A DNA stretch of 64,000 nucleotides from Astropecten irregularis (lineage: Eukaryota > Echinodermata > Asteroidea > Paxillosida > Astropectinidae): positions 7,832,614-7,896,613 of the forward strand of contig OZ020258.1 of the NCBI GenBank assembly GCA_963971285.1, given 5' to 3'. How positions within the stretch are numbered: the first letter of the stretch is position 1; every line of letters starts with the position of its first letter. Position numbers and translations under genes: made by a program. The notes under the pieces are model-generated. The model made no database searches and had not been told where the DNA came from. It worked only from the letters and a program-made list of their open reading frames with translations. This document shows positions 1 through 64,000 of the stretch, one piece after another.

Positions 1-163
1 CCCCAGGTGTTCTCTACAGGAAATTATGAGCTGTGCCAAATTCCAAAGTCTTGTCATGGCCGAAAATCCAAGTATAGCACCACACGCTATGCGACAAAAC
101 GGTAGAGCACGCGGCAAAAAAAACCCTGCACTTAGAGTATGAGACACTTTTTTCTGTTAGAGT
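1..163. repeat. Partial subtype c monomer cut by the window edge
   Basis: The window opens inside a monomer at CCCCAGGTGTTCTC. It continues with AAATTATGAGC, the shortened CTTGTCATGG, and the c-type end CGGTAGAGCACGCGGC plus A8 and TTAGAGTATG. The array therefore extends to the left of the window. Confidence 0.9.
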
Positions 164-601
164 TTGAAATTTCTCCCTCAATACAGAGGCAATCGAGCTG
201 AAACTTGCACGAAATGTAGCCCCAGATGTACTCTAAATGAAAGTATGAGCTGTGCCAAATTCCAAAGTCTTGTTCATGGCCGAAAATCCAAGTATAGCAC
301 CACACGCTATGCTTCAAAACGGCAGAGCAGTCGGCAGAAAAACTGCACTTAGACTATGAGACACTTTTTTCTGCTAGAGTTTGAAATTTCTCCCTCAATA
401 CTGAGGCCATCGAGCTGAAACTTGCACGAAATGTAGCCCCCGATGTAATCTACAGGAAAGTATGAGCAGTGCCAAATTCCAAAGTCATGTTCATGGCCGA
501 AAATCCAAGTATAGCACCACACGCTATGCAACAAAACGGCAGAGCACGCGGCAAAAAAAAAACCTGCACTTAGACTATGAGACACTTTTTTCTGTTAGAG
601 T

Positions 602-818
602 TTGAAATTTCTCCCTCAATACTTAGGCAATCGAGCTGAAACTTGCACGAAATGTAGCCCCAGATGTACTCTACAGGAAAATATGAGCTGTGCCAAATTC
701 CAAAGTCATGTTCATGGCCGAAAATCCAAGTATAGCACCACACGCTATGCGACAAAACGGCAGAGCAGTCGGCAGAAAAACTGCACTTAGACTATGAGAC
801 ACTTTTTTCTGCTAGAGT
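602..818. repeat. Exemplar monomer, subtype i (217 bp)
   Basis: Reads CTTAGGCAATCG, GAAATGTAGCC, TGTACTCTACAGG, AAAATATGAGCTG, TATAGC and the GCAGTCGGCAG end. It equals d1 except for T at the GAAAYGTAG site, a CpG/TpG difference. Related copies at 32457, 36836 and 52390 sit inside the 9-mer HOR; versions with TGTAATC occur at 30486, 34865, 50419 and 63561. Confidence 0.8.
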
Positions 819-1037
819 TTGAAATTTCTCCCTCAATACTTAGGCAACCGAGCTGAAACTTGCACGAAATATAGCCCCAGGTGTTCTCTACAGGAAATTA
901 TGAGCTGTGCCAAATTCCAAAGTCTTGTCATGGCCGAAAATCCAAGTATAGCACCACACGCTATGCGACAAAACGGTAGAGCACGCGGCAAAAAAAACCC
1001 TGCACTTAGAGTATGAGACACTTTTTTCTGTTAGAGT

Positions 1038-1254
1038 TTGAAATTTCTCCCTCAATACTTAGGCAATCGAGCTGAAACTTGCACGAAACGTAGCCCCAGA
1101 TGTACTCTACAGGAAAATATGAGCTGTGCCAAATTCCAAAGTCATGTTCATGGCCGAAAATCCAAGTATAGCACCACACGCTATGCGACAAAACGGCAGA
1201 GCAGTCGGCAGAAAAACTGCACTTAGACTATGAGACACTTTTTTCTGCTAGAGT
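1038..1254. repeat. Exemplar monomer, subtype d1 (217 bp)
   Basis: Defined by GAAACGTAGCCC (most subtypes have GAAATGTAGCC), TGTACTCTACAGG, AAAATATGAGCTG, TATAGC and the GCAGTCGGCAG end. It shares GAAACGTAG with d2 but has a different 3' half, so one of the two is a recombinant of the other with a different monomer. Other copies: 4755, 5636, 20627, 21724, 24353, 25450, 26546, 39901, 44286, 45383, 46479, 57863. Confidence 0.85.
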
Positions 1255-1475
1255 TTGAAATTTCTCCCTCAATACTGAGGCCATCGAGCTAAAACTTGCA
1301 CGAAATGTAGCCCCAGATGTAATCTACAGGAAAGTATGAGCAGTGCCAAATTCCAAAGTCATGTTCATGGCCGAAAATCCAAGTATAGCACCACATGCTA
1401 TGCAACAAAACGGCAGAGCACGCGGCAAAAAAAAAACCTGCACTTAGACTATGAGACACTTTTTTCTGCTAGAGT
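1255..1475. repeat. Exemplar monomer, subtype g (221 bp)
   Basis: Marked by CAATACTGAGGCCATCG, then AGCTA or AGCTG, a variable CCCCA/CCCCC/CCATATG stretch, TGTAATCTACAGG, AAAGTATGAGCAG, TATAGC, GCAACAAAACGG and A10. The three sub-variants (AGCTA; CCCCCGATG; CCCCATATG) track different HOR contexts and are useful for placing copies. Confidence 0.85.
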
Positions 1476-1697
1476 TTAAAATTTCTCCCTCAATACTTAG
1501 GCAATCGAGCTGAAACTTGCACGAAATGTAGCCCCAGATGTAATCTACAGGAAAATATGAGCAGTGCCAAATTCCAAAGTCATGTTCATGGCCGAAAATC
1601 CAAGTATATCACCACACGCTATGCAACAAAACGGCAGAGCACGCGGCAAAAAAAAAACCTGCACTTAGACTATGAGACACTTTTTTTCTGCTAGAGT

Positions 1698-1913
1698 TTG
1701 AAATTTCTCCCTCAAAACTTAGGCAATCGAGCTGAAACTTGCACGAAATGTAGCCCTACATGTTCCCTACAGGAAAGTATGAGCTGTGCCAAATTCCAAA
1801 GTCATGTTCATGGCCGAAAATCCGAGTATAGCACCACACGCTATGCGACAAACGCCAGAGCAGTCGGCAGAAAAACTGCACTTAGACTATGAGACACTTT
1901 TTTCTGCTAGAGT
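1698..1913. repeat. Exemplar monomer, subtype a (216 bp)
   Basis: Diagnostic bases are CTCAAAACTTAGG (others CTCAATAC), GCCCTACATGTTCCC, AATCCGAGTATAGC and GCGACAAACGCCAGAGC, the last one base shorter than GACAAAACGGCAG. Other copies include 3009, 6298, 8482, 13852, 18436, 31145, 33116, 35524, 37495, 40561 and 58523. A variant with AAAGAATGAGC (a*) is confined to 21288, 25014, 26110, 27206, 44947, 46043 and 47139. Confidence 0.88.
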
Positions 1914-2130
1914 TTGACATTTCTCCCTCAATACTTAGGCAATCGAGCTGAAACTTGCACGAAATGTAGCCCCAGATGTTCTCTACAGGAAAGTATGAGC
2001 TGTGCCAAATTCCAAAGTCATGTTCATGGCCGAAAATCCAAGTATAGCACCACACGCTATGCGACAAAACGGCAGAGCAGTCGGCAGAAAAACTGCACTT
2101 AGACTATGAGACACTTTTTTCTGCTAGAGT
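1914..2130. repeat. Exemplar monomer, subtype b (217 bp)
   Basis: The commonest form in the left third. It has GAGTTTGACATTTC, which breaks the 8 bp palindrome GAAATTTC present in most other subtypes, then CTTAGGCAATCG, CCCCAGATGTTCTC, AAAGTATGAGCTG, TATAGC and the GCAGTCGGCAG end. My hand count gives 95 G+C in 216 bases and seven CpG sites. It is a useful reference sequence for the family. Confidence 0.88.
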
Positions 2131-2349
2131 TTGAAATTTCTCCCTCAATACTTAGGCAACCGAGCTGAAACTTGCACGAAATGTAGCCCCAGGTGTTCTC
2201 TACAGGAAATTATGAGCTGTGCCAAATTCCAAAGTCTTGTCATGGCCGAAAATCCAAGTATAGCACCACACGCTATGCGACAAAACGGTAGAGCACGCGG
2301 CAAAAAAAACCCTGCACTTAGAGTATGAGACACTTTTTTCTGTTAGAGT
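2131..2349. repeat. Exemplar monomer, subtype c (219 bp)
   Basis: Marked by GGCAACCGAGC, CCCCAGGTGTTCTC, AAATTATGAGC, a 2 bp loss giving AAGTCTTGTCATGGCC, and the end CGGTAGAGCACGCGGC, A8, CCCTGCACTTAGAGTATG. The 2 bp loss shifts reading frame relative to other subtypes, which argues against a conserved peptide. Other copies: 819, 3442, 4536, 6731, 7604, 20408, 24134. Confidence 0.87.
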
Positions 2350-2565
2350 TTGAAATTTCTCCCTCAATACTTAGGCAATCGAGCTGAAACTTGCACGAAA
2401 CGTAGCCCCAGATGTACTCTACAGGAAAATATGAGCACTGCCAAATTCCAAAGTCATGTTCATGGCCGAAAATCCAAGTATATCACCACACGCTATGCGA
2501 CAAACGCCAGAGCAGTCGGCAGAAAAACTGCACTTAGACTATGAGACACTTTTTTCTGCTAGAGT
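2350..2565. repeat. Exemplar monomer, subtype d2 (216 bp)
   Basis: Combines GAAACGTAGCCC and TGTACTC with AAAATATGAGCACTGCC, TATATCACC and the short GACAAACGCCAGAGC end. Other copies: 3661, 6950, 7823, 10361. The copies at 6950, 7823 and 10361 share a further change, TTAGACAATCG. Confidence 0.85.
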
Positions 2566-2786
2566 TTGACATTTCTCCCTCAATACAGAGGCAATCGAGC
2601 TGAAACTTGCACGAAATGTAGCCCCAGATGTTCTCTACAGGAAAGTATGAGCTGTGCCAAATTCCAAAGTCATGTTCATGGCCGAAAATCCAAGTATAGC
2701 ACCACACGCTATGCAACAAAACGGCAGAGCACGCGGCAAAAAAAAAACCTGCACTTAGACTATGAGACACTTTTTTCTGCTAGAGT
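2566..2786. repeat. Exemplar monomer, subtype e (221 bp)
   Basis: Has GACATTTC, CAATACAGAGGCAATCG, AGATGTTCTC, AAAGTATGAGCTG, TATAGC, GCAACAAAACGG and the long-end GCACGCGGC plus A10. Other copies: 3877, 7166, 8039, 10577. At 7166, 8039 and 10577 the monomer is followed by GAGACAATTTTTTC rather than GAGACACTTTTTTC. Confidence 0.85.
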
Positions 2787-3008
2787 TTAAAATTTCTCCC
2801 TCAATACTTAGGCAATCGAGCTGAAACTTGCACGAAATGTAGCCCCAGATGTAATCTACAGGAAAATATGAGCAGTGCCAAATTCCAAAGTCATGTTCAT
2901 GGCCGAAAATCCAAGTATATCACCACACGCTATGCAACAAAACGGCAGAGCACGCGGCAAAAAAAAAACCTGCACTTAGACTATGAGACACTTTTTTTCT
3001 GCTAGAGT
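2787..3008. repeat. Exemplar monomer, subtype f (222 bp)
   Basis: Starts TTTAAAATTTC, then CTTAGGCAATCG, AGATGTAATCTACAGG, AAAATATGAGCAGTGCC, AAGTATATCACC, GCAACAAAACGG and A10, followed by a seven-T run. The TATATC form removes the stem base pair of the small dyad ATAGC/GCTAT seen in other subtypes. It recurs throughout the window. Confidence 0.86.
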
Positions 3009-4318
3009 TTGAAATTTCTCCCTCAAAACTTAGGCAATCGAGCTGAAACTTGCACGAAATGTAGCCCTACATGTTCCCTACAGGAAAGTATGAGCTGTGC
3101 CAAATTCCAAAGTCATGTTCATGGCCGAAAATCCGAGTATAGCACCACACGCTATGCGACAAACGCCAGAGCAGTCGGCAGAAAAACTGCACTTAGACTA
3201 TGAGACACTTTTTTCTGCTAGAGTTTGACATTTCTCCCTCAATACTTAGGCAATCGAGCTGAAACTTGCACGAAATGTAGCCCCAGATGTTCTCTACAGG
3301 AAAGTATGAGCTGTGCCAAATTCCAAAGTCATGTTCATGGCCGAAAATCCAAGTATAGCACCACACGCTATGCGACAAAACGGCAGAGCAGTCGGCAGAA
3401 AAACTGCACTTAGACTATGAGACACTTTTTTCTGCTAGAGTTTGAAATTTCTCCCTCAATACTTAGGCAACCGAGCTGAAACTTGCACGAAATGTAGCCC
3501 CAGGTGTTCTCTACAGGAAATTATGAGCTGTGCCAAATTCCAAAGTCTTGTCATGGCCGAAAATCCAAGTATAGCACCACACGCTATGCGACAAAACGGT
3601 AGAGCACGCGGCAAAAAAAACCCTGCACTTAGAGTATGAGACACTTTTTTCTGTTAGAGTTTGAAATTTCTCCCTCAATACTTAGGCAATCGAGCTGAAA
3701 CTTGCACGAAACGTAGCCCCAGATGTACTCTACAGGAAAATATGAGCACTGCCAAATTCCAAAGTCATGTTCATGGCCGAAAATCCAAGTATATCACCAC
3801 ACGCTATGCGACAAACGCCAGAGCAGTCGGCAGAAAAACTGCACTTAGACTATGAGACACTTTTTTCTGCTAGAGTTTGACATTTCTCCCTCAATACAGA
3901 GGCCATCGAGCTGAAACTTGCACGAAATGTAGCCCCAGATGTTCTCTACAGGAAAGTATGAGCTGTGCCAAATTCCAAAGTCATGTTCATGGCCGAAAAT
4001 CCAAGTATAGCACCACACGCTATGCAACAAAACGGCAGAGCACGCGGCAAAAAAAAAACCTGCACTTAGACTATGAGACACTTTTTTCTGCTAGAGTTTA
4101 AAATTTCTCCCTCAATACTTAGGCAATCGAGCTGAAACTTGCACGAAATGTAGCCCCAGATGTAATCTACAGGAAAATATGAGCAGTGCCAAATTCCAAA
4201 GTCATGTTCATGGCCGAAAATCCAAGTATATCACCACACGCTATGCAACAAAACGGCAGAGCACGCGGCAAAAAAAAACATGCACTTAGACTATGAGACA
4301 CTTTTTTTCTGCTAGAGT

Positions 4319-4535
4319 TTGAAATTTCTCCCTCAAAACTTAGGCAATCGAGCTGAAACTTGCACGAAATGTAGCCCTACATGTTCCCTACAGGAAAGTA
4401 TGAGCTGTGCCAAATTCCAAAGTCATGTTCATGGCCGAAAATCCAAGTATAGCACCACACGCTATGCGACAAAACGGCAGAGCAGTCGGCAGAAAAACTG
4501 CACTTAGACTATGAGACACTTTTTTCTGCTAGAGT
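4319..4535. repeat. Chimeric monomer a/b
   Basis: The left part is subtype a (CAAAACTT, CCTACATGTTCCC). The right part is subtype b (AATCCAAGTATAGC, GACAAAACGGCAG). The switch lies between about 4,385 and 4,442, in sequence identical between the two parents. The next monomer is c, so one monomer has been lost relative to the a b c order, as expected of an in-register unequal exchange. Confidence 0.85.
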
Positions 4536-5416
4536 TTGAAATTTCTCCCTCAATACTTAGGCAACCGAGCTGAAACTTGCACGAAATGTAGCCCCAGGTG
4601 TTCTCTACAGGAAATTATGAGCTGTGCCAAATTCCAAAGTCTTGTCATGGCCGAAAATCCAAGTATAGCACCACACGCTATGCGACAAAACGGTAGAGCA
4701 CGCGGCAAAAAAAACCCTGCACTTAGAGTATGAGACACTTTTTTCTGTTAGAGTTTGAAATTTCTCCCTCAATACTTAGGCAATCGAGCTGAAACTTGCA
4801 CGAAACGTAGCCCCAGGTGTACTCTACAGGAAAATATGAGCTGTGCCAAATTCCAAAGTCATGTTCATGGCCGAAAATCCAAGTATAGCACCACACGCTA
4901 TGCGACAAAACGGCAGAGCAGTCGGCAGAAAAACTGCACTTAGACTATGAGACACTTTTTTCTGCTAGAGTTTGAAATTTCTCCCTCAATACTGAGGCCA
5001 TCGAGCTAAAACTTGCACGAAATGTAGCCCCAGATGTAATCTACAGGAAAATATGAGCAGTGCCAAATTCCAAAGTCATGTTCATGGCCGAAAATCCAAG
5101 TATAGCACCACACGCTATGCAACAAAACGGCAGAGCACGCGGCAAAAAAAAAAAACCTGCACTTAGACTATGAGACACTTTTTTCTGCTAGAGTTTAAAA
5201 TTTCTCCCTCAATACTTAGGCAATCGAGCTGAAACTTGCACGAAATGTAGCCCCAGATGTAATCTACAGGAAAATATGAGCAGTGCCAAATTCCAAAGTC
5301 ATGTTCATGGCCGAAAATCCAAGTATATCACCACACGCTATGCAACAAAACGGCAGAGCACGCGGCAAAAAAAAAACCTGCACTTAGACTATGAGACACT
5401 TTTTTTCTGCTAGAGT

Positions 5417-5635
5417 TTGAAATTTCTCCCTCAAAACTTAGGCAATCGAGCTGAAACTTGCACGAAATGTAGCCCTACATGTTCTCTACAGGAAATTATG
5501 AGCTGTGCCAAATTCCAAAGTCTTGTCATGGCCGAAAATCCAAGTATAGCACCACACGCTATGCGACAAAACGGTAGAGCACGCGGCAAAAAAAACCCTG
5601 CACTTAGAGTATGAGACACTTTTTTCTGTTAGAGT
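5417..5635. repeat. Chimeric monomer a/c
   Basis: Begins as subtype a (CAAAACTT, GCCCTACATG). It becomes subtype c at TTCTCTACAGG and AAATTATGAGC, keeping CTTGTCATGG and the CGGTAGAGC end. The switch is confined to about 5,478-5,484. This exchange fused an a to the following c and set up the 881 bp repeat. Confidence 0.85.
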
Positions 5636-6297
5636 TTGAAATTTCTCCCTCAATACTTAGGCAATCGAGCTGAAACTTGCACGAAACGTAGCCCCAGGTG
5701 TACTCTACAGGAAAATATGAGCTGTGCCAAATTCCAAAGTCATGTTCATGGCCGAAAATCCAAGTATAGCACCACACGCTATGCGACAAAACGGCAGAGC
5801 AGTCGGCAGAAAAACTGCACTTAGACTATGAGACACTTTTTTCTGCTAGAGTTTGAAATTTCTCCCTCAATACTGAGGCCATCGAGCTAAAACTTGCACG
5901 AAATGTAGCCCCAGATGTAATCTACAGGAAAGTATGAGCAGTGCCAAATTCCAAAGTCATGTTCATGGCCGAAAATCCAAGTATAGCACCACACGCTATG
6001 CAACAAAACGGCAGAGCACGCGGCAAAAAAAAAAAACCTGCACTTAGACTATGAGACACTTTTTTCTGCTAGAGTTTAAAATTTCTCCCTCAATACTTAG
6101 GCAATCGAGCTGAAACTTGCACGAAATGTAGCCCCAGATGTAATCTACAGGAAAATATGAGCAGTGCCAAATTCCAAAGTCATGTTCATGGCCGAAAATC
6201 CAAGTATATCACCACACGCTATGCAACAAAACGGCAGAGCACGCGGCAAAAAAAAAACCTGCACTTAGACTATGAGACACTTTTTTTCTGCTAGAGT

Positions 6298-8481
6298 TTG
6301 AAATTTCTCCCTCAAAACTTAGGCAATCGAGCTGAAACTTGCACGAAATGTAGCCCTACATGTTCCCTACAGGAAAGTATGAGCTGTGCCAAATTCCAAA
6401 GTCATGTTCATGGCCGAAAATCCGAGTATAGCACCACACGCTATGCGACAAACGCCAGAGCAGTCGGCAGAAAAACTGCACTTAGACTATGAGACACTTT
6501 TTTCTGCTAGAGTTTGACATTTCTCCCTCAATACTTAGGCAATCGAGCTGAAACTTGCACGAAATGTAGTCCCAGATGTTCTCTACAGGAAAGTATGAGC
6601 TGTGCCAAATTCCAAAGTCATGTTCATGGCCGAAAATCCAAGTATAGCACCACACGCTATGCGACAAAACGGCAGAGCAGTCGGCAGAAAAACTGCACTT
6701 AGACTATGAGACACTTTTTTCTGCTAGAGTTTGAAATTTCTCACTCAATACTTAGGCAACCGAGCTGAAACTTGCACGAAATGTAGCCCCAGGTGTTCTC
6801 TACAGGAAATTATGAGCTGTGCCAAATTCCAAAGTCTTGTCATGGCCGAAAATCCAAGTATAGCACCACACGCTATGCGACAAAACGGTAGAGCACGCGG
6901 CAAAAAAAACCCTGCACTTAGAGTATGAGACACTTTTTTCTGTTAGAGTTTGAAATTTCTCCCTCAATACTTAGACAATCGAGCTGAAACTTGCACGAAA
7001 CGTAGCCCCAGATGTACTCTACAGGAAAATATGAGCACTGCCAAATTCCAAAGTCATGTTCATGGCCGAAAATCCAAGTATATCACCACACGCTATGCGA
7101 CAAACGCCAGAGCAGTCGGCAGAAAAACTGCACTTAGACTATGAGACACTTTTTTCTGCTAGAGTTTGACATTTCTCCCTCAATACAGAGGCAATCGAGC
7201 TGAAACTTGCACGAAATGTAGCCCCAGATGTTCTCTACAGGAAAGTATGAGCTGTGCCAAATTCCAAAGTCATGTTCATGGCCGAAAATCCAAGTATAGC
7301 ACCACACGCTATGCAACAAAACGGCAGAGCACGCGGCAAAAAAAAAACCTGCACTTAGACTATGAGACAATTTTTTCTGCTAGAGTTTGACATTTCTCCC
7401 TCAATACTTAGGCAATCGAGCTGAAACTTGCACGAAATGTAGTCCCAGATGTTCTCTACAGGAAAGTATGAGCTGTGCCAAATTCCAAAGTCATGTTCAT
7501 GGCCGAAAATCCAAGTATAGCACCACACGCTATGCGACAAAACGGCAGAGCAGTCGGCAGAAAAACTGCACTTAGACTATGAGACACTTTTTTCTGCTAG
7601 AGTTTGAAATTTCTCACTCAATACTTAGGCAACCGAGCTGAAACTTGCACGAAATGTAGCCCCAGGTGTTCTCTACAGGAAATTATGAGCTGTGCCAAAT
7701 TCCAAAGTCTTGTCATGGCCGAAAATCCAAGTATAGCACCACACGCTATGCGACAAAACGGTAGAGCACGCGGCAAAAAAAACCCTGCACTTAGAGTATG
7801 AGACACTTTTTTCTGTTAGAGTTTGAAATTTCTCCCTCAATACTTAGACAATCGAGCTGAAACTTGCACGAAACGTAGCCCCAGATGTACTCTACAGGAA
7901 AATATGAGCACTGCCAAATTCCAAAGTCATGTTCATGGCCGAAAATCCAAGTATATCACCACACGCTATGCGACAAAAGCCAGAGCAGTCGGCAGAAAAA
8001 CTGCACTTAGACTATGAGACACTTTTTTCTGCTAGAGTTTGACATTTCTCCCTCAATACAGAGGCAATCGAGCTGAAACTTGCACGAAATGTAGCCCCAG
8101 ATGTTCTCTACAGGAAAGTATGAGCTGTGCCAAATTCCAAAGTCATGTTCATGGCCGAAAATCCAAGTATAGCACCACACGCTATGCAACAAAACGGCAG
8201 AGCACGCGGCAAAAAAAAAACCTGCACTTAGACTATGAGACAATTTTTTCTGCTAGAGTTTAAAATTTCTCCCTCAATACTTAGGCAATCGAGCTGAAAC
8301 TTGCACGAAATGTAGCCCCAGATGTAATCTACAGGAAAATATGAGCAGTGCCAAATTCCAAAGTCATGTTTATGGCCGAAAATCCAAGTATATCACCACA
8401 CGCTATGCAACAAAACGGCAGTGCACGCGGCAAAAAAAAAACCTGCACTTAGACTATGAGACACTTTTTTTCTGCTAGAGT
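6298..8481. repeat. Four-monomer internal duplication, 873 bp: a, (b c d2 e) twice, f
   Basis: Starts: 6298 a; 6514, 6731, 6950, 7166; 7387, 7604, 7823, 8039; 8260 f. The offset is 873 bp. Both copies share TGTAGTCCCAG, CTCACTCAATAC, TTAGACAATCG and GAGACAATTTTTTC, so the duplication followed those mutations. Later differences include GACAAAAGCCAGAGC at about 7,972 and TGTTTATGGCC at about 8,367. Confidence 0.9.
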
Positions 8482-9981
8482 TTGAAATTTCTCCCTCAAA
8501 ACTTAGGCAATCGAGCTGAAACTTGCACGAAATGTAGCCCTACATGTTCCCTACAGGAAAGTATGAGCTGTGCCAAATTCCAAAGTCATGTTCATGGCCG
8601 AAAATCCGAGTATAGCACCACACGCTATGCGACAAACGCCAGAGCAGTCGGCAGAAAAACTGCACTTAGACTATGAGACACTTTTTTCTGCTAGAGTTTG
8701 ACATTTCTCCCTCAATACTTAGGCAATCGAGCTGAAACTTGCACGAAATGTAGCCCCAGATGTTCTCTACAGGAAAGTATGAGCTGTGCCAAATTCCAAA
8801 GTCATGTTCATGGCCGAAAATCCAAGTATAGCACCACACGCTATGCGACAAAACGGCAGAGCAGTCGGCAGAAAAACTGCACTTAGACTATGAGACACTT
8901 TTTTCTGCTAGAGTTTGAAATTTCTCCCTCAATACTTAGGCAACCGAGCTGAAACTTGCACGAAATGTAGCCCCAGGTGTTCTCTACAGGAAATTATGAG
9001 CTTTGCCAAATTCCAAAGTCATGTTCATGGCCGAAAATCCAAGTATATCACCACACGCTATGCGACAAACGCCAGAGCAGTCGGCAGAAAAACTGCACTT
9101 AGACTAGGAGACACTTTTTTCTGCTAGAGTTTGACATTTCTCCCTCAATACTTAGGCAATCGAGCTGAAACTTGCACGAAATGTAGCCCCAGATGTTCTC
9201 TACAGGAAAGTATGAGCTGTGCCAAATTCCAAAGTCATGTTCATGGCCGAAAATCCAAGTATAGCACCACACGCTATGCGACAAAACGGCAGAGCAGTCG
9301 GCAGAAAAACTGCACTTAGACTATGAGACACTTTTTTCTTCTAGAGTTTGAAATTTCTCCCTCAATACTTAGGCAACCGAGCTGAAACTTGCACGAAATG
9401 TAGCCCCAGGTGTTCTCTACAGGAAATTATGAGCTTTGCCAAATTCCAAAGTCATGTTCATGGCCGAAAATCCAAGTATATCACCACACGCTATGCGACA
9501 AACGCCAGAGCAGTCGGCAGAAAAACTGCACTTAGACTATGAGACACTTTTTTCTGCTAGAGTTTGACATTTCTCCCTCAATACAGAGGCAATCGAGCTG
9601 AAACTTGCACGAAATGTAGCCCCAGATGTTCTCTACAGGAAAGTATGAGCTGTGCCAAATTCCAAAGTCATGTTCATGGCCGAAAATCCAAGTATAGCAC
9701 CACACGCTATGCGACAAAACGGCAGAGCACGCGGCAGAAAAACTGCACTTAGACTATGAGACACTTTTTTCTGCTAGAGTTTGACATTTCTCCCTCAATA
9801 CTTAGGCAATCGAGCTGAAACTTGCACGAAATGTAGCCCCAGATGTTCTCTACAGGAAAGTATGAGCTGTGCCAAATTCCAAAGTCATGTTCATGGCCGA
9901 AAATCCAAGTATAGCACCACACGCTATGCGACAAAACGGCAGAGCAGTCGGCAGAAAAACTGCACTTAGACTATGAGACAC
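8482..9981. repeat. Dimer-based stretch, 433 bp period (b x)
   Basis: Starts: 8482 a, 8698 b, 8915 x, 9131 b, 9348 x, 9564 e-like, 9781 b. The pair b x recurs with a 433 bp offset. The x monomer is a c/d2 chimera with GAGCTTTGCC. A private base, GACTAGGAGAC at about 9,105, marks the first x only. The e-like monomer at 9564 ends GCACGCGGCAGAAAAACTGC, mixing the two 3' end types. Confidence 0.85.
8915..9130. repeat. Chimeric monomer x (c/d2), exemplar
   Basis: The left part is c (CAACCGAG, CCCCAGGTGTTCTC, AAATTATGAGC). The right part is d2 (CATGTTCATGG, TATATCACC, GACAAACGCCAG). The switch lies just after ATGAGC, near 8,998-9,020, next to a novel GAGCTTTGCC. The same chimera has spread to 9348, 11452, 15602, 16694 and 17127, with a related form at 11019, so it was amplified after it formed. 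Confidence 0.85.
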
Positions 9982-10140
9982 TGTAATCTACAGGAAAATA
10001 TGAGCAGTGCCAAATTCCAAAGTCATGTTCATGGCCGAAAATCCAAGTATATCACCACACGCTATGCAACAAAACGGCAGAGCACGCGGCAAAAAAAAAA
10101 CCTGCACTTAGACTATGAGACACTTTTTTTCTGCTAGAGT
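9982..10140. repeat. Truncated f monomer with an out-of-register junction
   Basis: After the b monomer ending CTATGAGACAC, sequence jumps directly to TGTAATCTACAGG of subtype f. About 79 bp are missing: the T run and the first third of the monomer. The distance from 9781 to the next monomer start (10141) is 360 bp instead of about 438. At most one base of microhomology (T) is visible, so this is not a standard unequal crossover. Confidence 0.88.
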
Positions 10141-10360
10141 TTGAAATTTCTCCCTCAAAACTTAGGCAATCGAGCTGAAACTTGCACGAAATGTAGCCCC
10201 AGATGTTCTCTACAGGAAAGTATGAGCTGTGCCAAATTCCAAAGTCATGTTCATGGCCGAAAATCCAAGTATAGCACCACACGCTATGCGACAAAACGGT
10301 AGAGCACGCTGCAAAAAAAACCCTGCACTTAGAGTATGAGACACTTTTTTCTGTTAGAGT
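10141..10360. repeat. Tripartite chimeric monomer a/b/c
   Basis: Begins with CAAAACTT (a), continues with CCCCAGATGTTCTC and AAAGTATGAGCTG (b), and ends CGGTAGAGCACGCTGC, A8, CCCTGCACTTAGAGTATG (c-type end with a private GCTGC). Two switches within 220 bp suggest conversion rather than a single crossover. Confidence 0.8.
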
Positions 10361-11451
10361 TTGAAATTTCTCCCTCAATACTTAGACAATCGAGCTGAAA
10401 CTTGCACGAAACGTAGCCCCAGATGTACTCTACAGGAAAATATGAGCACTGCCAAATTCCAAAGTCATGTTCATGGCCGAAAATCCAAGTATATCACCAC
10501 ACGCTATGCGACAAACGCCAGAGCAGTCGGCAGAAAAACTGCACTTAGACTATGAGACACTTTTTTCTGCTAGAGTTTGACATTTCTCCCTCAATACAGA
10601 GGCAATCGAGCTGAAACTTGCACGAAATGTAGCCCCAGATGTTCTCTACAGGAAAGTATGAGCTGTGCCAAATTCCAAAGTCATGTTCATGGCCGAAAAT
10701 CCAAGTATAGCACCACACGCTATGCAACAAAACGGAGAGCACGCGGCAAAAAAAAAACCTGCACTTAGACTATGAGACAATTTTTTCTGCTAGAGTTTAA
10801 AATTTCTCCCTCAATACTTAGGCAATCGAGCTGAAACTTGCACGAAATGTAGCCCCAGATGTAATCTACAGGAAAATATGAGCAGTGCCAAATTCCAAAG
10901 TCATGTTCATGGCCGAAAATCCAAGTATATCACCACACGCTATGCAACAAAACGGCAGAGCACGCGGCAAAAAAAAAACCTGCACTTAGACTATGAGACA
11001 CTTTTTTTCTGCTAGAGTTTGAAATTTCTCCCTCAATACTTAGGCAACCGAGCTGAAACTTGCACGAAATGTAGCCCCAGATGTACTCTACAGGAAATTA
11101 TGAGCTTTGCCAAATTCCAAAGTCATGTTCATGGCCGAAAATCCAAGTATATCACCACACGCTATGCGACAAACGCCAGAGCAGTCGGCAGAAAAACTGC
11201 ACTTAGACTATGAGACACTTTTTTCTGCTAGAGTTTGACATTTCTCCCTCAATACAGAGGCAATCGAGCTGAAACTTGCACGAAATGTAGCCCCAGATGT
11301 TCTCTACAGGAAAGTATGAGCTGTGCCAAATTCCAAAGTCATGTTCATGGCCGAAAATCCAAGTATAGCACCACACGCTATGCGACAAAACGGCAGAGCA
11401 GTCGGCAGAAAAACTGCACTTAGACTATGAGACACTTTTTTCTGCTAGAGT
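10141..11451. repeat. Block of six monomers after the truncated unit
   Basis: Starts: 10141 (a/b/c), 10361 d2, 10577 e, 10797 f, 11019 (c/d2 with AGATGTACTC), 11235 (e left half, b right half). The d2 e f run matches the 6-mer order and carries TTAGACAATCG and GACAATTTTTTC, linking it to the 6,950-8,260 block. The e at 10577 has lost one base (AACGGAGAGC). Confidence 0.82.
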
Positions 11452-12754
11452 TTGAAATTTCTCCCTCAATACTTAGGCAACCGAGCTGAAACTTGCACGA
11501 AATGTAGCCCCAGGTGTTCTCTACAGGAAATTATGAGCTTTGCCAAATTCCAGAGTCATGTTCATGGCCGAAAATCCAAGTATATCACCACACGCTATGC
11601 GACAAACGCCAGAGCAGTCGGCAGAAAAACTGCACTTAGACTATGAGACACTTTTTTCTGCTAGAGTTTGACATTTCTCCCTCAATACAGAGGCAATCGA
11701 GCTGAAACTTGCACGAAATGTAGCCCCAGATGTTCTCTACAGGAAAGTATGAGCTGTGCCAAATTCCAAAGTCATGTTCATGGCCGAAAATCCAAGTATA
11801 GCACCACACGCTATGCGACAAAACGGCAGAGCACGCGGCAGAAAAACTGCACTTAGACTATGAGACACTTTTTTCTGCTAGAGTTTGACATTTCTCCCTC
11901 AATACTTAGGCAATCGAGCTGAAACTTGCACGAAATGTAGCCCCAGATGTTCTCTACAGGAAAGTATGAGCTGTGCCAAATTCCAAAGTCATGTTCATGG
12001 CCGAAAATCCAAGTATAGCACCACACGCTATGCGACAAAACGGCAGAGCAGTCGGCAGAAAAACTGCACTTAGACTATGAGACACTTTTTTCTGCTAGAG
12101 TTTGAAATTTCTCCCTCAATACTTAGGCAACCGAGCTGAAACTTGCACGAAATGTAGCCCCAGGTGTTCTCTACAGGAAATTATGAGCTGTGCCAAATTC
12201 CAAAGTCTTGTCATGGCCGAAAATCCAAGTATAGCACCACACGCTATGCGACAAAACGGCAGAGCAGTCGGCAGAAAAACTGCACTTAGACTATGAGACA
12301 CTTTTTTCTGCTAGAGTTTGAAATTTCTCCCTCAATACTGAGGCCATCGAGCTAAAACTTGCACGAAATGTAGCCCCAGATGTAATCTACAGGAAAGTAT
12401 GAGCAGTGCCAAATTCCAAAGTCATGTTCATGGCCGAAAATCCAAGTATAGCACCACACGCTATGCAACAAAACGGCAGAGCACGCGGCAAAAAAAAAAC
12501 CTGCACTTAGACTATGAGACACTTTTTTCTGCTAGAGTTTAAAATTTCTCCCTCAATACTTAGGCAATCGAGCTGAAACTTGCACGAAATGTAGCCCCAG
12601 ATGTTCCCTACAGGAAAGTATGAGCTGTGCCAAATTCCAAAGTCATGTTCATGGCCGAAAATCCGAGTATAGCACCACACGCTATGCGACAAACGCCAGA
12701 GCAGTCGGCAGAAAAACTGCACTTAGACTATGAGACACTTTTTTCTGCTAGAGT
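11452..12754. repeat. Left member of a 26-monomer-spaced paralogy (5,675 bp)
   Basis: Starts: 11452 x, 11668 e-like, 11885 b, 12102 (c with GCAGTCGGCAG end), 12318 g, 12539 (f/a chimera). The first five monomers match 17127-18213 at a constant offset of 5,675 bp, including the rare c monomer with a b-type end (12102 and 17777). A private TTCCAGAGTC occurs near 11,552. Confidence 0.82.
12539..12754. repeat. Chimeric monomer f/a
   Basis: Starts TTTAAAATTTC and CCCCAGATG (f), then TTCCCTACAGG, AATCCGAG and GACAAACGCCAG (a). The switch falls at about 12,600-12,605. At the paralogous site (18214 and 18436) separate f and a monomers are present, so one monomer was lost here by in-register exchange. 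Confidence 0.87.
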
Positions 12755-12974
12755 TTGACATTTCTCCCTCAATACTTAGGCAATCGAGCTGAAACTTGCA
12801 CGAAATGTAGCCCCAGATGTTCTCTACAGGAAAGTATGAGCTGTGCCAAATTCCAAAGTCATGTTCATGGCCGAAAATCCAAGTATAGCACCACACGCTA
12901 TGCGACAAAACGGCAGAGCACGCGGCAAAACAAAACCTGCACTTAGACTATGAGACACTTTTTTCTGTTAGAGT
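12755..12974. repeat. Exemplar monomer, subtype b2 (220 bp)
   Basis: Identical to b up to GACAAAACGGCAGAGC, then GCACGCGGCAAAACAAAACC. The A tract is interrupted by C, unlike all other long-end monomers. It is always followed by h in the copies checked (12755, 14068, 18652, 22378, 27422, 40777, 41872, 47355, 58739, 59834). At 59834 the end reads GCGGAAAAACAAAACC. Confidence 0.85.
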
Positions 12975-13191
12975 TTGAAATTTCTCCCTCAATACAGAGG
13001 CAATCGAGCTGAAACTTGCACGAAATGTAGCCCCAGATGTACTCTAAATGAAAGTATGAGCTGTGCCAAATTCCAAAGTCATGTTCATGGCCGAAAATCC
13101 AAGTATAGCACCACACGCTATGCGACAAAACGGCAGAGCAGTCGGCAGAAAAACTGCACTTAGACTATGAGACACTTTTTTCTGCTAGAGT
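12975..13191. repeat. Exemplar monomer, subtype h (217 bp)
   Basis: Has CAATACAGAGGCAATCG and the distinctive TACTCTAAATGAAAGTATG, where most other subtypes read TCTACAGGAAAGTATG. It ends with GCAGTCGGCAG. A later form, h2, is preceded by TTAGAATTTG and carries either AAATTCAAAAG or GTGTCAAATT; h2 is restricted to the region right of 29 kb. Confidence 0.85.
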
Positions 13192-13412
13192 TTGAAATTT
13201 CTCCCTCAATACTGAGGCCATCGAGCTGAAACTTGCACGAAATGTAGCCCCAGATGTAATCTACAGGAAAGTATGAGCAGTGCCAAATTCCAAAGTCATG
13301 TTCATGGCCGAAAATCCAAGTATAGCACCACACGCTATGCAACAAAACGGCAGAGCACGCGGCAAAAAAAAAACCTGCACTTAGACTATGAGACACTTTT
13401 TTCTGATAGAGT

Positions 13413-13629
13413 TTGAAATTTCTCCCTCAATACTTAGGCAATCGAGCTGAAACTTGCACGAAATGTAGCCACAGATGTTCTCTACAGGAAAATATAAGCT
13501 GTGCCAAATTCCAAAGTCATGTTCATGGCCGAAAATCCAAGTATAGCACCACACGCTATGCGACAAAACGGCAGAGCAGTCGGCAGAAAAACTGCACTTA
13601 GACTATGAGACACTTTTTTCTGCTAGAGT
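13413..13629. repeat. Exemplar monomer, subtype j (217 bp)
   Basis: Preceded by TTTCTGATAGAG, then GTAGCCACAGATG, AAAATATAAGCTG (the ATG of other subtypes is ATA here) and a GCAGTCGGCAG end. Other copies: 14726, 19094, 22820, 28080, 42313, 48013, 60495. The 19094 and 22820 copies share AATCAAGCTG, a CpG-to-CpA change. Confidence 0.84.
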
Positions 13630-13851
13630 TTGAAATTTCTCCCTCAATACTTAGGCAATCGAGCTGAAACTTGCACGAAATGTAGCCACAGATGTTCTCT
13701 ACAGGAAAGTATGAGCTGTGCCAAATTCCAAAGTCATGTTCATGGCCGAAAATCCAAGTATAGCACCACACGCTATGCAACAAAACGGCAGAGCACGCGG
13801 CAAAAAAAAAACCTGCACTTAGACTATGAGACACTTTTTTTCTGCTAGAGT
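13630..13851. repeat. Exemplar monomer, subtype k (222 bp)
   Basis: Shares GTAGCCACAGATG with j but has AAAGTATGAGCTG and the long A10 end with GCAACAAAACGG. Other copies: 19971 and 23697. A form with GCGACAAAACGG and A10 followed by CTGCAC lies at 28953, 43190, 43846, 48886, 61372 and 62027; three of these also read CTCTAAAGG. Confidence 0.82.
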
Positions 13852-14942
13852 TTGAAATTTCTCCCTCAAAACTTAGGCAATCGAGCTGAAACTTGCACGA
13901 AATGTAGCCCTACATGTTCCCTACAGGAAAGTATGAGCTGTGCCAAATTCCAAAGTCATGTTCATGGCCGAAAATCCGAGTATAGCACCACACGCTATGC
14001 GACAAACGCCAGAGCAGTCGGCAGAAAAACTGCACTTAGACTATGAGACACTTTTTTCTGCTAGAGTTTGACATTTCTCCCTCAATACTTAGGCAATCGA
14101 GCTGAAACTTGCACGAAATGTAGCCCCAGATGTTCTCTACAGGAAAGTATGAGCTGTGCCAAATTCCAAAGTCATGTTCATGGCCGAAAATCCAAGTATA
14201 GCACCACACGCTATGCGACAAAACGGCAGAGCACGCGGCAAAACAAAACCTGCACTTAGACTATGAGACACTTTTTTCTGTTAGAGTTTGAAATTTCTCC
14301 CTCAATACAGAGGCAATCGAGCTGAAACTTGCACGAAATGTAGCCCCAGATGTACTCTAAATGAAAGTATGAGCTGTGCCAAATTCCAAAGTCATGTTCA
14401 TGGCCGAAAATCCAAGTATAGCACCACACGCTATGCGACAAAACGGCAGAGCAGTCGGCAGAAAAACTGCACTTAGACTATGAGACACTTTTTTCTGCTA
14501 GAGTTTGAAATTTCTCCCTCAATACTGAGGCCATCGAGCTGAAACTTGCACGAAATGTAGCCCCAGATGTAATCTACAGGAAAGTATGAGCAGTGCCAAA
14601 TTCCAAAGTCATGTTCATGGCCGAAAATCCAAGTATAGCACCACACGCTATGCAACAAAACGGCAGAGCACGCGGCAAAAAAAAAACCTGCACTTAGACT
14701 ATGAGACACTTTTTTCTGATAGAGTTTGAAATTTCTCCCTCAATACTTAGGCAATCGAGCTGAAACTTGCACGAAATGTAGCCACAGATGTTCTCTACAG
14801 GAAAATATAAGCTGTGCCAAATTCCAAAGTCATGTTCATGGCCGAAAATCCAAGTATAGCACCACACGCTATGCGACAAAACGGCAGAGCAGTCGGCAGA
14901 AAAACTGCACTTAGACTATGAGACACTTTTTTCTGCTAGAGT

Positions 14943-17126
14943 TTGAAATTTCTCCCTCAATACTGAGGCCATCGAGCTGAAACTTGCACGAAATGTAGCC
15001 CCATATGTAATCTACAGGAAAGTATGAGCAGTGCCAAATTCCAAAGTCATGTTCATGGCCGAAAATCCAAGTATAGCACCACACGCTATGCAACAAAACG
15101 GCAGAGCACGCGGCAAAAAAAAACCCTGCACTTAGACTATGAGACACTTTTTTCTACTAGAGTTTAAAATTTCTCCCTCAATACTTAGGCAATCGAGCTG
15201 AAACTTGCACGAAATGTAGCCCCAGATGTAATCTACAGGAAAATATGAGCAGTGCCAAATTCCAAAGTCATGTTCATGGCCGAAAATCCAAGTATATCAC
15301 CACACGCTATGCAACAAAACGGCAGAGCACGCGGCAAAAAAAAAACCTGCACTTAGACTATGAGACACTTTTTTCTGCTAGAGTTTGAAATTTCTCCCTC
15401 AATACTTAGGCAATCGAGCTGAAACTTGCACGAAATGTAGCCCCAGATGTTCTCTACAGGAAAGTATGAGCTGTGCCAAATTCCAAAGTCATGTTCATGG
15501 CCGAAAATCCAAGTATAGCACCACACGCTATGCGACAAAACGGCAGAGCAGTCGGCAGAAAAACTGCACTTAGACTATGAGACACTTTTTTCTGCTAGAG
15601 TTTGAAATTTCTCCCTCAATACTTAGGCAACCGAGCTGAAACTTGCACGAAATTTAGCCCCAGGTGTTCTCTACAGGAAATTATGAGCTTTGCCAAATTC
15701 CAAAGTCATGTTCATGGCCGAAAATCCAAGTATATCACCACACGCTATGCGACAAACGCCAGAGCAGTCGGCAGAAAAACTGCACTTAGACTATGAGACA
15801 CTTTTTTCTGCTAGAGTTTGACATTTCTCCCTCAATACTTAGGCAATCGAGCTGAAACTTGCACGAAATGTAGCCCCAGATGTTCTCTACAGGAAAGTAT
15901 GAGCTGTGCCAAATTCCAAAGTCATGTTCATGGCCGAAAATCCAAGTATAGCACCACACGCTATGCGACAAAACGGCAGAGCAGTCGGCAGAAAAACTGC
16001 ACTTAGACTATGAGACACTTTTTTCTGCTAGAGTTTGAAATTTCTCCCTCAATACTGAGGCCATCGAGCTGAAACTTGCACGAAATGTAGCCCCATATGT
16101 AATCTACAGGAAAGTATGAGCAGTGCCAAATTCCAAAGTCATGTTCATGGCCGAAAATCCAAGTATAGCACCACACGCTATGCAACAAAACGGCAGAGCA
16201 CGCGGCAAAAAAAAACCCTGCACTTAGACTATGAGACACTTTTTTCTGCTAGAGTTTAAAATTTCTCCCTCAATACTTAGGCAATCGAGCTGAAACTTGC
16301 ACGAAATGTAGCCCCAGATGTAATCTACAGGAAAATATGAGCAGTGCCAAATTCCAAAGTCATGTTCATGGCCGAAAATCCAAGTATATCACCACACGCT
16401 ATGCAACAAAACGGCAGAGCACGCGGCAAAAAAAAAACCTGCACTTAGACTATGAGACACTTTTTTCTGCTAGAGTTTGAAATTTCTCCCTCAATACTTA
16501 GGCAATCGAGCTGAAACTTGCACGAAATGTAGCCCCAGATGTTCTCTACAGGAAAGTATGAGCTGTGCCAAATTCCAAAGTCATGTTCATGGCCGAAAAT
16601 CCAAGTATAGCACCACACGCTATGCGACAAAACGGCAGAGCAGTCGGCAGAAAAACTGCACTTAGACTATGAGACACTTTTTTCTGCTAGAGTTTGAAAT
16701 TTCTCCCTCAATACTTAGGCAACCGAGCTGAAACTTGCACGAAATTTAGCCCCAGGTGTTCTCTACAGGAAATTATGAGCTTTGCCAAATTCCAAAGTCA
16801 TGTTCATGGCCGAAAATCCAAGTATATCACCACACGCTATGCGACAAACGCCAGAGCAGTCGGCAGAAAAACTGCACTTAGACTATGAGACACTTTTTTC
16901 TGCTAGAGTTTGACATTTCTCCCTCAATACTTAGGCAATCGAGCTGAAACTTGCACGAAATGTAGCCCCAGATGTTCTCTACAGGAAAGTATGAGCTGTG
17001 CCAAATTCCAAAGTCATGTTCATGGCCGAAAATCCAAGTATAGCACCACACGCTATGCGACAAAACGGCAGAGCAGTCGGCAGAAAAACTGCACTTAGAC
17101 TATGAGACACTTTTTTCTGCTAGAGT
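14943..17126. repeat. 5-monomer HOR, two copies of 1,092 bp (g f b x b)
   Basis: Copy 1: 14943, 15164, 15385, 15602, 15818. Copy 2: 16035, 16256, 16477, 16694, 16910. The offset is 1,092 bp throughout. Both g monomers carry CCCCATATG and A9 CCCTGC; both x monomers carry GAAATTTAGCCCC, a private change. The only difference noticed is TTTCTACTAG (about 15,152) versus TTTCTGCTAG. Confidence 0.9.
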
Positions 17127-18651
17127 TTGAAATTTCTCCCTCAATACTTAGGCAACCGAGCTGAAACTTGCACGAAATGTAGCCCCAGGTGTTCTCTACA
17201 GGAAATGATGAGCTTTGCCAAATTCCAAAGTCATGTTCATGGCCGAAAATCCAAGTATATCACCACACGCTATGCGACAAACGCCAGAGCAGTCGGCAGA
17301 AAAACTGCACTTAGACTATGAGACACTTTTTTCTGCTAGAGTTTGACATTTCTCCCTCAATACAGAGGCAATCGAGCTGAAACTTGCACGAAATGTAGCC
17401 CTAGATGTTCTCTACAGGAAAGTATGAGCTGTGCCAAATTCCAAAGTCATGTTCATGGCCGAAAATCCAAGTGTAGCACCACACGCTATGCGACAAAACG
17501 GCAGAGCACGCGGCAGAAAAACTGCACTTAGACTATGAGACACTTTTTTCTGCTAGAGTTTGACATTTCTCCCTCAATACTTAGGCAATCGAGCTGAAAC
17601 TTGCACGAAATGTAGCCCCAGATGTTCTCTACAGGAAAGTATGAGCTGTGCCAAATTCCAAAGTCATGTTCATGGCCGAAAATCCAAGTATAGCACCACA
17701 CGCTATGCGACAAAACGGCAGAGCAGTCGGCAGAAAAACTGCACTTAGACTATGAGACACTTTTTTCTGCTAGAGTTTGAAATTTCTCCCTCAATACTTA
17801 GGCAACCGAGCTGAAACTTGCACGAAATGTAGCCCCAGGTGTTCTCTACAGGAAATTATGAGCTGTGCCAAATTCCAAAGTCTTGTCATGGCCGAAAATC
17901 CAAGTATAGCACCACACGCTATGCGACAAAACGGCAGAGCAGTCGGCAGAAAAACTGCACTTAGACTATGAGACACTTTTTTCTGCTAGAGTTTGAAATT
18001 TCTCCCTCAATACTGAGGCCATCGAGCTAAAACTTGCACGAAATGTAGCCCCAGATGTAATCTACAGGAAAGTATGAGCAGTGCCAAATTCCAAAGTCAT
18101 GTTCATGGCCGAAAATCCAAGTATAGCACCACACGCTATGCAACAAAACGGCAGAGCACGCGGCAAAAAAAAAACCTGCACTTAGACTATGAGACACTTT
18201 TTTCTGCTAGAGTTTAAAATTTCTCCCTCAATACTTAGGCAATCGAGCTGAAACTTGCACGAAATGTAGCCCCAGATGTAATCTACAGGAAAATATGAGC
18301 AGTGCCAAATTCCAAAGTCATGTTCATGGCCGAAAATCCAAGTATATCACCACACGCTATGCAACAAAACGGCAGAGCACGCGGCAAAAAAAAAACCTGC
18401 ACTTAGACTATGAGACACTTTTTTTCTGCTAGAGTTTGAAATTTCTCCCTCAAAACTTAGGCAATCGAGCTGAAACTTGCACGAAATGTAGCCCTACATG
18501 TTCCCTACAGGAAAGTATGAGCTGTGCCAAATTCCAAAGTCATGTTCATGGCCGAAAATCCGAGTATAGCACCACACGCTATGCGACAAACGCCAGAGCA
18601 GTCGGCAGAAAAACTGCACTTAGACTATGAGACACTTTTTTCTGCTAGAGT
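17127..18651. repeat. Right member of the 5,675 bp paralogy, plus f and a
   Basis: Starts: 17127 x, 17343 e-like, 17560 b, 17777 (c with b end), 17993 g, 18214 f, 18436 a. It matches 11452-12538 monomer for monomer, then keeps the separate f and a that are fused at 12539. Private bases here: AAATGATGAGC near 17,204, CCCTAGATG near 17,400 and AAGTGTAGC near 17,470. Confidence 0.84.
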
Positions 18652-20191
18652 TTGACATTTCTCCCTCAATACTTAGGCAATCGAGCTGAAACTTGCACGA
18701 AATGTAGCCCCAGATGTTCTCTACAGGAAAGTATGAGCTGTGCCAAATTCCAAAGTCATGTTCATGGCCGAAAATCCAAGTATAGCACCACACGCTATGC
18801 GACAAAACGGCAGAGTACGCGGCAAAACAAAACCTGCACTTAGACTATGAGACACTTTTTTCTGTTAGAGTTTGAAATTTCTCCCTCAATACAGAGGCAA
18901 TCGAGCTGAAACTTGCACGAAATGTAGCCCCAGATGTACTCTAAATGAAAGTATGAGCTGTGCCAAATTCCAAAGTCATGTTCATGGCCGAAAATCCAAG
19001 TATAGCACCACACGCTATGCAACAAAACGGCAGAGCACGCGGCAAAAAAAAAACCTGCACTTAGACTATGAGACACTTTTTTTCTGATAGAGTTTGAAAT
19101 TTCTCCCTCAATACTTAGGCAATCAAGCTGAAACTTGCACGAAATGTAGCCACAGATGTTCTCTACAGGAAAATATAAGCTGTGCCAAATTCCAAAGTCA
19201 TGTTCATGGCCGAAAATCCAAGTATAGCACCACACGCTATGCGACAAAACGGCAGAGCAGTCGGCAGAAAAACTGCACTTAGACTATGAGACACTTTTTT
19301 CTGCTAGAGTTTGAAATTTCTCCCTCAATACTGAGGCCATCGAGCTGAAACTTGCACGAAATGTAGCCCCATATGTAATCTACAGGAAAGTATGAGCAGT
19401 GCCAAATTCCAAAGTCATGTTCATGGCCGAAAATCCAAGTATAGCACCACACGCTATGCAACAAAACGGCAGAGCACGCGGCAAAAAAAAAACCTGCACT
19501 TAGACTATGAGACACTTTTTTCTGCTAGAGTTTAAAATTTCTCCCTCAATACTTAGGCAATCGAGCTGAAACTTGCACGAAATGTAGCCCCAGATGTAAT
19601 CTACAGGAAAATATGAGCAGTGCCAAATTCCAAAGTCATGTTCATGGCCGAAAATCCAAGTATATCACCACACGCTATGCAACAAAACGGCAGAGCACGC
19701 GGCAAAAAAAAAACCTGCACTTAGACTATGAGACACTTTTTTTCTGCTAGAGTTTGAAATTTCTCCCTCAATACTTTGGCAATCGAGCTGAAACTTGCAC
19801 GAAATGTAGCCCTACATGTTCTCTACAGGAAAGTATGAGCTGTGCAAAATTCCAAAGTCATATTCATGGCCGAAAATCCAAGTATAGCACCACACGCTAT
19901 GCGACAAAACGGCAGAGCAGTCGGCAGAAAAACTGCACTTAGACTATGAGACACTTTTTTCTGCTAGAGTTTGAAATTTCTCCCTCAATACTTAGGCAAT
20001 CGAGCTGAAACTTGCACGAAATGTAGCCACAGATGTTCTCTACAGGAAAGTATGAGCTGTGCCAAATTCCAAAGTCATGTTCATGGCCGAAAATCCAAGT
20101 ATAGCACCACACGCTATGCAACAAAACGGCAGAGCACGCGGCAAAAAAAAAACCTGCACTTAGACTATGAGACACTTTTTTCTGTTAGAGT

Positions 20192-20407
20192 TTGAAATTT
20201 CTCCCTCAATACTTAGGCAATCGAGCTGAAACTTGCACGAAATGTAGCCCCAGATGTACTCTACAGGAAAATATGAGCTGTGCCAAATTCCAAAGTCATG
20301 TCATGGCCGAAAATCCAAGTATAGCACCACACGCTATGCGACAAAACGGCAGAGCAGTCGGCAGAAAAACTGCACTTAGACTATGAGACACTTTTTTCTG
20401 CTAGAGT
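20192..20407. repeat. Exemplar monomer, subtype m (216 bp)
   Basis: Like i but with AAAGTCATGTCATGGCC: a 2 bp loss close to, but not identical with, the c-type CTTGTCATGG. Found only at 20192 and 23918, the two copies of the 17-mer. Confidence 0.82.
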
Positions 20408-21503
20408 TTGAAATTTCTCCCTCAATACTTAGGCAACCGAGCTGAAACTTGCACGAAATGTAGCCCCAGGTGTTCTCTACAGGAAATTATGAGCTGTGCC
20501 AAATTCCAAAGTCTTGTCATGGCCGAAAATCCAAGTATAGCACCACACGCTATGCGACAAAACGGTAGAGCACGCGGCAAAAAAAAACCTGCACTTAGAG
20601 TATGAGACACTTTTTTCTGTTAGAGTTTGAAATTTCTCCCTCAATACTTAGGCAATCGAGCTGAAACTTGCACGAAACGTAGCCCCAGATGTACTCTACA
20701 GGAAAATATGAGCTGTGCCAAATTCCAAAGTCATGTTCATGGCCGAAAATCCAAGTATAGCACCACACGCTATGCGACAAAACGGCAGAGCAGTCGGCAG
20801 AAAAACTGCACTTAGACTATGAGACACTTTTTTCTGCTAGAGTTTGAAATTTCTCCCTCAATACTGAGGCCATCGAGCTAAAACTTGCACGAAATGTAGC
20901 CCCAGATGTAATCTACAGGAAAGTATGAGCAGTGCCAAATTCCAACGTCATGTTCATGGCCGAAAATCCAAGTATAGCACCACACGCTATGCAACAAAAC
21001 GGCAGAGCACGCGGCAAAAAAAAAAACCTGCACTTAGACTATGAGACACTTTTTTCTGCTAGAGTTTAAAATTTCTCCCTCAATACTTAGGCAATCGAGC
21101 TGAAACTTGCACGAAATGTAGCCCCAGATGTAATCTACAGGAAAATATGAGCAGTGCCAAATTCCAAAGTCATGTTCATGGCCGAAAATCCAAGTATATC
21201 ACCACACGCTATGCAACAAAACGGCAGAGCACGCGGCAAAAAAAAAACCTGCACTTAGACTATGAGACACTTTTTTTCTGCTAGAGTTTGAAATTTCTCC
21301 CTCAAAACTTAGGCAATCGAGCTGAAACTTGCACGAAATGTAGCCCTACATGTTCCCTACAGGAAAGAATGAGCTGTGCCAAATTCCAAAGTCATGTTCA
21401 TGGCCGAAAATCCGAGTATAGCACCACACGCTATGCGACAAACGCCAGAGCAGTCGGCAGAAAAACTGCACTTAGACTATGAGACACTTTTTTCTGCTAG
21501 AGT

Positions 21504-21723
21504 TTGACATTTCTCCCTCAATACTTAGGCAATCGAGCTGAAACTTGCACGAAATGTAGCCCCAGATGTTCTCTACAGGAAAGTATGAGCTGTGCCAAAT
21601 TCCAAAGTCATGTTCATGGCCGAAAATCCAAGTATAGCACCACACGCTATGCGACAAAACGGTAGAGCACGCGGCAAAAAAAAACCTGCACTTAGAGTAT
21701 GAGACACTTTTTTCTGTTAGAGT
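21504..21723. repeat. Exemplar monomer, subtype b3 (220 bp; b with c-type end)
   Basis: The left two thirds is b (GACATTTC, AGATGTTCTC). The end is c-type (CGGTAGAGCACGCGGC, A9, CCTGCACTTAGAGTATG). It always precedes d1. Copies: 21504, 25230, 26326, 45163, 46259. It is a fixed chimera carried by the 5-mer HOR. Confidence 0.83.
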
Positions 21724-22161
21724 TTGAAATTTCTCCCTCAATACTTAGGCAATCGAGCTGAAACTTGCACGAAACGTAGCCCCAGATGTACTCTACAGGA
21801 AAATATGAGCTGTGCCAAATTCCAAAGTCATGTTCATGGCCGAAAATCCAAGTATAGCACCACACGCTATGCGACAAAACGGCAGAGCAGTCGGCAGAAA
21901 AACTGCACTTAGACTATGAGACACTTTTTTCTGCTAGAGTTTGAAATTTCTCCCTCAATACTGAGGCCATCGAGCTAAAACTTGCACGAAATGTAGCCCC
22001 AGATGTAATCTACAGGAAAGTATGAGCAGTGCCAAATTCCAAAGTCATGTTCATGGCCGAAAATCCAAGTATAGCACCACACGCTATGCAACAAAACGGC
22101 AGAGCACGCGGCAAAAAAAAAACCTGCACTTAGACTATGAGACACTTTTTTCTGCTAGAGT

Positions 22162-22377
22162 TTAAAATTTCTCCCTCAATACTTAGGCAATCGAGCTGAA
22201 ACTTGCACGAAATGTAGCCCCAGATGTAATCTAAATGAAAGTATGAGCTGTGCCAAATTCCAAAGTCATGTTCATGGCCGAAAATCCGAGTATAGCACCA
22301 CACGCTATGCGACAAACGCCAGAGCAGTCGGCAGAAAAACTGCACTTAGACTATGAGACACTTTTTTCTGCTAGAGT
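22162..22377. repeat. Chimeric junction monomer f/h/a closing the 17-mer duplication
   Basis: Starts as f (TTTAAAATTTC, TGTAATC), switches within a few bases to h (CTAAATGAAAGTATGAGCTG), and ends as a (AATCCGAG, GACAAACGCCAG). The following b2 at 22378 restarts the 17-mer. The expected parents are the f at 25888 and the a at 18436. The short h patch near 22,232-22,250 needs an additional conversion step. Confidence 0.85.
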
Positions 22378-25300
22378 TTGACATTTCTCCCTCAATACTT
22401 AGGCAATCGAGCTGAAACTTGCACGAAATGTAGCCCCAGATGTTCTCTACAGGAAAGTATGAGCTGTGCCAAATTCCAAAGTCATGTTCATGGCCGAAAA
22501 TCCAAGTATAGCACCACACGCTATGCGACAAAACGGCAGAGTACGCGGCAAAACAAAACCTGCACTTAGACTATGAGACACTTTTTTCTGTTAGAGTTTG
22601 AAATTTCTCCCTCAATACAGAGGCAATCGAGCTGAAACTTGCACGAAATGTAGCCCCAGATGTACTCTAAATGAAAGTATGAGCTGTGCCAAATTCCAAA
22701 GTCATGTTCATGGCCGAAAATCCAAGTATAGCACCACACGCTATGCAACAAAACGGCAGAGCACGCGGCAAAAAAAAAACCTGCACTTAGACTATGAGAC
22801 ACTTTTTTTCTGATAGAGTTTGAAATTTCTCCCTCAATACTTAGGCAATCAAGCTGAAACTTGCACGAAATGTAGCCACAGATGTTCTCTACAGGAAAAT
22901 ATAAGCTGTGCCAAATTCCAAAGTCATGTTCATGGCCGAAAATCCAAGTATAGCACCACACGCTATGCGACAAAACGGCAGAGCAGTCGGCAGAAAAACT
23001 GCACTTAGACTATGAGACACTTTTTTCTGCTAGAGTTTGAAATTTCTCCCTCAATACTGAGGCCATCGAGCTGAAACTTGCACGAAATGTAGCCCCATAT
23101 GTAATCTACAGGAAAGTATGAGCAGTGCCAAATTCCAAAGTCATGTTCATGGCCGAAAATCCAAGTATAGCACCACACGCTATGCAACAAAACGGCAGAG
23201 CACGCGGCAAAAAAAAAACCTGCACTTAGACTATGAGACACTTTTTTCTGCTAGAGTTTAAAATTTCTCCCTCAATACTTAGGCAATCGAGCTGAAACTT
23301 GCACGAAATGTAGCCCCAGATGTAATCTACAGGAAAATATGAGCAGTGCCAAATTCCAAAGTCATGTTCATGGCCGAAAATCCAAGTATATCACCACACG
23401 CTATGCAACAAAACGGCAGAGCACGCGGCAAAAAAAAAACCTGCACTTAGACTATGAGACACTTTTTTTCTGCTAGAGTTTGAAATTTCTCCCTCAATAC
23501 TTTGGCAATCGAGCTGAAACTTGCACGAAATGTAGCCCTACATGTTCTCTACAGGAAAGTATGAGCTGTGCAAAATTCCAAAGTCATATTCATGGCCGAA
23601 AATCCAAGTATAGCACCACACGCTATGCGACAAAACGGCAGAGCAGTCGGCAGAAAAACTGCACTTAGACTATGAGACACTTTTTTCTGCTAGAGTTTGA
23701 AATTTCTCCCTCAATACTTAGGCAATCGAGCTGAAACTTGCACGAAATGTAGCCACAGATGTTCTCTACAGGAAAGTATGAGCTGTGCCAAATTCCAAAG
23801 TCATGTTCATGGCCGAAAATCCAAGTATAGCACCACACGCTATGCAACAAAACGGCAGAGCACGCGGCAAAAAAAAAACCTGCACTTAGACTATGAGACA
23901 CTTTTTTCTGTTAGAGTTTGAAATTTCTCCCTCAATACTTAGGCAATCGAGCTGAAACTTGCACGAAATGTAGCCCCAGATGTACTCTACAGGAAAATAT
24001 GAGCTGTGCCAAATTCCAAAGTCATGTCATGGCCGAAAATCCAAGTATAGCACCACACGCTATGCGACAAAACGGCAGAGCAGTCGGCAGAAAAACTGCA
24101 CTTAGACTATGAGACACTTTTTTCTGCTAGAGTTTGAAATTTCTCCCTCAATACTTAGGCAACCGAGCTGAAACTTGCACGAAATGTAGCCCCAGGTGTT
24201 CTCTACAGGAAATTATGAGCTGTGCCAAATTCCAAAGTCTTGTCATGGCCGAAAATCCAAGTATAGCACCACACGCTATGCGACAAAACGGTAGAGCACG
24301 CGGCAAAAAAAAACCTGCACTTAGAGTATGAGACACTTTTTTCTGTTAGAGTTTGAAATTTCTCCCTCAATACTTAGGCAATCGAGCTGAAACTTGCACG
24401 AAACGTAGCCCCAGATGTACTCTACAGGAAAATATGAGCTGTGCCAAATTCCAAAGTCATGTTCATGGCCGAAAATCCAAGTATAGCACCACACGCTATG
24501 CGACAAAACGGCAGAGCAGTCGGCAGAAAAACTGCACTTAGACTATGAGACACTTTTTTCTGCTAGAGTTTGAAATTTCTCCCTCAATACTGAGGCCATC
24601 GAGCTAAAACTTGCACGAAATGTAGCCCCAGATGTAATCTACAGGAAAGTATGAGCAGTGCCAAATTCCAACGTCATGTTCATGGCCGAAAATCCAAGTA
24701 TAGCACCACACGCTATGCAACAAAACGGCAGAGCACGCGGCAAAAAAAAAAACCTGCACTTAGACTATGAGACACTTTTTTCTGCTAGAGTTTAAAATTT
24801 CTCCCTCAATACTTAGGCAATCGAGCTGAAACTTGCACGAAATGTAGCCCCAGATGTAATCTACAGGAAAATATGAGCAGTGCCAAATTCCAAAGTCATG
24901 TTCATGGCCGAAAATCCAAGTATATCACCACACGCTATGCAACAAAACGGCAGAGCACGCGGCAAAAAAAAAACCTGCACTTAGACTATGAGACACTTTT
25001 TTTCTGCTAGAGTTTGAAATTTCTCCCTCAAAACTTAGGCAATCGAGCTGAAACTTGCACGAAATGTAGCCCTACATGTTCCCTACAGGAAAGAATGAGC
25101 TGTGCCAAATTCCAAAGTCATGTTCATGGCCGAAAATCCGAGTATAGCACCACACGCTATGCGACAAACGCCAGAGCAGTCGGCAGAAAAACTGCACTTA
25201 GACTATGAGACACTTTTTTCTGCTAGAGTTTGACATTTCTCCCTCAATACTTAGGCAATCGAGCTGAAACTTGCACGAAATGTAGCCCCAGATGTTCTCT

Positions 25301-26109
25301 ACAGGAAAGTATGAGCTGTGCCAAATTCCAAAGTCATGTTCATGGCCGAAAATCCAAGTATAGCACCACACGCTATGCGACAAAACGGTAGAGCACGCGG
25401 CAAAAAAAAACCTGCACTTAGAGTATGAGACACTTTTTTCTGTTAGAGTTTGAAATTTCTCCCTCAATACTTAGGCAATCGAGCTGAAACTTGCACGAAA
25501 CGTAGCCCCAGATGTACTCTACAGGAAAATATGAGCTGTGCCAAATTCCAAAGTCATGTTCATGGCCGAAAATCCAAGTATAGCACCACACGCTATGCGA
25601 CAAAACGGCAGAGCAGTCGGCAGAAAAACTGCACTTAGACTATGAGACACTTTTTTCTGCTAGAGTTTGAAATTTCTCCCTCAATACTGAGGCCATCGAG
25701 CTAAAACTTGCACGAAATGTAGCCCCAGATGTAATCTACAGGAAAGTATGAGCAGTGCCAAATTCCAAAGTCATGTTCATGGCCGAAAATCCAAGTATAG
25801 CACCACACGCTATGCAACAAAACGGCAGAGCACGCGGCAAAAAAAAAACCTGCACTTAGACTATGAGACACTTTTTTCTGCTAGAGTTTAAAATTTCTCC
25901 CTCAATACTTAGGCAATCGAGCTGAAACTTGCACGAAATGTAGCCCCAGATGTAATCTACAGGAAAATATGAGCAGTGCCAAATTCCAAAGTCATGTTCA
26001 TGGCCGAAAATCCAAGTATATCACCACACGCTATGCAACAAAACGGCAGAGCACGCGGCAAAAAAAAAACCTGCACTTAGACTATGAGACACTTTTTTTC
26101 TGCTAGAGT
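22378..26109. repeat. 17-monomer tandem duplication, copy 2
   Basis: Starts: 22378, 22598, 22820, 23037, 23258, 23480, 23697, 23918, 24134, 24353, 24570, 24792, 25014, 25230, 25450, 25667, 25888, in the same subtype order as copy 1. The last monomer is an intact f (222 bp) instead of the chimera at 22162. The final part (24353 onward) is also the beginning of large copy A. Confidence 0.9.
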
Positions 26110-27205
26110 TTGAAATTTCTCCCTCAAAACTTAGGCAATCGAGCTGAAACTTGCACGAAATGTAGCCCTACATGTTCCCTACAGGAAAGAATGAGCTGTG
26201 CCAAATTCCAAAGTCATGTTCATGGCCGAAAATCCGAGTATAGCACCACACGCTATGCGACAAACGCCAGAGCAGTCGGCAGAAAAACTGCACTTAGACT
26301 ATGAGACACTTTTTTCTGCTAGAGTTTGACATTTCTCCCTCAATACTTAGGCAATCGAGCTGAAACTTGCACGAAATGTAGCCCCAGATGTTCTCTACAG
26401 GAAAGTATGAGCTGTGCCAAATTCCAAAGTCATGTTCATGGCCGAAAATCCAAGTATAGCACCACACGCTATGCGACAAAACGGTAGAGCACGCGGCAAA
26501 AAAAAACCTGCACTTAGAGTATGAGACACTTTTTTCTGTTAGAGTTTGAAATTTCTCCATCAATACTTAGGCAATCGAGCTGAAACTTGCACGAAACGTA
26601 GCCCCAGATGTACTCTACAGGAAAATATGAGCTGTGCCAAATTCCAAAGTCATGTTCATGGCCGAAAATCCAAGTATAGCACCACACGCTATGCGACAAA
26701 ACGGCAGAGCAGTCGGCAGAAAAACTGCACTTAGACTATGAGACACTTTTTTCTGCTAGAGTTTGAAATTTCTCCCTCAATACTGAGGCCATCGAGCTAA
26801 AACTTGCACGAAATGTAGCCCCAGATGTAATCTACAGGAAAGTATGAGCAGTGCCAAATTCCAAAGTCATGTTCATGGCCGAAAATCCAAGTATAGCACC
26901 ACACGCTATGCAACAAAACGGCAGAGCACGCGGCAAAAAAAAAACCTGCACTTAGACTATGAGACACTTTTTTCTGCTAGAGTTTAAAATTTCTCCCTCA
27001 ATACTTAGGCAATCGAGCTGAAACTTGCACGAAATGTAGCCCCAGATGTAATCTACAGGAAAATATGAGCAGTGCCAAATTCCAAAGTCATGTTCATGGC
27101 CGAAAATCCAAGTATATCACCACACGCTATGCAACAAAACGGCAGAGCACGCGGCAAAAAAAAAACCTGCACTTAGACTATGAGACACTTTTTTTCTGCT
27201 AGAGT
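25014..27205. repeat. 5-monomer HOR of 1,096 bp, two copies (a* b3 d1 g f)
   Basis: Starts: 25014, 25230, 25450, 25667, 25888; 26110, 26326, 26546, 26763, 26984. A further a* at 27206 opens the next block. All a* monomers share AAAGAATGAGC. The second d1 has CTCCATCAATAC. In copy B the same block is at 44947-47138. Confidence 0.9.
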
Positions 27206-28517
27206 TTGAAATTTCTCCCTCAAAACTTAGGCAATCGAGCTGAAACTTGCACGAAATGTAGCCCTACATGTTCCCTACAGGAAAGAATGAGCTGTGCCAA
27301 ATTCCAAAGTCATGTTCATGGCCGAAAATCTGAGTATAGCACCACACGCTATGCGACAAACGCCAGAGCAGTCGGCAGAAAAACTGCACTTAGACTATGA
27401 GACACTTTTTTCTGCTAGAGTTTGACATTTCTCCCTCAATACTTAGGCAATCGAGCTGAAACTTGCACGAAATGTAGCCCCAGATGTTCTCTACAGGAAA
27501 GTATGAGCTGTGCCAAATTCCAAAGTCATGTTCATGGCCGAAAATCCAAGTATAGCACCACACGCTATGCGACAAAACGGCAGAGCACGCGGCAAAACAA
27601 AACCTGCACTTAGACTATGAGACACTTTTTTCTGTTAGAGTTTGAAATTTCTCCCTCAATACAGAGGCAATCGAGCTGAAACTTGCACGAAATGTAGCCC
27701 CAGATGTACTCTAAATGAAAGTATGAGCTGTGCCAAATTCCAAAGTCATGTTCATGGCCGAAAATCCAAGTATAGCACCACACGCTATGCGACAAAACGG
27801 CAGAGCAGTCGGCAGAAAAACTGCACTTAGACTATGAGACACTTTTTTCTGCTAGAGTTTGAAATTTCTCCCTCAATACTGAGGCCATCGAGCTGAAACT
27901 TGCACGAAATGTAGCCCCAGATGTAATCTACAGGAAAGTATGAGCAGTGCCAAATTCCAAAGTCATGTTCATGGCCGAAAATCCAAGTATAGCACCACAC
28001 GCTATGCAACAAAACGGCAGAGCACGCGGCAAAAAAAAAACCTGCACTTAGACTATGAGACACTTTTTTCTGATAGAGTTTGAAATTTCTCCCTCAATAC
28101 TTAGGCAATCGAGCTGAAACTTGCACGAAATGTAGCCACAGATGTTCTCTACAGGAAAATATAAGCTGTGCCAAATTCCAAAGTCATGTTCATGGCCGAA
28201 AATCCAAGTATAGCACCACACGCTATGCGACAAAACGGCAGAGCAGTCGGCAGAAAAACTGCACTTAGACTATGAGACACTTTTTTCTGCTAGAGTTTGA
28301 AATTTCTCCCTCAATACTGAGGCCATCGAGCTGAAACTTGCACGAAATGTAGCCCCATATGTAATCTACAGGAAAGTATGAGCAGTGCCAAATTCCAAAG
28401 TCATGTTCATGGCCGAAAATCCAAGTATAGCACCACACGCTATGCAACAAAACGGCAGAGCACGCGGCAAAAAAAAAACCTGCACTTAGACTATGAGACA
28501 CTTTTTTCTGCTAGAGT

Positions 28518-28734
28518 TTAAAATTTCTCCCTCAATACTTAGGCAATCGAGCTGAAACTTGCACGAAATGTAGCCCCAGATGTAATCTACAGGAAAATAT
28601 GAGCTGTGTCAAATTCCAAAGTCATGTTCATGGCCGAAAATCCAAGTATAGCACCACACGCTATGCGACAAAACGGCAGAGCAGTCGGCAGAAAAACTGC
28701 ACTTAGACTATGAGACACTTTTTTCTGCTAGAGT
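28518..28734. repeat. Chimeric monomer f/h2
   Basis: Begins as f (TTTAAAATTTC, TGTAATCTACAGG, AAAATATG). From GAGCTGTGTCAAATTCC it follows h2 and ends with GCAGTCGGCAG. The related stretch at 42751-43627 keeps f l k h2 as four separate monomers, so about three monomers are missing here. Shared with 48451 in copy B. Confidence 0.84.
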
Positions 28735-28952
28735 TTGAAATTTCTCCCTCAATACTGAGGCCATCGAGCTGAAACTTGCACGAAATGTAGCCCTACATGT
28801 TCTCTACAGGAAAGTATGAGCTGTGCCAAATTCCAAAGTCATATTCATGGCCGAAAATCCAAGTATAGCACCACACGCTATGCGACAAAACGGCAGAGCA
28901 GTCGGCAGAAAAACTGCACTTAGACTATGAGACACTTTTTTTCTGCTAGAGT
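28735..28952. repeat. Chimeric monomer g/l
   Basis: Begins as g (CTGAGGCCATCG). It becomes l at GCCCTACATGTTCTC and CATATTCATGG, with a GCAGTCGGCAG end and a seven-T run. The same chimera occurs at 43628, 48668 and 61809, so it marks four homologous points in the two large copies. Confidence 0.85.
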
Positions 28953-29610
28953 TTGAAATTTCTCCCTCAATACTTAGGCAATCGAGCTGAAACTTGCACG
29001 AAATGTAGCCACAGATGTTCTCTAAAGGAAAGTATGAGCTCTGCCAAATTCCAAAGTCATGTTCATGGCCGAAAATCCAAGTATAGCACCACACGCTATG
29101 CGACAAAACGGCAGAGCACGCGGCAAAAAAAAAACTGCACTTAGACTATGAGACACTTTTTTCTGTTAGAATTTGAAATTTCTCCCTCAATACAGAGGCA
29201 ATCGAGCTGAAACTTGCACGAAATGTAGCCCCAGATGTACTCTAAATGAAAGTATGAGCTGTGTCAAATTTCAAAGTCATGTTCATGGCTGAAAATCCAA
29301 GTATAGCACCACACGCTATGCGACAAAACGGCAGAGCAGTCGGCAGAAAAACTGCACTTAGACTATGAGACACTTTTTTCTGCTAGAGTTTGAAATTTCT
29401 CCCTCAATACTGAGGCCATCGAGCTGAAACTTGCAAGAAATGTAGCCCCATATGTAATCTACAGGAAAGTATGAGCAGTGCCAAATTCCAAAGTCATGTT
29501 CATGGCCGAAAATCCAAGTATAGCACCACACGCTATGCAACAAAACGGCAGAGCACGCGGCAAAAAAAAAACCTGCACTTAGACTATGAGACACTTTTTT
29601 CTGCTAGAGT

Positions 29611-29826
29611 TTAAAATTTCTCCCTCAATACTTAGGCAATCGAGCTGAAACTTGCACGAAATGTAGCCCTAGATGTAATCTACAGGAAAATATGAGCACT
29701 GCCAAATTCCAAAGTCATGTTCATGGCCGAAAATCCAAGTATATCACCACACGCTATGCGACAAACGCCAGAGCAGTCGGCAGAAAAACTGCACTTAGAC
29801 TATGAGACACTTTTTTCTGCTAGAGT
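29611..29826. repeat. Chimeric monomer f/d2
   Basis: Left part f (TTTAAAATTTC, TGTAATC, with private GCCCTAGATG). Right part d2 (GAGCACTGCC, TATATC, GACAAACGCCAG). Copies at 49544 and 62685 share the private CCCTAGATG, tying the three regions to one ancestor. Confidence 0.84.
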
Positions 29827-30046
29827 TTGACATTTCTCCCTCAATACAGAGGCAATCGAGCTGAAACTTGCACGAAATGTAGCCCCAGATGTTCTCTACA
29901 GGAAAGTATGAGCTGTGCCAAATTCCAAAGTCATGTTCATGGCCGAAAATCCAAGTATAGCACCACACGCTATGCGACAAAACGGCAGAGCACGCGGCAA
30001 AAAAAAAACTGCACTTAGACTATGAGACACTTTTTTCTGTTAGAAT

Positions 30047-33000
30047 TTGAAATTTCTCCCTCAATACAGAGGCAATCGAGCTGAAACTTGCACGAAATGT
30101 AGCCCCAGATGTACTCTAAATGAAAGTATGAGCTCTGTCAAATTCCAAGGTCATGTTCATGGCCGAAAATCCAAGTATAGCACCACACGCTATGCGACAA
30201 AACGGCAGAGCAGTCGGCAGAAAAACTGCACTTAGACTATGAGACACTTTTTCTCTGCTAGAGTTTGAAACTTCTCCCTCAATACTGAGGCCATCGAGCT
30301 GAAACTTGCACGAAATGTAGCCCCCGATGTAATCTACAGGAAAGTATGAGCAGTGCCAAATTCCAAAGTCATGTTCATGGCCGAAAATCCAAGTATAGCA
30401 CCACACGCTATGCAACAAAACGGCAGAGCACGCGGCAAAAAAAAAACCTGCACTTAGACTATGAGACACTTTTTTCTGTTAGAGTTTGAAATTTCTCCCT
30501 CAATACTTAGGCAATCGAGCTGAAACTTGCACGAAATGTAGCCCCAGATGTAATCTACAGGAAAATATGAGCTGTGCCAAATTCCAAAGTCATGTTCATG
30601 GCCGAAAATCCAAGTATAGCACCACACGCTATGCGACAAAACGGCAGAGCAGTCGGCAGAAAAACTGCACTTAGACTATGAGACACTTTTTTCTGCTAGA
30701 GTTTGAAATTTCTCCCTCAATACTTAGGCAACCGAGCTGAAACTTGCAAGAAATGTAGCCCCGGATGTAATCTACAGGAAAGTATGAGCAGTGCCAAATT
30801 CCAAAGTCATGTTCATGGCCGAAAATCCAAGTATAGCACCACACGCTATGCAACAAAACGGCAGAGCACGCGACAAAAAAAAAACCTGCACTTAGACTAT
30901 GAGACACTTTTTTTCTGCTAGAGTTTAAAATTTCTCCCTCAATACTTAGGCAATCGAGCTGAAACTTGCACGAAATGTAGCCCCAGATGTAATCTACAGG
31001 AAAATATGAGCAGTGCCAAATTCCAAAGTCATGTTCATGGCCGAAAATCCAAGTATATCACTACACGCTATGCAACAAAACGGCAGAGCAAGCGGCAAAA
31101 AAAAACCTGCACTAAGACTATGAGACACTTTTTTCTGATAGAGTTTGAAATTTCTCCCTCAAAACTTAGGCAATCGAGCTGAAACTTGCACGAAATGTAG
31201 CCCTACATGTTCCCTACAGGAAAGTATGAGCTGTGCCAAATTCCAAAGTCATGTTCATGGCCGAAAATCCGAGTATAGCACCACACGCTATGCGACAAAC
31301 GCCAGAGCAGTCGGCAGAAAAACTGCACTTAGACTATGAGACACTTTTTTCTGCTAGAGTTTGACATTTCTCCCTCAATACTTAGGCAATCGAGCTGAAA
31401 CTTGCACGAAATGTAGCCCCAGATGTAATCTACAGGAAAATATGAGCAGTGCCAAATTCCAAAGTCATGTTCATGGCCGAAAATCCAAGTATATCACCAC
31501 ACGCTATGCAACAAAACGGCAGAGCACGCGGCAAAAAAAAAACCTGCACTTAGACTATGAGACACTTTTTTCTGCTAGAGTTTGAAATTTCTCCCTCAAT
31601 ACTTAGGCAATCGAGCTGAAACTTGCACGAAATGTAGCCCTACATGTTCTCTACGGGAATGTATGAGCTGTGCCAAATTCCAAAGTCATGTTCATGGCCG
31701 AAAATCCGAGTATAGCACCACACGCTATGCGACAAACGCCAGAGCAGTCGGCAGAAAAACTGCACTTAGACTATGAGACACTTTTTTCTGCTAGAGTTTG
31801 ACATTTCTCCCTCAATACTTAGGCAATCGAGCTGAAACTTGCACGAAATGTAGCCCCAGATGTTCTCTACAGGAAATTATGAGCTGTGCCAAATTCCAAA
31901 GTCATGTTCATGGCCGAAAATCCAAGTATAGCACCACACGCTATGCGACAAAACGGCAGAGCACGCGGCAAAAAAAAAACTGCACTTAGACTATGAGACA
32001 CTTTTTTCTGTTAGAATTTGAAATTTCTCCCTCAATACAGAGGCAATCGAGCTGAAACTTGCACGAAATGTAGCCCCAGATGTACTCTAAATGAAAGTAT
32101 GAGCTGTGCCAAATTCAAAAGTCATGTTCATGGCCGAAAATCCAAGTATAGCACCACACGCTATGCGACAAAACGGCAGAGCAGTCGGCAGAAAAACTGC
32201 ACTTAGACTATGAGACACTTTTTCTCTGCTAGAGTTTGAAATTTCTCCCTCAATACTGAGGCCATCGAGCTGAAACTTGCACGAAATGTAGCCCCCGATG
32301 TAATCTACAGGAAAGTATGAGCAGTGCCAAATTCCAAAGTCATGTTCATGGCCGAAAATCCAAGTATAGCACCACACGCTATGCAACAAAACGGCAGAGC
32401 ACGCGGCAAAAAAAAAACCTGCACTTAGACTATGAGACACTTTTTTCTGTTAGAGTTTGAAATTTCTCCCTCAATACTTAGGCAATCGAGCTGAAACTTG
32501 CACGAAATGTAGCCCCAGATGTACTCTACAGGAAAATATGAGCTGTGCCAAATTCCAAAGTCATGTTCATGGCCGAAAATCCAAGTATAGCACCACACGC
32601 TATGCGACAAAACGGCAGAGCAGTCGGCAGAAAAACTGCACTTAGACTATGAGACACTTTTTTCTGCTAGAGTTTGAAATTTCTCCCTCAATACTTAGGC
32701 AACCGAGCTGAAACTTGCACGAAATGTAGCCCCAGATGTAATCTACAGGAAAGTATGAGCAGTGCCAAATTCCAAAGTCATGTTCATGGCCGAAAATCCA
32801 AGTATAGCACCACACGCTATGCAACAAAACGGCAGAGCACGCGACAAAAAAAAAACCTGCACTTAGACTATGAGACACTTTTTTTCTGCTAGAGTTTAAA
32901 ATTTCTCCCTCAATACTTAGGCAATCGAGCTGAAACTTGCACGAAATGTAGCCCCAGATGTAATCTACAGGAAAATATGAGCAGTGCCAAATTCCAAAGT

Positions 33001-33990
33001 CATGTTCATGGCCGAAAATCCAAGTATATCACTACACGCTATGCAACAAAACGGCAGAGCAAGCGGCAAAAAAAAACCTGCACTAAGACTATGAGACACT
33101 TTTTTCTGATAGAGTTTGAAATTTCTCCCTCAAAACTTAGGCAATCGAGCTGAAACTTGCACGAAATGTAGCCCTACATGTTCCCTACAGGAAAGTATGA
33201 GCTGTGCCAAATTCCAAAGTCATGTTCATGGCCGAAAATCCGAGTATAGCACCACACGCTATGCGACAAACGCCAGAGCAGTCGGCAGAAAAACTGCACT
33301 TAGACTATGAGACACTTTTTTCTGCTAGAGTTTGACATTTCTCCCTCAATACTTAGGCAATCGAGCTGAAACTTGCACGAAATGTAGCCCCAGATGTAAT
33401 CTACAGGAAAATATGAGCAGTGCCAAATTCCAAAGTCATGTTCATGGCCGAAAATCCAAGTATATCACCACACGCTATGCAACAAAACGGCAGAGCACGC
33501 GGCAAAAAAAAAACCTGCACTTAGACTATGAGACACTTTTTTCTGCTAGAGTTTGAAATTTCTCCCTCAATACTTAGGCAATCGAGCTGAAACTTGCACG
33601 AAATGTAGCCCTACATGTTCTCTTTTCAGGAAAGTATGAGCTGTGCCAAATTCCAAAGTCATGTTCATGGCCGAAAATCCGAGTATAGCACCACACGCTA
33701 TGCGACAAACGCCAGAGCAGTCGGCAGAAAAACTGCACTTAGACTATGAGACACTTTTTTCTGCTAGAGTTTGACATTTCTCCCTCAATACTTAGGCAAT
33801 CGAGCTGAAACTTGCACGAAATGTAGCCCCAGATGTTCTCTACAGGAAAGTATGAGCTGTGCCAAATTCCAAAGTCATGTTCATGGCCGAAAATCCAAGT
33901 ATAGCACCACACGCTATGCGACAAAACGGTAGAGCACGCGGCAAAAAAAAAACTGCACTTAGACTATGAGACACTTTTTTCTGATAGAAT
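30047..33990. repeat. 9-monomer HOR, copies 1 and 2 (1,971 and 1,973 bp)
   Basis: Order: h2 g i n f a b/f l/a b4. Copy 1: 30047, 30265, 30486, 30703, 30925, 31145, 31361, 31582, 31798. Copy 2: 32018, 32236, 32457, 32674, 32896, 33116, 33332, 33553, 33771. The offset is 1,971 bp until the l/a at 33553, where CTCTTTTCAGG replaces CTCTACAGG (+2 bp). Shared marks are TATATCACTACAC, GCAAGCGGC with CTGCACTAAGAC in f, and TTTTTCTCTGCTAG before g. Confidence 0.92.
30703..30924. repeat. Exemplar monomer, subtype n (222 bp)
   Basis: Combines CAACCGAG (c-like) with TGTAATCTACAGG, AAAGTATGAGCAG, TATAGC (g-like) and an end GCACGCGACA plus A tract. It is probably an old c/g chimera now fixed inside the 9-mer. 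Copies: 32674, 35082, 37053, 50636, 52607, 55015, 63779. Some have TTGCAAGAAATG and others TTGCACGAAATG. Confidence 0.82.
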
Positions 33991-34864
33991 TTGAAATTTC
34001 TCCCTCAATACAGAGGCAATCGAGCTGAAACTTGCACGAAATGTAGCCCCAGATGTACTCTAAATGAAAGTATGAGCTGTGCCAAATTCAAAAGTCATGT
34101 TCATGGCCGAAAATCCAAGTATAGCACCACACGCTATGCGACAAAACGGCAGAGCAGTCGGCAGAAAAACTGCACTTAGACTATGAGACACTTTTTTCTG
34201 CTAGAGTTTGAAATTTCTCCCTCAATACTGAGGCCATCGAGCTGAAACTTGCACGAAATGTAGCCCCCGATGTAATCTACAGGAAAATATGAGCAGTGCC
34301 AAATTCCAAAGTCATGTTCATGGCCGAAAATCCAAGTATATCACCACACGCTATGCAACAAAACGGCAGAGCACGCGGCAAAAAAAAAACCTGCACTTAG
34401 ACTATGAGACACTTTTTTCTGCTAGAGTTTGAAATTTCTCCCTCAATACTTAGGCAATCGAGCTGAAACTTGCACGAAATGTAGCCCTACATGTTCTCTA
34501 CAGGAAAGTATGAGCTGTGCCAAATTCCAAAGTCATGTTCATGGCCGAAAATCCGAGTATAGCACCACACGCTATGCGACAAACGCCAGAGCAGTCGGCA
34601 GAAAAACTGCACTTAGACTATGAGACACTTTTTTCTGCTAGAGTTTGACATTTCTCCCTCAAAACTTAGGCAATCGAGCTGAAACTTGCACGAAATGTAG
34701 CCCCAGATGTTCTCTACAGGAAAGTATGAGCTGTGCCAAATTCCAAAGTCATGTTCATGGCCGAAAATCCAAGTATAGCACCACACGCTATGCGACAAAA
34801 CGGCAGAGCACGCGGCAAAAAAAAAACTGCACTTAGACTATGAGACACTTTTTTCTGTTAGAAT
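33991..34864. repeat. Deleted 9-mer (four monomers: h2, g/f, l/a, b4)
   Basis: Starts: 33991, 34208, 34429, 34645. Relative to the full 9-mer, the run i n f a and one boundary are missing, replaced by the g/f chimera at 34208. The b4 at 34645 has CTCAAAACTTAGG. A second copy of the same deleted form is at 38368-39241, and both are found in copy B (53924 and 56330). Confidence 0.86.
34208..34428. repeat. Chimeric monomer g/f in the deleted 9-mer
   Basis: Left part g (CTGAGGCCATCG, CCCCCGATG). From AAAATATGAGCAG onward it follows the f-like b/f monomer (TATATCACC, A10). The switch lies in TGTAATCTACAGGAAA, identical in both parents. Five monomers of the 9-mer are lost. Same junction at 38585, 54141 and 56547. 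Confidence 0.85.
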
Positions 34865-37800
34865 TTGAAATTTCTCCCTCAATACTTAGGCAACCGAGCT
34901 GAAACTTGCACGAAATGTAGCCCCAGATGTAATCTACAGGAAAATATGAGCTGTGCCAAATTCCAAAGTCATGTTCATGGCCGAAAATCCAAGTATAGCA
35001 CCACACGCTATGCGACAAAACGGCAGAGCAGTCGGCAGAAAAACTGCACTTAGACTATGAGACACTTTTTTCTGCTAGAGTTTGAAATTTCTCCCTCAAT
35101 ACTTAGGCAACCGAGCTGAAACTTGCAAGAAATGTAGCCCCAGATGTAATCTACAGGAAAGTATGAGCAGTGCCAAATTCCAAAGTCATGTTCATGGCCG
35201 AAAATCCAAGTATAGCACCACACGCTATGCAACAAAACGGCAGAGCACGCGACAAAAAAAAAACCTGCACTTAGACTATGAGACACTTTTTTTCTGCTAG
35301 AGTTTAAAATTTCTCCCTCAATACTTAGGCAATCGAGCTGAAACTTGCACGAAATGTAGCCCCAGATGTAATCTACAGGAAAATATGAGCAGTGCCAAAT
35401 TCCAAAGTCATGTTCATGGCCGAAAATCCAAGTATATCACTACACGCTATGCAACAAAACGGCAGAGCAAGCGGCAAAAAAAAACCTGCACTAAGACTAT
35501 GAGACACTTTTTTCTGATAGAGTTTGAAATTTCTCCCTCAAAACTTAGGCAATCGAGCTGAAACTTGCACGAAATGTAGCCCTACATGTTCCCTACAGGA
35601 AAGTATGAGCTGTGCCAAATTCCAAAGTCATGTTCATGGCCGAAAATCCGAGTATAGCACCACACGCTATGCGACAAACGCCAGAGCAGTCGGCAGAAAA
35701 ACTGCACTTAGACTATGAGACACTTTTTTCTGCTAGAGTTTGACATTTCTCCCTCAATACTTAGGCAATCGAGCTGAAACTTGCACGAAATGTAGCCCCA
35801 GATGTAATCTACAGGAAAATATGAGCAGTGCCAAATTCCAAAGTCATGTTCATGGCCGAAAATCCAAGTATATCACCACACGCTATGCAACAAAACGGCA
35901 GAGCACGCGGCAAAAAAAAAACCTGCACTTAGACTATGAGACACTTTTTTCTGCTAGAGTTTGAAATTTCTCCCTCAATACTTAGGCAATCGAGCTGAAA
36001 CTTGCACGAAATGTAGCCCTACATGTTCTCTACAGGAAAGTATGAGCTGTGCCAAATTCCAAAGTCATGTTCATGGCCGAAAATCCGAGTATAGCACCAC
36101 ACGCTATGCGACAAACGCCAGAGCAGTCGGCAGAAAAACTGCACTTAGACTATGAGACACTTTTTTCTGCTAGAGTTTGACATTTCTCCCTCAATACTTA
36201 GGCAATCGAGCTGAAACTTGCACGAAATGTAGCCCCAGATGTTCTCTACAGGAAATTATGAGCTGTGCCAAATTCCAAAGTCATGTTCATGGCCGAAAAT
36301 CCAAGTATAGCACCACACGCTATGCGACAAAACGGCAGAGCACGCGGCAAAAAAAAAACTGCACTTAGACTATGAGACACTTTTTTCTGTTAGAATTTGA
36401 AATTTCTCCCTCAATACAGAGGCAATCGAGCTGAAACTTGCACGAAATGTAGCCCCAGATGTACTCTAAATGAAAGTATGAGCTGTGCCAAATTCAAAAG
36501 TCATGTTCATGGCCGAAAATCCAAGTATAGCACCACACGCTATGCGACAAAACGGCAGAGCAGTCGGCAGAAAAACTGCACTTAGACTATGAGACACTTT
36601 TTCTCTGCTAGAGTTTGAAATTTCTCCCTCAATACTGAGGCCATCGAGCTGAAACTTGCACGAAATGTAGCCCCCGATGTAATCTACAGGAAAGTATGAG
36701 CAGTGCCAAATTCCAAAGTCATGTTCATGGCCGAAAATCCAAGTATAGCACCACACGCTATGCAACAAAACGGCAGAGCACGCGGCAAAAAAAAAACCTG
36801 CACTTAGACTATGAGACACTTTTTTCTGTTAGAGTTTGAAATTTCTCCCTCAATACTTAGGCAATCGAGCTGAAACTTGCACGAAATGTAGCCCCAGATG
36901 TACTCTACAGGAAAATATGAGCTGTGCCAAATTCCAAAGTCATGTTCATGGCCGAAAATCCAAGTATAGCACCACACGCTATGCGACAAAACGGCAGAGC
37001 AGTCGGCAGAAAAACTGCACTTAGACTATGAGACACTTTTTTCTGCTAGAGTTTGAAATTTCTCCCTCAATACTTAGGCAACCGAGCTGAAACTTGCACG
37101 AAATGTAGCCCCAGATGTAATCTACAGGAAAGTATGAGCAGTGCCAAATTCCAAAGTCATGTTCATGGCCGAAAATCCAAGTATAGCACCACACGCTATG
37201 CAACAAAACGGCAGAGCACGCGACAAAAAAAAAACCTGCACTTAGACTATGAGACACTTTTTTTCTGCTAGAGTTTAAAATTTCTCCCTCAATACTTAGG
37301 CAATCGAGCTGAAACTTGCACGAAATGTAGCCCCAGATGTAATCTACAGGAAAATATGAGCAGTGCCAAATTCCAAAGTCATGTTCATGGCCGAAAATCC
37401 AAGTATATCACTACACGCTATGCAACAAAACGGCAGAGCAAGCGGCAAAAAAAAACCTGCACTAAGACTATGAGACACTTTTTTCTGATAGAGTTTGAAA
37501 TTTCTCCCTCAAAACTTAGGCAATCGAGCTGAAACTTGCACGAAATGTAGCCCTACATGTTCCCTACAGGAAAGTATGAGCTGTGCCAAATTCCAAAGTC
37601 ATGTTCATGGCCGAAAATCCGAGTATAGCACCACACGCTATGCGACAAACGCCAGAGCAGTCGGCAGAAAAACTGCACTTAGACTATGAGACACTTTTTT
37701 CTGCTAGAGTTTGACATTTCTCCCTCAATACTTAGGCAATCGAGCTGAAACTTACACGAAATGTAGCCCCAGATGTAATCTACAGGAAAATATGAGCAGT

Positions 37801-38805
37801 GCCAAATTCCAAAGTCATGTTCATGGCCGAAAATCCAAGTATATCACCACACGCTATGCAACAAAACGGCAGAGCACGCGGCAAAAAAAAAACCTGCACT
37901 TAGACTATGAGACACTTTTTTCTGCTAGAGTTTGAAATTTCTCCCTCAATACTTAGGCAATCGAGCTGAAACTTGCACGAAATGTAGCCCTACATGTTCT
38001 CTACAGGAAAGTATGAGCTGTGCCAAATTCCAAAGTCATGTTCATGGCCGAAAATCCGAGTATAGCACCACACGCTATGCGACAAACGCCAGAGCAGTCG
38101 GCAGAAAAACTGCACTTAGACTATGAGACACTTTTTTCTGCTAGAGTTTGACATTTCTCCCTCAATACTTAGGCAATCGAGCTGAAACTTGCACGAAATG
38201 TAGCCCCAGATGTTCTCTACAGGAAAGTATGAGCTGTGCCAAATTCCAAAGTCATGTTCATGGCCGAAAATCCAAGTATAGCACCACACGCTATGCGACA
38301 AAACGGCAGAGCACGCGGCAAAAAAAAAACTGCACTTAGACTATGAGACACTTTTTTCTGATAGAATTTGAAATTTCTCCCTCAATACAGAGGCAATCGA
38401 GCTGAAACTTGCACGAAATGTAGCCCCAGATGTACTCTAAATGAAAGTATGAGCTGTGCCAAATTCAAAAGTCATGTTCATGGCCGAAAATCCAAGTATA
38501 GCACCACACGCTATGCGACAAAACGGCAGAGCAGTCGGCAGAAAAACTGCACTTAGACTATGAGACACTTTTTTCTGCTAGAGTTTGAAATTTCTCCCTC
38601 AATACTGAGGCCATCGAGCTGAAACTTGCACGAAATGTAGCCCCCGATGTAATCTACAGGAAAATATGAGCAGTGCCAAATTCCAAAGTCATGTTCATGG
38701 CCGAAAATCCAAGTATATCACCACACGCTATGCAACAAAACGGCAGAGCACGCGGCAAAAAAAAAACCTGCACTTAGACTATGAGACACTTTTTTCTGCT
38801 AGAGT
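34865..38805. repeat. 9-monomer HOR, copies 3 and 4 in shifted phase (1,971 bp)
   Basis: Starts: 34865 i, 35082 n, 35304 f, 35524 a, 35740 b/f, 35961 l/a, 36177 b4, 36397 h2, 36615 g; then 36836, 37053, 37275, 37495, 37711, 37932, 38148, 38368, 38585 (g/f). The offset is 1,971 bp. Marker differences separate the copies: at 34865 CAACCGAG and TGTAATC versus CAATCGAG and TGTACTC at 36836; GCAAGAAATG at 35082 versus GCACGAAATG at 37053; AAATTATGAGC at 36177 versus AAAGTATGAGC at 38148. Confidence 0.9.
35961..36176. repeat. Exemplar monomer l/a (216 bp)
   Basis: Left half resembles l (CAATACTTAGG, GCCCTACATGTTCTC). Right half is a (AATCCGAGTATAGC, GACAAACGCCAG). Found in every 9-mer and at 41656 and 59618. 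The copy at 31582 reads CTCTACGGGAATG where its partner at 51515 reads CTCTACGGGAAAG. Confidence 0.82.
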
Positions 38806-41655
38806 TTGAAATTTCTCCCTCAATACTTAGGCAATCGAGCTGAAACTTGCACGAAATGTAGCCCTACATGTTCTCTACAGGAAAGTATGAGCTGTGCCAA
38901 ATTCCAAAGTCATGTTCATGGCCGAAAATCCGAGTATAGCACCACACGCTATGCGACAAACGCCAGAGCAGTCGGCAGAAAAACTGCACTTAGACTATGA
39001 GACACTTTTTTCTGCTAGAGTTTGACATTTCTCCCTCAAAACTTAGGCAATCGAGCTGAAACTTGCACGAAATGTAGCCCCAGATGTTCTCTACAGGAAA
39101 GTATGAGCTGTGCCAAATTCCAAAGTCATGTTCATGGCCGAAAATCCAAGTATAGCACCACACGCTATGCGACAAAACGGCAGAGCACGCGGCAAAAAAA
39201 AAACTGCACTTAGACTATGAGACACTTTTTTCTGTTAGAATTTGAAATTTCTCCCTCAATACAGAAGCAATCGAGCTGAAACTTGCACGAAATGTAGCCC
39301 CAGATGTACTCTAAATGAAAGTATGAGCTGTGCCAAATTCAAAAGTCATGTTCATGGCCGAAAATCCAAGTATATCACCACACGCTATGCGACAAAACGG
39401 CAGAGCAGTCGGCAGAAAAACTGCACTTAGACTATGAGACACTTTTTTCTGCTAGAGTTTGAAATTTCTCCCTCAATACTGAGGCCATCGAGCTGAAACT
39501 TGCACGAAATGTAGCCCCCGATGTAATCTACAGGAAAGTATGAGCAGTGCCAAATTCCAAAGTCATGTTCATGGCCGAAAATCCAAGTATAGCACCACAC
39601 GCTATGCAACAAAACGGCAGAGCACGCGGCAAAAAAAAAACCTGCACTTAGACTATGAGACACTTTTTTCTGTTAGAGTTTGAAATTTCTCCCTCAATAC
39701 TTAGGCAATCGAGCTGAAACTTGCACGAAATGTAGCCCCAGATGTACTCTACAGGAAAATATGAGCAGTGCCAAATTCCAAAGTCATGTTCATGGCCGAA
39801 AATCCAAGTATATCACCACACGCTATGCAACAAAACGGCAGAGCACGCGGCAAAAAAAAACCCTGCACTTAGACTATGAGACACTTTTTTCTGTTAGAGT
39901 TTGAAATTTCTCCCTCAATACTTAGGCAATCGAGCTGAAACTTGCACGAAACGTAGCCCCAGATGTACTCTACAGGAAAATATGAGCTGTGCCAAATTCC
40001 AAAGTCATGTTCATGGCCGAAAATCCAAGTATAGCACCACACGCTATGCGACAAAACGGCAGAGCAGTCGGCAGAAAAACTGCACTTAGACTATGAGACA
40101 CTTTTTTCTGCTAGAGTTTGAAATTTCTCCCTCAATACTGAGGCCATCGAGCTAAAACTTGCACGAAATGTAGCCCCAGATGTAATCTACAGGAAAGTAT
40201 GAGCAGTGCCAAATTCCAAAGTCATGTTCATGGCCGAAAATCCAAGTATAGCACCACACGCTATGCAACAAAACGGCAGAGCACGCGGCAAAAAAAAAAC
40301 CTGCACTTAGACTATGAGACACTTTTTTCTGCTAGAGTTTAAAATTTCTCCCTCAATACTTAGGCAATCGAGCTGAAACTTGCACGAAATGTAGCCCCAG
40401 ATGTAATCTACAGGAAAATATGAGCAGTGCCAAATTCCAAAGTCATGTTCATGGCCGAAAATCCAAGTATATCACCACACGCTATGCAACAAAACGGCAG
40501 AGCACGCGGCAAAAAAAAAACCTGCACTTAGACTATGAGACACTTTTTTTCTGCTAGAGTTTGAAATTTCTCCCTCAAAACTTAGGCAATCGAGCTGAAA
40601 CTTGCACGAAATGTAGCCCTACATGTTCCCTACAGGAAAGTATGAGCTGTGCCAAATTCCAAAGTCATGTTCATGGCCGAAAATCCGAGTATAGCACCAC
40701 ACGCTATGCGACAAACGCCAGAGCAGTCGGCAGAAAAACTGCACTTAGACTATGAGACACTTTTTTCTGCTAGAGTTTGACATTTCTCCCTCAATACTTA
40801 GGCAATCGAGCTGAAACTTGCACGAAATGTAGCCCCAGATGTTCTCTACAGGAAAGTATGAGCTGTGCCAAATTCCAAAGTCATGTTCATGGCCGAAACT
40901 CCAAGTATAGCACCACACGCTATGCGACAAAACGGCAGAGCACGCGGCAAAACAAAACCTGCACTTAGACTATGAGACACTTTTTTCTGTTAGAGTTTGA
41001 AATTTCTCCCTCAATACAGAGGCAATCGAGCTGAAACTTGCACGAAATGTAGCCCCAGATGTACTCTAAATGAAAGTATGAGCTGTGCCAAATTCCAAAG
41101 TCATGTTCATGGCCGAAAATCCAAGTATAGCACCACACGCTATGCGACAAAACGGCAGAGCAGTCGGCAGAAAAACTGCACTTAGACTATGAGACACTTT
41201 TTTCTGCTAGAGTTTGAAATTTCTCCCTCAATACTGAGGCCATCGAGCTAAAACTTGCACGAAATGTAGCCCCAGATGTAATCTACAGGAAAGTATGAGC
41301 AGTGCCAAATTCCAAAGTCATGTTCATGGCCGAAAATCCAAGTATAGCACCACACGCTATGCAACAAAACGGCAGAGCACGCGGCAAAAAAAAAACCTGC
41401 ACTTAGACTATGAGACACTTTTTTCTGCTAGAGTTTAAAATTTCTCCCTCAATACTTAGGCAATCGAGCTGAAACTTGCACGAAATGTAGCCCCAGATGT
41501 AATCTACAGGAAAATATGAGCAGTGCCAAATTCCAAAGTCATGTTCATGGCCGAAAATCCAAGTATATCACCACACGCTATGCAACAAAACGGCAGAGCA
41601 CGCGGCAAAAAAAAAACCTGCACTTAGACTATGAGACACTTTTTTCTGCTAGAGT
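38806..41655. repeat. Post-9-mer block: l/a b4 h2 g i/f d1 g f a b2 h g f
   Basis: Starts: 38806, 39022, 39242, 39459, 39680, 39901, 40118, 40339, 40561, 40777, 40997, 41214, 41435. The h2 at 39242 has a private CAGAAGCAATCG absent from its partner at 57204. The b2 at 40777 has GGCCGAAACTCC, shared with 58739. The run d1 g f a b2 h g f resembles the left-hand region (20627 onward). Confidence 0.86.
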
Positions 41656-42091
41656 TTGAAATTTCTCCCTCAATACTTAGGCAATCGAGCTGAAACTTGC
41701 ACGAAATGTAGCCCTACATGTTCTCTACAGGAAAGTATGAGCTGTGCCAAATTCCAAAGTCATGTTCATGGCCGAAAATCCGAGTATAGCACCACACGCT
41801 ATGCGACAAACGCCAGAGCAGTCGGCAGAAAAACTGCACTTAGACTATGAGACACTTTTTTCTGCTAGAGTTTGACATTTCTCCCTCAATACTTAGGCAA
41901 TCGAGCTGAAACTTGCACGAAATGTAGCCCCAGATGTTCTCTACAGGAAAGTATGAGCTGTGCCAAATTCCAAAGTCATGTTCATGGCCGAAAATCCAAG
42001 TATAGCACCACACGCTATGCGACAAAACGGCAGAGCACGCGGCAAAACAAAACCTGCACTTAGACTATGAGACACTTTTTTCTGTTAGAGT

Positions 42092-42312
42092 TTGAAATTT
42101 CTCCCTCAATACAGAGGCAATCGAGCTGAAACTTGCACGAAATGTAGCCCCAGATGTACTCTAAATGAAAGTATGAGCAGTGCCAAATTCCAAAGTCATG
42201 TTCATGGCCGAAAATCCAAGTATAGCACCACACGCTATGCAACAAAACGGCAGAGCACGCGGCAAAAAAAAAACCTGCACTTAGACTATGAGACACTTTT
42301 TTCTGATAGAGT
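42092..42312. repeat. Chimeric monomer h/g (one monomer lost in copy A)
   Basis: Starts as h (CAGAGGCAATCG, TACTCTAAATG). From GAGCAGTGCC it follows g (GCAACAAAACGG, A10). In copy B the same place has two separate monomers, h at 60054 and g at 60271; related regions at 27642-28079 also keep h and g apart. The loss therefore occurred in copy A. Confidence 0.86.
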
Positions 42313-42971
42313 TTGAAATTTCTCCCTCAATACTTAGGCAATCGAGCTGAAACTTGCACGAAATGTAGCCACAGATGTTCTCTACAGGAAAATATAAGCT
42401 GTGCCAAATTCCAAAGTCATGTTCATGGCCGAAAATCCAAGTATAGCACCACACGCTATGCGACAAAACGGCAGAGCAGTCGGCAGAAAAACTGCACTTA
42501 GACTATGAGACACTTTTTTCTGCTAGAGTTTGAAATTTCTCCCTCAATACTGAGGCCATCGAGCTGAAACTTGCACGAAATGTAGCCCCATATGTAATCT
42601 ACAGGAAAGTATGAGCAGTGCCAAATTCCAAAGTCATGTTCATGGCCGAAAATCCAAGTATAGCACCACACGCTATGCAACAAAACGGCAGAGCACGCGG
42701 CAAAAAAAAAACCTGCACTTAGACTATGAGACACTTTTTTCTGCTAGAGTTTAAAATTTCTCCCTCAATACTTAGGCAATCGAGCTGAAACTTGCACGAA
42801 ATGTAGCCCCAGATGTAATCTACAGGAAAATATGAGCAGTGCCAAATTCCAAAGTCATGTTCATGGCCGAAAATCCAAGTATATCACCACACGCTATGCA
42901 ACAAAACGGCAGAGCACGCGGCAAAAAAAAAACCTGCACTTAGACTATGAGACACTTTTTTCTGCTAGAGT

Positions 42972-43189
42972 TTGAAATTTCTCCCTCAATACTTAGGCAA
43001 TCGAGCTGAAACTTGCACGAAATGTAGCCCTACATGTTCTCTACAGGAAAGTATGAGCTGTGCCAAATTCCAAAGTCATATTCATGGCCGAAAATCCAAG
43101 TATAGCACCACACGCTATGCGACAAAACGGCAGAGCAGTCGGCAGAAAAACTGCACTTAGACTATGAGACACTTTTTTTCTGCTAGAGT
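42972..43189. repeat. Exemplar monomer, subtype l (218 bp)
   Basis: Has CAATACTTAGG, GCCCTACATGTTCTC, AAAGTATGAGCTG, AAAGTCATATTCATGG and a GCAGTCGGCAG end. In the 17-mer copies (19754, 23480) it reads CAATACTTTGG and TGTGCAAAATTCC. Partner in copy B: 61154. Confidence 0.82.
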
Positions 43190-44065
43190 TTGAAATTTCT
43201 CCCTCAATACTTAGGCAATCGAGCTGAAACTTGCACGAAATGTAGCCACAGATGTTCTCTACAGGAAAGTATGAGCTGTGCCAAATTCCAAAGTCATGTT
43301 CATGGCCGAAAATCCAAGTATAGCACCACACGCTATGCGACAAAACGGCAGAGCACGCGGCAAAAAAAAAACTGCACTTAGACTATGAGACACTTTTTTT
43401 CTGTTAGAATTTGAAATTTCTCCCTCAATACAGAGGCAATCGAGCTGAAACTTGCACGAAATGTAGCCCCAGATGTACTCTAAATGAAAGTATGAGCTGT
43501 GTCAAATTCCAAAGTCATGTTCATGGCCGAAAATCCAAGTATAGCACCACACGCTATGCGACAAAACGGCAGAGCAGTCGGCAGAAAAACTGCACTTAGA
43601 CTATGAGACACTTTTTTCTGCTAGAGTTTGAAATTTCTCCCTCAATACTGAGGCCATCGAGCTGAAACTTGCACGAAATGTAGCCCTACATGTTCTCTAC
43701 AGGAAAGTATGAGCTGTGCCAAATTCCAAAGTCATATTCATGGCCGAAAATCCAAGTATAGCACCACACGCTATGCGACAAAACGGCAGAGCAGTCGGCA
43801 GAAAAACTGCACTTAGACTATGAGACACTTTTTTTCTGCTAGAGTTTGAAATTTCTCCCTCAATACTTAGGCAATCGAGCTGAAACTTGCACGAAATGTA
43901 GCCACAGATGTTCTCTAAAGGAAAGTATGAGCTGTGCCAAATTCCAAAGTCATGTTCATGGCCGAAAATCCAAGTATAGCACCACACGCTATGCGACAAA
44001 ACGGCAGAGCACGCGGCAAAAAAAAAACTGCACTTAGACTATGAGACACTTTTTTCTGTTAGAAT

Positions 44066-44285
44066 TTGAAATTTCTCCCTCAATACAGAGGCAATCGAGC
44101 TGAAACTTGCACGAAATGTAGCCCCAGATGTACTCTAAATGAAAGTATGAGCTGTGTCAAATTTCAAAGTCATGTTCATGGCCGAAAATCCAAGTATAGC
44201 ACCACACGCTATGCGACAAAACGGTAGAGCACGCGGCAAAAAAAAACCTGCACTTAGAGTATGAGACACTTTTTTCTGTTAGAGT
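44066..44285. repeat. Chimeric monomer h2/c: junction between large copies A and B
   Basis: Left part is h2 (TTAGAATTTG before the start, TAAATGAAAG, GTGTCAAATTTC), matching 62247 and 29173. Right part has the c-type end CGGTAGAGCACGCGGC, A9, CCTGCACTTAGAGTATG, as at 24134 or b3. The next monomers are d1 g f a*, as at 24353. The switch lies between about 44,163 and 44,223. This is the single in-register breakpoint that created the 19.9 kb tandem duplication. Confidence 0.9.
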
Positions 44286-44946
44286 TTGAAATTTCTCCCT
44301 CAATACTTAGGCAATCGAGCTGAAACTTGCACGAAACGTAGCCCCAGATGTACTCTACAGGAAAATATGAGCTGTGCCAAATTCCAAAGTCATGTTCATG
44401 GCCGAAAATCCAAGTATAGCACCACACGCTATGCGACAAAACGGCAGAGCAGTCGGCAGAAAAACTGCACTTAGACTATGAGACACTTTTTTCTGCTAGA
44501 GTTTGAAATTTCTCCCTCAATACTGAGGCCATCGAGCTAAAACTTGCACGAAATGTAGCCCCAGATGTAATCTACAGGAAAGTATGAGCAGTGCCAAATT
44601 CCAAAGTCATGTTCATGGCCGAAAATCCAAGTATAGCACCACACGCTATGCAACAAAACGGCAGAGCACGCGGCAAAAAAAAAAACCTGCACTTAGACTA
44701 TGAGACACTTTTTTCTGCTAGAGTTTAAAATTTCTCCCTCAATACTTAGGCAATCGAGCTGAAACTTGCACGAAATGTAGCCCCAGATGTAATCTACAGG
44801 AAAATATGAGCAGTGCCAAATTCCAAAGTCATGTTCATGGCCGAAAATCCAAGTATATCACCACACGCTATGCAACAAAACGGCAGAGCACGCGGCAAAA
44901 AAAAAACCTGCACTTAGACTATGAGACACTTTTTTTCTGCTAGAGT

Positions 44947-47138
44947 TTGAAATTTCTCCCTCAAAACTTAGGCAATCGAGCTGAAACTTGCACGAAATGT
45001 AGCCCTACATGTTCCCTACAGGAAAGAATGAGCTGTGCCAAATTCCAAAGTCATGTTCATGGCCGAAAATCCGAGTATAGCACCACACGCTATGCGACAA
45101 ACGCCAGAGCAGTCGGCAGAAAAACTGCACTTAGACTATGAGACACTTTTTTCTGCTAGAGTTTGACATTTCTCCCTCAATACTTAGGCAATCGAGCTGA
45201 AACTTGCACGAAATGTAGCCCCAGATGTTCTCTACAGGAAAGTATGAGCTGTGCCAAATTCCAAAGTCATGTTCATGGCCGAAAATCCAAGTATAGCACC
45301 ACACGCTATGCGACAAAACGGTAGAGCACGCGGCAAAAAAAAACCTGCACTTAGAGTATGAGACACTTTTTTCTGTTAGAGTTTGAAATTTCTCCCTCAA
45401 TACTTAGGCAATCGAGCTGAAACTTGCACGAAACGTAGCCCCAGATGTACTCTACAGGAAAATATGAGCTGTGCCAAATTCCAAAGTCATGTTCATGGCC
45501 GAAAATCCAAGTATAGCACCACACGCTATGCGACAAAACGGCAGAGCAGTCGGCAGAAAAACTGCACTTAGACTATGAGACACTTTTTTCTGCTAGAGTT
45601 TGAAATTTCTCCCTCAATACTGAGGCCATCGAGCTAAAACTTGCACGAAATGTAGCCCCAGATGTAATCTACAGGAAAGTATGAGCAGTGCCAAATTCCA
45701 AAGTCATGTTCATGGCCGAAAATCCAAGTATAGCACCACACGCTATGCAACAAAACGGCAGAGCACGCGGCAAAAAAAAAACCTGCACTTAGACTATGAG
45801 ACACTTTTTTCTGCTAGAGTTTAAAATTTCTCCCTCAATACTTAGGCAATCGAGCTGAAACTTGCACGAAATGTAGCCCCAGATGTAATCTACAGGAAAA
45901 TATGAGCAGTGCCAAATTCCAAAGTCATGTTCATGGCCGAAAATCCAAGTATATCACCACACGCTATGCAACAAAACGGCAGAGCACGCGGCAAAAAAAA
46001 AACCTGCACTTAGACTATGAGACACTTTTTTTCTGCTAGAGTTTGAAATTTCTCCCTCAAAACTTAGGCAATCGAGCTGAAACTTGCACGAAATGTAGCC
46101 CTACATGTTCCCTACAGGAAAGAATGAGCTGTGCCAAATTCCAAAGTCATGTTCATGGCCGAAAATCCGAGTATAGCACCACACGCTATGCGACAAACGC
46201 CAGAGCAGTCGGCAGAAAAACTGCACTTAGACTATGAGACACTTTTTTCTGCTAGAGTTTGACATTTCTCCCTCAATACTTAGGCAATCGAGCTGAAACT
46301 TGCACGAAATGTAGCCCCAGATGTTCTCTACAGGAAAGTATGAGCTGTGCCAAATTCCAAAGTCATGTTCATGGCCGAAAATCCAAGTATAGCACCACAC
46401 GCTATGCGACAAAACGGTAGAGCACGCGGCAAAAAAAAACCTGCACTTAGAGTATGAGACACTTTTTTCTGTTAGAGTTTGAAATTTCTCCATCAATACT
46501 TAGGCAATCGAGCTGAAACTTGCACGAAACGTAGCCCCAGATGTACTCTACAGGAAAATATGAGCTGTGCCAAATTCCAAAGTCATGTTCATGGCCGAAA
46601 ATCCAAGTATAGCACCACACGCTATGCGACAAAACGGCAGAGCAGTCGGCAGAAAAACTGCACTTAGACTATGAGACACTTTTTTCTGCTAGAGTTTGAA
46701 ATTTCTCCCTCAATACTGAGGCCATCGAGCTAAAACTTGCACGAAATGTAGCCCCAGATGTAATCTACAGGAAAGTATGAGCAGTGCCAAATTCCAAAGT
46801 CATGTTCATGGCCGAAAATCCAAGTATAGCACCACACGCTATGCAACAAAACGGCAGAGCACGCGGCAAAAAAAAAACCTGCACTTAGACTATGAGACAC
46901 TTTTTTCTGCTAGAGTTTAAAATTTCTCCCTCAATACTTAGGCAATCGAGCTGAAACTTGCACGAAATGTAGCCCCAGATGTAATCTACAGGAAAATATG
47001 AGCAGTGCCAAATTCCAAAGTCATGTTCATGGCCGAAAATCCAAGTATATCACCACACGCTATGCAACAAAACGGCAGAGCACGCGGCAAAAAAAAAACC
47101 TGCACTTAGACTATGAGACACTTTTTTTCTGCTAGAGT
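44947..47138. repeat. Copy B counterpart of the 1,096 bp 5-mer HOR
   Basis: Starts: 44947, 45163, 45383, 45600, 45821; 46043, 46259, 46479, 46696, 46917. It reproduces 25014-27205 monomer by monomer, including CTCCATCAATAC in the second d1. Confidence 0.9.
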
Positions 47139-49979
47139 TTGAAATTTCTCCCTCAAAACTTAGGCAATCGAGCTGAAACTTGCACGAAATGTAGCCCTAC
47201 ATGTTCCCTACAGGAAAGAATGAGCTGTGCCAAATTCCAAAGTCATGTTCATGGCCGAAAATCTGAGTATAGCACCACACGCTATGCGACAAACGCCAGA
47301 GCAGTCGGCAGAAAAACTGCACTTAGACTATGAGACACTTTTTTCTGCTAGAGTTTGACATTTCTCCCTCAATACTTAGGCAATCGAGCTGAAACTTGCA
47401 CGAAATGTAGCCCCAGATGTTCTCTACAGGAAAGTATGAGCTGTGCCAAATTCCAAAGTCATGTTCATGGCCGAAAATCCAAGTATAGCACCACACGCTA
47501 TGCGACAAAACGGCAGAGCACGCGGCAAAACAAAACCTGCACTTAGACTATGAGACACTTTTTTCTGTTAGAGTTTGAAATTTCTCCCTCAATACAGAGG
47601 CAATCGAGCTGAAACTTGCACGAAATGTAGCCCCAGATGTACTCTAAATGAAAGTATGAGCTGTGCCAAATTCCAAAGTCATGTTCATGGCCGAAAATCC
47701 AAGTATAGCACCACACGCTATGCGACAAAACGGCAGAGCAGTCGGCAGAAAAACTGCACTTAGACTATGAGACACTTTTTTCTGCTAGAGTTTGAAATTT
47801 CTCCCTCAATACTGAGGCCATCGAGCTGAAACTTGCACGAAATGTAGCCCCAGATGTAATCTACAGGAAAGTATGAGCAGTGCCAAATTCCAAAGTCATG
47901 TTCATGGCCGAAAATCCAAGTATAGCACCACACGCTATGCAACAAAACGGCAGAGCACGCGGCAAAAAAAAAACCTGCACTTAGACTATGAGACACTTTT
48001 TTCTGATAGAGTTTGAAATTTCTCCCTCAATACTTAGGCAATCGAGCTGAAACTTGCACGAAATGTAGCCACAGATGTTCTCTACAGGAAAATATAAGCT
48101 GTGCCAAATTCCAAAGTCATGTTCATGGCCGAAAATCCAAGTATAGCACCACACGCTATGCGACAAAACGGCAGAGCAGTCGGCAGAAAAACTGCACTTA
48201 GACTATGAGACACTTTTTTCTGCTAGAGTTTGAAATTTCTCCCTCAATACTGAGGCCATCGAGCTGAAACTTGCACGAAATGTAGCCCCATATGTAATCT
48301 ACAGGAAAGTATGAGCAGTGCCAAATTCCAAAGTCATGTTCATGGCCGAAAATCCAAGTATAGCACCACACGCTATGCAACAAAACGGCAGAGCACGCGG
48401 CAAAAAAAAAACCTGCACTTAGACTATGAGACACTTTTTTCTGCTAGAGTTTAAAATTTCTCCCTCAATACTTAGGCAATCGAGCTGAAACTTGCACGAA
48501 ATGTAGCCCCAGATGTAATCTACAGGAAAATATGAGCTGTGTCAAATTCCAAAGTCATGTTCATGGCCGAAAATCCAAGTATAGCACCACACGCTATGCG
48601 ACAAAACGGCAGAGCAGTCGGCAGAAAAACTGCACTTAGACTATGAGACACTTTTTTCTGCTAGAGTTTGAAATTTCTCCCTCAATACTGAGGCCATCGA
48701 GCTGAAACTTGCACGAAATGTAGCCCTACATGTTCTCTACAGGAAAGTATGAGCTGTGCCAAATTCCAAAGTCATATTCATGGCCGAAAATCCAAGTATA
48801 GCACCACACGCTATGCGACAAAACGGCAGAGCAGTCGGCAGAAAAACTGCACTTAGACTATGAGACACTTTTTTTCTGCTAGAGTTTGAAATTTCTCCCT
48901 CAATACTTAGGCAATCGAGCTGAAACTTGCACGAAATGTAGCCACAGATGTTCTCTAAAGGAAAGTATGAGCTCTGCCAAATTCCAAAGTCATGTTCATG
49001 GCCGAAAATCCAAGTATAGCACCACACGCTATGCGACAAAACGGCAGAGCACGCGGCAAAAAAAAAACTGCACTTAGACTATGAGACACTTTTTTCTGTT
49101 AGAATTTGAAATTTCTCCCTCAATACAGAGGCAATCGAGCTGAAACTTGCACGAAATGTAGCCCCAGATGTACTCTAAATGAAAGTATGAGCTGTGTCAA
49201 ATTTCAAAGTCATGTTCATGGCTGAAAATCCAAGTATAGCACCACACGCTATGCGACAAAACGGCAGAGCAGTCGGCAGAAAAACTGCACTTAGACTATG
49301 AGACACTTTTTTCTGCTAGAGTTTGAAATTTCTCCCTCAATACTGAGGCCATCGAGCTGAAACTTGCAAGAAATGTAGCCCCATATGTAATCTACAGGAA
49401 AGTATGAGCAGTGCCAAATTCCAAAGTCATGTTCATGGCCGAAAATCCAAGTATAGCACCACACGCTATGCAACAAAACGGCAGAGCACGCGGCAAAAAA
49501 AAAACCTGCACTTAGACTATGAGACACTTTTTTCTGCTAGAGTTTAAAATTTCTCCCTCAATACTTAGGCAATCGAGCTGAAACTTGCACGAAATGTAGC
49601 CCTAGATGTAATCTACAGGAAAATATGAGCACTGCCAAATTCCAAAGTCATGTTCATGGCCGAAAATCCAAGTATATCACCACACGCTATGCGACAAACG
49701 CCAGAGCAGTCGGCAGAAAAACTGCACTTAGACTATGAGACACTTTTTTCTGCTAGAGTTTGACATTTCTCCCTCAATACAGAGGCAATCGAGCTGAAAC
49801 TTGCACGAAATGTAGCCCCAGATGTTCTCTACAGGAAAGTATGAGCTGTGCCAAATTCCAAAGTCATGTTCATGGCCGAAAATCCAAGTATAGCACCACA
49901 CGCTATGCGACAAAACGGCAGAGCACGCGGCAAAAAAAAAACTGCACTTAGACTATGAGACACTTTTTTCTGTTAGAAT
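47139..49979. repeat. Copy B counterpart of the transitional block
   Basis: Reproduces 27206-30046 with the same three chimeras: f/h2 at 48451, g/l at 48668 and f/d2 at 49544. It also carries the private TGGCTGAAAATC and TTGCAAGAAATG near 49,220 and 49,367. Confidence 0.89.
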
Positions 49980-52900
49980 TTGAAATTTCTCCCTCAATAC
50001 AGAGGCAATCGAGCTGAAACTTGCACGAAATGTAGCCCCAGATGTACTCTAAATGAAAGTATGAGCTCTGTCAAATTCCAAGGTCATGTTCATGGCCGAA
50101 AATCCAAGTATAGCACCACACGCTATGCGACAAAACGGCAGAGCAGTCGGCAGAAAAACTGCACTTAGACTATGAGACACTTTTTCTCTGCTAGAGTTTG
50201 AAACTTCTCCCTCAATACTGAGGCCATCGAGCTGAAACTTGCACGAAATGTAGCCCCCGATGTAATCTACAGGAAAGTATGAGCAGTGCCAAATTCCAAA
50301 GTCATGTTCATGGCCGAAAATCCAAGTATAGCACCACACGCTATGCAACAAAACGGCAGAGCACGCGGCAAAAAAAAAACCTGCACTTAGACTATGAGAC
50401 ACTTTTTTCTGTTAGAGTTTGAAATTTCTCCCTCAATACTTAGGCAATCGAGCTGAAACTTGCACGAAATGTAGCCCCAGATGTAATCTACAGGAAAATA
50501 TGAGCTGTGCCAAATTCCAAAGTCATGTTCATGGCCGAAAATCCAAGTATAGCACCACACGCTATGCGACAAAACGGCAGAGCAGTCGGCAGAAAAACTG
50601 CACTTAGACTATGAGACACTTTTTTCTGCTAGAGTTTGAAATTTCTCCCTCAATACTTAGGCAACCGAGCTGAAACTTGCAAGAAATGTAGCCCCGGATG
50701 TAATCTACAGGAAAGTATGAGCAGTGCCAAATTCCAAAGTCATGTTCATGGCCGAAAATCCAAGTATAGCACCACACGCTATGCAACAAAACGGCAGAGC
50801 ACGCGACAAAAAAAAAACCTGCACTTAGACTATGAGACACTTTTTTTCTGCTAGAGTTTAAAATTTCTCCCTCAATACTTAGGCAATCGAGCTGAAACTT
50901 GCACGAAATGTAGCCCCAGATGTAATCTACAGGAAAATATGAGCAGTGCCAAATTCCAAAGTCATGTTCATGGCCGAAAATCCAAGTATATCACTACACG
51001 CTATGCAACAAAACGGCAGAGCAAGCGGCAAAAAAAAACCTGCACTAAGACTATGAGACACTTTTTTCTGATAGAGTTTGAAATTTCTCCCTCAAAACTT
51101 AGGCAATCGAGCTGAAACTTGCACGAAATGTAGCCCTACATGTTCCCTACAGGAAAGTATGAGCTGTGCCAAATTCCAAAGTCATGTTCATGGCCGAAAA
51201 TCCGAGTATAGCACCACACGCTATGCGACAAACGCCAGAGCAGTCGGCAGAAAAACTGCACTTAGACTATGAGACACTTTTTTCTGCTAGAGTTTGACAT
51301 TTCTCCCTCAATACTTAGGCAATCGAGCTGAAACTTGCACGAAATGTAGCCCCAGATGTAATCTACAGGAAAATATGAGCAGTGCCAAATTCCAAAGTCA
51401 TGTTCATGGCCGAAAATCCAAGTATATCACCACACGCTATGCAACAAAACGGCAGAGCACGCGGCAAAAAAAAAACCTGCACTTAGACTATGAGACACTT
51501 TTTTCTGCTAGAGTTTGAAATTTCTCCCTCAATACTTAGGCAATCGAGCTGAAACTTGCACGAAATGTAGCCCTACATGTTCTCTACGGGAAAGTATGAG
51601 CTGTGCCAAATTCCAAAGTCATGTTCATGGCCGAAAATCCGAGTATAGCACCACACGCTATGCGACAAACGCCAGAGCAGTCGGCAGAAAAACTGCACTT
51701 AGACTATGAGACACTTTTTTCTGCTAGAGTTTGACATTTCTCCCTCAATACTTAGGCAATCGAGCTGAAACTTGCACGAAATGTAGCCCCAGATGTTCTC
51801 TACAGGAAATTATGAGCTGTGCCAAATTCCAAAGTCATGTTCATGGCCGAAAATCCAAGTATAGCACCACACGCTATGCGACAAAACGGCAGAGCACGCG
51901 GCAAAAAAAAAACTGCACTTAGACTATGAGACACTTTTTTCTGTTAGAATTTGAAATTTCTCCCTCAATACAGAGGCAATCGAGCTGAAACTTGCACGAA
52001 ATGTAGCCCCAGATGTACTCTAAATGAAAGTATGAGCTGTGCCAAATTCAAAAGTCATGTTCATGGCCGAAAATCCAAGTATAGCACCACACGCTATGCG
52101 ACAAAACGGCAGAGCAGTCGGCAGAAAAACTGCACTTAGACTATGAGACACTTTTTCTCTGCTAGAGTTTGAAATTTCTCCCTCAATACTGAGGCCATCG
52201 AGCTGAAACTTGCACGAAATGTAGCCCCCGATGTAATCTACAGGAAAGTATGAGCAGTGCCAAATTCCAAAGTCATGTTCATGGCCGAAAATCCAAGTAT
52301 AGCACCACACGCTATGCAACAAAACGGCAGAGCACGCGGCAAAAAAAAAACCTGCACTTAGACTATGAGACACTTTTTTCTGTTAGAGTTTGAAATTTCT
52401 CCCTCAATACTTAGGCAATCGAGCTGAAACTTGCACGAAATGTAGCCCCAGATGTACTCTACAGGAAAATATGAGCTGTGCCAAATTCCAAAGTCATGTT
52501 CATGGCCGAAAATCCAAGTATAGCACCACACGCTATGCGACAAAACGGCAGAGCAGTCGGCAGAAAAACTGCACTTAGACTATGAGACACTTTTTTCTGC
52601 TAGAGTTTGAAATTTCTCCCTCAATACTTAGGCAACCGAGCTGAAACTTGCACGAAATGTAGCCCCAGATGTAATCTACAGGAAAGTATGAGCAGTGCCA
52701 AATTCCAAAGTCATGTTCATGGCCGAAAATCCAAGTATAGCACCACACGCTATGCAACAAAACGGCAGAGCACGCGACAAAAAAAAAACCTGCACTTAGA
52801 CTATGAGACACTTTTTTTCTGCTAGAGTTTAAAATTTCTCCCTCAATACTTAGGCAATCGAGCTGAAACTTGCACGAAATGTAGCCCCAGATGTAATCTA

Positions 52901-53923
52901 CAGGAAAATATGAGCAGTGCCAAATTCCAAAGTCATGTTCATGGCCGAAAATCCAAGTATATCACTACACGCTATGCAACAAAACGGCAGAGCAAGCGGC
53001 AAAAAAAAACCTGCACTAAGACTATGAGACACTTTTTTCTGATAGAGTTTGAAATTTCTCCCTCAAAACTTAGGCAATCGAGCTGAAACTTGCACGAAAT
53101 GTAGCCCTACATGTTCCCTACAGGAAAGTATGAGCTGTGCCAAATTCCAAAGTCATGTTCATGGCCGAAAATCCGAGTATAGCACCACACGCTATGCGAC
53201 AAACGCCAGAGCAGTCGGCAGAAAAACTGCACTTAGACTATGAGACACTTTTTTCTGCTAGAGTTTGACATTTCTCCCTCAATACTTAGGCAATCGAGCT
53301 GAAACTTGCACGAAATGTAGCCCCAGATGTAATCTACAGGAAAATATGAGCAGTGCCAAATTCCAAAGTCATGTCCATGGCCGAAAATCCAAGTATATCA
53401 CCACACGCTATGCAACAAAACGGCAGAGCACGCGGCAAAAAAAAAACCTGCACTTAGACTATGAGACACTTTTTTCTGCTAGAGTTTGAAATTTCTCCCT
53501 CAATACTTAGGCAATCGAGCTGAAACTTGCACGAAATGTAGCCCTACATGTTCTCTTTTCAGGAAAGTATGAGCTGTGCCAAATTCCAAAGTCATGTTCA
53601 TGGCCGAAAATCCGAGTATAGCACCACACGCTATGCGACAAACGCCAGAGCAGTCGGCAGAAAAACTGCACTTAGACTATGAGACACTTTTTTCTGCTAG
53701 AGTTTGACATTTCTCCCTCAATACTTAGGCAATCGAGCTGAAACTTGCACGAAATGTAGCCCCAGATGTTCTCTACAGGAAAGTATGAGCTGTGCCAAAT
53801 TCCAAAGTCATGTTCATGGCCGAAAATCCAAGTATAGCACCACACGCTATGCGACAAAACGGTAGAGCACGCGGCAAAAAAAAAACTGCACTTAGACTAT
53901 GAGACACTTTTTTCTGATAGAAT
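49980..53923. repeat. Copy B counterpart of 9-mer copies 1 and 2
   Basis: First copy from 49980, second from 51951, both in the order h2 g i n f a b/f l/a b4. CTCTTTTCAGG recurs near 53,553. Differences from copy A that I noticed: AAAGTATG instead of AATGTATG near 51,590, and ATGTCCATGGCC instead of ATGTTCATGGCC near 53,393. Confidence 0.9.
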
Positions 53924-56767
53924 TTGAAATTTCTCCCTCAATACAGAGGCAATCGAGCTGAAACTTGCACGAAATGTAGCCCCAGATGTACTCTAAATGA
54001 AAGTATGAGCTGTGCCAAATTCAAAAGTCATGTTCATGGCCGAAAATCCAAGTATAGCACCACACGCTATGCGACAAAACGGCAGAGCAGTCGGCAGAAA
54101 AACTGCACTTAGACTATGAGACACTTTTTTCTGCTAGAGTTTGAAATTTCTCCCTCAATACTGAGGCCATCGAGCTGAAACTTGCACGAAATGTAGCCCC
54201 CGATGTAATCTACAGGAAAATATGAGCAGTGCCAAATTCCAAAGTCATGTTCATGGCCGAAAATCCAAGTATATCACCACACGCTATGCAACAAAACGGC
54301 AGAGCACGCGGCAAAAAAAAAACCTGCACTTAGACTATGAGACACTTTTTTCTGCTAGAGTTTGAAATTTCTCCCTCAATACTTAGGCAATCGAGCTGAA
54401 ACTTGCACGAAATGTAGCCCTACATGTTCTCTACAGGAAAGTATGAGCTGTGCCAAATTCCAAAGTCATGTTCATGGCCGAAAATCCGAGTATAGCACCA
54501 CACGCTATGCGACAAACGCCAGAGCAGTCGGCAGAAAAACTGCACTTAGACTATGAGACACTTTTTTCTGCTAGAGTTTGAAATTTCTCCCTCAAAACTT
54601 AGGCAATCGAGCTGAAACTTGCACGAAATGTAGCCCCAGATGTTCTCTACAGGAAAGTATGAGCTGTGCCAAATTCCAAAGTCATGTTCATGGCCGAAAA
54701 TCCAAGTATAGCACCACACGCTATGCGACAAAACGGCAGAGCACGCGGCAAAAAAAAAACTGCACTTAGACTATGAGACACTTTTTTCTGTTAGAATTTG
54801 AAATTTCTCCCTCAATACTTAGGCAACCGAGCTGAAACTTGCACGAAATGTAGCCCCAGATGTACTCTACAGGAAAATATGAGCTGTGCCAAATTCCAAA
54901 GTCATGTTCATGGCCGAAAATCCAAGTATAGCACCACACGCTATGCGACAAAACGGCAGAGCAGTCGGCAGAAAAACTGCACTTAGACTATGAGACACTT
55001 TTTTCTGCTAGAGTTTGAAATTTCTCCCTCAATACTTAGGCAACCGAGCTGAAACTTGCACGAAATGTAGCCCCAGATGTAATCTACAGGAAAGTATGAG
55101 CAGTGCCAAATTCCAAAGTCATGTTCATGGCCGAAAATCCAAGTATAGCACCACACGCTATGCAACAAAACGGCAGAGCACGCGACAAAAAAAAAACCTG
55201 CACTTAGACTATGAGACACTTTTTTTCTGCTAGAGTTTAAAATTTCTCCCTCAATACTTAGGCAATCGAGCTGAAACTTGCACGAAATGTAGCCCCAGAT
55301 GTAATCTACAGGAAAATATGAGCAGTGCCAAATTCCAAAGTCATGTTCATGGCCGAAAATCCAAGTATATCACTACACGCTATGCAACAAAACGGCAGAG
55401 CAAGCGGCAAAAAAAAACCTGCACTAAGACTATGAGACACTTTTTTCTGATAGAGTTTGAAATTTCTCCCTCAAAACTTAGGCAATCGAGCTGAAACTTG
55501 CACGAAATGTAGCCCTACATGTTCCCTACAGGAAAGTATGAGCTGTGCCAAATTCCAAAGTCATGTTCATGGCCGAAAATCCGAGTATAGCACCACACGC
55601 TATGCGACAAACGCCAGAGCAGTCGGCAGAAAAACTGCACTTAGACTATGAGACACTTTTTTCTGCTAGAGTTTGACATTTCTCCCTCAATACTTAGGCA
55701 ATCGAGCTGAAACTTGCACGAAATGTAGCCCCAGATGTAATCTACAGGAAAATATGAGCAGTGCCAAATTCCAAAGTCATGTTCATGGCCGAAAATCCAA
55801 GTATATCACCACACGCTATGCAACAAAACGGCAGAGCACGCGGCAAAAAAAAAACCTGCACTTAGACTATGAGACACTTTTTTCTGCTAGAGTTTGAAAT
55901 TTCTCCCTCAATACTTAGGCAATCGAGCTGAAACTTGCACGAAATGTAGCCCTACATGTTCTCTACAGGAAAGTATGAGCTGTGCCAAATTCCAAAGTCA
56001 TGTTCATGGCCGAAAATCCGAGTATAGCACCACACGCTATGCGACAAACGCCAGAGCAGTCGGCAGAAAAACTGCACTTAGACTATGAGACACTTTTTTC
56101 TGCTAGAGTTTGACATTTCTCCCTCAATACTTAGGCAATCGAGCTGAAACTTGCACGAAATGTAGCCCCAGATGTTCTCTACAGGAAAGTATGAGCTGTG
56201 CCAAATTCCAAAGTCATGTTCATGGCCGAAAATCCAAGTATAGCACCACACGCTATGCGACAAAACGGCAGAGCACGCGGCAAAAAAAAAACTGCACTTA
56301 GACTATGAGACACTTTTTTCTGATAGAATTTGAAATTTCTCCCTCAATACAGAGGCAATCGAGCTGAAACTTGCACGAAATGTAGCCCCAGATGTACTCT
56401 AAATGAAAGTATGAGCTGTGCCAAATTCAAAAGTCATGTTCATGGCCGAAAATCCAAGTATAGCACCACACGCTATGCGACAAAACGGCAGAGCAGTCGG
56501 CAGAAAAACTGCACTTAGACTATGAGACACTTTTTTCTGCTAGAGTTTGAAATTTCTCCCTCAATACTGAGGCCATCGAGCTGAAACTTGCACGAAATGT
56601 AGCCCCCGATGTAATCTACAGGAAAATATGAGCAGTGCCAAATTCCAAAGTCATGTTCATGGCCGAAAATCCAAGTATATCACCACACGCTATGCAACAA
56701 AACGGCAGAGCACGCGGCAAAAAAAAAACCTGCACTTAGACTATGAGACACTTTTTTCTGCTAGAGT
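53924..56767. repeat. Copy B: deleted 9-mer followed by one 9-mer instead of two
   Basis: Starts: 53924 h2, 54141 g/f, 54362 l/a, 54578 b4, 54798 chimeric i, 55015 n, 55236 f, 55457 a, 55673 b/f, 55894 l/a, 56110 b4, 56330 h2, 56547 g/f. Copy A has 18 monomers between 34865 and 38806; copy B has nine. The b4 at 54578 has GAAATTTC where 34645 has GACATTTC. Confidence 0.9.
54798..55014. repeat. Chimeric i monomer at the 9-monomer excision point
   Basis: The left part has TTAGAATTTG before the start and GGCAACCGAG, as at 34865. The right part has TGTACTCTACAGG, as at 36836 (34865 has TGTAATC). The exchange therefore lies between about 54,831 and 54,863. From here the match to copy A is at +17,962 instead of +19,933 bp, a loss of 1,971 bp. 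Confidence 0.9.
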
Positions 56768-59617
56768 TTGAAATTTCTCCCTCAATACTTAGGCAATCGA
56801 GCTGAAACTTGCACGAAATGTAGCCCTACATGTTCTCTACAGGAAAGTATGAGCTGTGCCAAATTCCAAAGTCATGTTCATGGCCGAAAATCCGAGTATA
56901 GCACCACACGCTATGCGACAAACGCCAGAGCAGTCGGCAGAAAAACTGCACTTAGACTATGAGACACTTTTTTCTGCTAGAGTTTGACATTTCTCCCTCA
57001 AAACTTAGGCAATCGAGCTGAAACTTGCACGAAATGTAGCCCCAGATGTTCTCTACAGGAAAGTATGAGCTGTGCCAAATTCCAAAGTCATGTTCATGGC
57101 CGAAAATCCAAGTATAGCACCACACGCTATGCGACAAAACGGCAGAGCACGCGGCAAAAAAAAAACTGCACTTAGACTATGAGACACTTTTTTCTGTTAG
57201 AATTTGAAATTTCTCCCTCAATACAGAGGCAATCGAGCTGAAACTTGCACGAAATGTAGCCCCAGATGTACTCTAAATGAAAGTATGAGCTGTGCCAAAT
57301 TCAAAAGTCATGTTCATGGCCGAAAATCCAAGTATATCACCACACGCTATGCGACAAAACGGCAGAGCAGTCGGCAGAAAAACTGCACTTAGACTATGAG
57401 ACACTTTTTTCTGCTAGAGTTTGAAATTTCTCCCTCAATACTGAGGCCATCGAGCTGAAACTTGCACGAAATGTAGCCCCCGATGTAATCTACAGGAAAG
57501 TATGAGCAGTGCCAAATTCCAAAGTCATGTTCATGGCCGAAAATCCAAGTATAGCACCACACGCTATGCAACAAAACGGCAGAGCACGCGGCAAAAAAAA
57601 AACCTGCACTTAGACTATGAGACACTTTTTTCTGTTAGAGTTTGAAATTTCTCCCTCAATACTTAGGCAATCGAGCTGAAACTTGCACGAAATGTAGCCC
57701 CAGATGTAATCTACAGGAAAATATGAGCAGTGCCAAATTCCAAAGTCATGTTCATGGCCGAAAATCCAAGTATATCACCACACGCTATGCAACAAAACGG
57801 CAGAGCACGCGGCAAAAAAAAACCCTGCACTTAGACTATGAGACACTTTTTTCTGTTAGAGTTTGAAATTTCTCCCTCAATACTTAGGCAATCGAGCTGA
57901 AACTTGCACGAAACGTAGCCCCAGATGTACTCTACAGGAAAATATGAGCTGTGCCAAATTCCAAAGTCATGTTCATGGCCGAAAATCCAAGTATAGCACC
58001 ACACGCTATGCGACAAAACGGCAGAGCAGTCGGCAGAAAAACTGCACTTAGACTATGAGACACTTTTTTCTGCTAGAGTTTGAAATTTCTCCCTCAATAC
58101 TGAGGCCATCGAGCTAAAACTTGCACGAAATGTAGCCCCAGATGTAATCTACAGGAAAGTATGAGCAGTGCCAAATTCCAAAGTCATGTTCATGGCCGAA
58201 AATCCAAGTATAGCACCACACGCTATGCAACAAAACGGCAGAGCACGCGGCAAAAAAAAAACCTGCACTTAGACTATGAGACACTTTTTTCTGCTAGAGT
58301 TTAAAATTTCTCCCTCAATACTTAGGCAATCGAGCTGAAACTTGCACGAAATGTAGCCCCAGATGTAATCTACAGGAAAATATGAGCAGTGCCAAATTCC
58401 AAAGTCATGTTCATGGCCGAAAATCCAAGTATATCACCACACGCTATGCAACAAAACGGCAGAGCACGCGGCAAAAAAAAAACCTGCACTTAGACTATGA
58501 GACACTTTTTTTCTGCTAGAGTTTGAAATTTCTCCCTCAAAACTTAGGCAATCGAGCTGAAACTTGCACGAAATGTAGCCCTACATGTTCCCTACAGGAA
58601 AGTATGAGCTGTGCCAAATTCCAAAGTCATGTTCATGGCCGAAAATCCGAGTATAGCACCACACGCTATGCGACAAACGCCAGAGCAGTCGGCAGAAAAA
58701 CTGCACTTAGACTATGAGACACTTTTTTCTGCTAGAGTTTGACATTTCTCCCTCAATACTTAGGCAATCGAGCTGAAACTTGCACGAAATGTAGCCCCAG
58801 ATGTTCTCTACAGGAAAGTATGAGCTGTGCCAAATTCCAAAGTCATGTTCATGGCCGAAACTCCAAGTATAGCACCACACGCTATGCGACAAAACGGCAG
58901 AGCACGCGGCAAAACAAAACCTGCACTTAGACTATGAGACACTTTTTTCTGTTAGAGTTTGAAATTTCTCCCTCAATACAGAGGCAATCGAGCTGAAACT
59001 TGCACGAAATGTAGCCCCAGATGTACTCTAAATGAAAGTATGAGCTGTGCCAAATTCCAAAGTCATGTTCATGGCCGAAAATCCAAGTATAGCACCACAC
59101 GCTATGCGACAAAACGGCAGAGCAGTCGGCAGAAAAACTGCACTTAGACTATGAGACACTTTTTTCTGCTAGAGTTTGAAATTTCTCCCTCAATACTGAG
59201 GCCATCGAGCTAAAACTTGCACGAAATGTAGCCCCAGATGTAATCTACAGGAAAGTATGAGCAGTGCCAAATTCCAAAGTCATGTTCATGGCCGAAAATC
59301 CAAGTATAGCACCACACGCTATGCAACAAAACGGCAGAGCACGCGGCAAAAAAAAAACCTGCACTTAGACTATGAGACACTTTTTTCTGCTAGAGTTTAA
59401 AATTTCTCCCTCAATACTTAGGCAATCGAGCTGAAACTTGCACGAAATGTAGCCCCAGATGTAATCTACAGGAAAATATGAGCAGTGCCAAATTCCAAAG
59501 TCATGTTCATGGCCGAAAATCCAAGTATATCACCACACGCTATGCAACAAAACGGCAGAGCACGCGGCAAAAAAAAAACCTGCACTTAGACTATGAGACA
59601 CTTTTTTCTGCTAGAGT
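56768..59617. repeat. Copy B counterpart of the post-9-mer block
   Basis: Starts: 56768, 56984, 57204, 57421, 57642, 57863, 58080, 58301, 58523, 58739, 58959, 59176, 59397, at +17,962 bp from 38806-41655. GGCCGAAACTCC in b2 is shared. Differences: CAGAGGCAATCG at 57204 (CAGAAGC in A), TGTAATC at 57642 (TGTACTC in A). Confidence 0.9.
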
Positions 59618-62246
59618 TTGAAATTTCTCCCTCAATACTTAGGCAATCGAGCTGAAACTTGCACGAAATGTAGCCCTACATGTTCTCTACAGGAAAGTAT
59701 GAGCTGTGCCAAATTCCAAAGTCATGTTCATGGCCGAAAATCCGAGTATAGCACCACACGCTATGCGACAAACGCCAGAGCAGTCGGCAGAAAAACTGCA
59801 CTTAGACTATGAGACACTTTTTTCTGCTAGAGTTTGACATTTCTCCCTCAATACTTAGGCAATCGAGCTGAAACTTGCACGAAATGTAGCCCCAGATGTT
59901 CTCTACAGGAAAGTATGAGCTGTGCCAAATTCCAAAGTCATGTTCATGGCCGAAAATCCAAGTATAGCACCACACGCTATGCGACAAAACGGCAGAGCAC
60001 GCGGAAAAACAAAACCTGCACTTAGACTATGAGACACTTTTTTCTGTTAGAGTTTGAAATTTCTCCCTCAATACAGAGGCAATCGAGCTGAAACTTGCAC
60101 GAAATGTAGCCCCAGATGTACTCTAAATGAAAGTATGAGCTGTGCCAAATTCCAAAGTCATGTTCATGGCCGAAAATCCAAGTATAGCACCACACGCTAT
60201 GCGACAAAACGGCAGAGCAGTCGGCAGAAAAACTGCACTTAGACTATGAGACACTTTTTTCTGCTAGAGTTTGAAATTTCTCCCTCAATACTGAGGCCAT
60301 CGAGCTGAAACTTGCACGAAATGTAGCCCCAGATGTAATCTACAGGAAAGTATGAGCAGTGCCAAATTCCAAAGTCATGTTCATGGCCGAAAATCCAAGT
60401 ATAGCACCACACGCTATGCAACAAAACGGCAGAGCACGCGGCAAAAAAAAAAAAAAAAAAAATTAGACTATGAGACACTTTTTTCTGATAGAGTTTGAAA
60501 TTTCTCCCTCAATACTTAGGCAATCGAGCTGAAACTTGCACGAAATGTAGCCACAGATGTTCTCTACAGGAAAATATAAGCTGTGCCAAATTCCAAAGTC
60601 ATGTTCATGGCCGAAAATCCAAGTATAGCACCACACGCTATGCGACAAAACGGCAGAGCAGTCGGCAGAAAAACTGCACTTAGACTATGAGACACTTTTT
60701 TCTGCTAGAGTTTGAAATTTCTCCCTCAATACTGAGGCCATCGAGCTGAAACTTGCACGAAATGTAGCCCCATATGTAATCTACAGGAAAGTATGAGCAG
60801 TGCCAAATTCCAAAGTCATGTTCATGGCCGAAAATCCAAGTATAGCACCACACGCTATGCAACAAAACGGCAGAGCACGCGGCAAAAAAAAAACCTGCAC
60901 TTAGACTATGAGACACTTTTTTCTGCTAGAGTTTAAAATTTCTCCCTCAATACTTAGGCAATCGAGCTGAAACTTGCACGAAATGTAGCCCCAGATGTAA
61001 TCTACAGGAAAATATGAGCAGTGCCAAATTCCAAAGTCATGTTCATGGCCGAAAATCCAAGTATATCACCACACGCTATGCAACAAAACGGCAGAGCACG
61101 CGGCAAAAAAAAAACCTGCACTTAGACTATGAGACACTTTTTTCTGCTAGAGTTTGAAATTTCTCCCTCAATACTTAGGCAATCGAGCTGAAACTTGCAC
61201 GAAATGTAGCCCTACATGTTCTCTACAGGAAAGTATGAGCTGTGCCAAATTCCAAAGTCATATTCATGGCCGAAAATCCAAGTATAGCACCACACGCTAT
61301 GCGACAAAACGGCAGAGCAGTCGGCAGAAAAACTGCACTTAGACTATGAGACACTTTTTTTCTGCTAGAGTTTGAAATTTCTCCCTCAATACTTAGGCAA
61401 TCGAGCTGAAACTTGCACGAAATGTAGCCACAGATGTTCTCTACAGGAAAGTATGAGCTGTGCCAAATTCCAAAGTCATGTTCATGGCCGAAAATCCAAG
61501 TATAGCACCACACGCTATGCGACAAAACGGCAGAGCACGCGGCAAAAAAAAAACTGCACTTAGACTATGAGACACTTTTTTCTGTTAGAATTTGAAATTT
61601 CTCCCTCAATACAGAGGCAATCGAGCTGAAACTTGCACGAAATGTAGCCCCAGATGTACTCTAAATGAAAGTATGAGCTGTGTCAAATTCCAAAGTCATG
61701 TTCATGGCCGAAAATCCAAGTATAGCACCACACGCTATGCGACAAAACGGCAGAGCAGTCGGCAGAAAAACTGCACTTAGACTATGAGACACTTTTTTCT
61801 GCTAGAGTTTGAAATTTCTCCCTCAATACTGAGGCCATCGAGCTGAAACTTGCACGAAATGTAGCCCTACATGTTCTCTACAGGAAAGTATGAGCTGTGC
61901 CAAATTCCAAAGTCATATTCATGGCCGAAAATCCAAGTATAGCACCACACGCTATGCGACAAAACGGCAGAGCAGTCGGCAGAAAAACTGCACTTAGACT
62001 ATGAGACACTTTTTTTCTGCTAGAGTTTGAAATTTCTCCCTCAATACTTAGGCAATCGAGCTGAAACTTGCACGAAATGTAGCCACAGATGTTCTCTAAA
62101 GGAAAGTATGAGCTGTGCCAAATTCCAAAGTCATGTTCATGGCCGAAAATCCAAGTATAGCACCACACGCTATGCGACAAAACGGCAGAGCACGCGGCAA
62201 AAAAAAAACTGCACTTAGACTATGAGACACTTTTTTCTGTTAGAAT
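59618..62246. repeat. Copy B counterpart of the terminal block
   Basis: Starts: 59618 l/a, 59834 b2, 60054 h, 60271 g, 60495 j, 60712 g, 60933 f, 61154 l, 61372 k, 61592 h2, 61809 g/l, 62027 k. It keeps separate h and g where copy A has a fusion. The b2 at 59834 has GCGGAAAAACAAAACC instead of GCGGCAAAACAAAACC. Confidence 0.89.
60443..60462. repeat. Expanded A20 homopolymer
   Basis: Twenty consecutive A residues follow GCACGCGGC in the g monomer at 60271, directly joined to TTAGACTATG. Other long-end monomers have A8-A12 followed by CCTGCAC or CTGCAC. Here the CCTGCAC is absent, so the change is both an expansion and a replacement (net +3 bp). It may be a real slippage event or a sequencing or consensus error in a homopolymer. 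Confidence 0.85.
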
Positions 62247-64000
62247 TTGAAATTTCTCCCTCAATACAGAGGCAATCGAGCTGAAACTTGCACGAAATGT
62301 AGCCCCAGATGTACTCTAAATGAAAGTATGAGCTGTGTCAAATTTCAAAGTCATGTTCATGGCCGAAAATCCAAGTATAGCACCACACGCTATGCGACAA
62401 AACGGCAGAGCAGTCGGCAGAAAAACTGCACTTAGACTATGAGACACTTTTTTCTGCTAGAGTTTGAAATTTCTCCCTCAATACTGAGGCCATCGAGCTG
62501 AAACTTGCAAGAAATGTAGCCCCATATGTAATCTACAGGAAAGTATGAGCAGTGCCAAATTCCAAAGTCATGTTCATGGCCGAAAATCCAAGTATAGCAC
62601 CACACGCTATGCAACAAAACGGCAGAGCACGCGGCAAAAAAAAAACCTGCACTTAGACTATGAGACACTTTTTTCTGCTAGAGTTTAAAATTTCTCCCTC
62701 AATACTTAGGCAATCGAGCTGAAACTTGCACGAAATGTAGCCCTAGATGTAATCTACAGGAAAATATGAGCACTGCCAAATTCCAAAGTCATGATCATGG
62801 CCGAAAATCCAAGTATATCACCACACGCTATGCGACAAACGCCAGAGCAGTCGGCAGAAAAACTGCACTTAGACTATGAGACACTTTTTTTCTGCTAGAG
62901 TTTGACATTTCTCCCTCAATACAGAGGCAATCGAGCTGAAACTTGCACGAAATGTAGCCCCAGATGTTCTCTACAGGAAAGTATGAGCTGTGCCAAATTC
63001 CAAAGTCATGTTCATGGCCGAAAATCCAAGTATAGCACCACACGCTATGCGACAAAACGGCAGAGCACGCGGCAAAAAAAAAACTGCACTTAGACTATGA
63101 GACACTTTTTTCTGTTAGAATTTGAAATTTCTCCCTCAATACAGAGGCAATCGAGCTGAAGCTTGCACGAAATGTAGCCCCAGATGTACTCTAAATGAAA
63201 GTATGAGCTCTGTCAAATTCCAAGGTCATGTTCATGGCCGAAAATCCAAGTATAGCACCACACGCTATGCGACAAAACGGCAGAGCAGTCGGCAGAAAAA
63301 CTGCACTTAGACTATGAGACACTTTTTCTCTGCTAGAGTTTGAAATTTCTCCCTCAATACTGAGGCCATCGAGCTGAAACTTGCACGAAATGTAGCCCCC
63401 GATGTAATCTACAGGAAAGTATGAGCAGTGCCAAATTCCAAAGTCATGTTCATGGCCGAAAATCCAAGTATAGCACCACACGCTATGCAACAAAACGGCA
63501 GAGCACGCGGCAAAAAAAAAACCTGCACTTAGACTATGAGACACTTTTTTCTGTTAGAGTTTGAAATTTCTCCCTCAATACTTAGGCAATCGAGCTGAAA
63601 CTTGCACGAAATGTAGCCCCAGATGTAATCTACAGGAAAATATGAGCTGTGCCAAATTTCCAAAGTCATGTTCATGGCCGAAAATCCAAGTATAGCACCA
63701 CACGCTATGCGACAAAACGGCAGAGCAGTCGGCAGAAAAACTGCACTTAGACTATGAGACACTTTTTTCTGCTAGAGTTTGAAATTTCTCCCTCAATACT
63801 TAGGCAACCGAGCTGAAACTTGCAAGAAATGTAGCCCCAGATGTAATCTACAGGAAAGTATGAGCAGTGCCAAATTCCAAAGTCATGTTCATGGCCGAAA
63901 ATCCAAGTATAGCACCACACGCTATGCAACAAAACGGCAGAGCACGCGACAAAAAAAAAACCTGCACTTAGACTATGAGACACTTTTTTTCTGCTAGAGT
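62247..64000. repeat. Right-edge block: third occurrence of the 29.2-30.9 kb sequence
   Basis: Starts: 62247 h2, 62464 g, 62685 (f/d2), 62902 (e/b4), 63122 h2, 63340 g, 63561 i, 63779 n. The match to 49106-50857 is at +13,141 to +13,143 bp and to 29173-30924 at about +33,075 bp, including GCAAGAAATG, CCCTAGATG and TCCAAGGTCATG. Private bases: ATGATCATGG near 62,794, GAAGCTTGCACG near 63,160 and an extra T in CCAAATTTCC near 63,657. The array continues past the window. Confidence 0.9.

What the first reader, a model, noticed from the sequence alone, without database searches (positions are those of the whole stretch)
24134..62246. Near-identical ~20 kb tandem duplication (91 monomers) with a defined breakpoint
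From 24353 to 34645 every monomer start recurs at +19,933 bp with the same rare private bases. The joint is the chimeric monomer at 44066 (h2 left, c-type right). Very few base differences are visible over 10 kb, so the duplication is young. Differences that do exist (near 31,657/51,590, 33,460/53,393, 34,650/54,583) argue that it is not a pure assembly copy.
Basis: seen in the sequence. Interest (0 to 1): 0.7.

Follow-up and report, generated by a model that had tools for sequence, protein, structure and literature searches.

The report
Young 20-kb duplication in starfish satellite
A starfish chromosome carries, inside a long array of a 217-221 base repeat, a block of 91 repeats copied recently next to itself with only a handful of changes; it is the largest of many similar copies found around it and fits the way such arrays are generally thought to grow.

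Summary
Confirmed, refined, and ordinary in kind. [quoted passage not shown] Copy A (24243-44175, 91 monomers) is followed directly by copy B (44176-62405, 83 monomers). Over 17,909 aligned bases there are 8 substitutions, 0.045%, against a mean of 5.6% between window monomers. The +19,933 register stops near 34.9 kb because B lacks nine monomers that A and a third copy have; B also has about one monomer more near 60.2-60.4 kb. The joint lies within 49 bp (44176-44224), in register, in a 220-bp monomer. A later exact 3.7-kb duplication overlaps the left edge. In the 264 kb held, 17 other tandem duplications of 4-20 monomers were taken to the joint; 77% of satellite bases have a partner of 1 kb or more at 99.8% or better. 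Best reading: in-register unequal homologous exchange in a possibly centromeric array. An assembly or haplotype artefact is unlikely, but reads are needed to exclude it.

The parts
1..64000 (+). uninterrupted 217-221 bp satellite array, one orientation
   Evidence: Tandem repeats with 92% matches; satellite coverage 1.0 on one strand across the window; 290 window monomers scored
24243..44175 (+). copy A of the duplication, 91 monomers, 19,933 bp
44176..62405 (+). copy B, 83 monomers counted in 44176-62357
44176..44224 (+). joint: 49-bp tract where end-of-unit and start-of-unit sequence cannot be told apart; inside a 220-bp monomer (44043-44262)
   Evidence: longest exactly recurring string across it 830 bp at the 44175 edge and 520 bp at the 44224 edge, in the 264 kb held
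34895..36865 (+). nine-monomer (1,971 bp) block in A that B lacks; the edges share a 37-bp identical tract (34895-34931 = 36866-36902)
   Evidence: a third copy (A 34961-39187 at +28,697) has the A-like arrangement with 6 mismatches in 4,227 bp
60226..60445 (+). about one monomer (220 bp) more in B than in A; edges uncertain within 60141-60462
60443..60462 (+). 20-base A run where copy A has A10 plus CCTGCAC, at the edge of the extra monomer; the only A run of 15 or more in the window
18511..22233 (+). first copy of a 17-monomer tandem duplication (3,723 bp, 0 differences)
22237..25959 (+). second copy of the 17-monomer duplication; overlaps the left edge of copy A and carries copy A's derived base at 24672
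63658..64000 (+). start of a third, partial copy (of A 34961-39187) that runs on to 67884 beyond the window
9758..10116 (+). the only irregular-length monomers of the window (199 and 160 bp): an out-of-register joint

Best explanation
A satellite array, possibly centromeric, gained 91 monomers at once when two misaligned copies of the array (sister chromatids most likely) recombined in monomer register. The monomer at the end of the unit was joined to the monomer at its start, leaving a normal-length chimeric monomer at the joint. Afterwards each copy picked up a few substitutions of its own, copy B lost nine monomers and gained about one by the same kind of exchange, and a further exact 17-monomer duplication was laid across the left edge. 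Shown: the two copies, their differences, the in-register joint and the two indels. Supported by parsimony: B lost rather than A gained the nine monomers, and the 20-kb event came before the 17-monomer one. Inferred: unequal homologous crossover rather than another homology-guided route, the sister chromatid as partner, the centromeric location. The confidence given is for a real, in-register, homology-guided duplication; crossover against break-induced replication is left open within it.
For: 8 substitutions in 17,909 aligned bp. Unit of 91 monomers and a joint inside a 220-bp monomer. For the 18 tandem duplications that I took to the joint, the monomers touching the joint interval are 215-221 bp, with one exception: a 304-bp monomer within the 1,783-bp ambiguous interval of the 1,825-bp event. 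Polarity: derived in A at 24672, 31660, 37754, 39266; in B at 53375, 54582, 60005; 39747/57709 undecided. The 51-base context of A's base at 24672 occurs elsewhere in the 264 kb only at 20946, its partner in the exact 3.7-kb duplication, so that duplication most simply came after the 20-kb one. A third copy has A's arrangement across the nine-monomer block. Local copying is pervasive: 77% of 254,503 satellite bases have a partner of at least 1 kb at 99.8% or better, 58% one of at least 2 kb.
Against: No reads, depth or second haplotype were at hand. The 49-bp joint and the 37-bp edge of the nine-monomer loss fit any homology-guided mechanism, not only crossover. The 19,933-bp unit is 4.6 times the next largest pure tandem unit found (4,372 bp), so it could come from a different process. 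B 44165-44684 also matches 25329-25848 exactly over 520 bp, longer than its 429-bp exact match to 24243, so the left edge is uncertain by the local five-monomer period. Third-copy and context arguments use sequence of the same array, which is itself being copied about. The centromeric role rests on place and abundance only.
Confidence: 0.78

Rival explanations
1. Haplotypic false duplication: the two parental versions of one array segment were laid in series in a primary assembly that is not fully phased.
For: The genome note says the assembly is not fully phased and that 87 haplotypic duplications were corrected by curation. A 200-base gap starts at C22:7,832,036, 578 bases left of the window, and a 5,942-bp exact copy ends at it, so the array was hard to assemble. 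Substitutions derived in both copies fit two alleles as well as two copies.
Against: There is no N in the window, so the joint is not a scaffold gap. The longest exactly recurring string across the joint is 830 bp in the 264 kb held, short for a false overlap of roughly 10-kb reads (inference). 0.045% is low for alleles of a broadcast spawner (recalled; this animal's heterozygosity was not seen). The longest stretch with no A/B difference is 6,987 bp, shorter than the mean read of 9.85 kb that I compute from 22.66 Gb in 2.30 million reads.
Confidence: 0.12
2. Break-induced replication or template switching copied a long tract, rather than a reciprocal unequal crossover.
For: The same in-register joints are expected; the array holds nested copies of very different size, 4 to 91 monomers. 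A human study argues that simple unequal crossover does not explain the spread of new units (passages of PMC11062924).
Against: Nothing in the sequence separates it from crossover; a reciprocal deletion product cannot be seen in one haplotype. It is a variant of the best explanation, not an alternative to a real in-register duplication.
Confidence: 0.3
3. Re-insertion by homology of an excised circular DNA of the array.
For: A circle of 91 monomers put back next to its source would give a tandem copy. No specific support was found.
Against: A circle put back elsewhere or opened elsewhere would give a distant or rotated copy; A and B are adjacent and collinear apart from the two monomer-scale indels.
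Confidence: 0.05

Closest known systems
Human alpha-satellite higher-order repeat arrays
   Same: Head-to-tail monomers, whole-monomer gains and losses, recent local copies; [quoted passage not shown]
   Different: Monomer about 171 bp there, 217-221 bp here; no single array-wide higher-order unit here: the offset to the nearest most-similar monomer is spread over 7, 5, 6, 11, 8, 12 and more monomers; no exact minimal CENP-B box in the window on either strand (motif recalled).
Cascading higher-order repeats of human chromosome 15
   Same: By its title, multi-monomer repeats nested in larger ones (title and start of abstract of PMC11050224 seen in a search listing).
   Different: Not compared in detail; different sequence and host.

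Membership tests
Satellite DNA (long head-to-tail array) | Long uninterrupted array of one monomer in one orientation | tested here: met
   The 64-kb window and all but about 9 kb (plus a 200-base gap) of the 264 kb held are satellite on one strand
Satellite DNA (long head-to-tail array) | High copy number in the genome | tested here: met
   19,768 exact hits of one 26-mer (13,782 forward, 5,986 reverse; reversed control 0 and 0); 673 of them in the 264 kb with its 1,154 scored monomers, 131 in the window
Centromeric satellite | One main internal cluster per chromosome | tested here: inconclusive
   Two single-letter-variant patterns gave 76 and 98 hits, listed in full; clusters at C8 about 21.5-21.65 Mb, C15 14.0-16.0, C18 8.3-8.5, C19 6.9-7.1, C22 7.9-9.0 Mb; but single hits only on C9, C12 and C14, a cluster at the very start of C13, a stray on C22 at 13.43 Mb, many small contigs, and not all chromosomes sampled. 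Hits listed for any one contig lie on one strand
Centromeric satellite | Carries CENP-A chromatin | not testable with these tools
   No chromatin data
CENP-B-box satellite | TTCGNNNNANNCGGG in monomers | tested here: not met
   0 exact in the window on either strand; none within 2 substitutions in the doubled consensus; motif recalled
Higher-order repeat array | A multi-monomer unit repeated in tandem, more alike than monomers are | tested here: met
   Locally: 26 rows of tandem diagonals of 873-4,372 bp with at most 0.5% mismatch against 5.6% between window monomers
Higher-order repeat array | One unit length dominating the array | tested here: not met
   Offsets to the nearest most-similar monomer are broad: the commonest, 7 monomers, holds 103 of 1,154
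Tandem duplication by in-register homologous exchange | Joint keeps monomer phase and length | tested here: met
   220-bp monomer at the joint; joint interval at monomer columns 132-180

The most novel reading that the evidence does not exclude
Starfish putative centromeres grow in bursts: single recombination events copy tens of kilobases (up to 91 monomers) in register, so that most of the array is younger than a few tens of thousands of generations and no stable higher-order unit ever forms.
Probability: 0.25. Interest if true: 0.5.

Novelty: new member of a known kind. Interest (0 to 1): 0.3.

Why it matters
It gives a base-level record of ordered duplication, mutation and loss in a possibly centromeric array of an echinoderm. 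No title on an echinoderm or starfish centromeric satellite stood among the papers listed by my searches (20 listed of 88; 15 of 214; 12 of 228; 0; 3 of 3; 0); those lists are capped and cover open-licence PMC texts only, so this is weak evidence of absence. The process itself is well known for satellites.

Tried and rejected
Global alignment with MAFFT gave 210 substitutions against 18,109 matches; it failed to place the nine-monomer and one-monomer indels, so I rejected it for a diagonal-path alignment. A first block partition gave 15 substitutions in 19,879 bp, but it set about 1,971 bases of B against A twice; the refined partition gives 8 in 17,909. The refined count leaves out A 34932-36902 (the 1,971 bases B lacks), A 42179-42280 and B 60141-60462 (around the one-monomer gain, where a 20-base A run sits and where one search shows mismatches).

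A regular-expression monomer parse found 450 anchors and missed most monomers; it was replaced by wrap-around alignment with 1,208 starts. For one search, units outside 205-235 bp or holding N were dropped first (1,181 kept), then 27 divergent ones, all at 139,053-147,691 in window coordinates, in the non-satellite island (1,154 kept).

Breakpoint hotspot: 14 of 18 joints (intervals of 150 bp or less) are spread over the monomer; no hotspot is claimed and no test was run. Single-strand DNA folding of one monomer is no stronger than its shuffles (z 0.15), so I dropped a hairpin-based mechanism. Inverted repeats of 60 bases or more were not found in L026 or L027. Of the 26 rows of tandem diagonals I took 17, plus the 20-kb event, to the joint. 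The other nine (offsets 873-1,532 bp) were not taken further: eight lie, by their coordinates, on larger events or are copies of each other; the ninth, 873 bp at 6498, was left out as the shortest.

Dating: by hand, with an assumed 1e-8 per site per generation (not measured for this animal), 0.045% between copies gives about 22,000 generations; a rough guide only.

Full report
Where it is. The window is G000:C22:7,832,614-7,896,613. C22 is 16,458,913 bases, C8 38,228,203, C25 14,444,246 and C168, the mitochondrial contig, 16,335; the whole is 475,729,200 bases. [quoted passage not shown] parts 1 and 2 of 4 read, and passages). Two figures are close but not equal: 475.73 Mb here against 475.80 Mb in the paper, and 168 contigs here against 186 scaffolds. 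COX1 of C168 is open under the invertebrate and echinoderm mitochondrial codes and not under table 11; that it looks like a starfish is my recollection.

The array. The whole window is a head-to-tail satellite. Over the 264 kb held (window plus 100 kb on either side) 1,154 monomers were scored, most of the parsed units being 216-222 bp. Mean pairwise difference is 5.6% in the window (290 monomers) and 6.1% over all 1,154. One 26-mer of the monomer occurs 19,768 times exactly in the genome, and the reversed control never (only the first 100 places are listed). It occurs 673 times in the 264 kb (1,154 monomers) and 131 times in the window (290 monomers). At those rates of 58% and 45% the genome would hold about 34,000 to 44,000 monomers, or 7 to 10 Mb (inference). 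In the capped list and the full lists (76 and 98 hits) all hits on any one contig lie on one strand. On C22 the array is continuous, apart from a gap and an island, over the fetched 7.73-8.00 Mb, and sampled hits go on to 8.99 Mb, near the middle of the chromosome, with one stray at 13.43 Mb. Other contigs have only single hits (C9, C12, C14) or a cluster at the contig start (C13). This fits a centromeric satellite but does not prove it.

The duplication. A 24243-34931 equals B 44176-54864 with 4 substitutions; A 36903-42178 equals B 54865-60140 with 4; A 42281-44224 equals B 60463-62405 with none apart from a one-base indel at A 43394/43395. In all, 8 substitutions in 17,909 bp. Copy A has 91 monomers; B has 83, that is 91 minus 9 plus 1. 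The nine-monomer difference has a 37-bp identical tract at its edges, and a third partial copy (A 34961-39187 at +28,697, 6 mismatches in 4,227 bp) has A's arrangement, so B probably lost the block.

The joint. A and B abut: 24243 + 19933 = 44176. The crossover is inside 44176-44224, at monomer columns 132-180, in a monomer of 220 bp. The longest exactly recurring string that covers the 44175 edge is 830 bp and that covering the 44224 edge 520 bp; for 150 random window positions the median is 1,511 bp and the 5th percentile 387 bp. So the joint is more distinctive than most of the array, though not uniquely so, which argues against a false overlap. The test covers only the 264 kb held. Against a sharp left edge: B 44165-44684 matches 25329-25848 exactly over 520 bp, while its exact match to 24243 lasts 429 bp, so the start is uncertain by the local five-monomer period.

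Who changed. By 51-base contexts and the column consensus, and at 37754 also by the third copy, four substitutions are derived in A (24672, 31660, 37754, 39266), three in B (53375, 54582, 60005) and one is undecided (39747/57709). For 31660 neither context occurs elsewhere and the consensus alone decides; for 54582 the context and not the column consensus decides. A balanced split is what two copies mutating on their own would give; it would also fit two alleles. The context of A's base at 24672 occurs elsewhere in the 264 kb only at 20946, its partner in the exact 3,723-bp duplication 18511-22233/22237-25959. The simplest order is: 20-kb duplication, mutation at 24672, 17-monomer duplication.

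Its neighbours. In the 264 kb, 45 diagonals of at least 1.8 kb have 1% mismatch or less, and 26 rows are pure tandem (length at least 0.9 of the offset, mismatch up to 0.5%, offset at least 860 bp). The 20-kb event is not among those 26 because its indels break the diagonal. I took 17 of the 26 plus the 20-kb event to the joint. The 17 units are 4 to 20 monomers; the one in question is 91. Monomers at the joints are 215-221 bp in all 18, except for one 304-bp monomer within the wide joint interval of the 1,825-bp event. Some of the 17 overlap one another, so they are not all independent. Outside the island 17 units are irregular in length (outside 214-225 bp); several look like copies of one variant, and one spans the assembly gap. 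On C15, hits at 14,196,527, 14,199,149 and 14,200,892 each recur at +5,455, so local copying does not seem to be confined to this chromosome; I could not fetch that array to check.

What it is. An ordinary mode of satellite growth, caught at high resolution: in-register homologous exchange between misaligned copies of the array. Human work names unequal crossing over and saltatory amplification for centromeric arrays, and argues that simple unequal crossover alone does not explain the spread of new units (passages of PMC11062924). The present data cannot separate crossover from break-induced replication.

Limits. No reads, depth or alternate haplotype were at hand. The genome note reports about 49-fold HiFi coverage, 786 gaps, a contig N50 of 0.9 Mb and an assembly that is not fully phased; its main text has no word beginning with satellite or centromer. 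The longest run without any A/B difference is 6,987 bp, below the 9.85-kb mean read (22.66 Gb / 2.30 million), so reads should be able to separate the copies (inference).

Noticed in passing
L026:5101 to L027:3957 (C22 about 7,971,714-7,980,570; outside the window): A non-satellite island of about 9 kb inside the array, made partly of other tandem repeats (units of 102, 80 and 186 bp).
   Followed up: partly
C22:7,832,036 (578 bases left of the window): A 200-base gap; the right copy of a 5,942-bp exact repeat, whose left copy lies 48,732 bases upstream, ends exactly at the gap, which may mark an assembly break.
   Followed up: partly
window 60443-60462: A run of 20 A where copy A has A10 plus CCTGCAC, at the edge of the extra monomer of copy B; the only A run of 15 or more in the window. 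Slippage scar or consensus error.
   Followed up: partly
L029 (C131, 102,890 bases): Bacterial-looking cytochrome oxidase genes (COX1, and a COX2 with a CNACHS, haem-binding-like, motif near the C-terminus; motif recalled) on an unplaced contig: symbiont or contaminant.
   Followed up: no
L031 (C25:9,949,547-9,953,518): A partial mitochondrial COX1 copy on a chromosome-size contig, in a locus that also holds 200 N: nuclear copy or misplaced mitochondrial sequence.
   Followed up: no
window coordinates -80345, -77645, -75820, -73995 (left of the window): Four copies of a 304-bp monomer variant (about 85 bases longer than usual), at places covered by local duplications.
   Followed up: no
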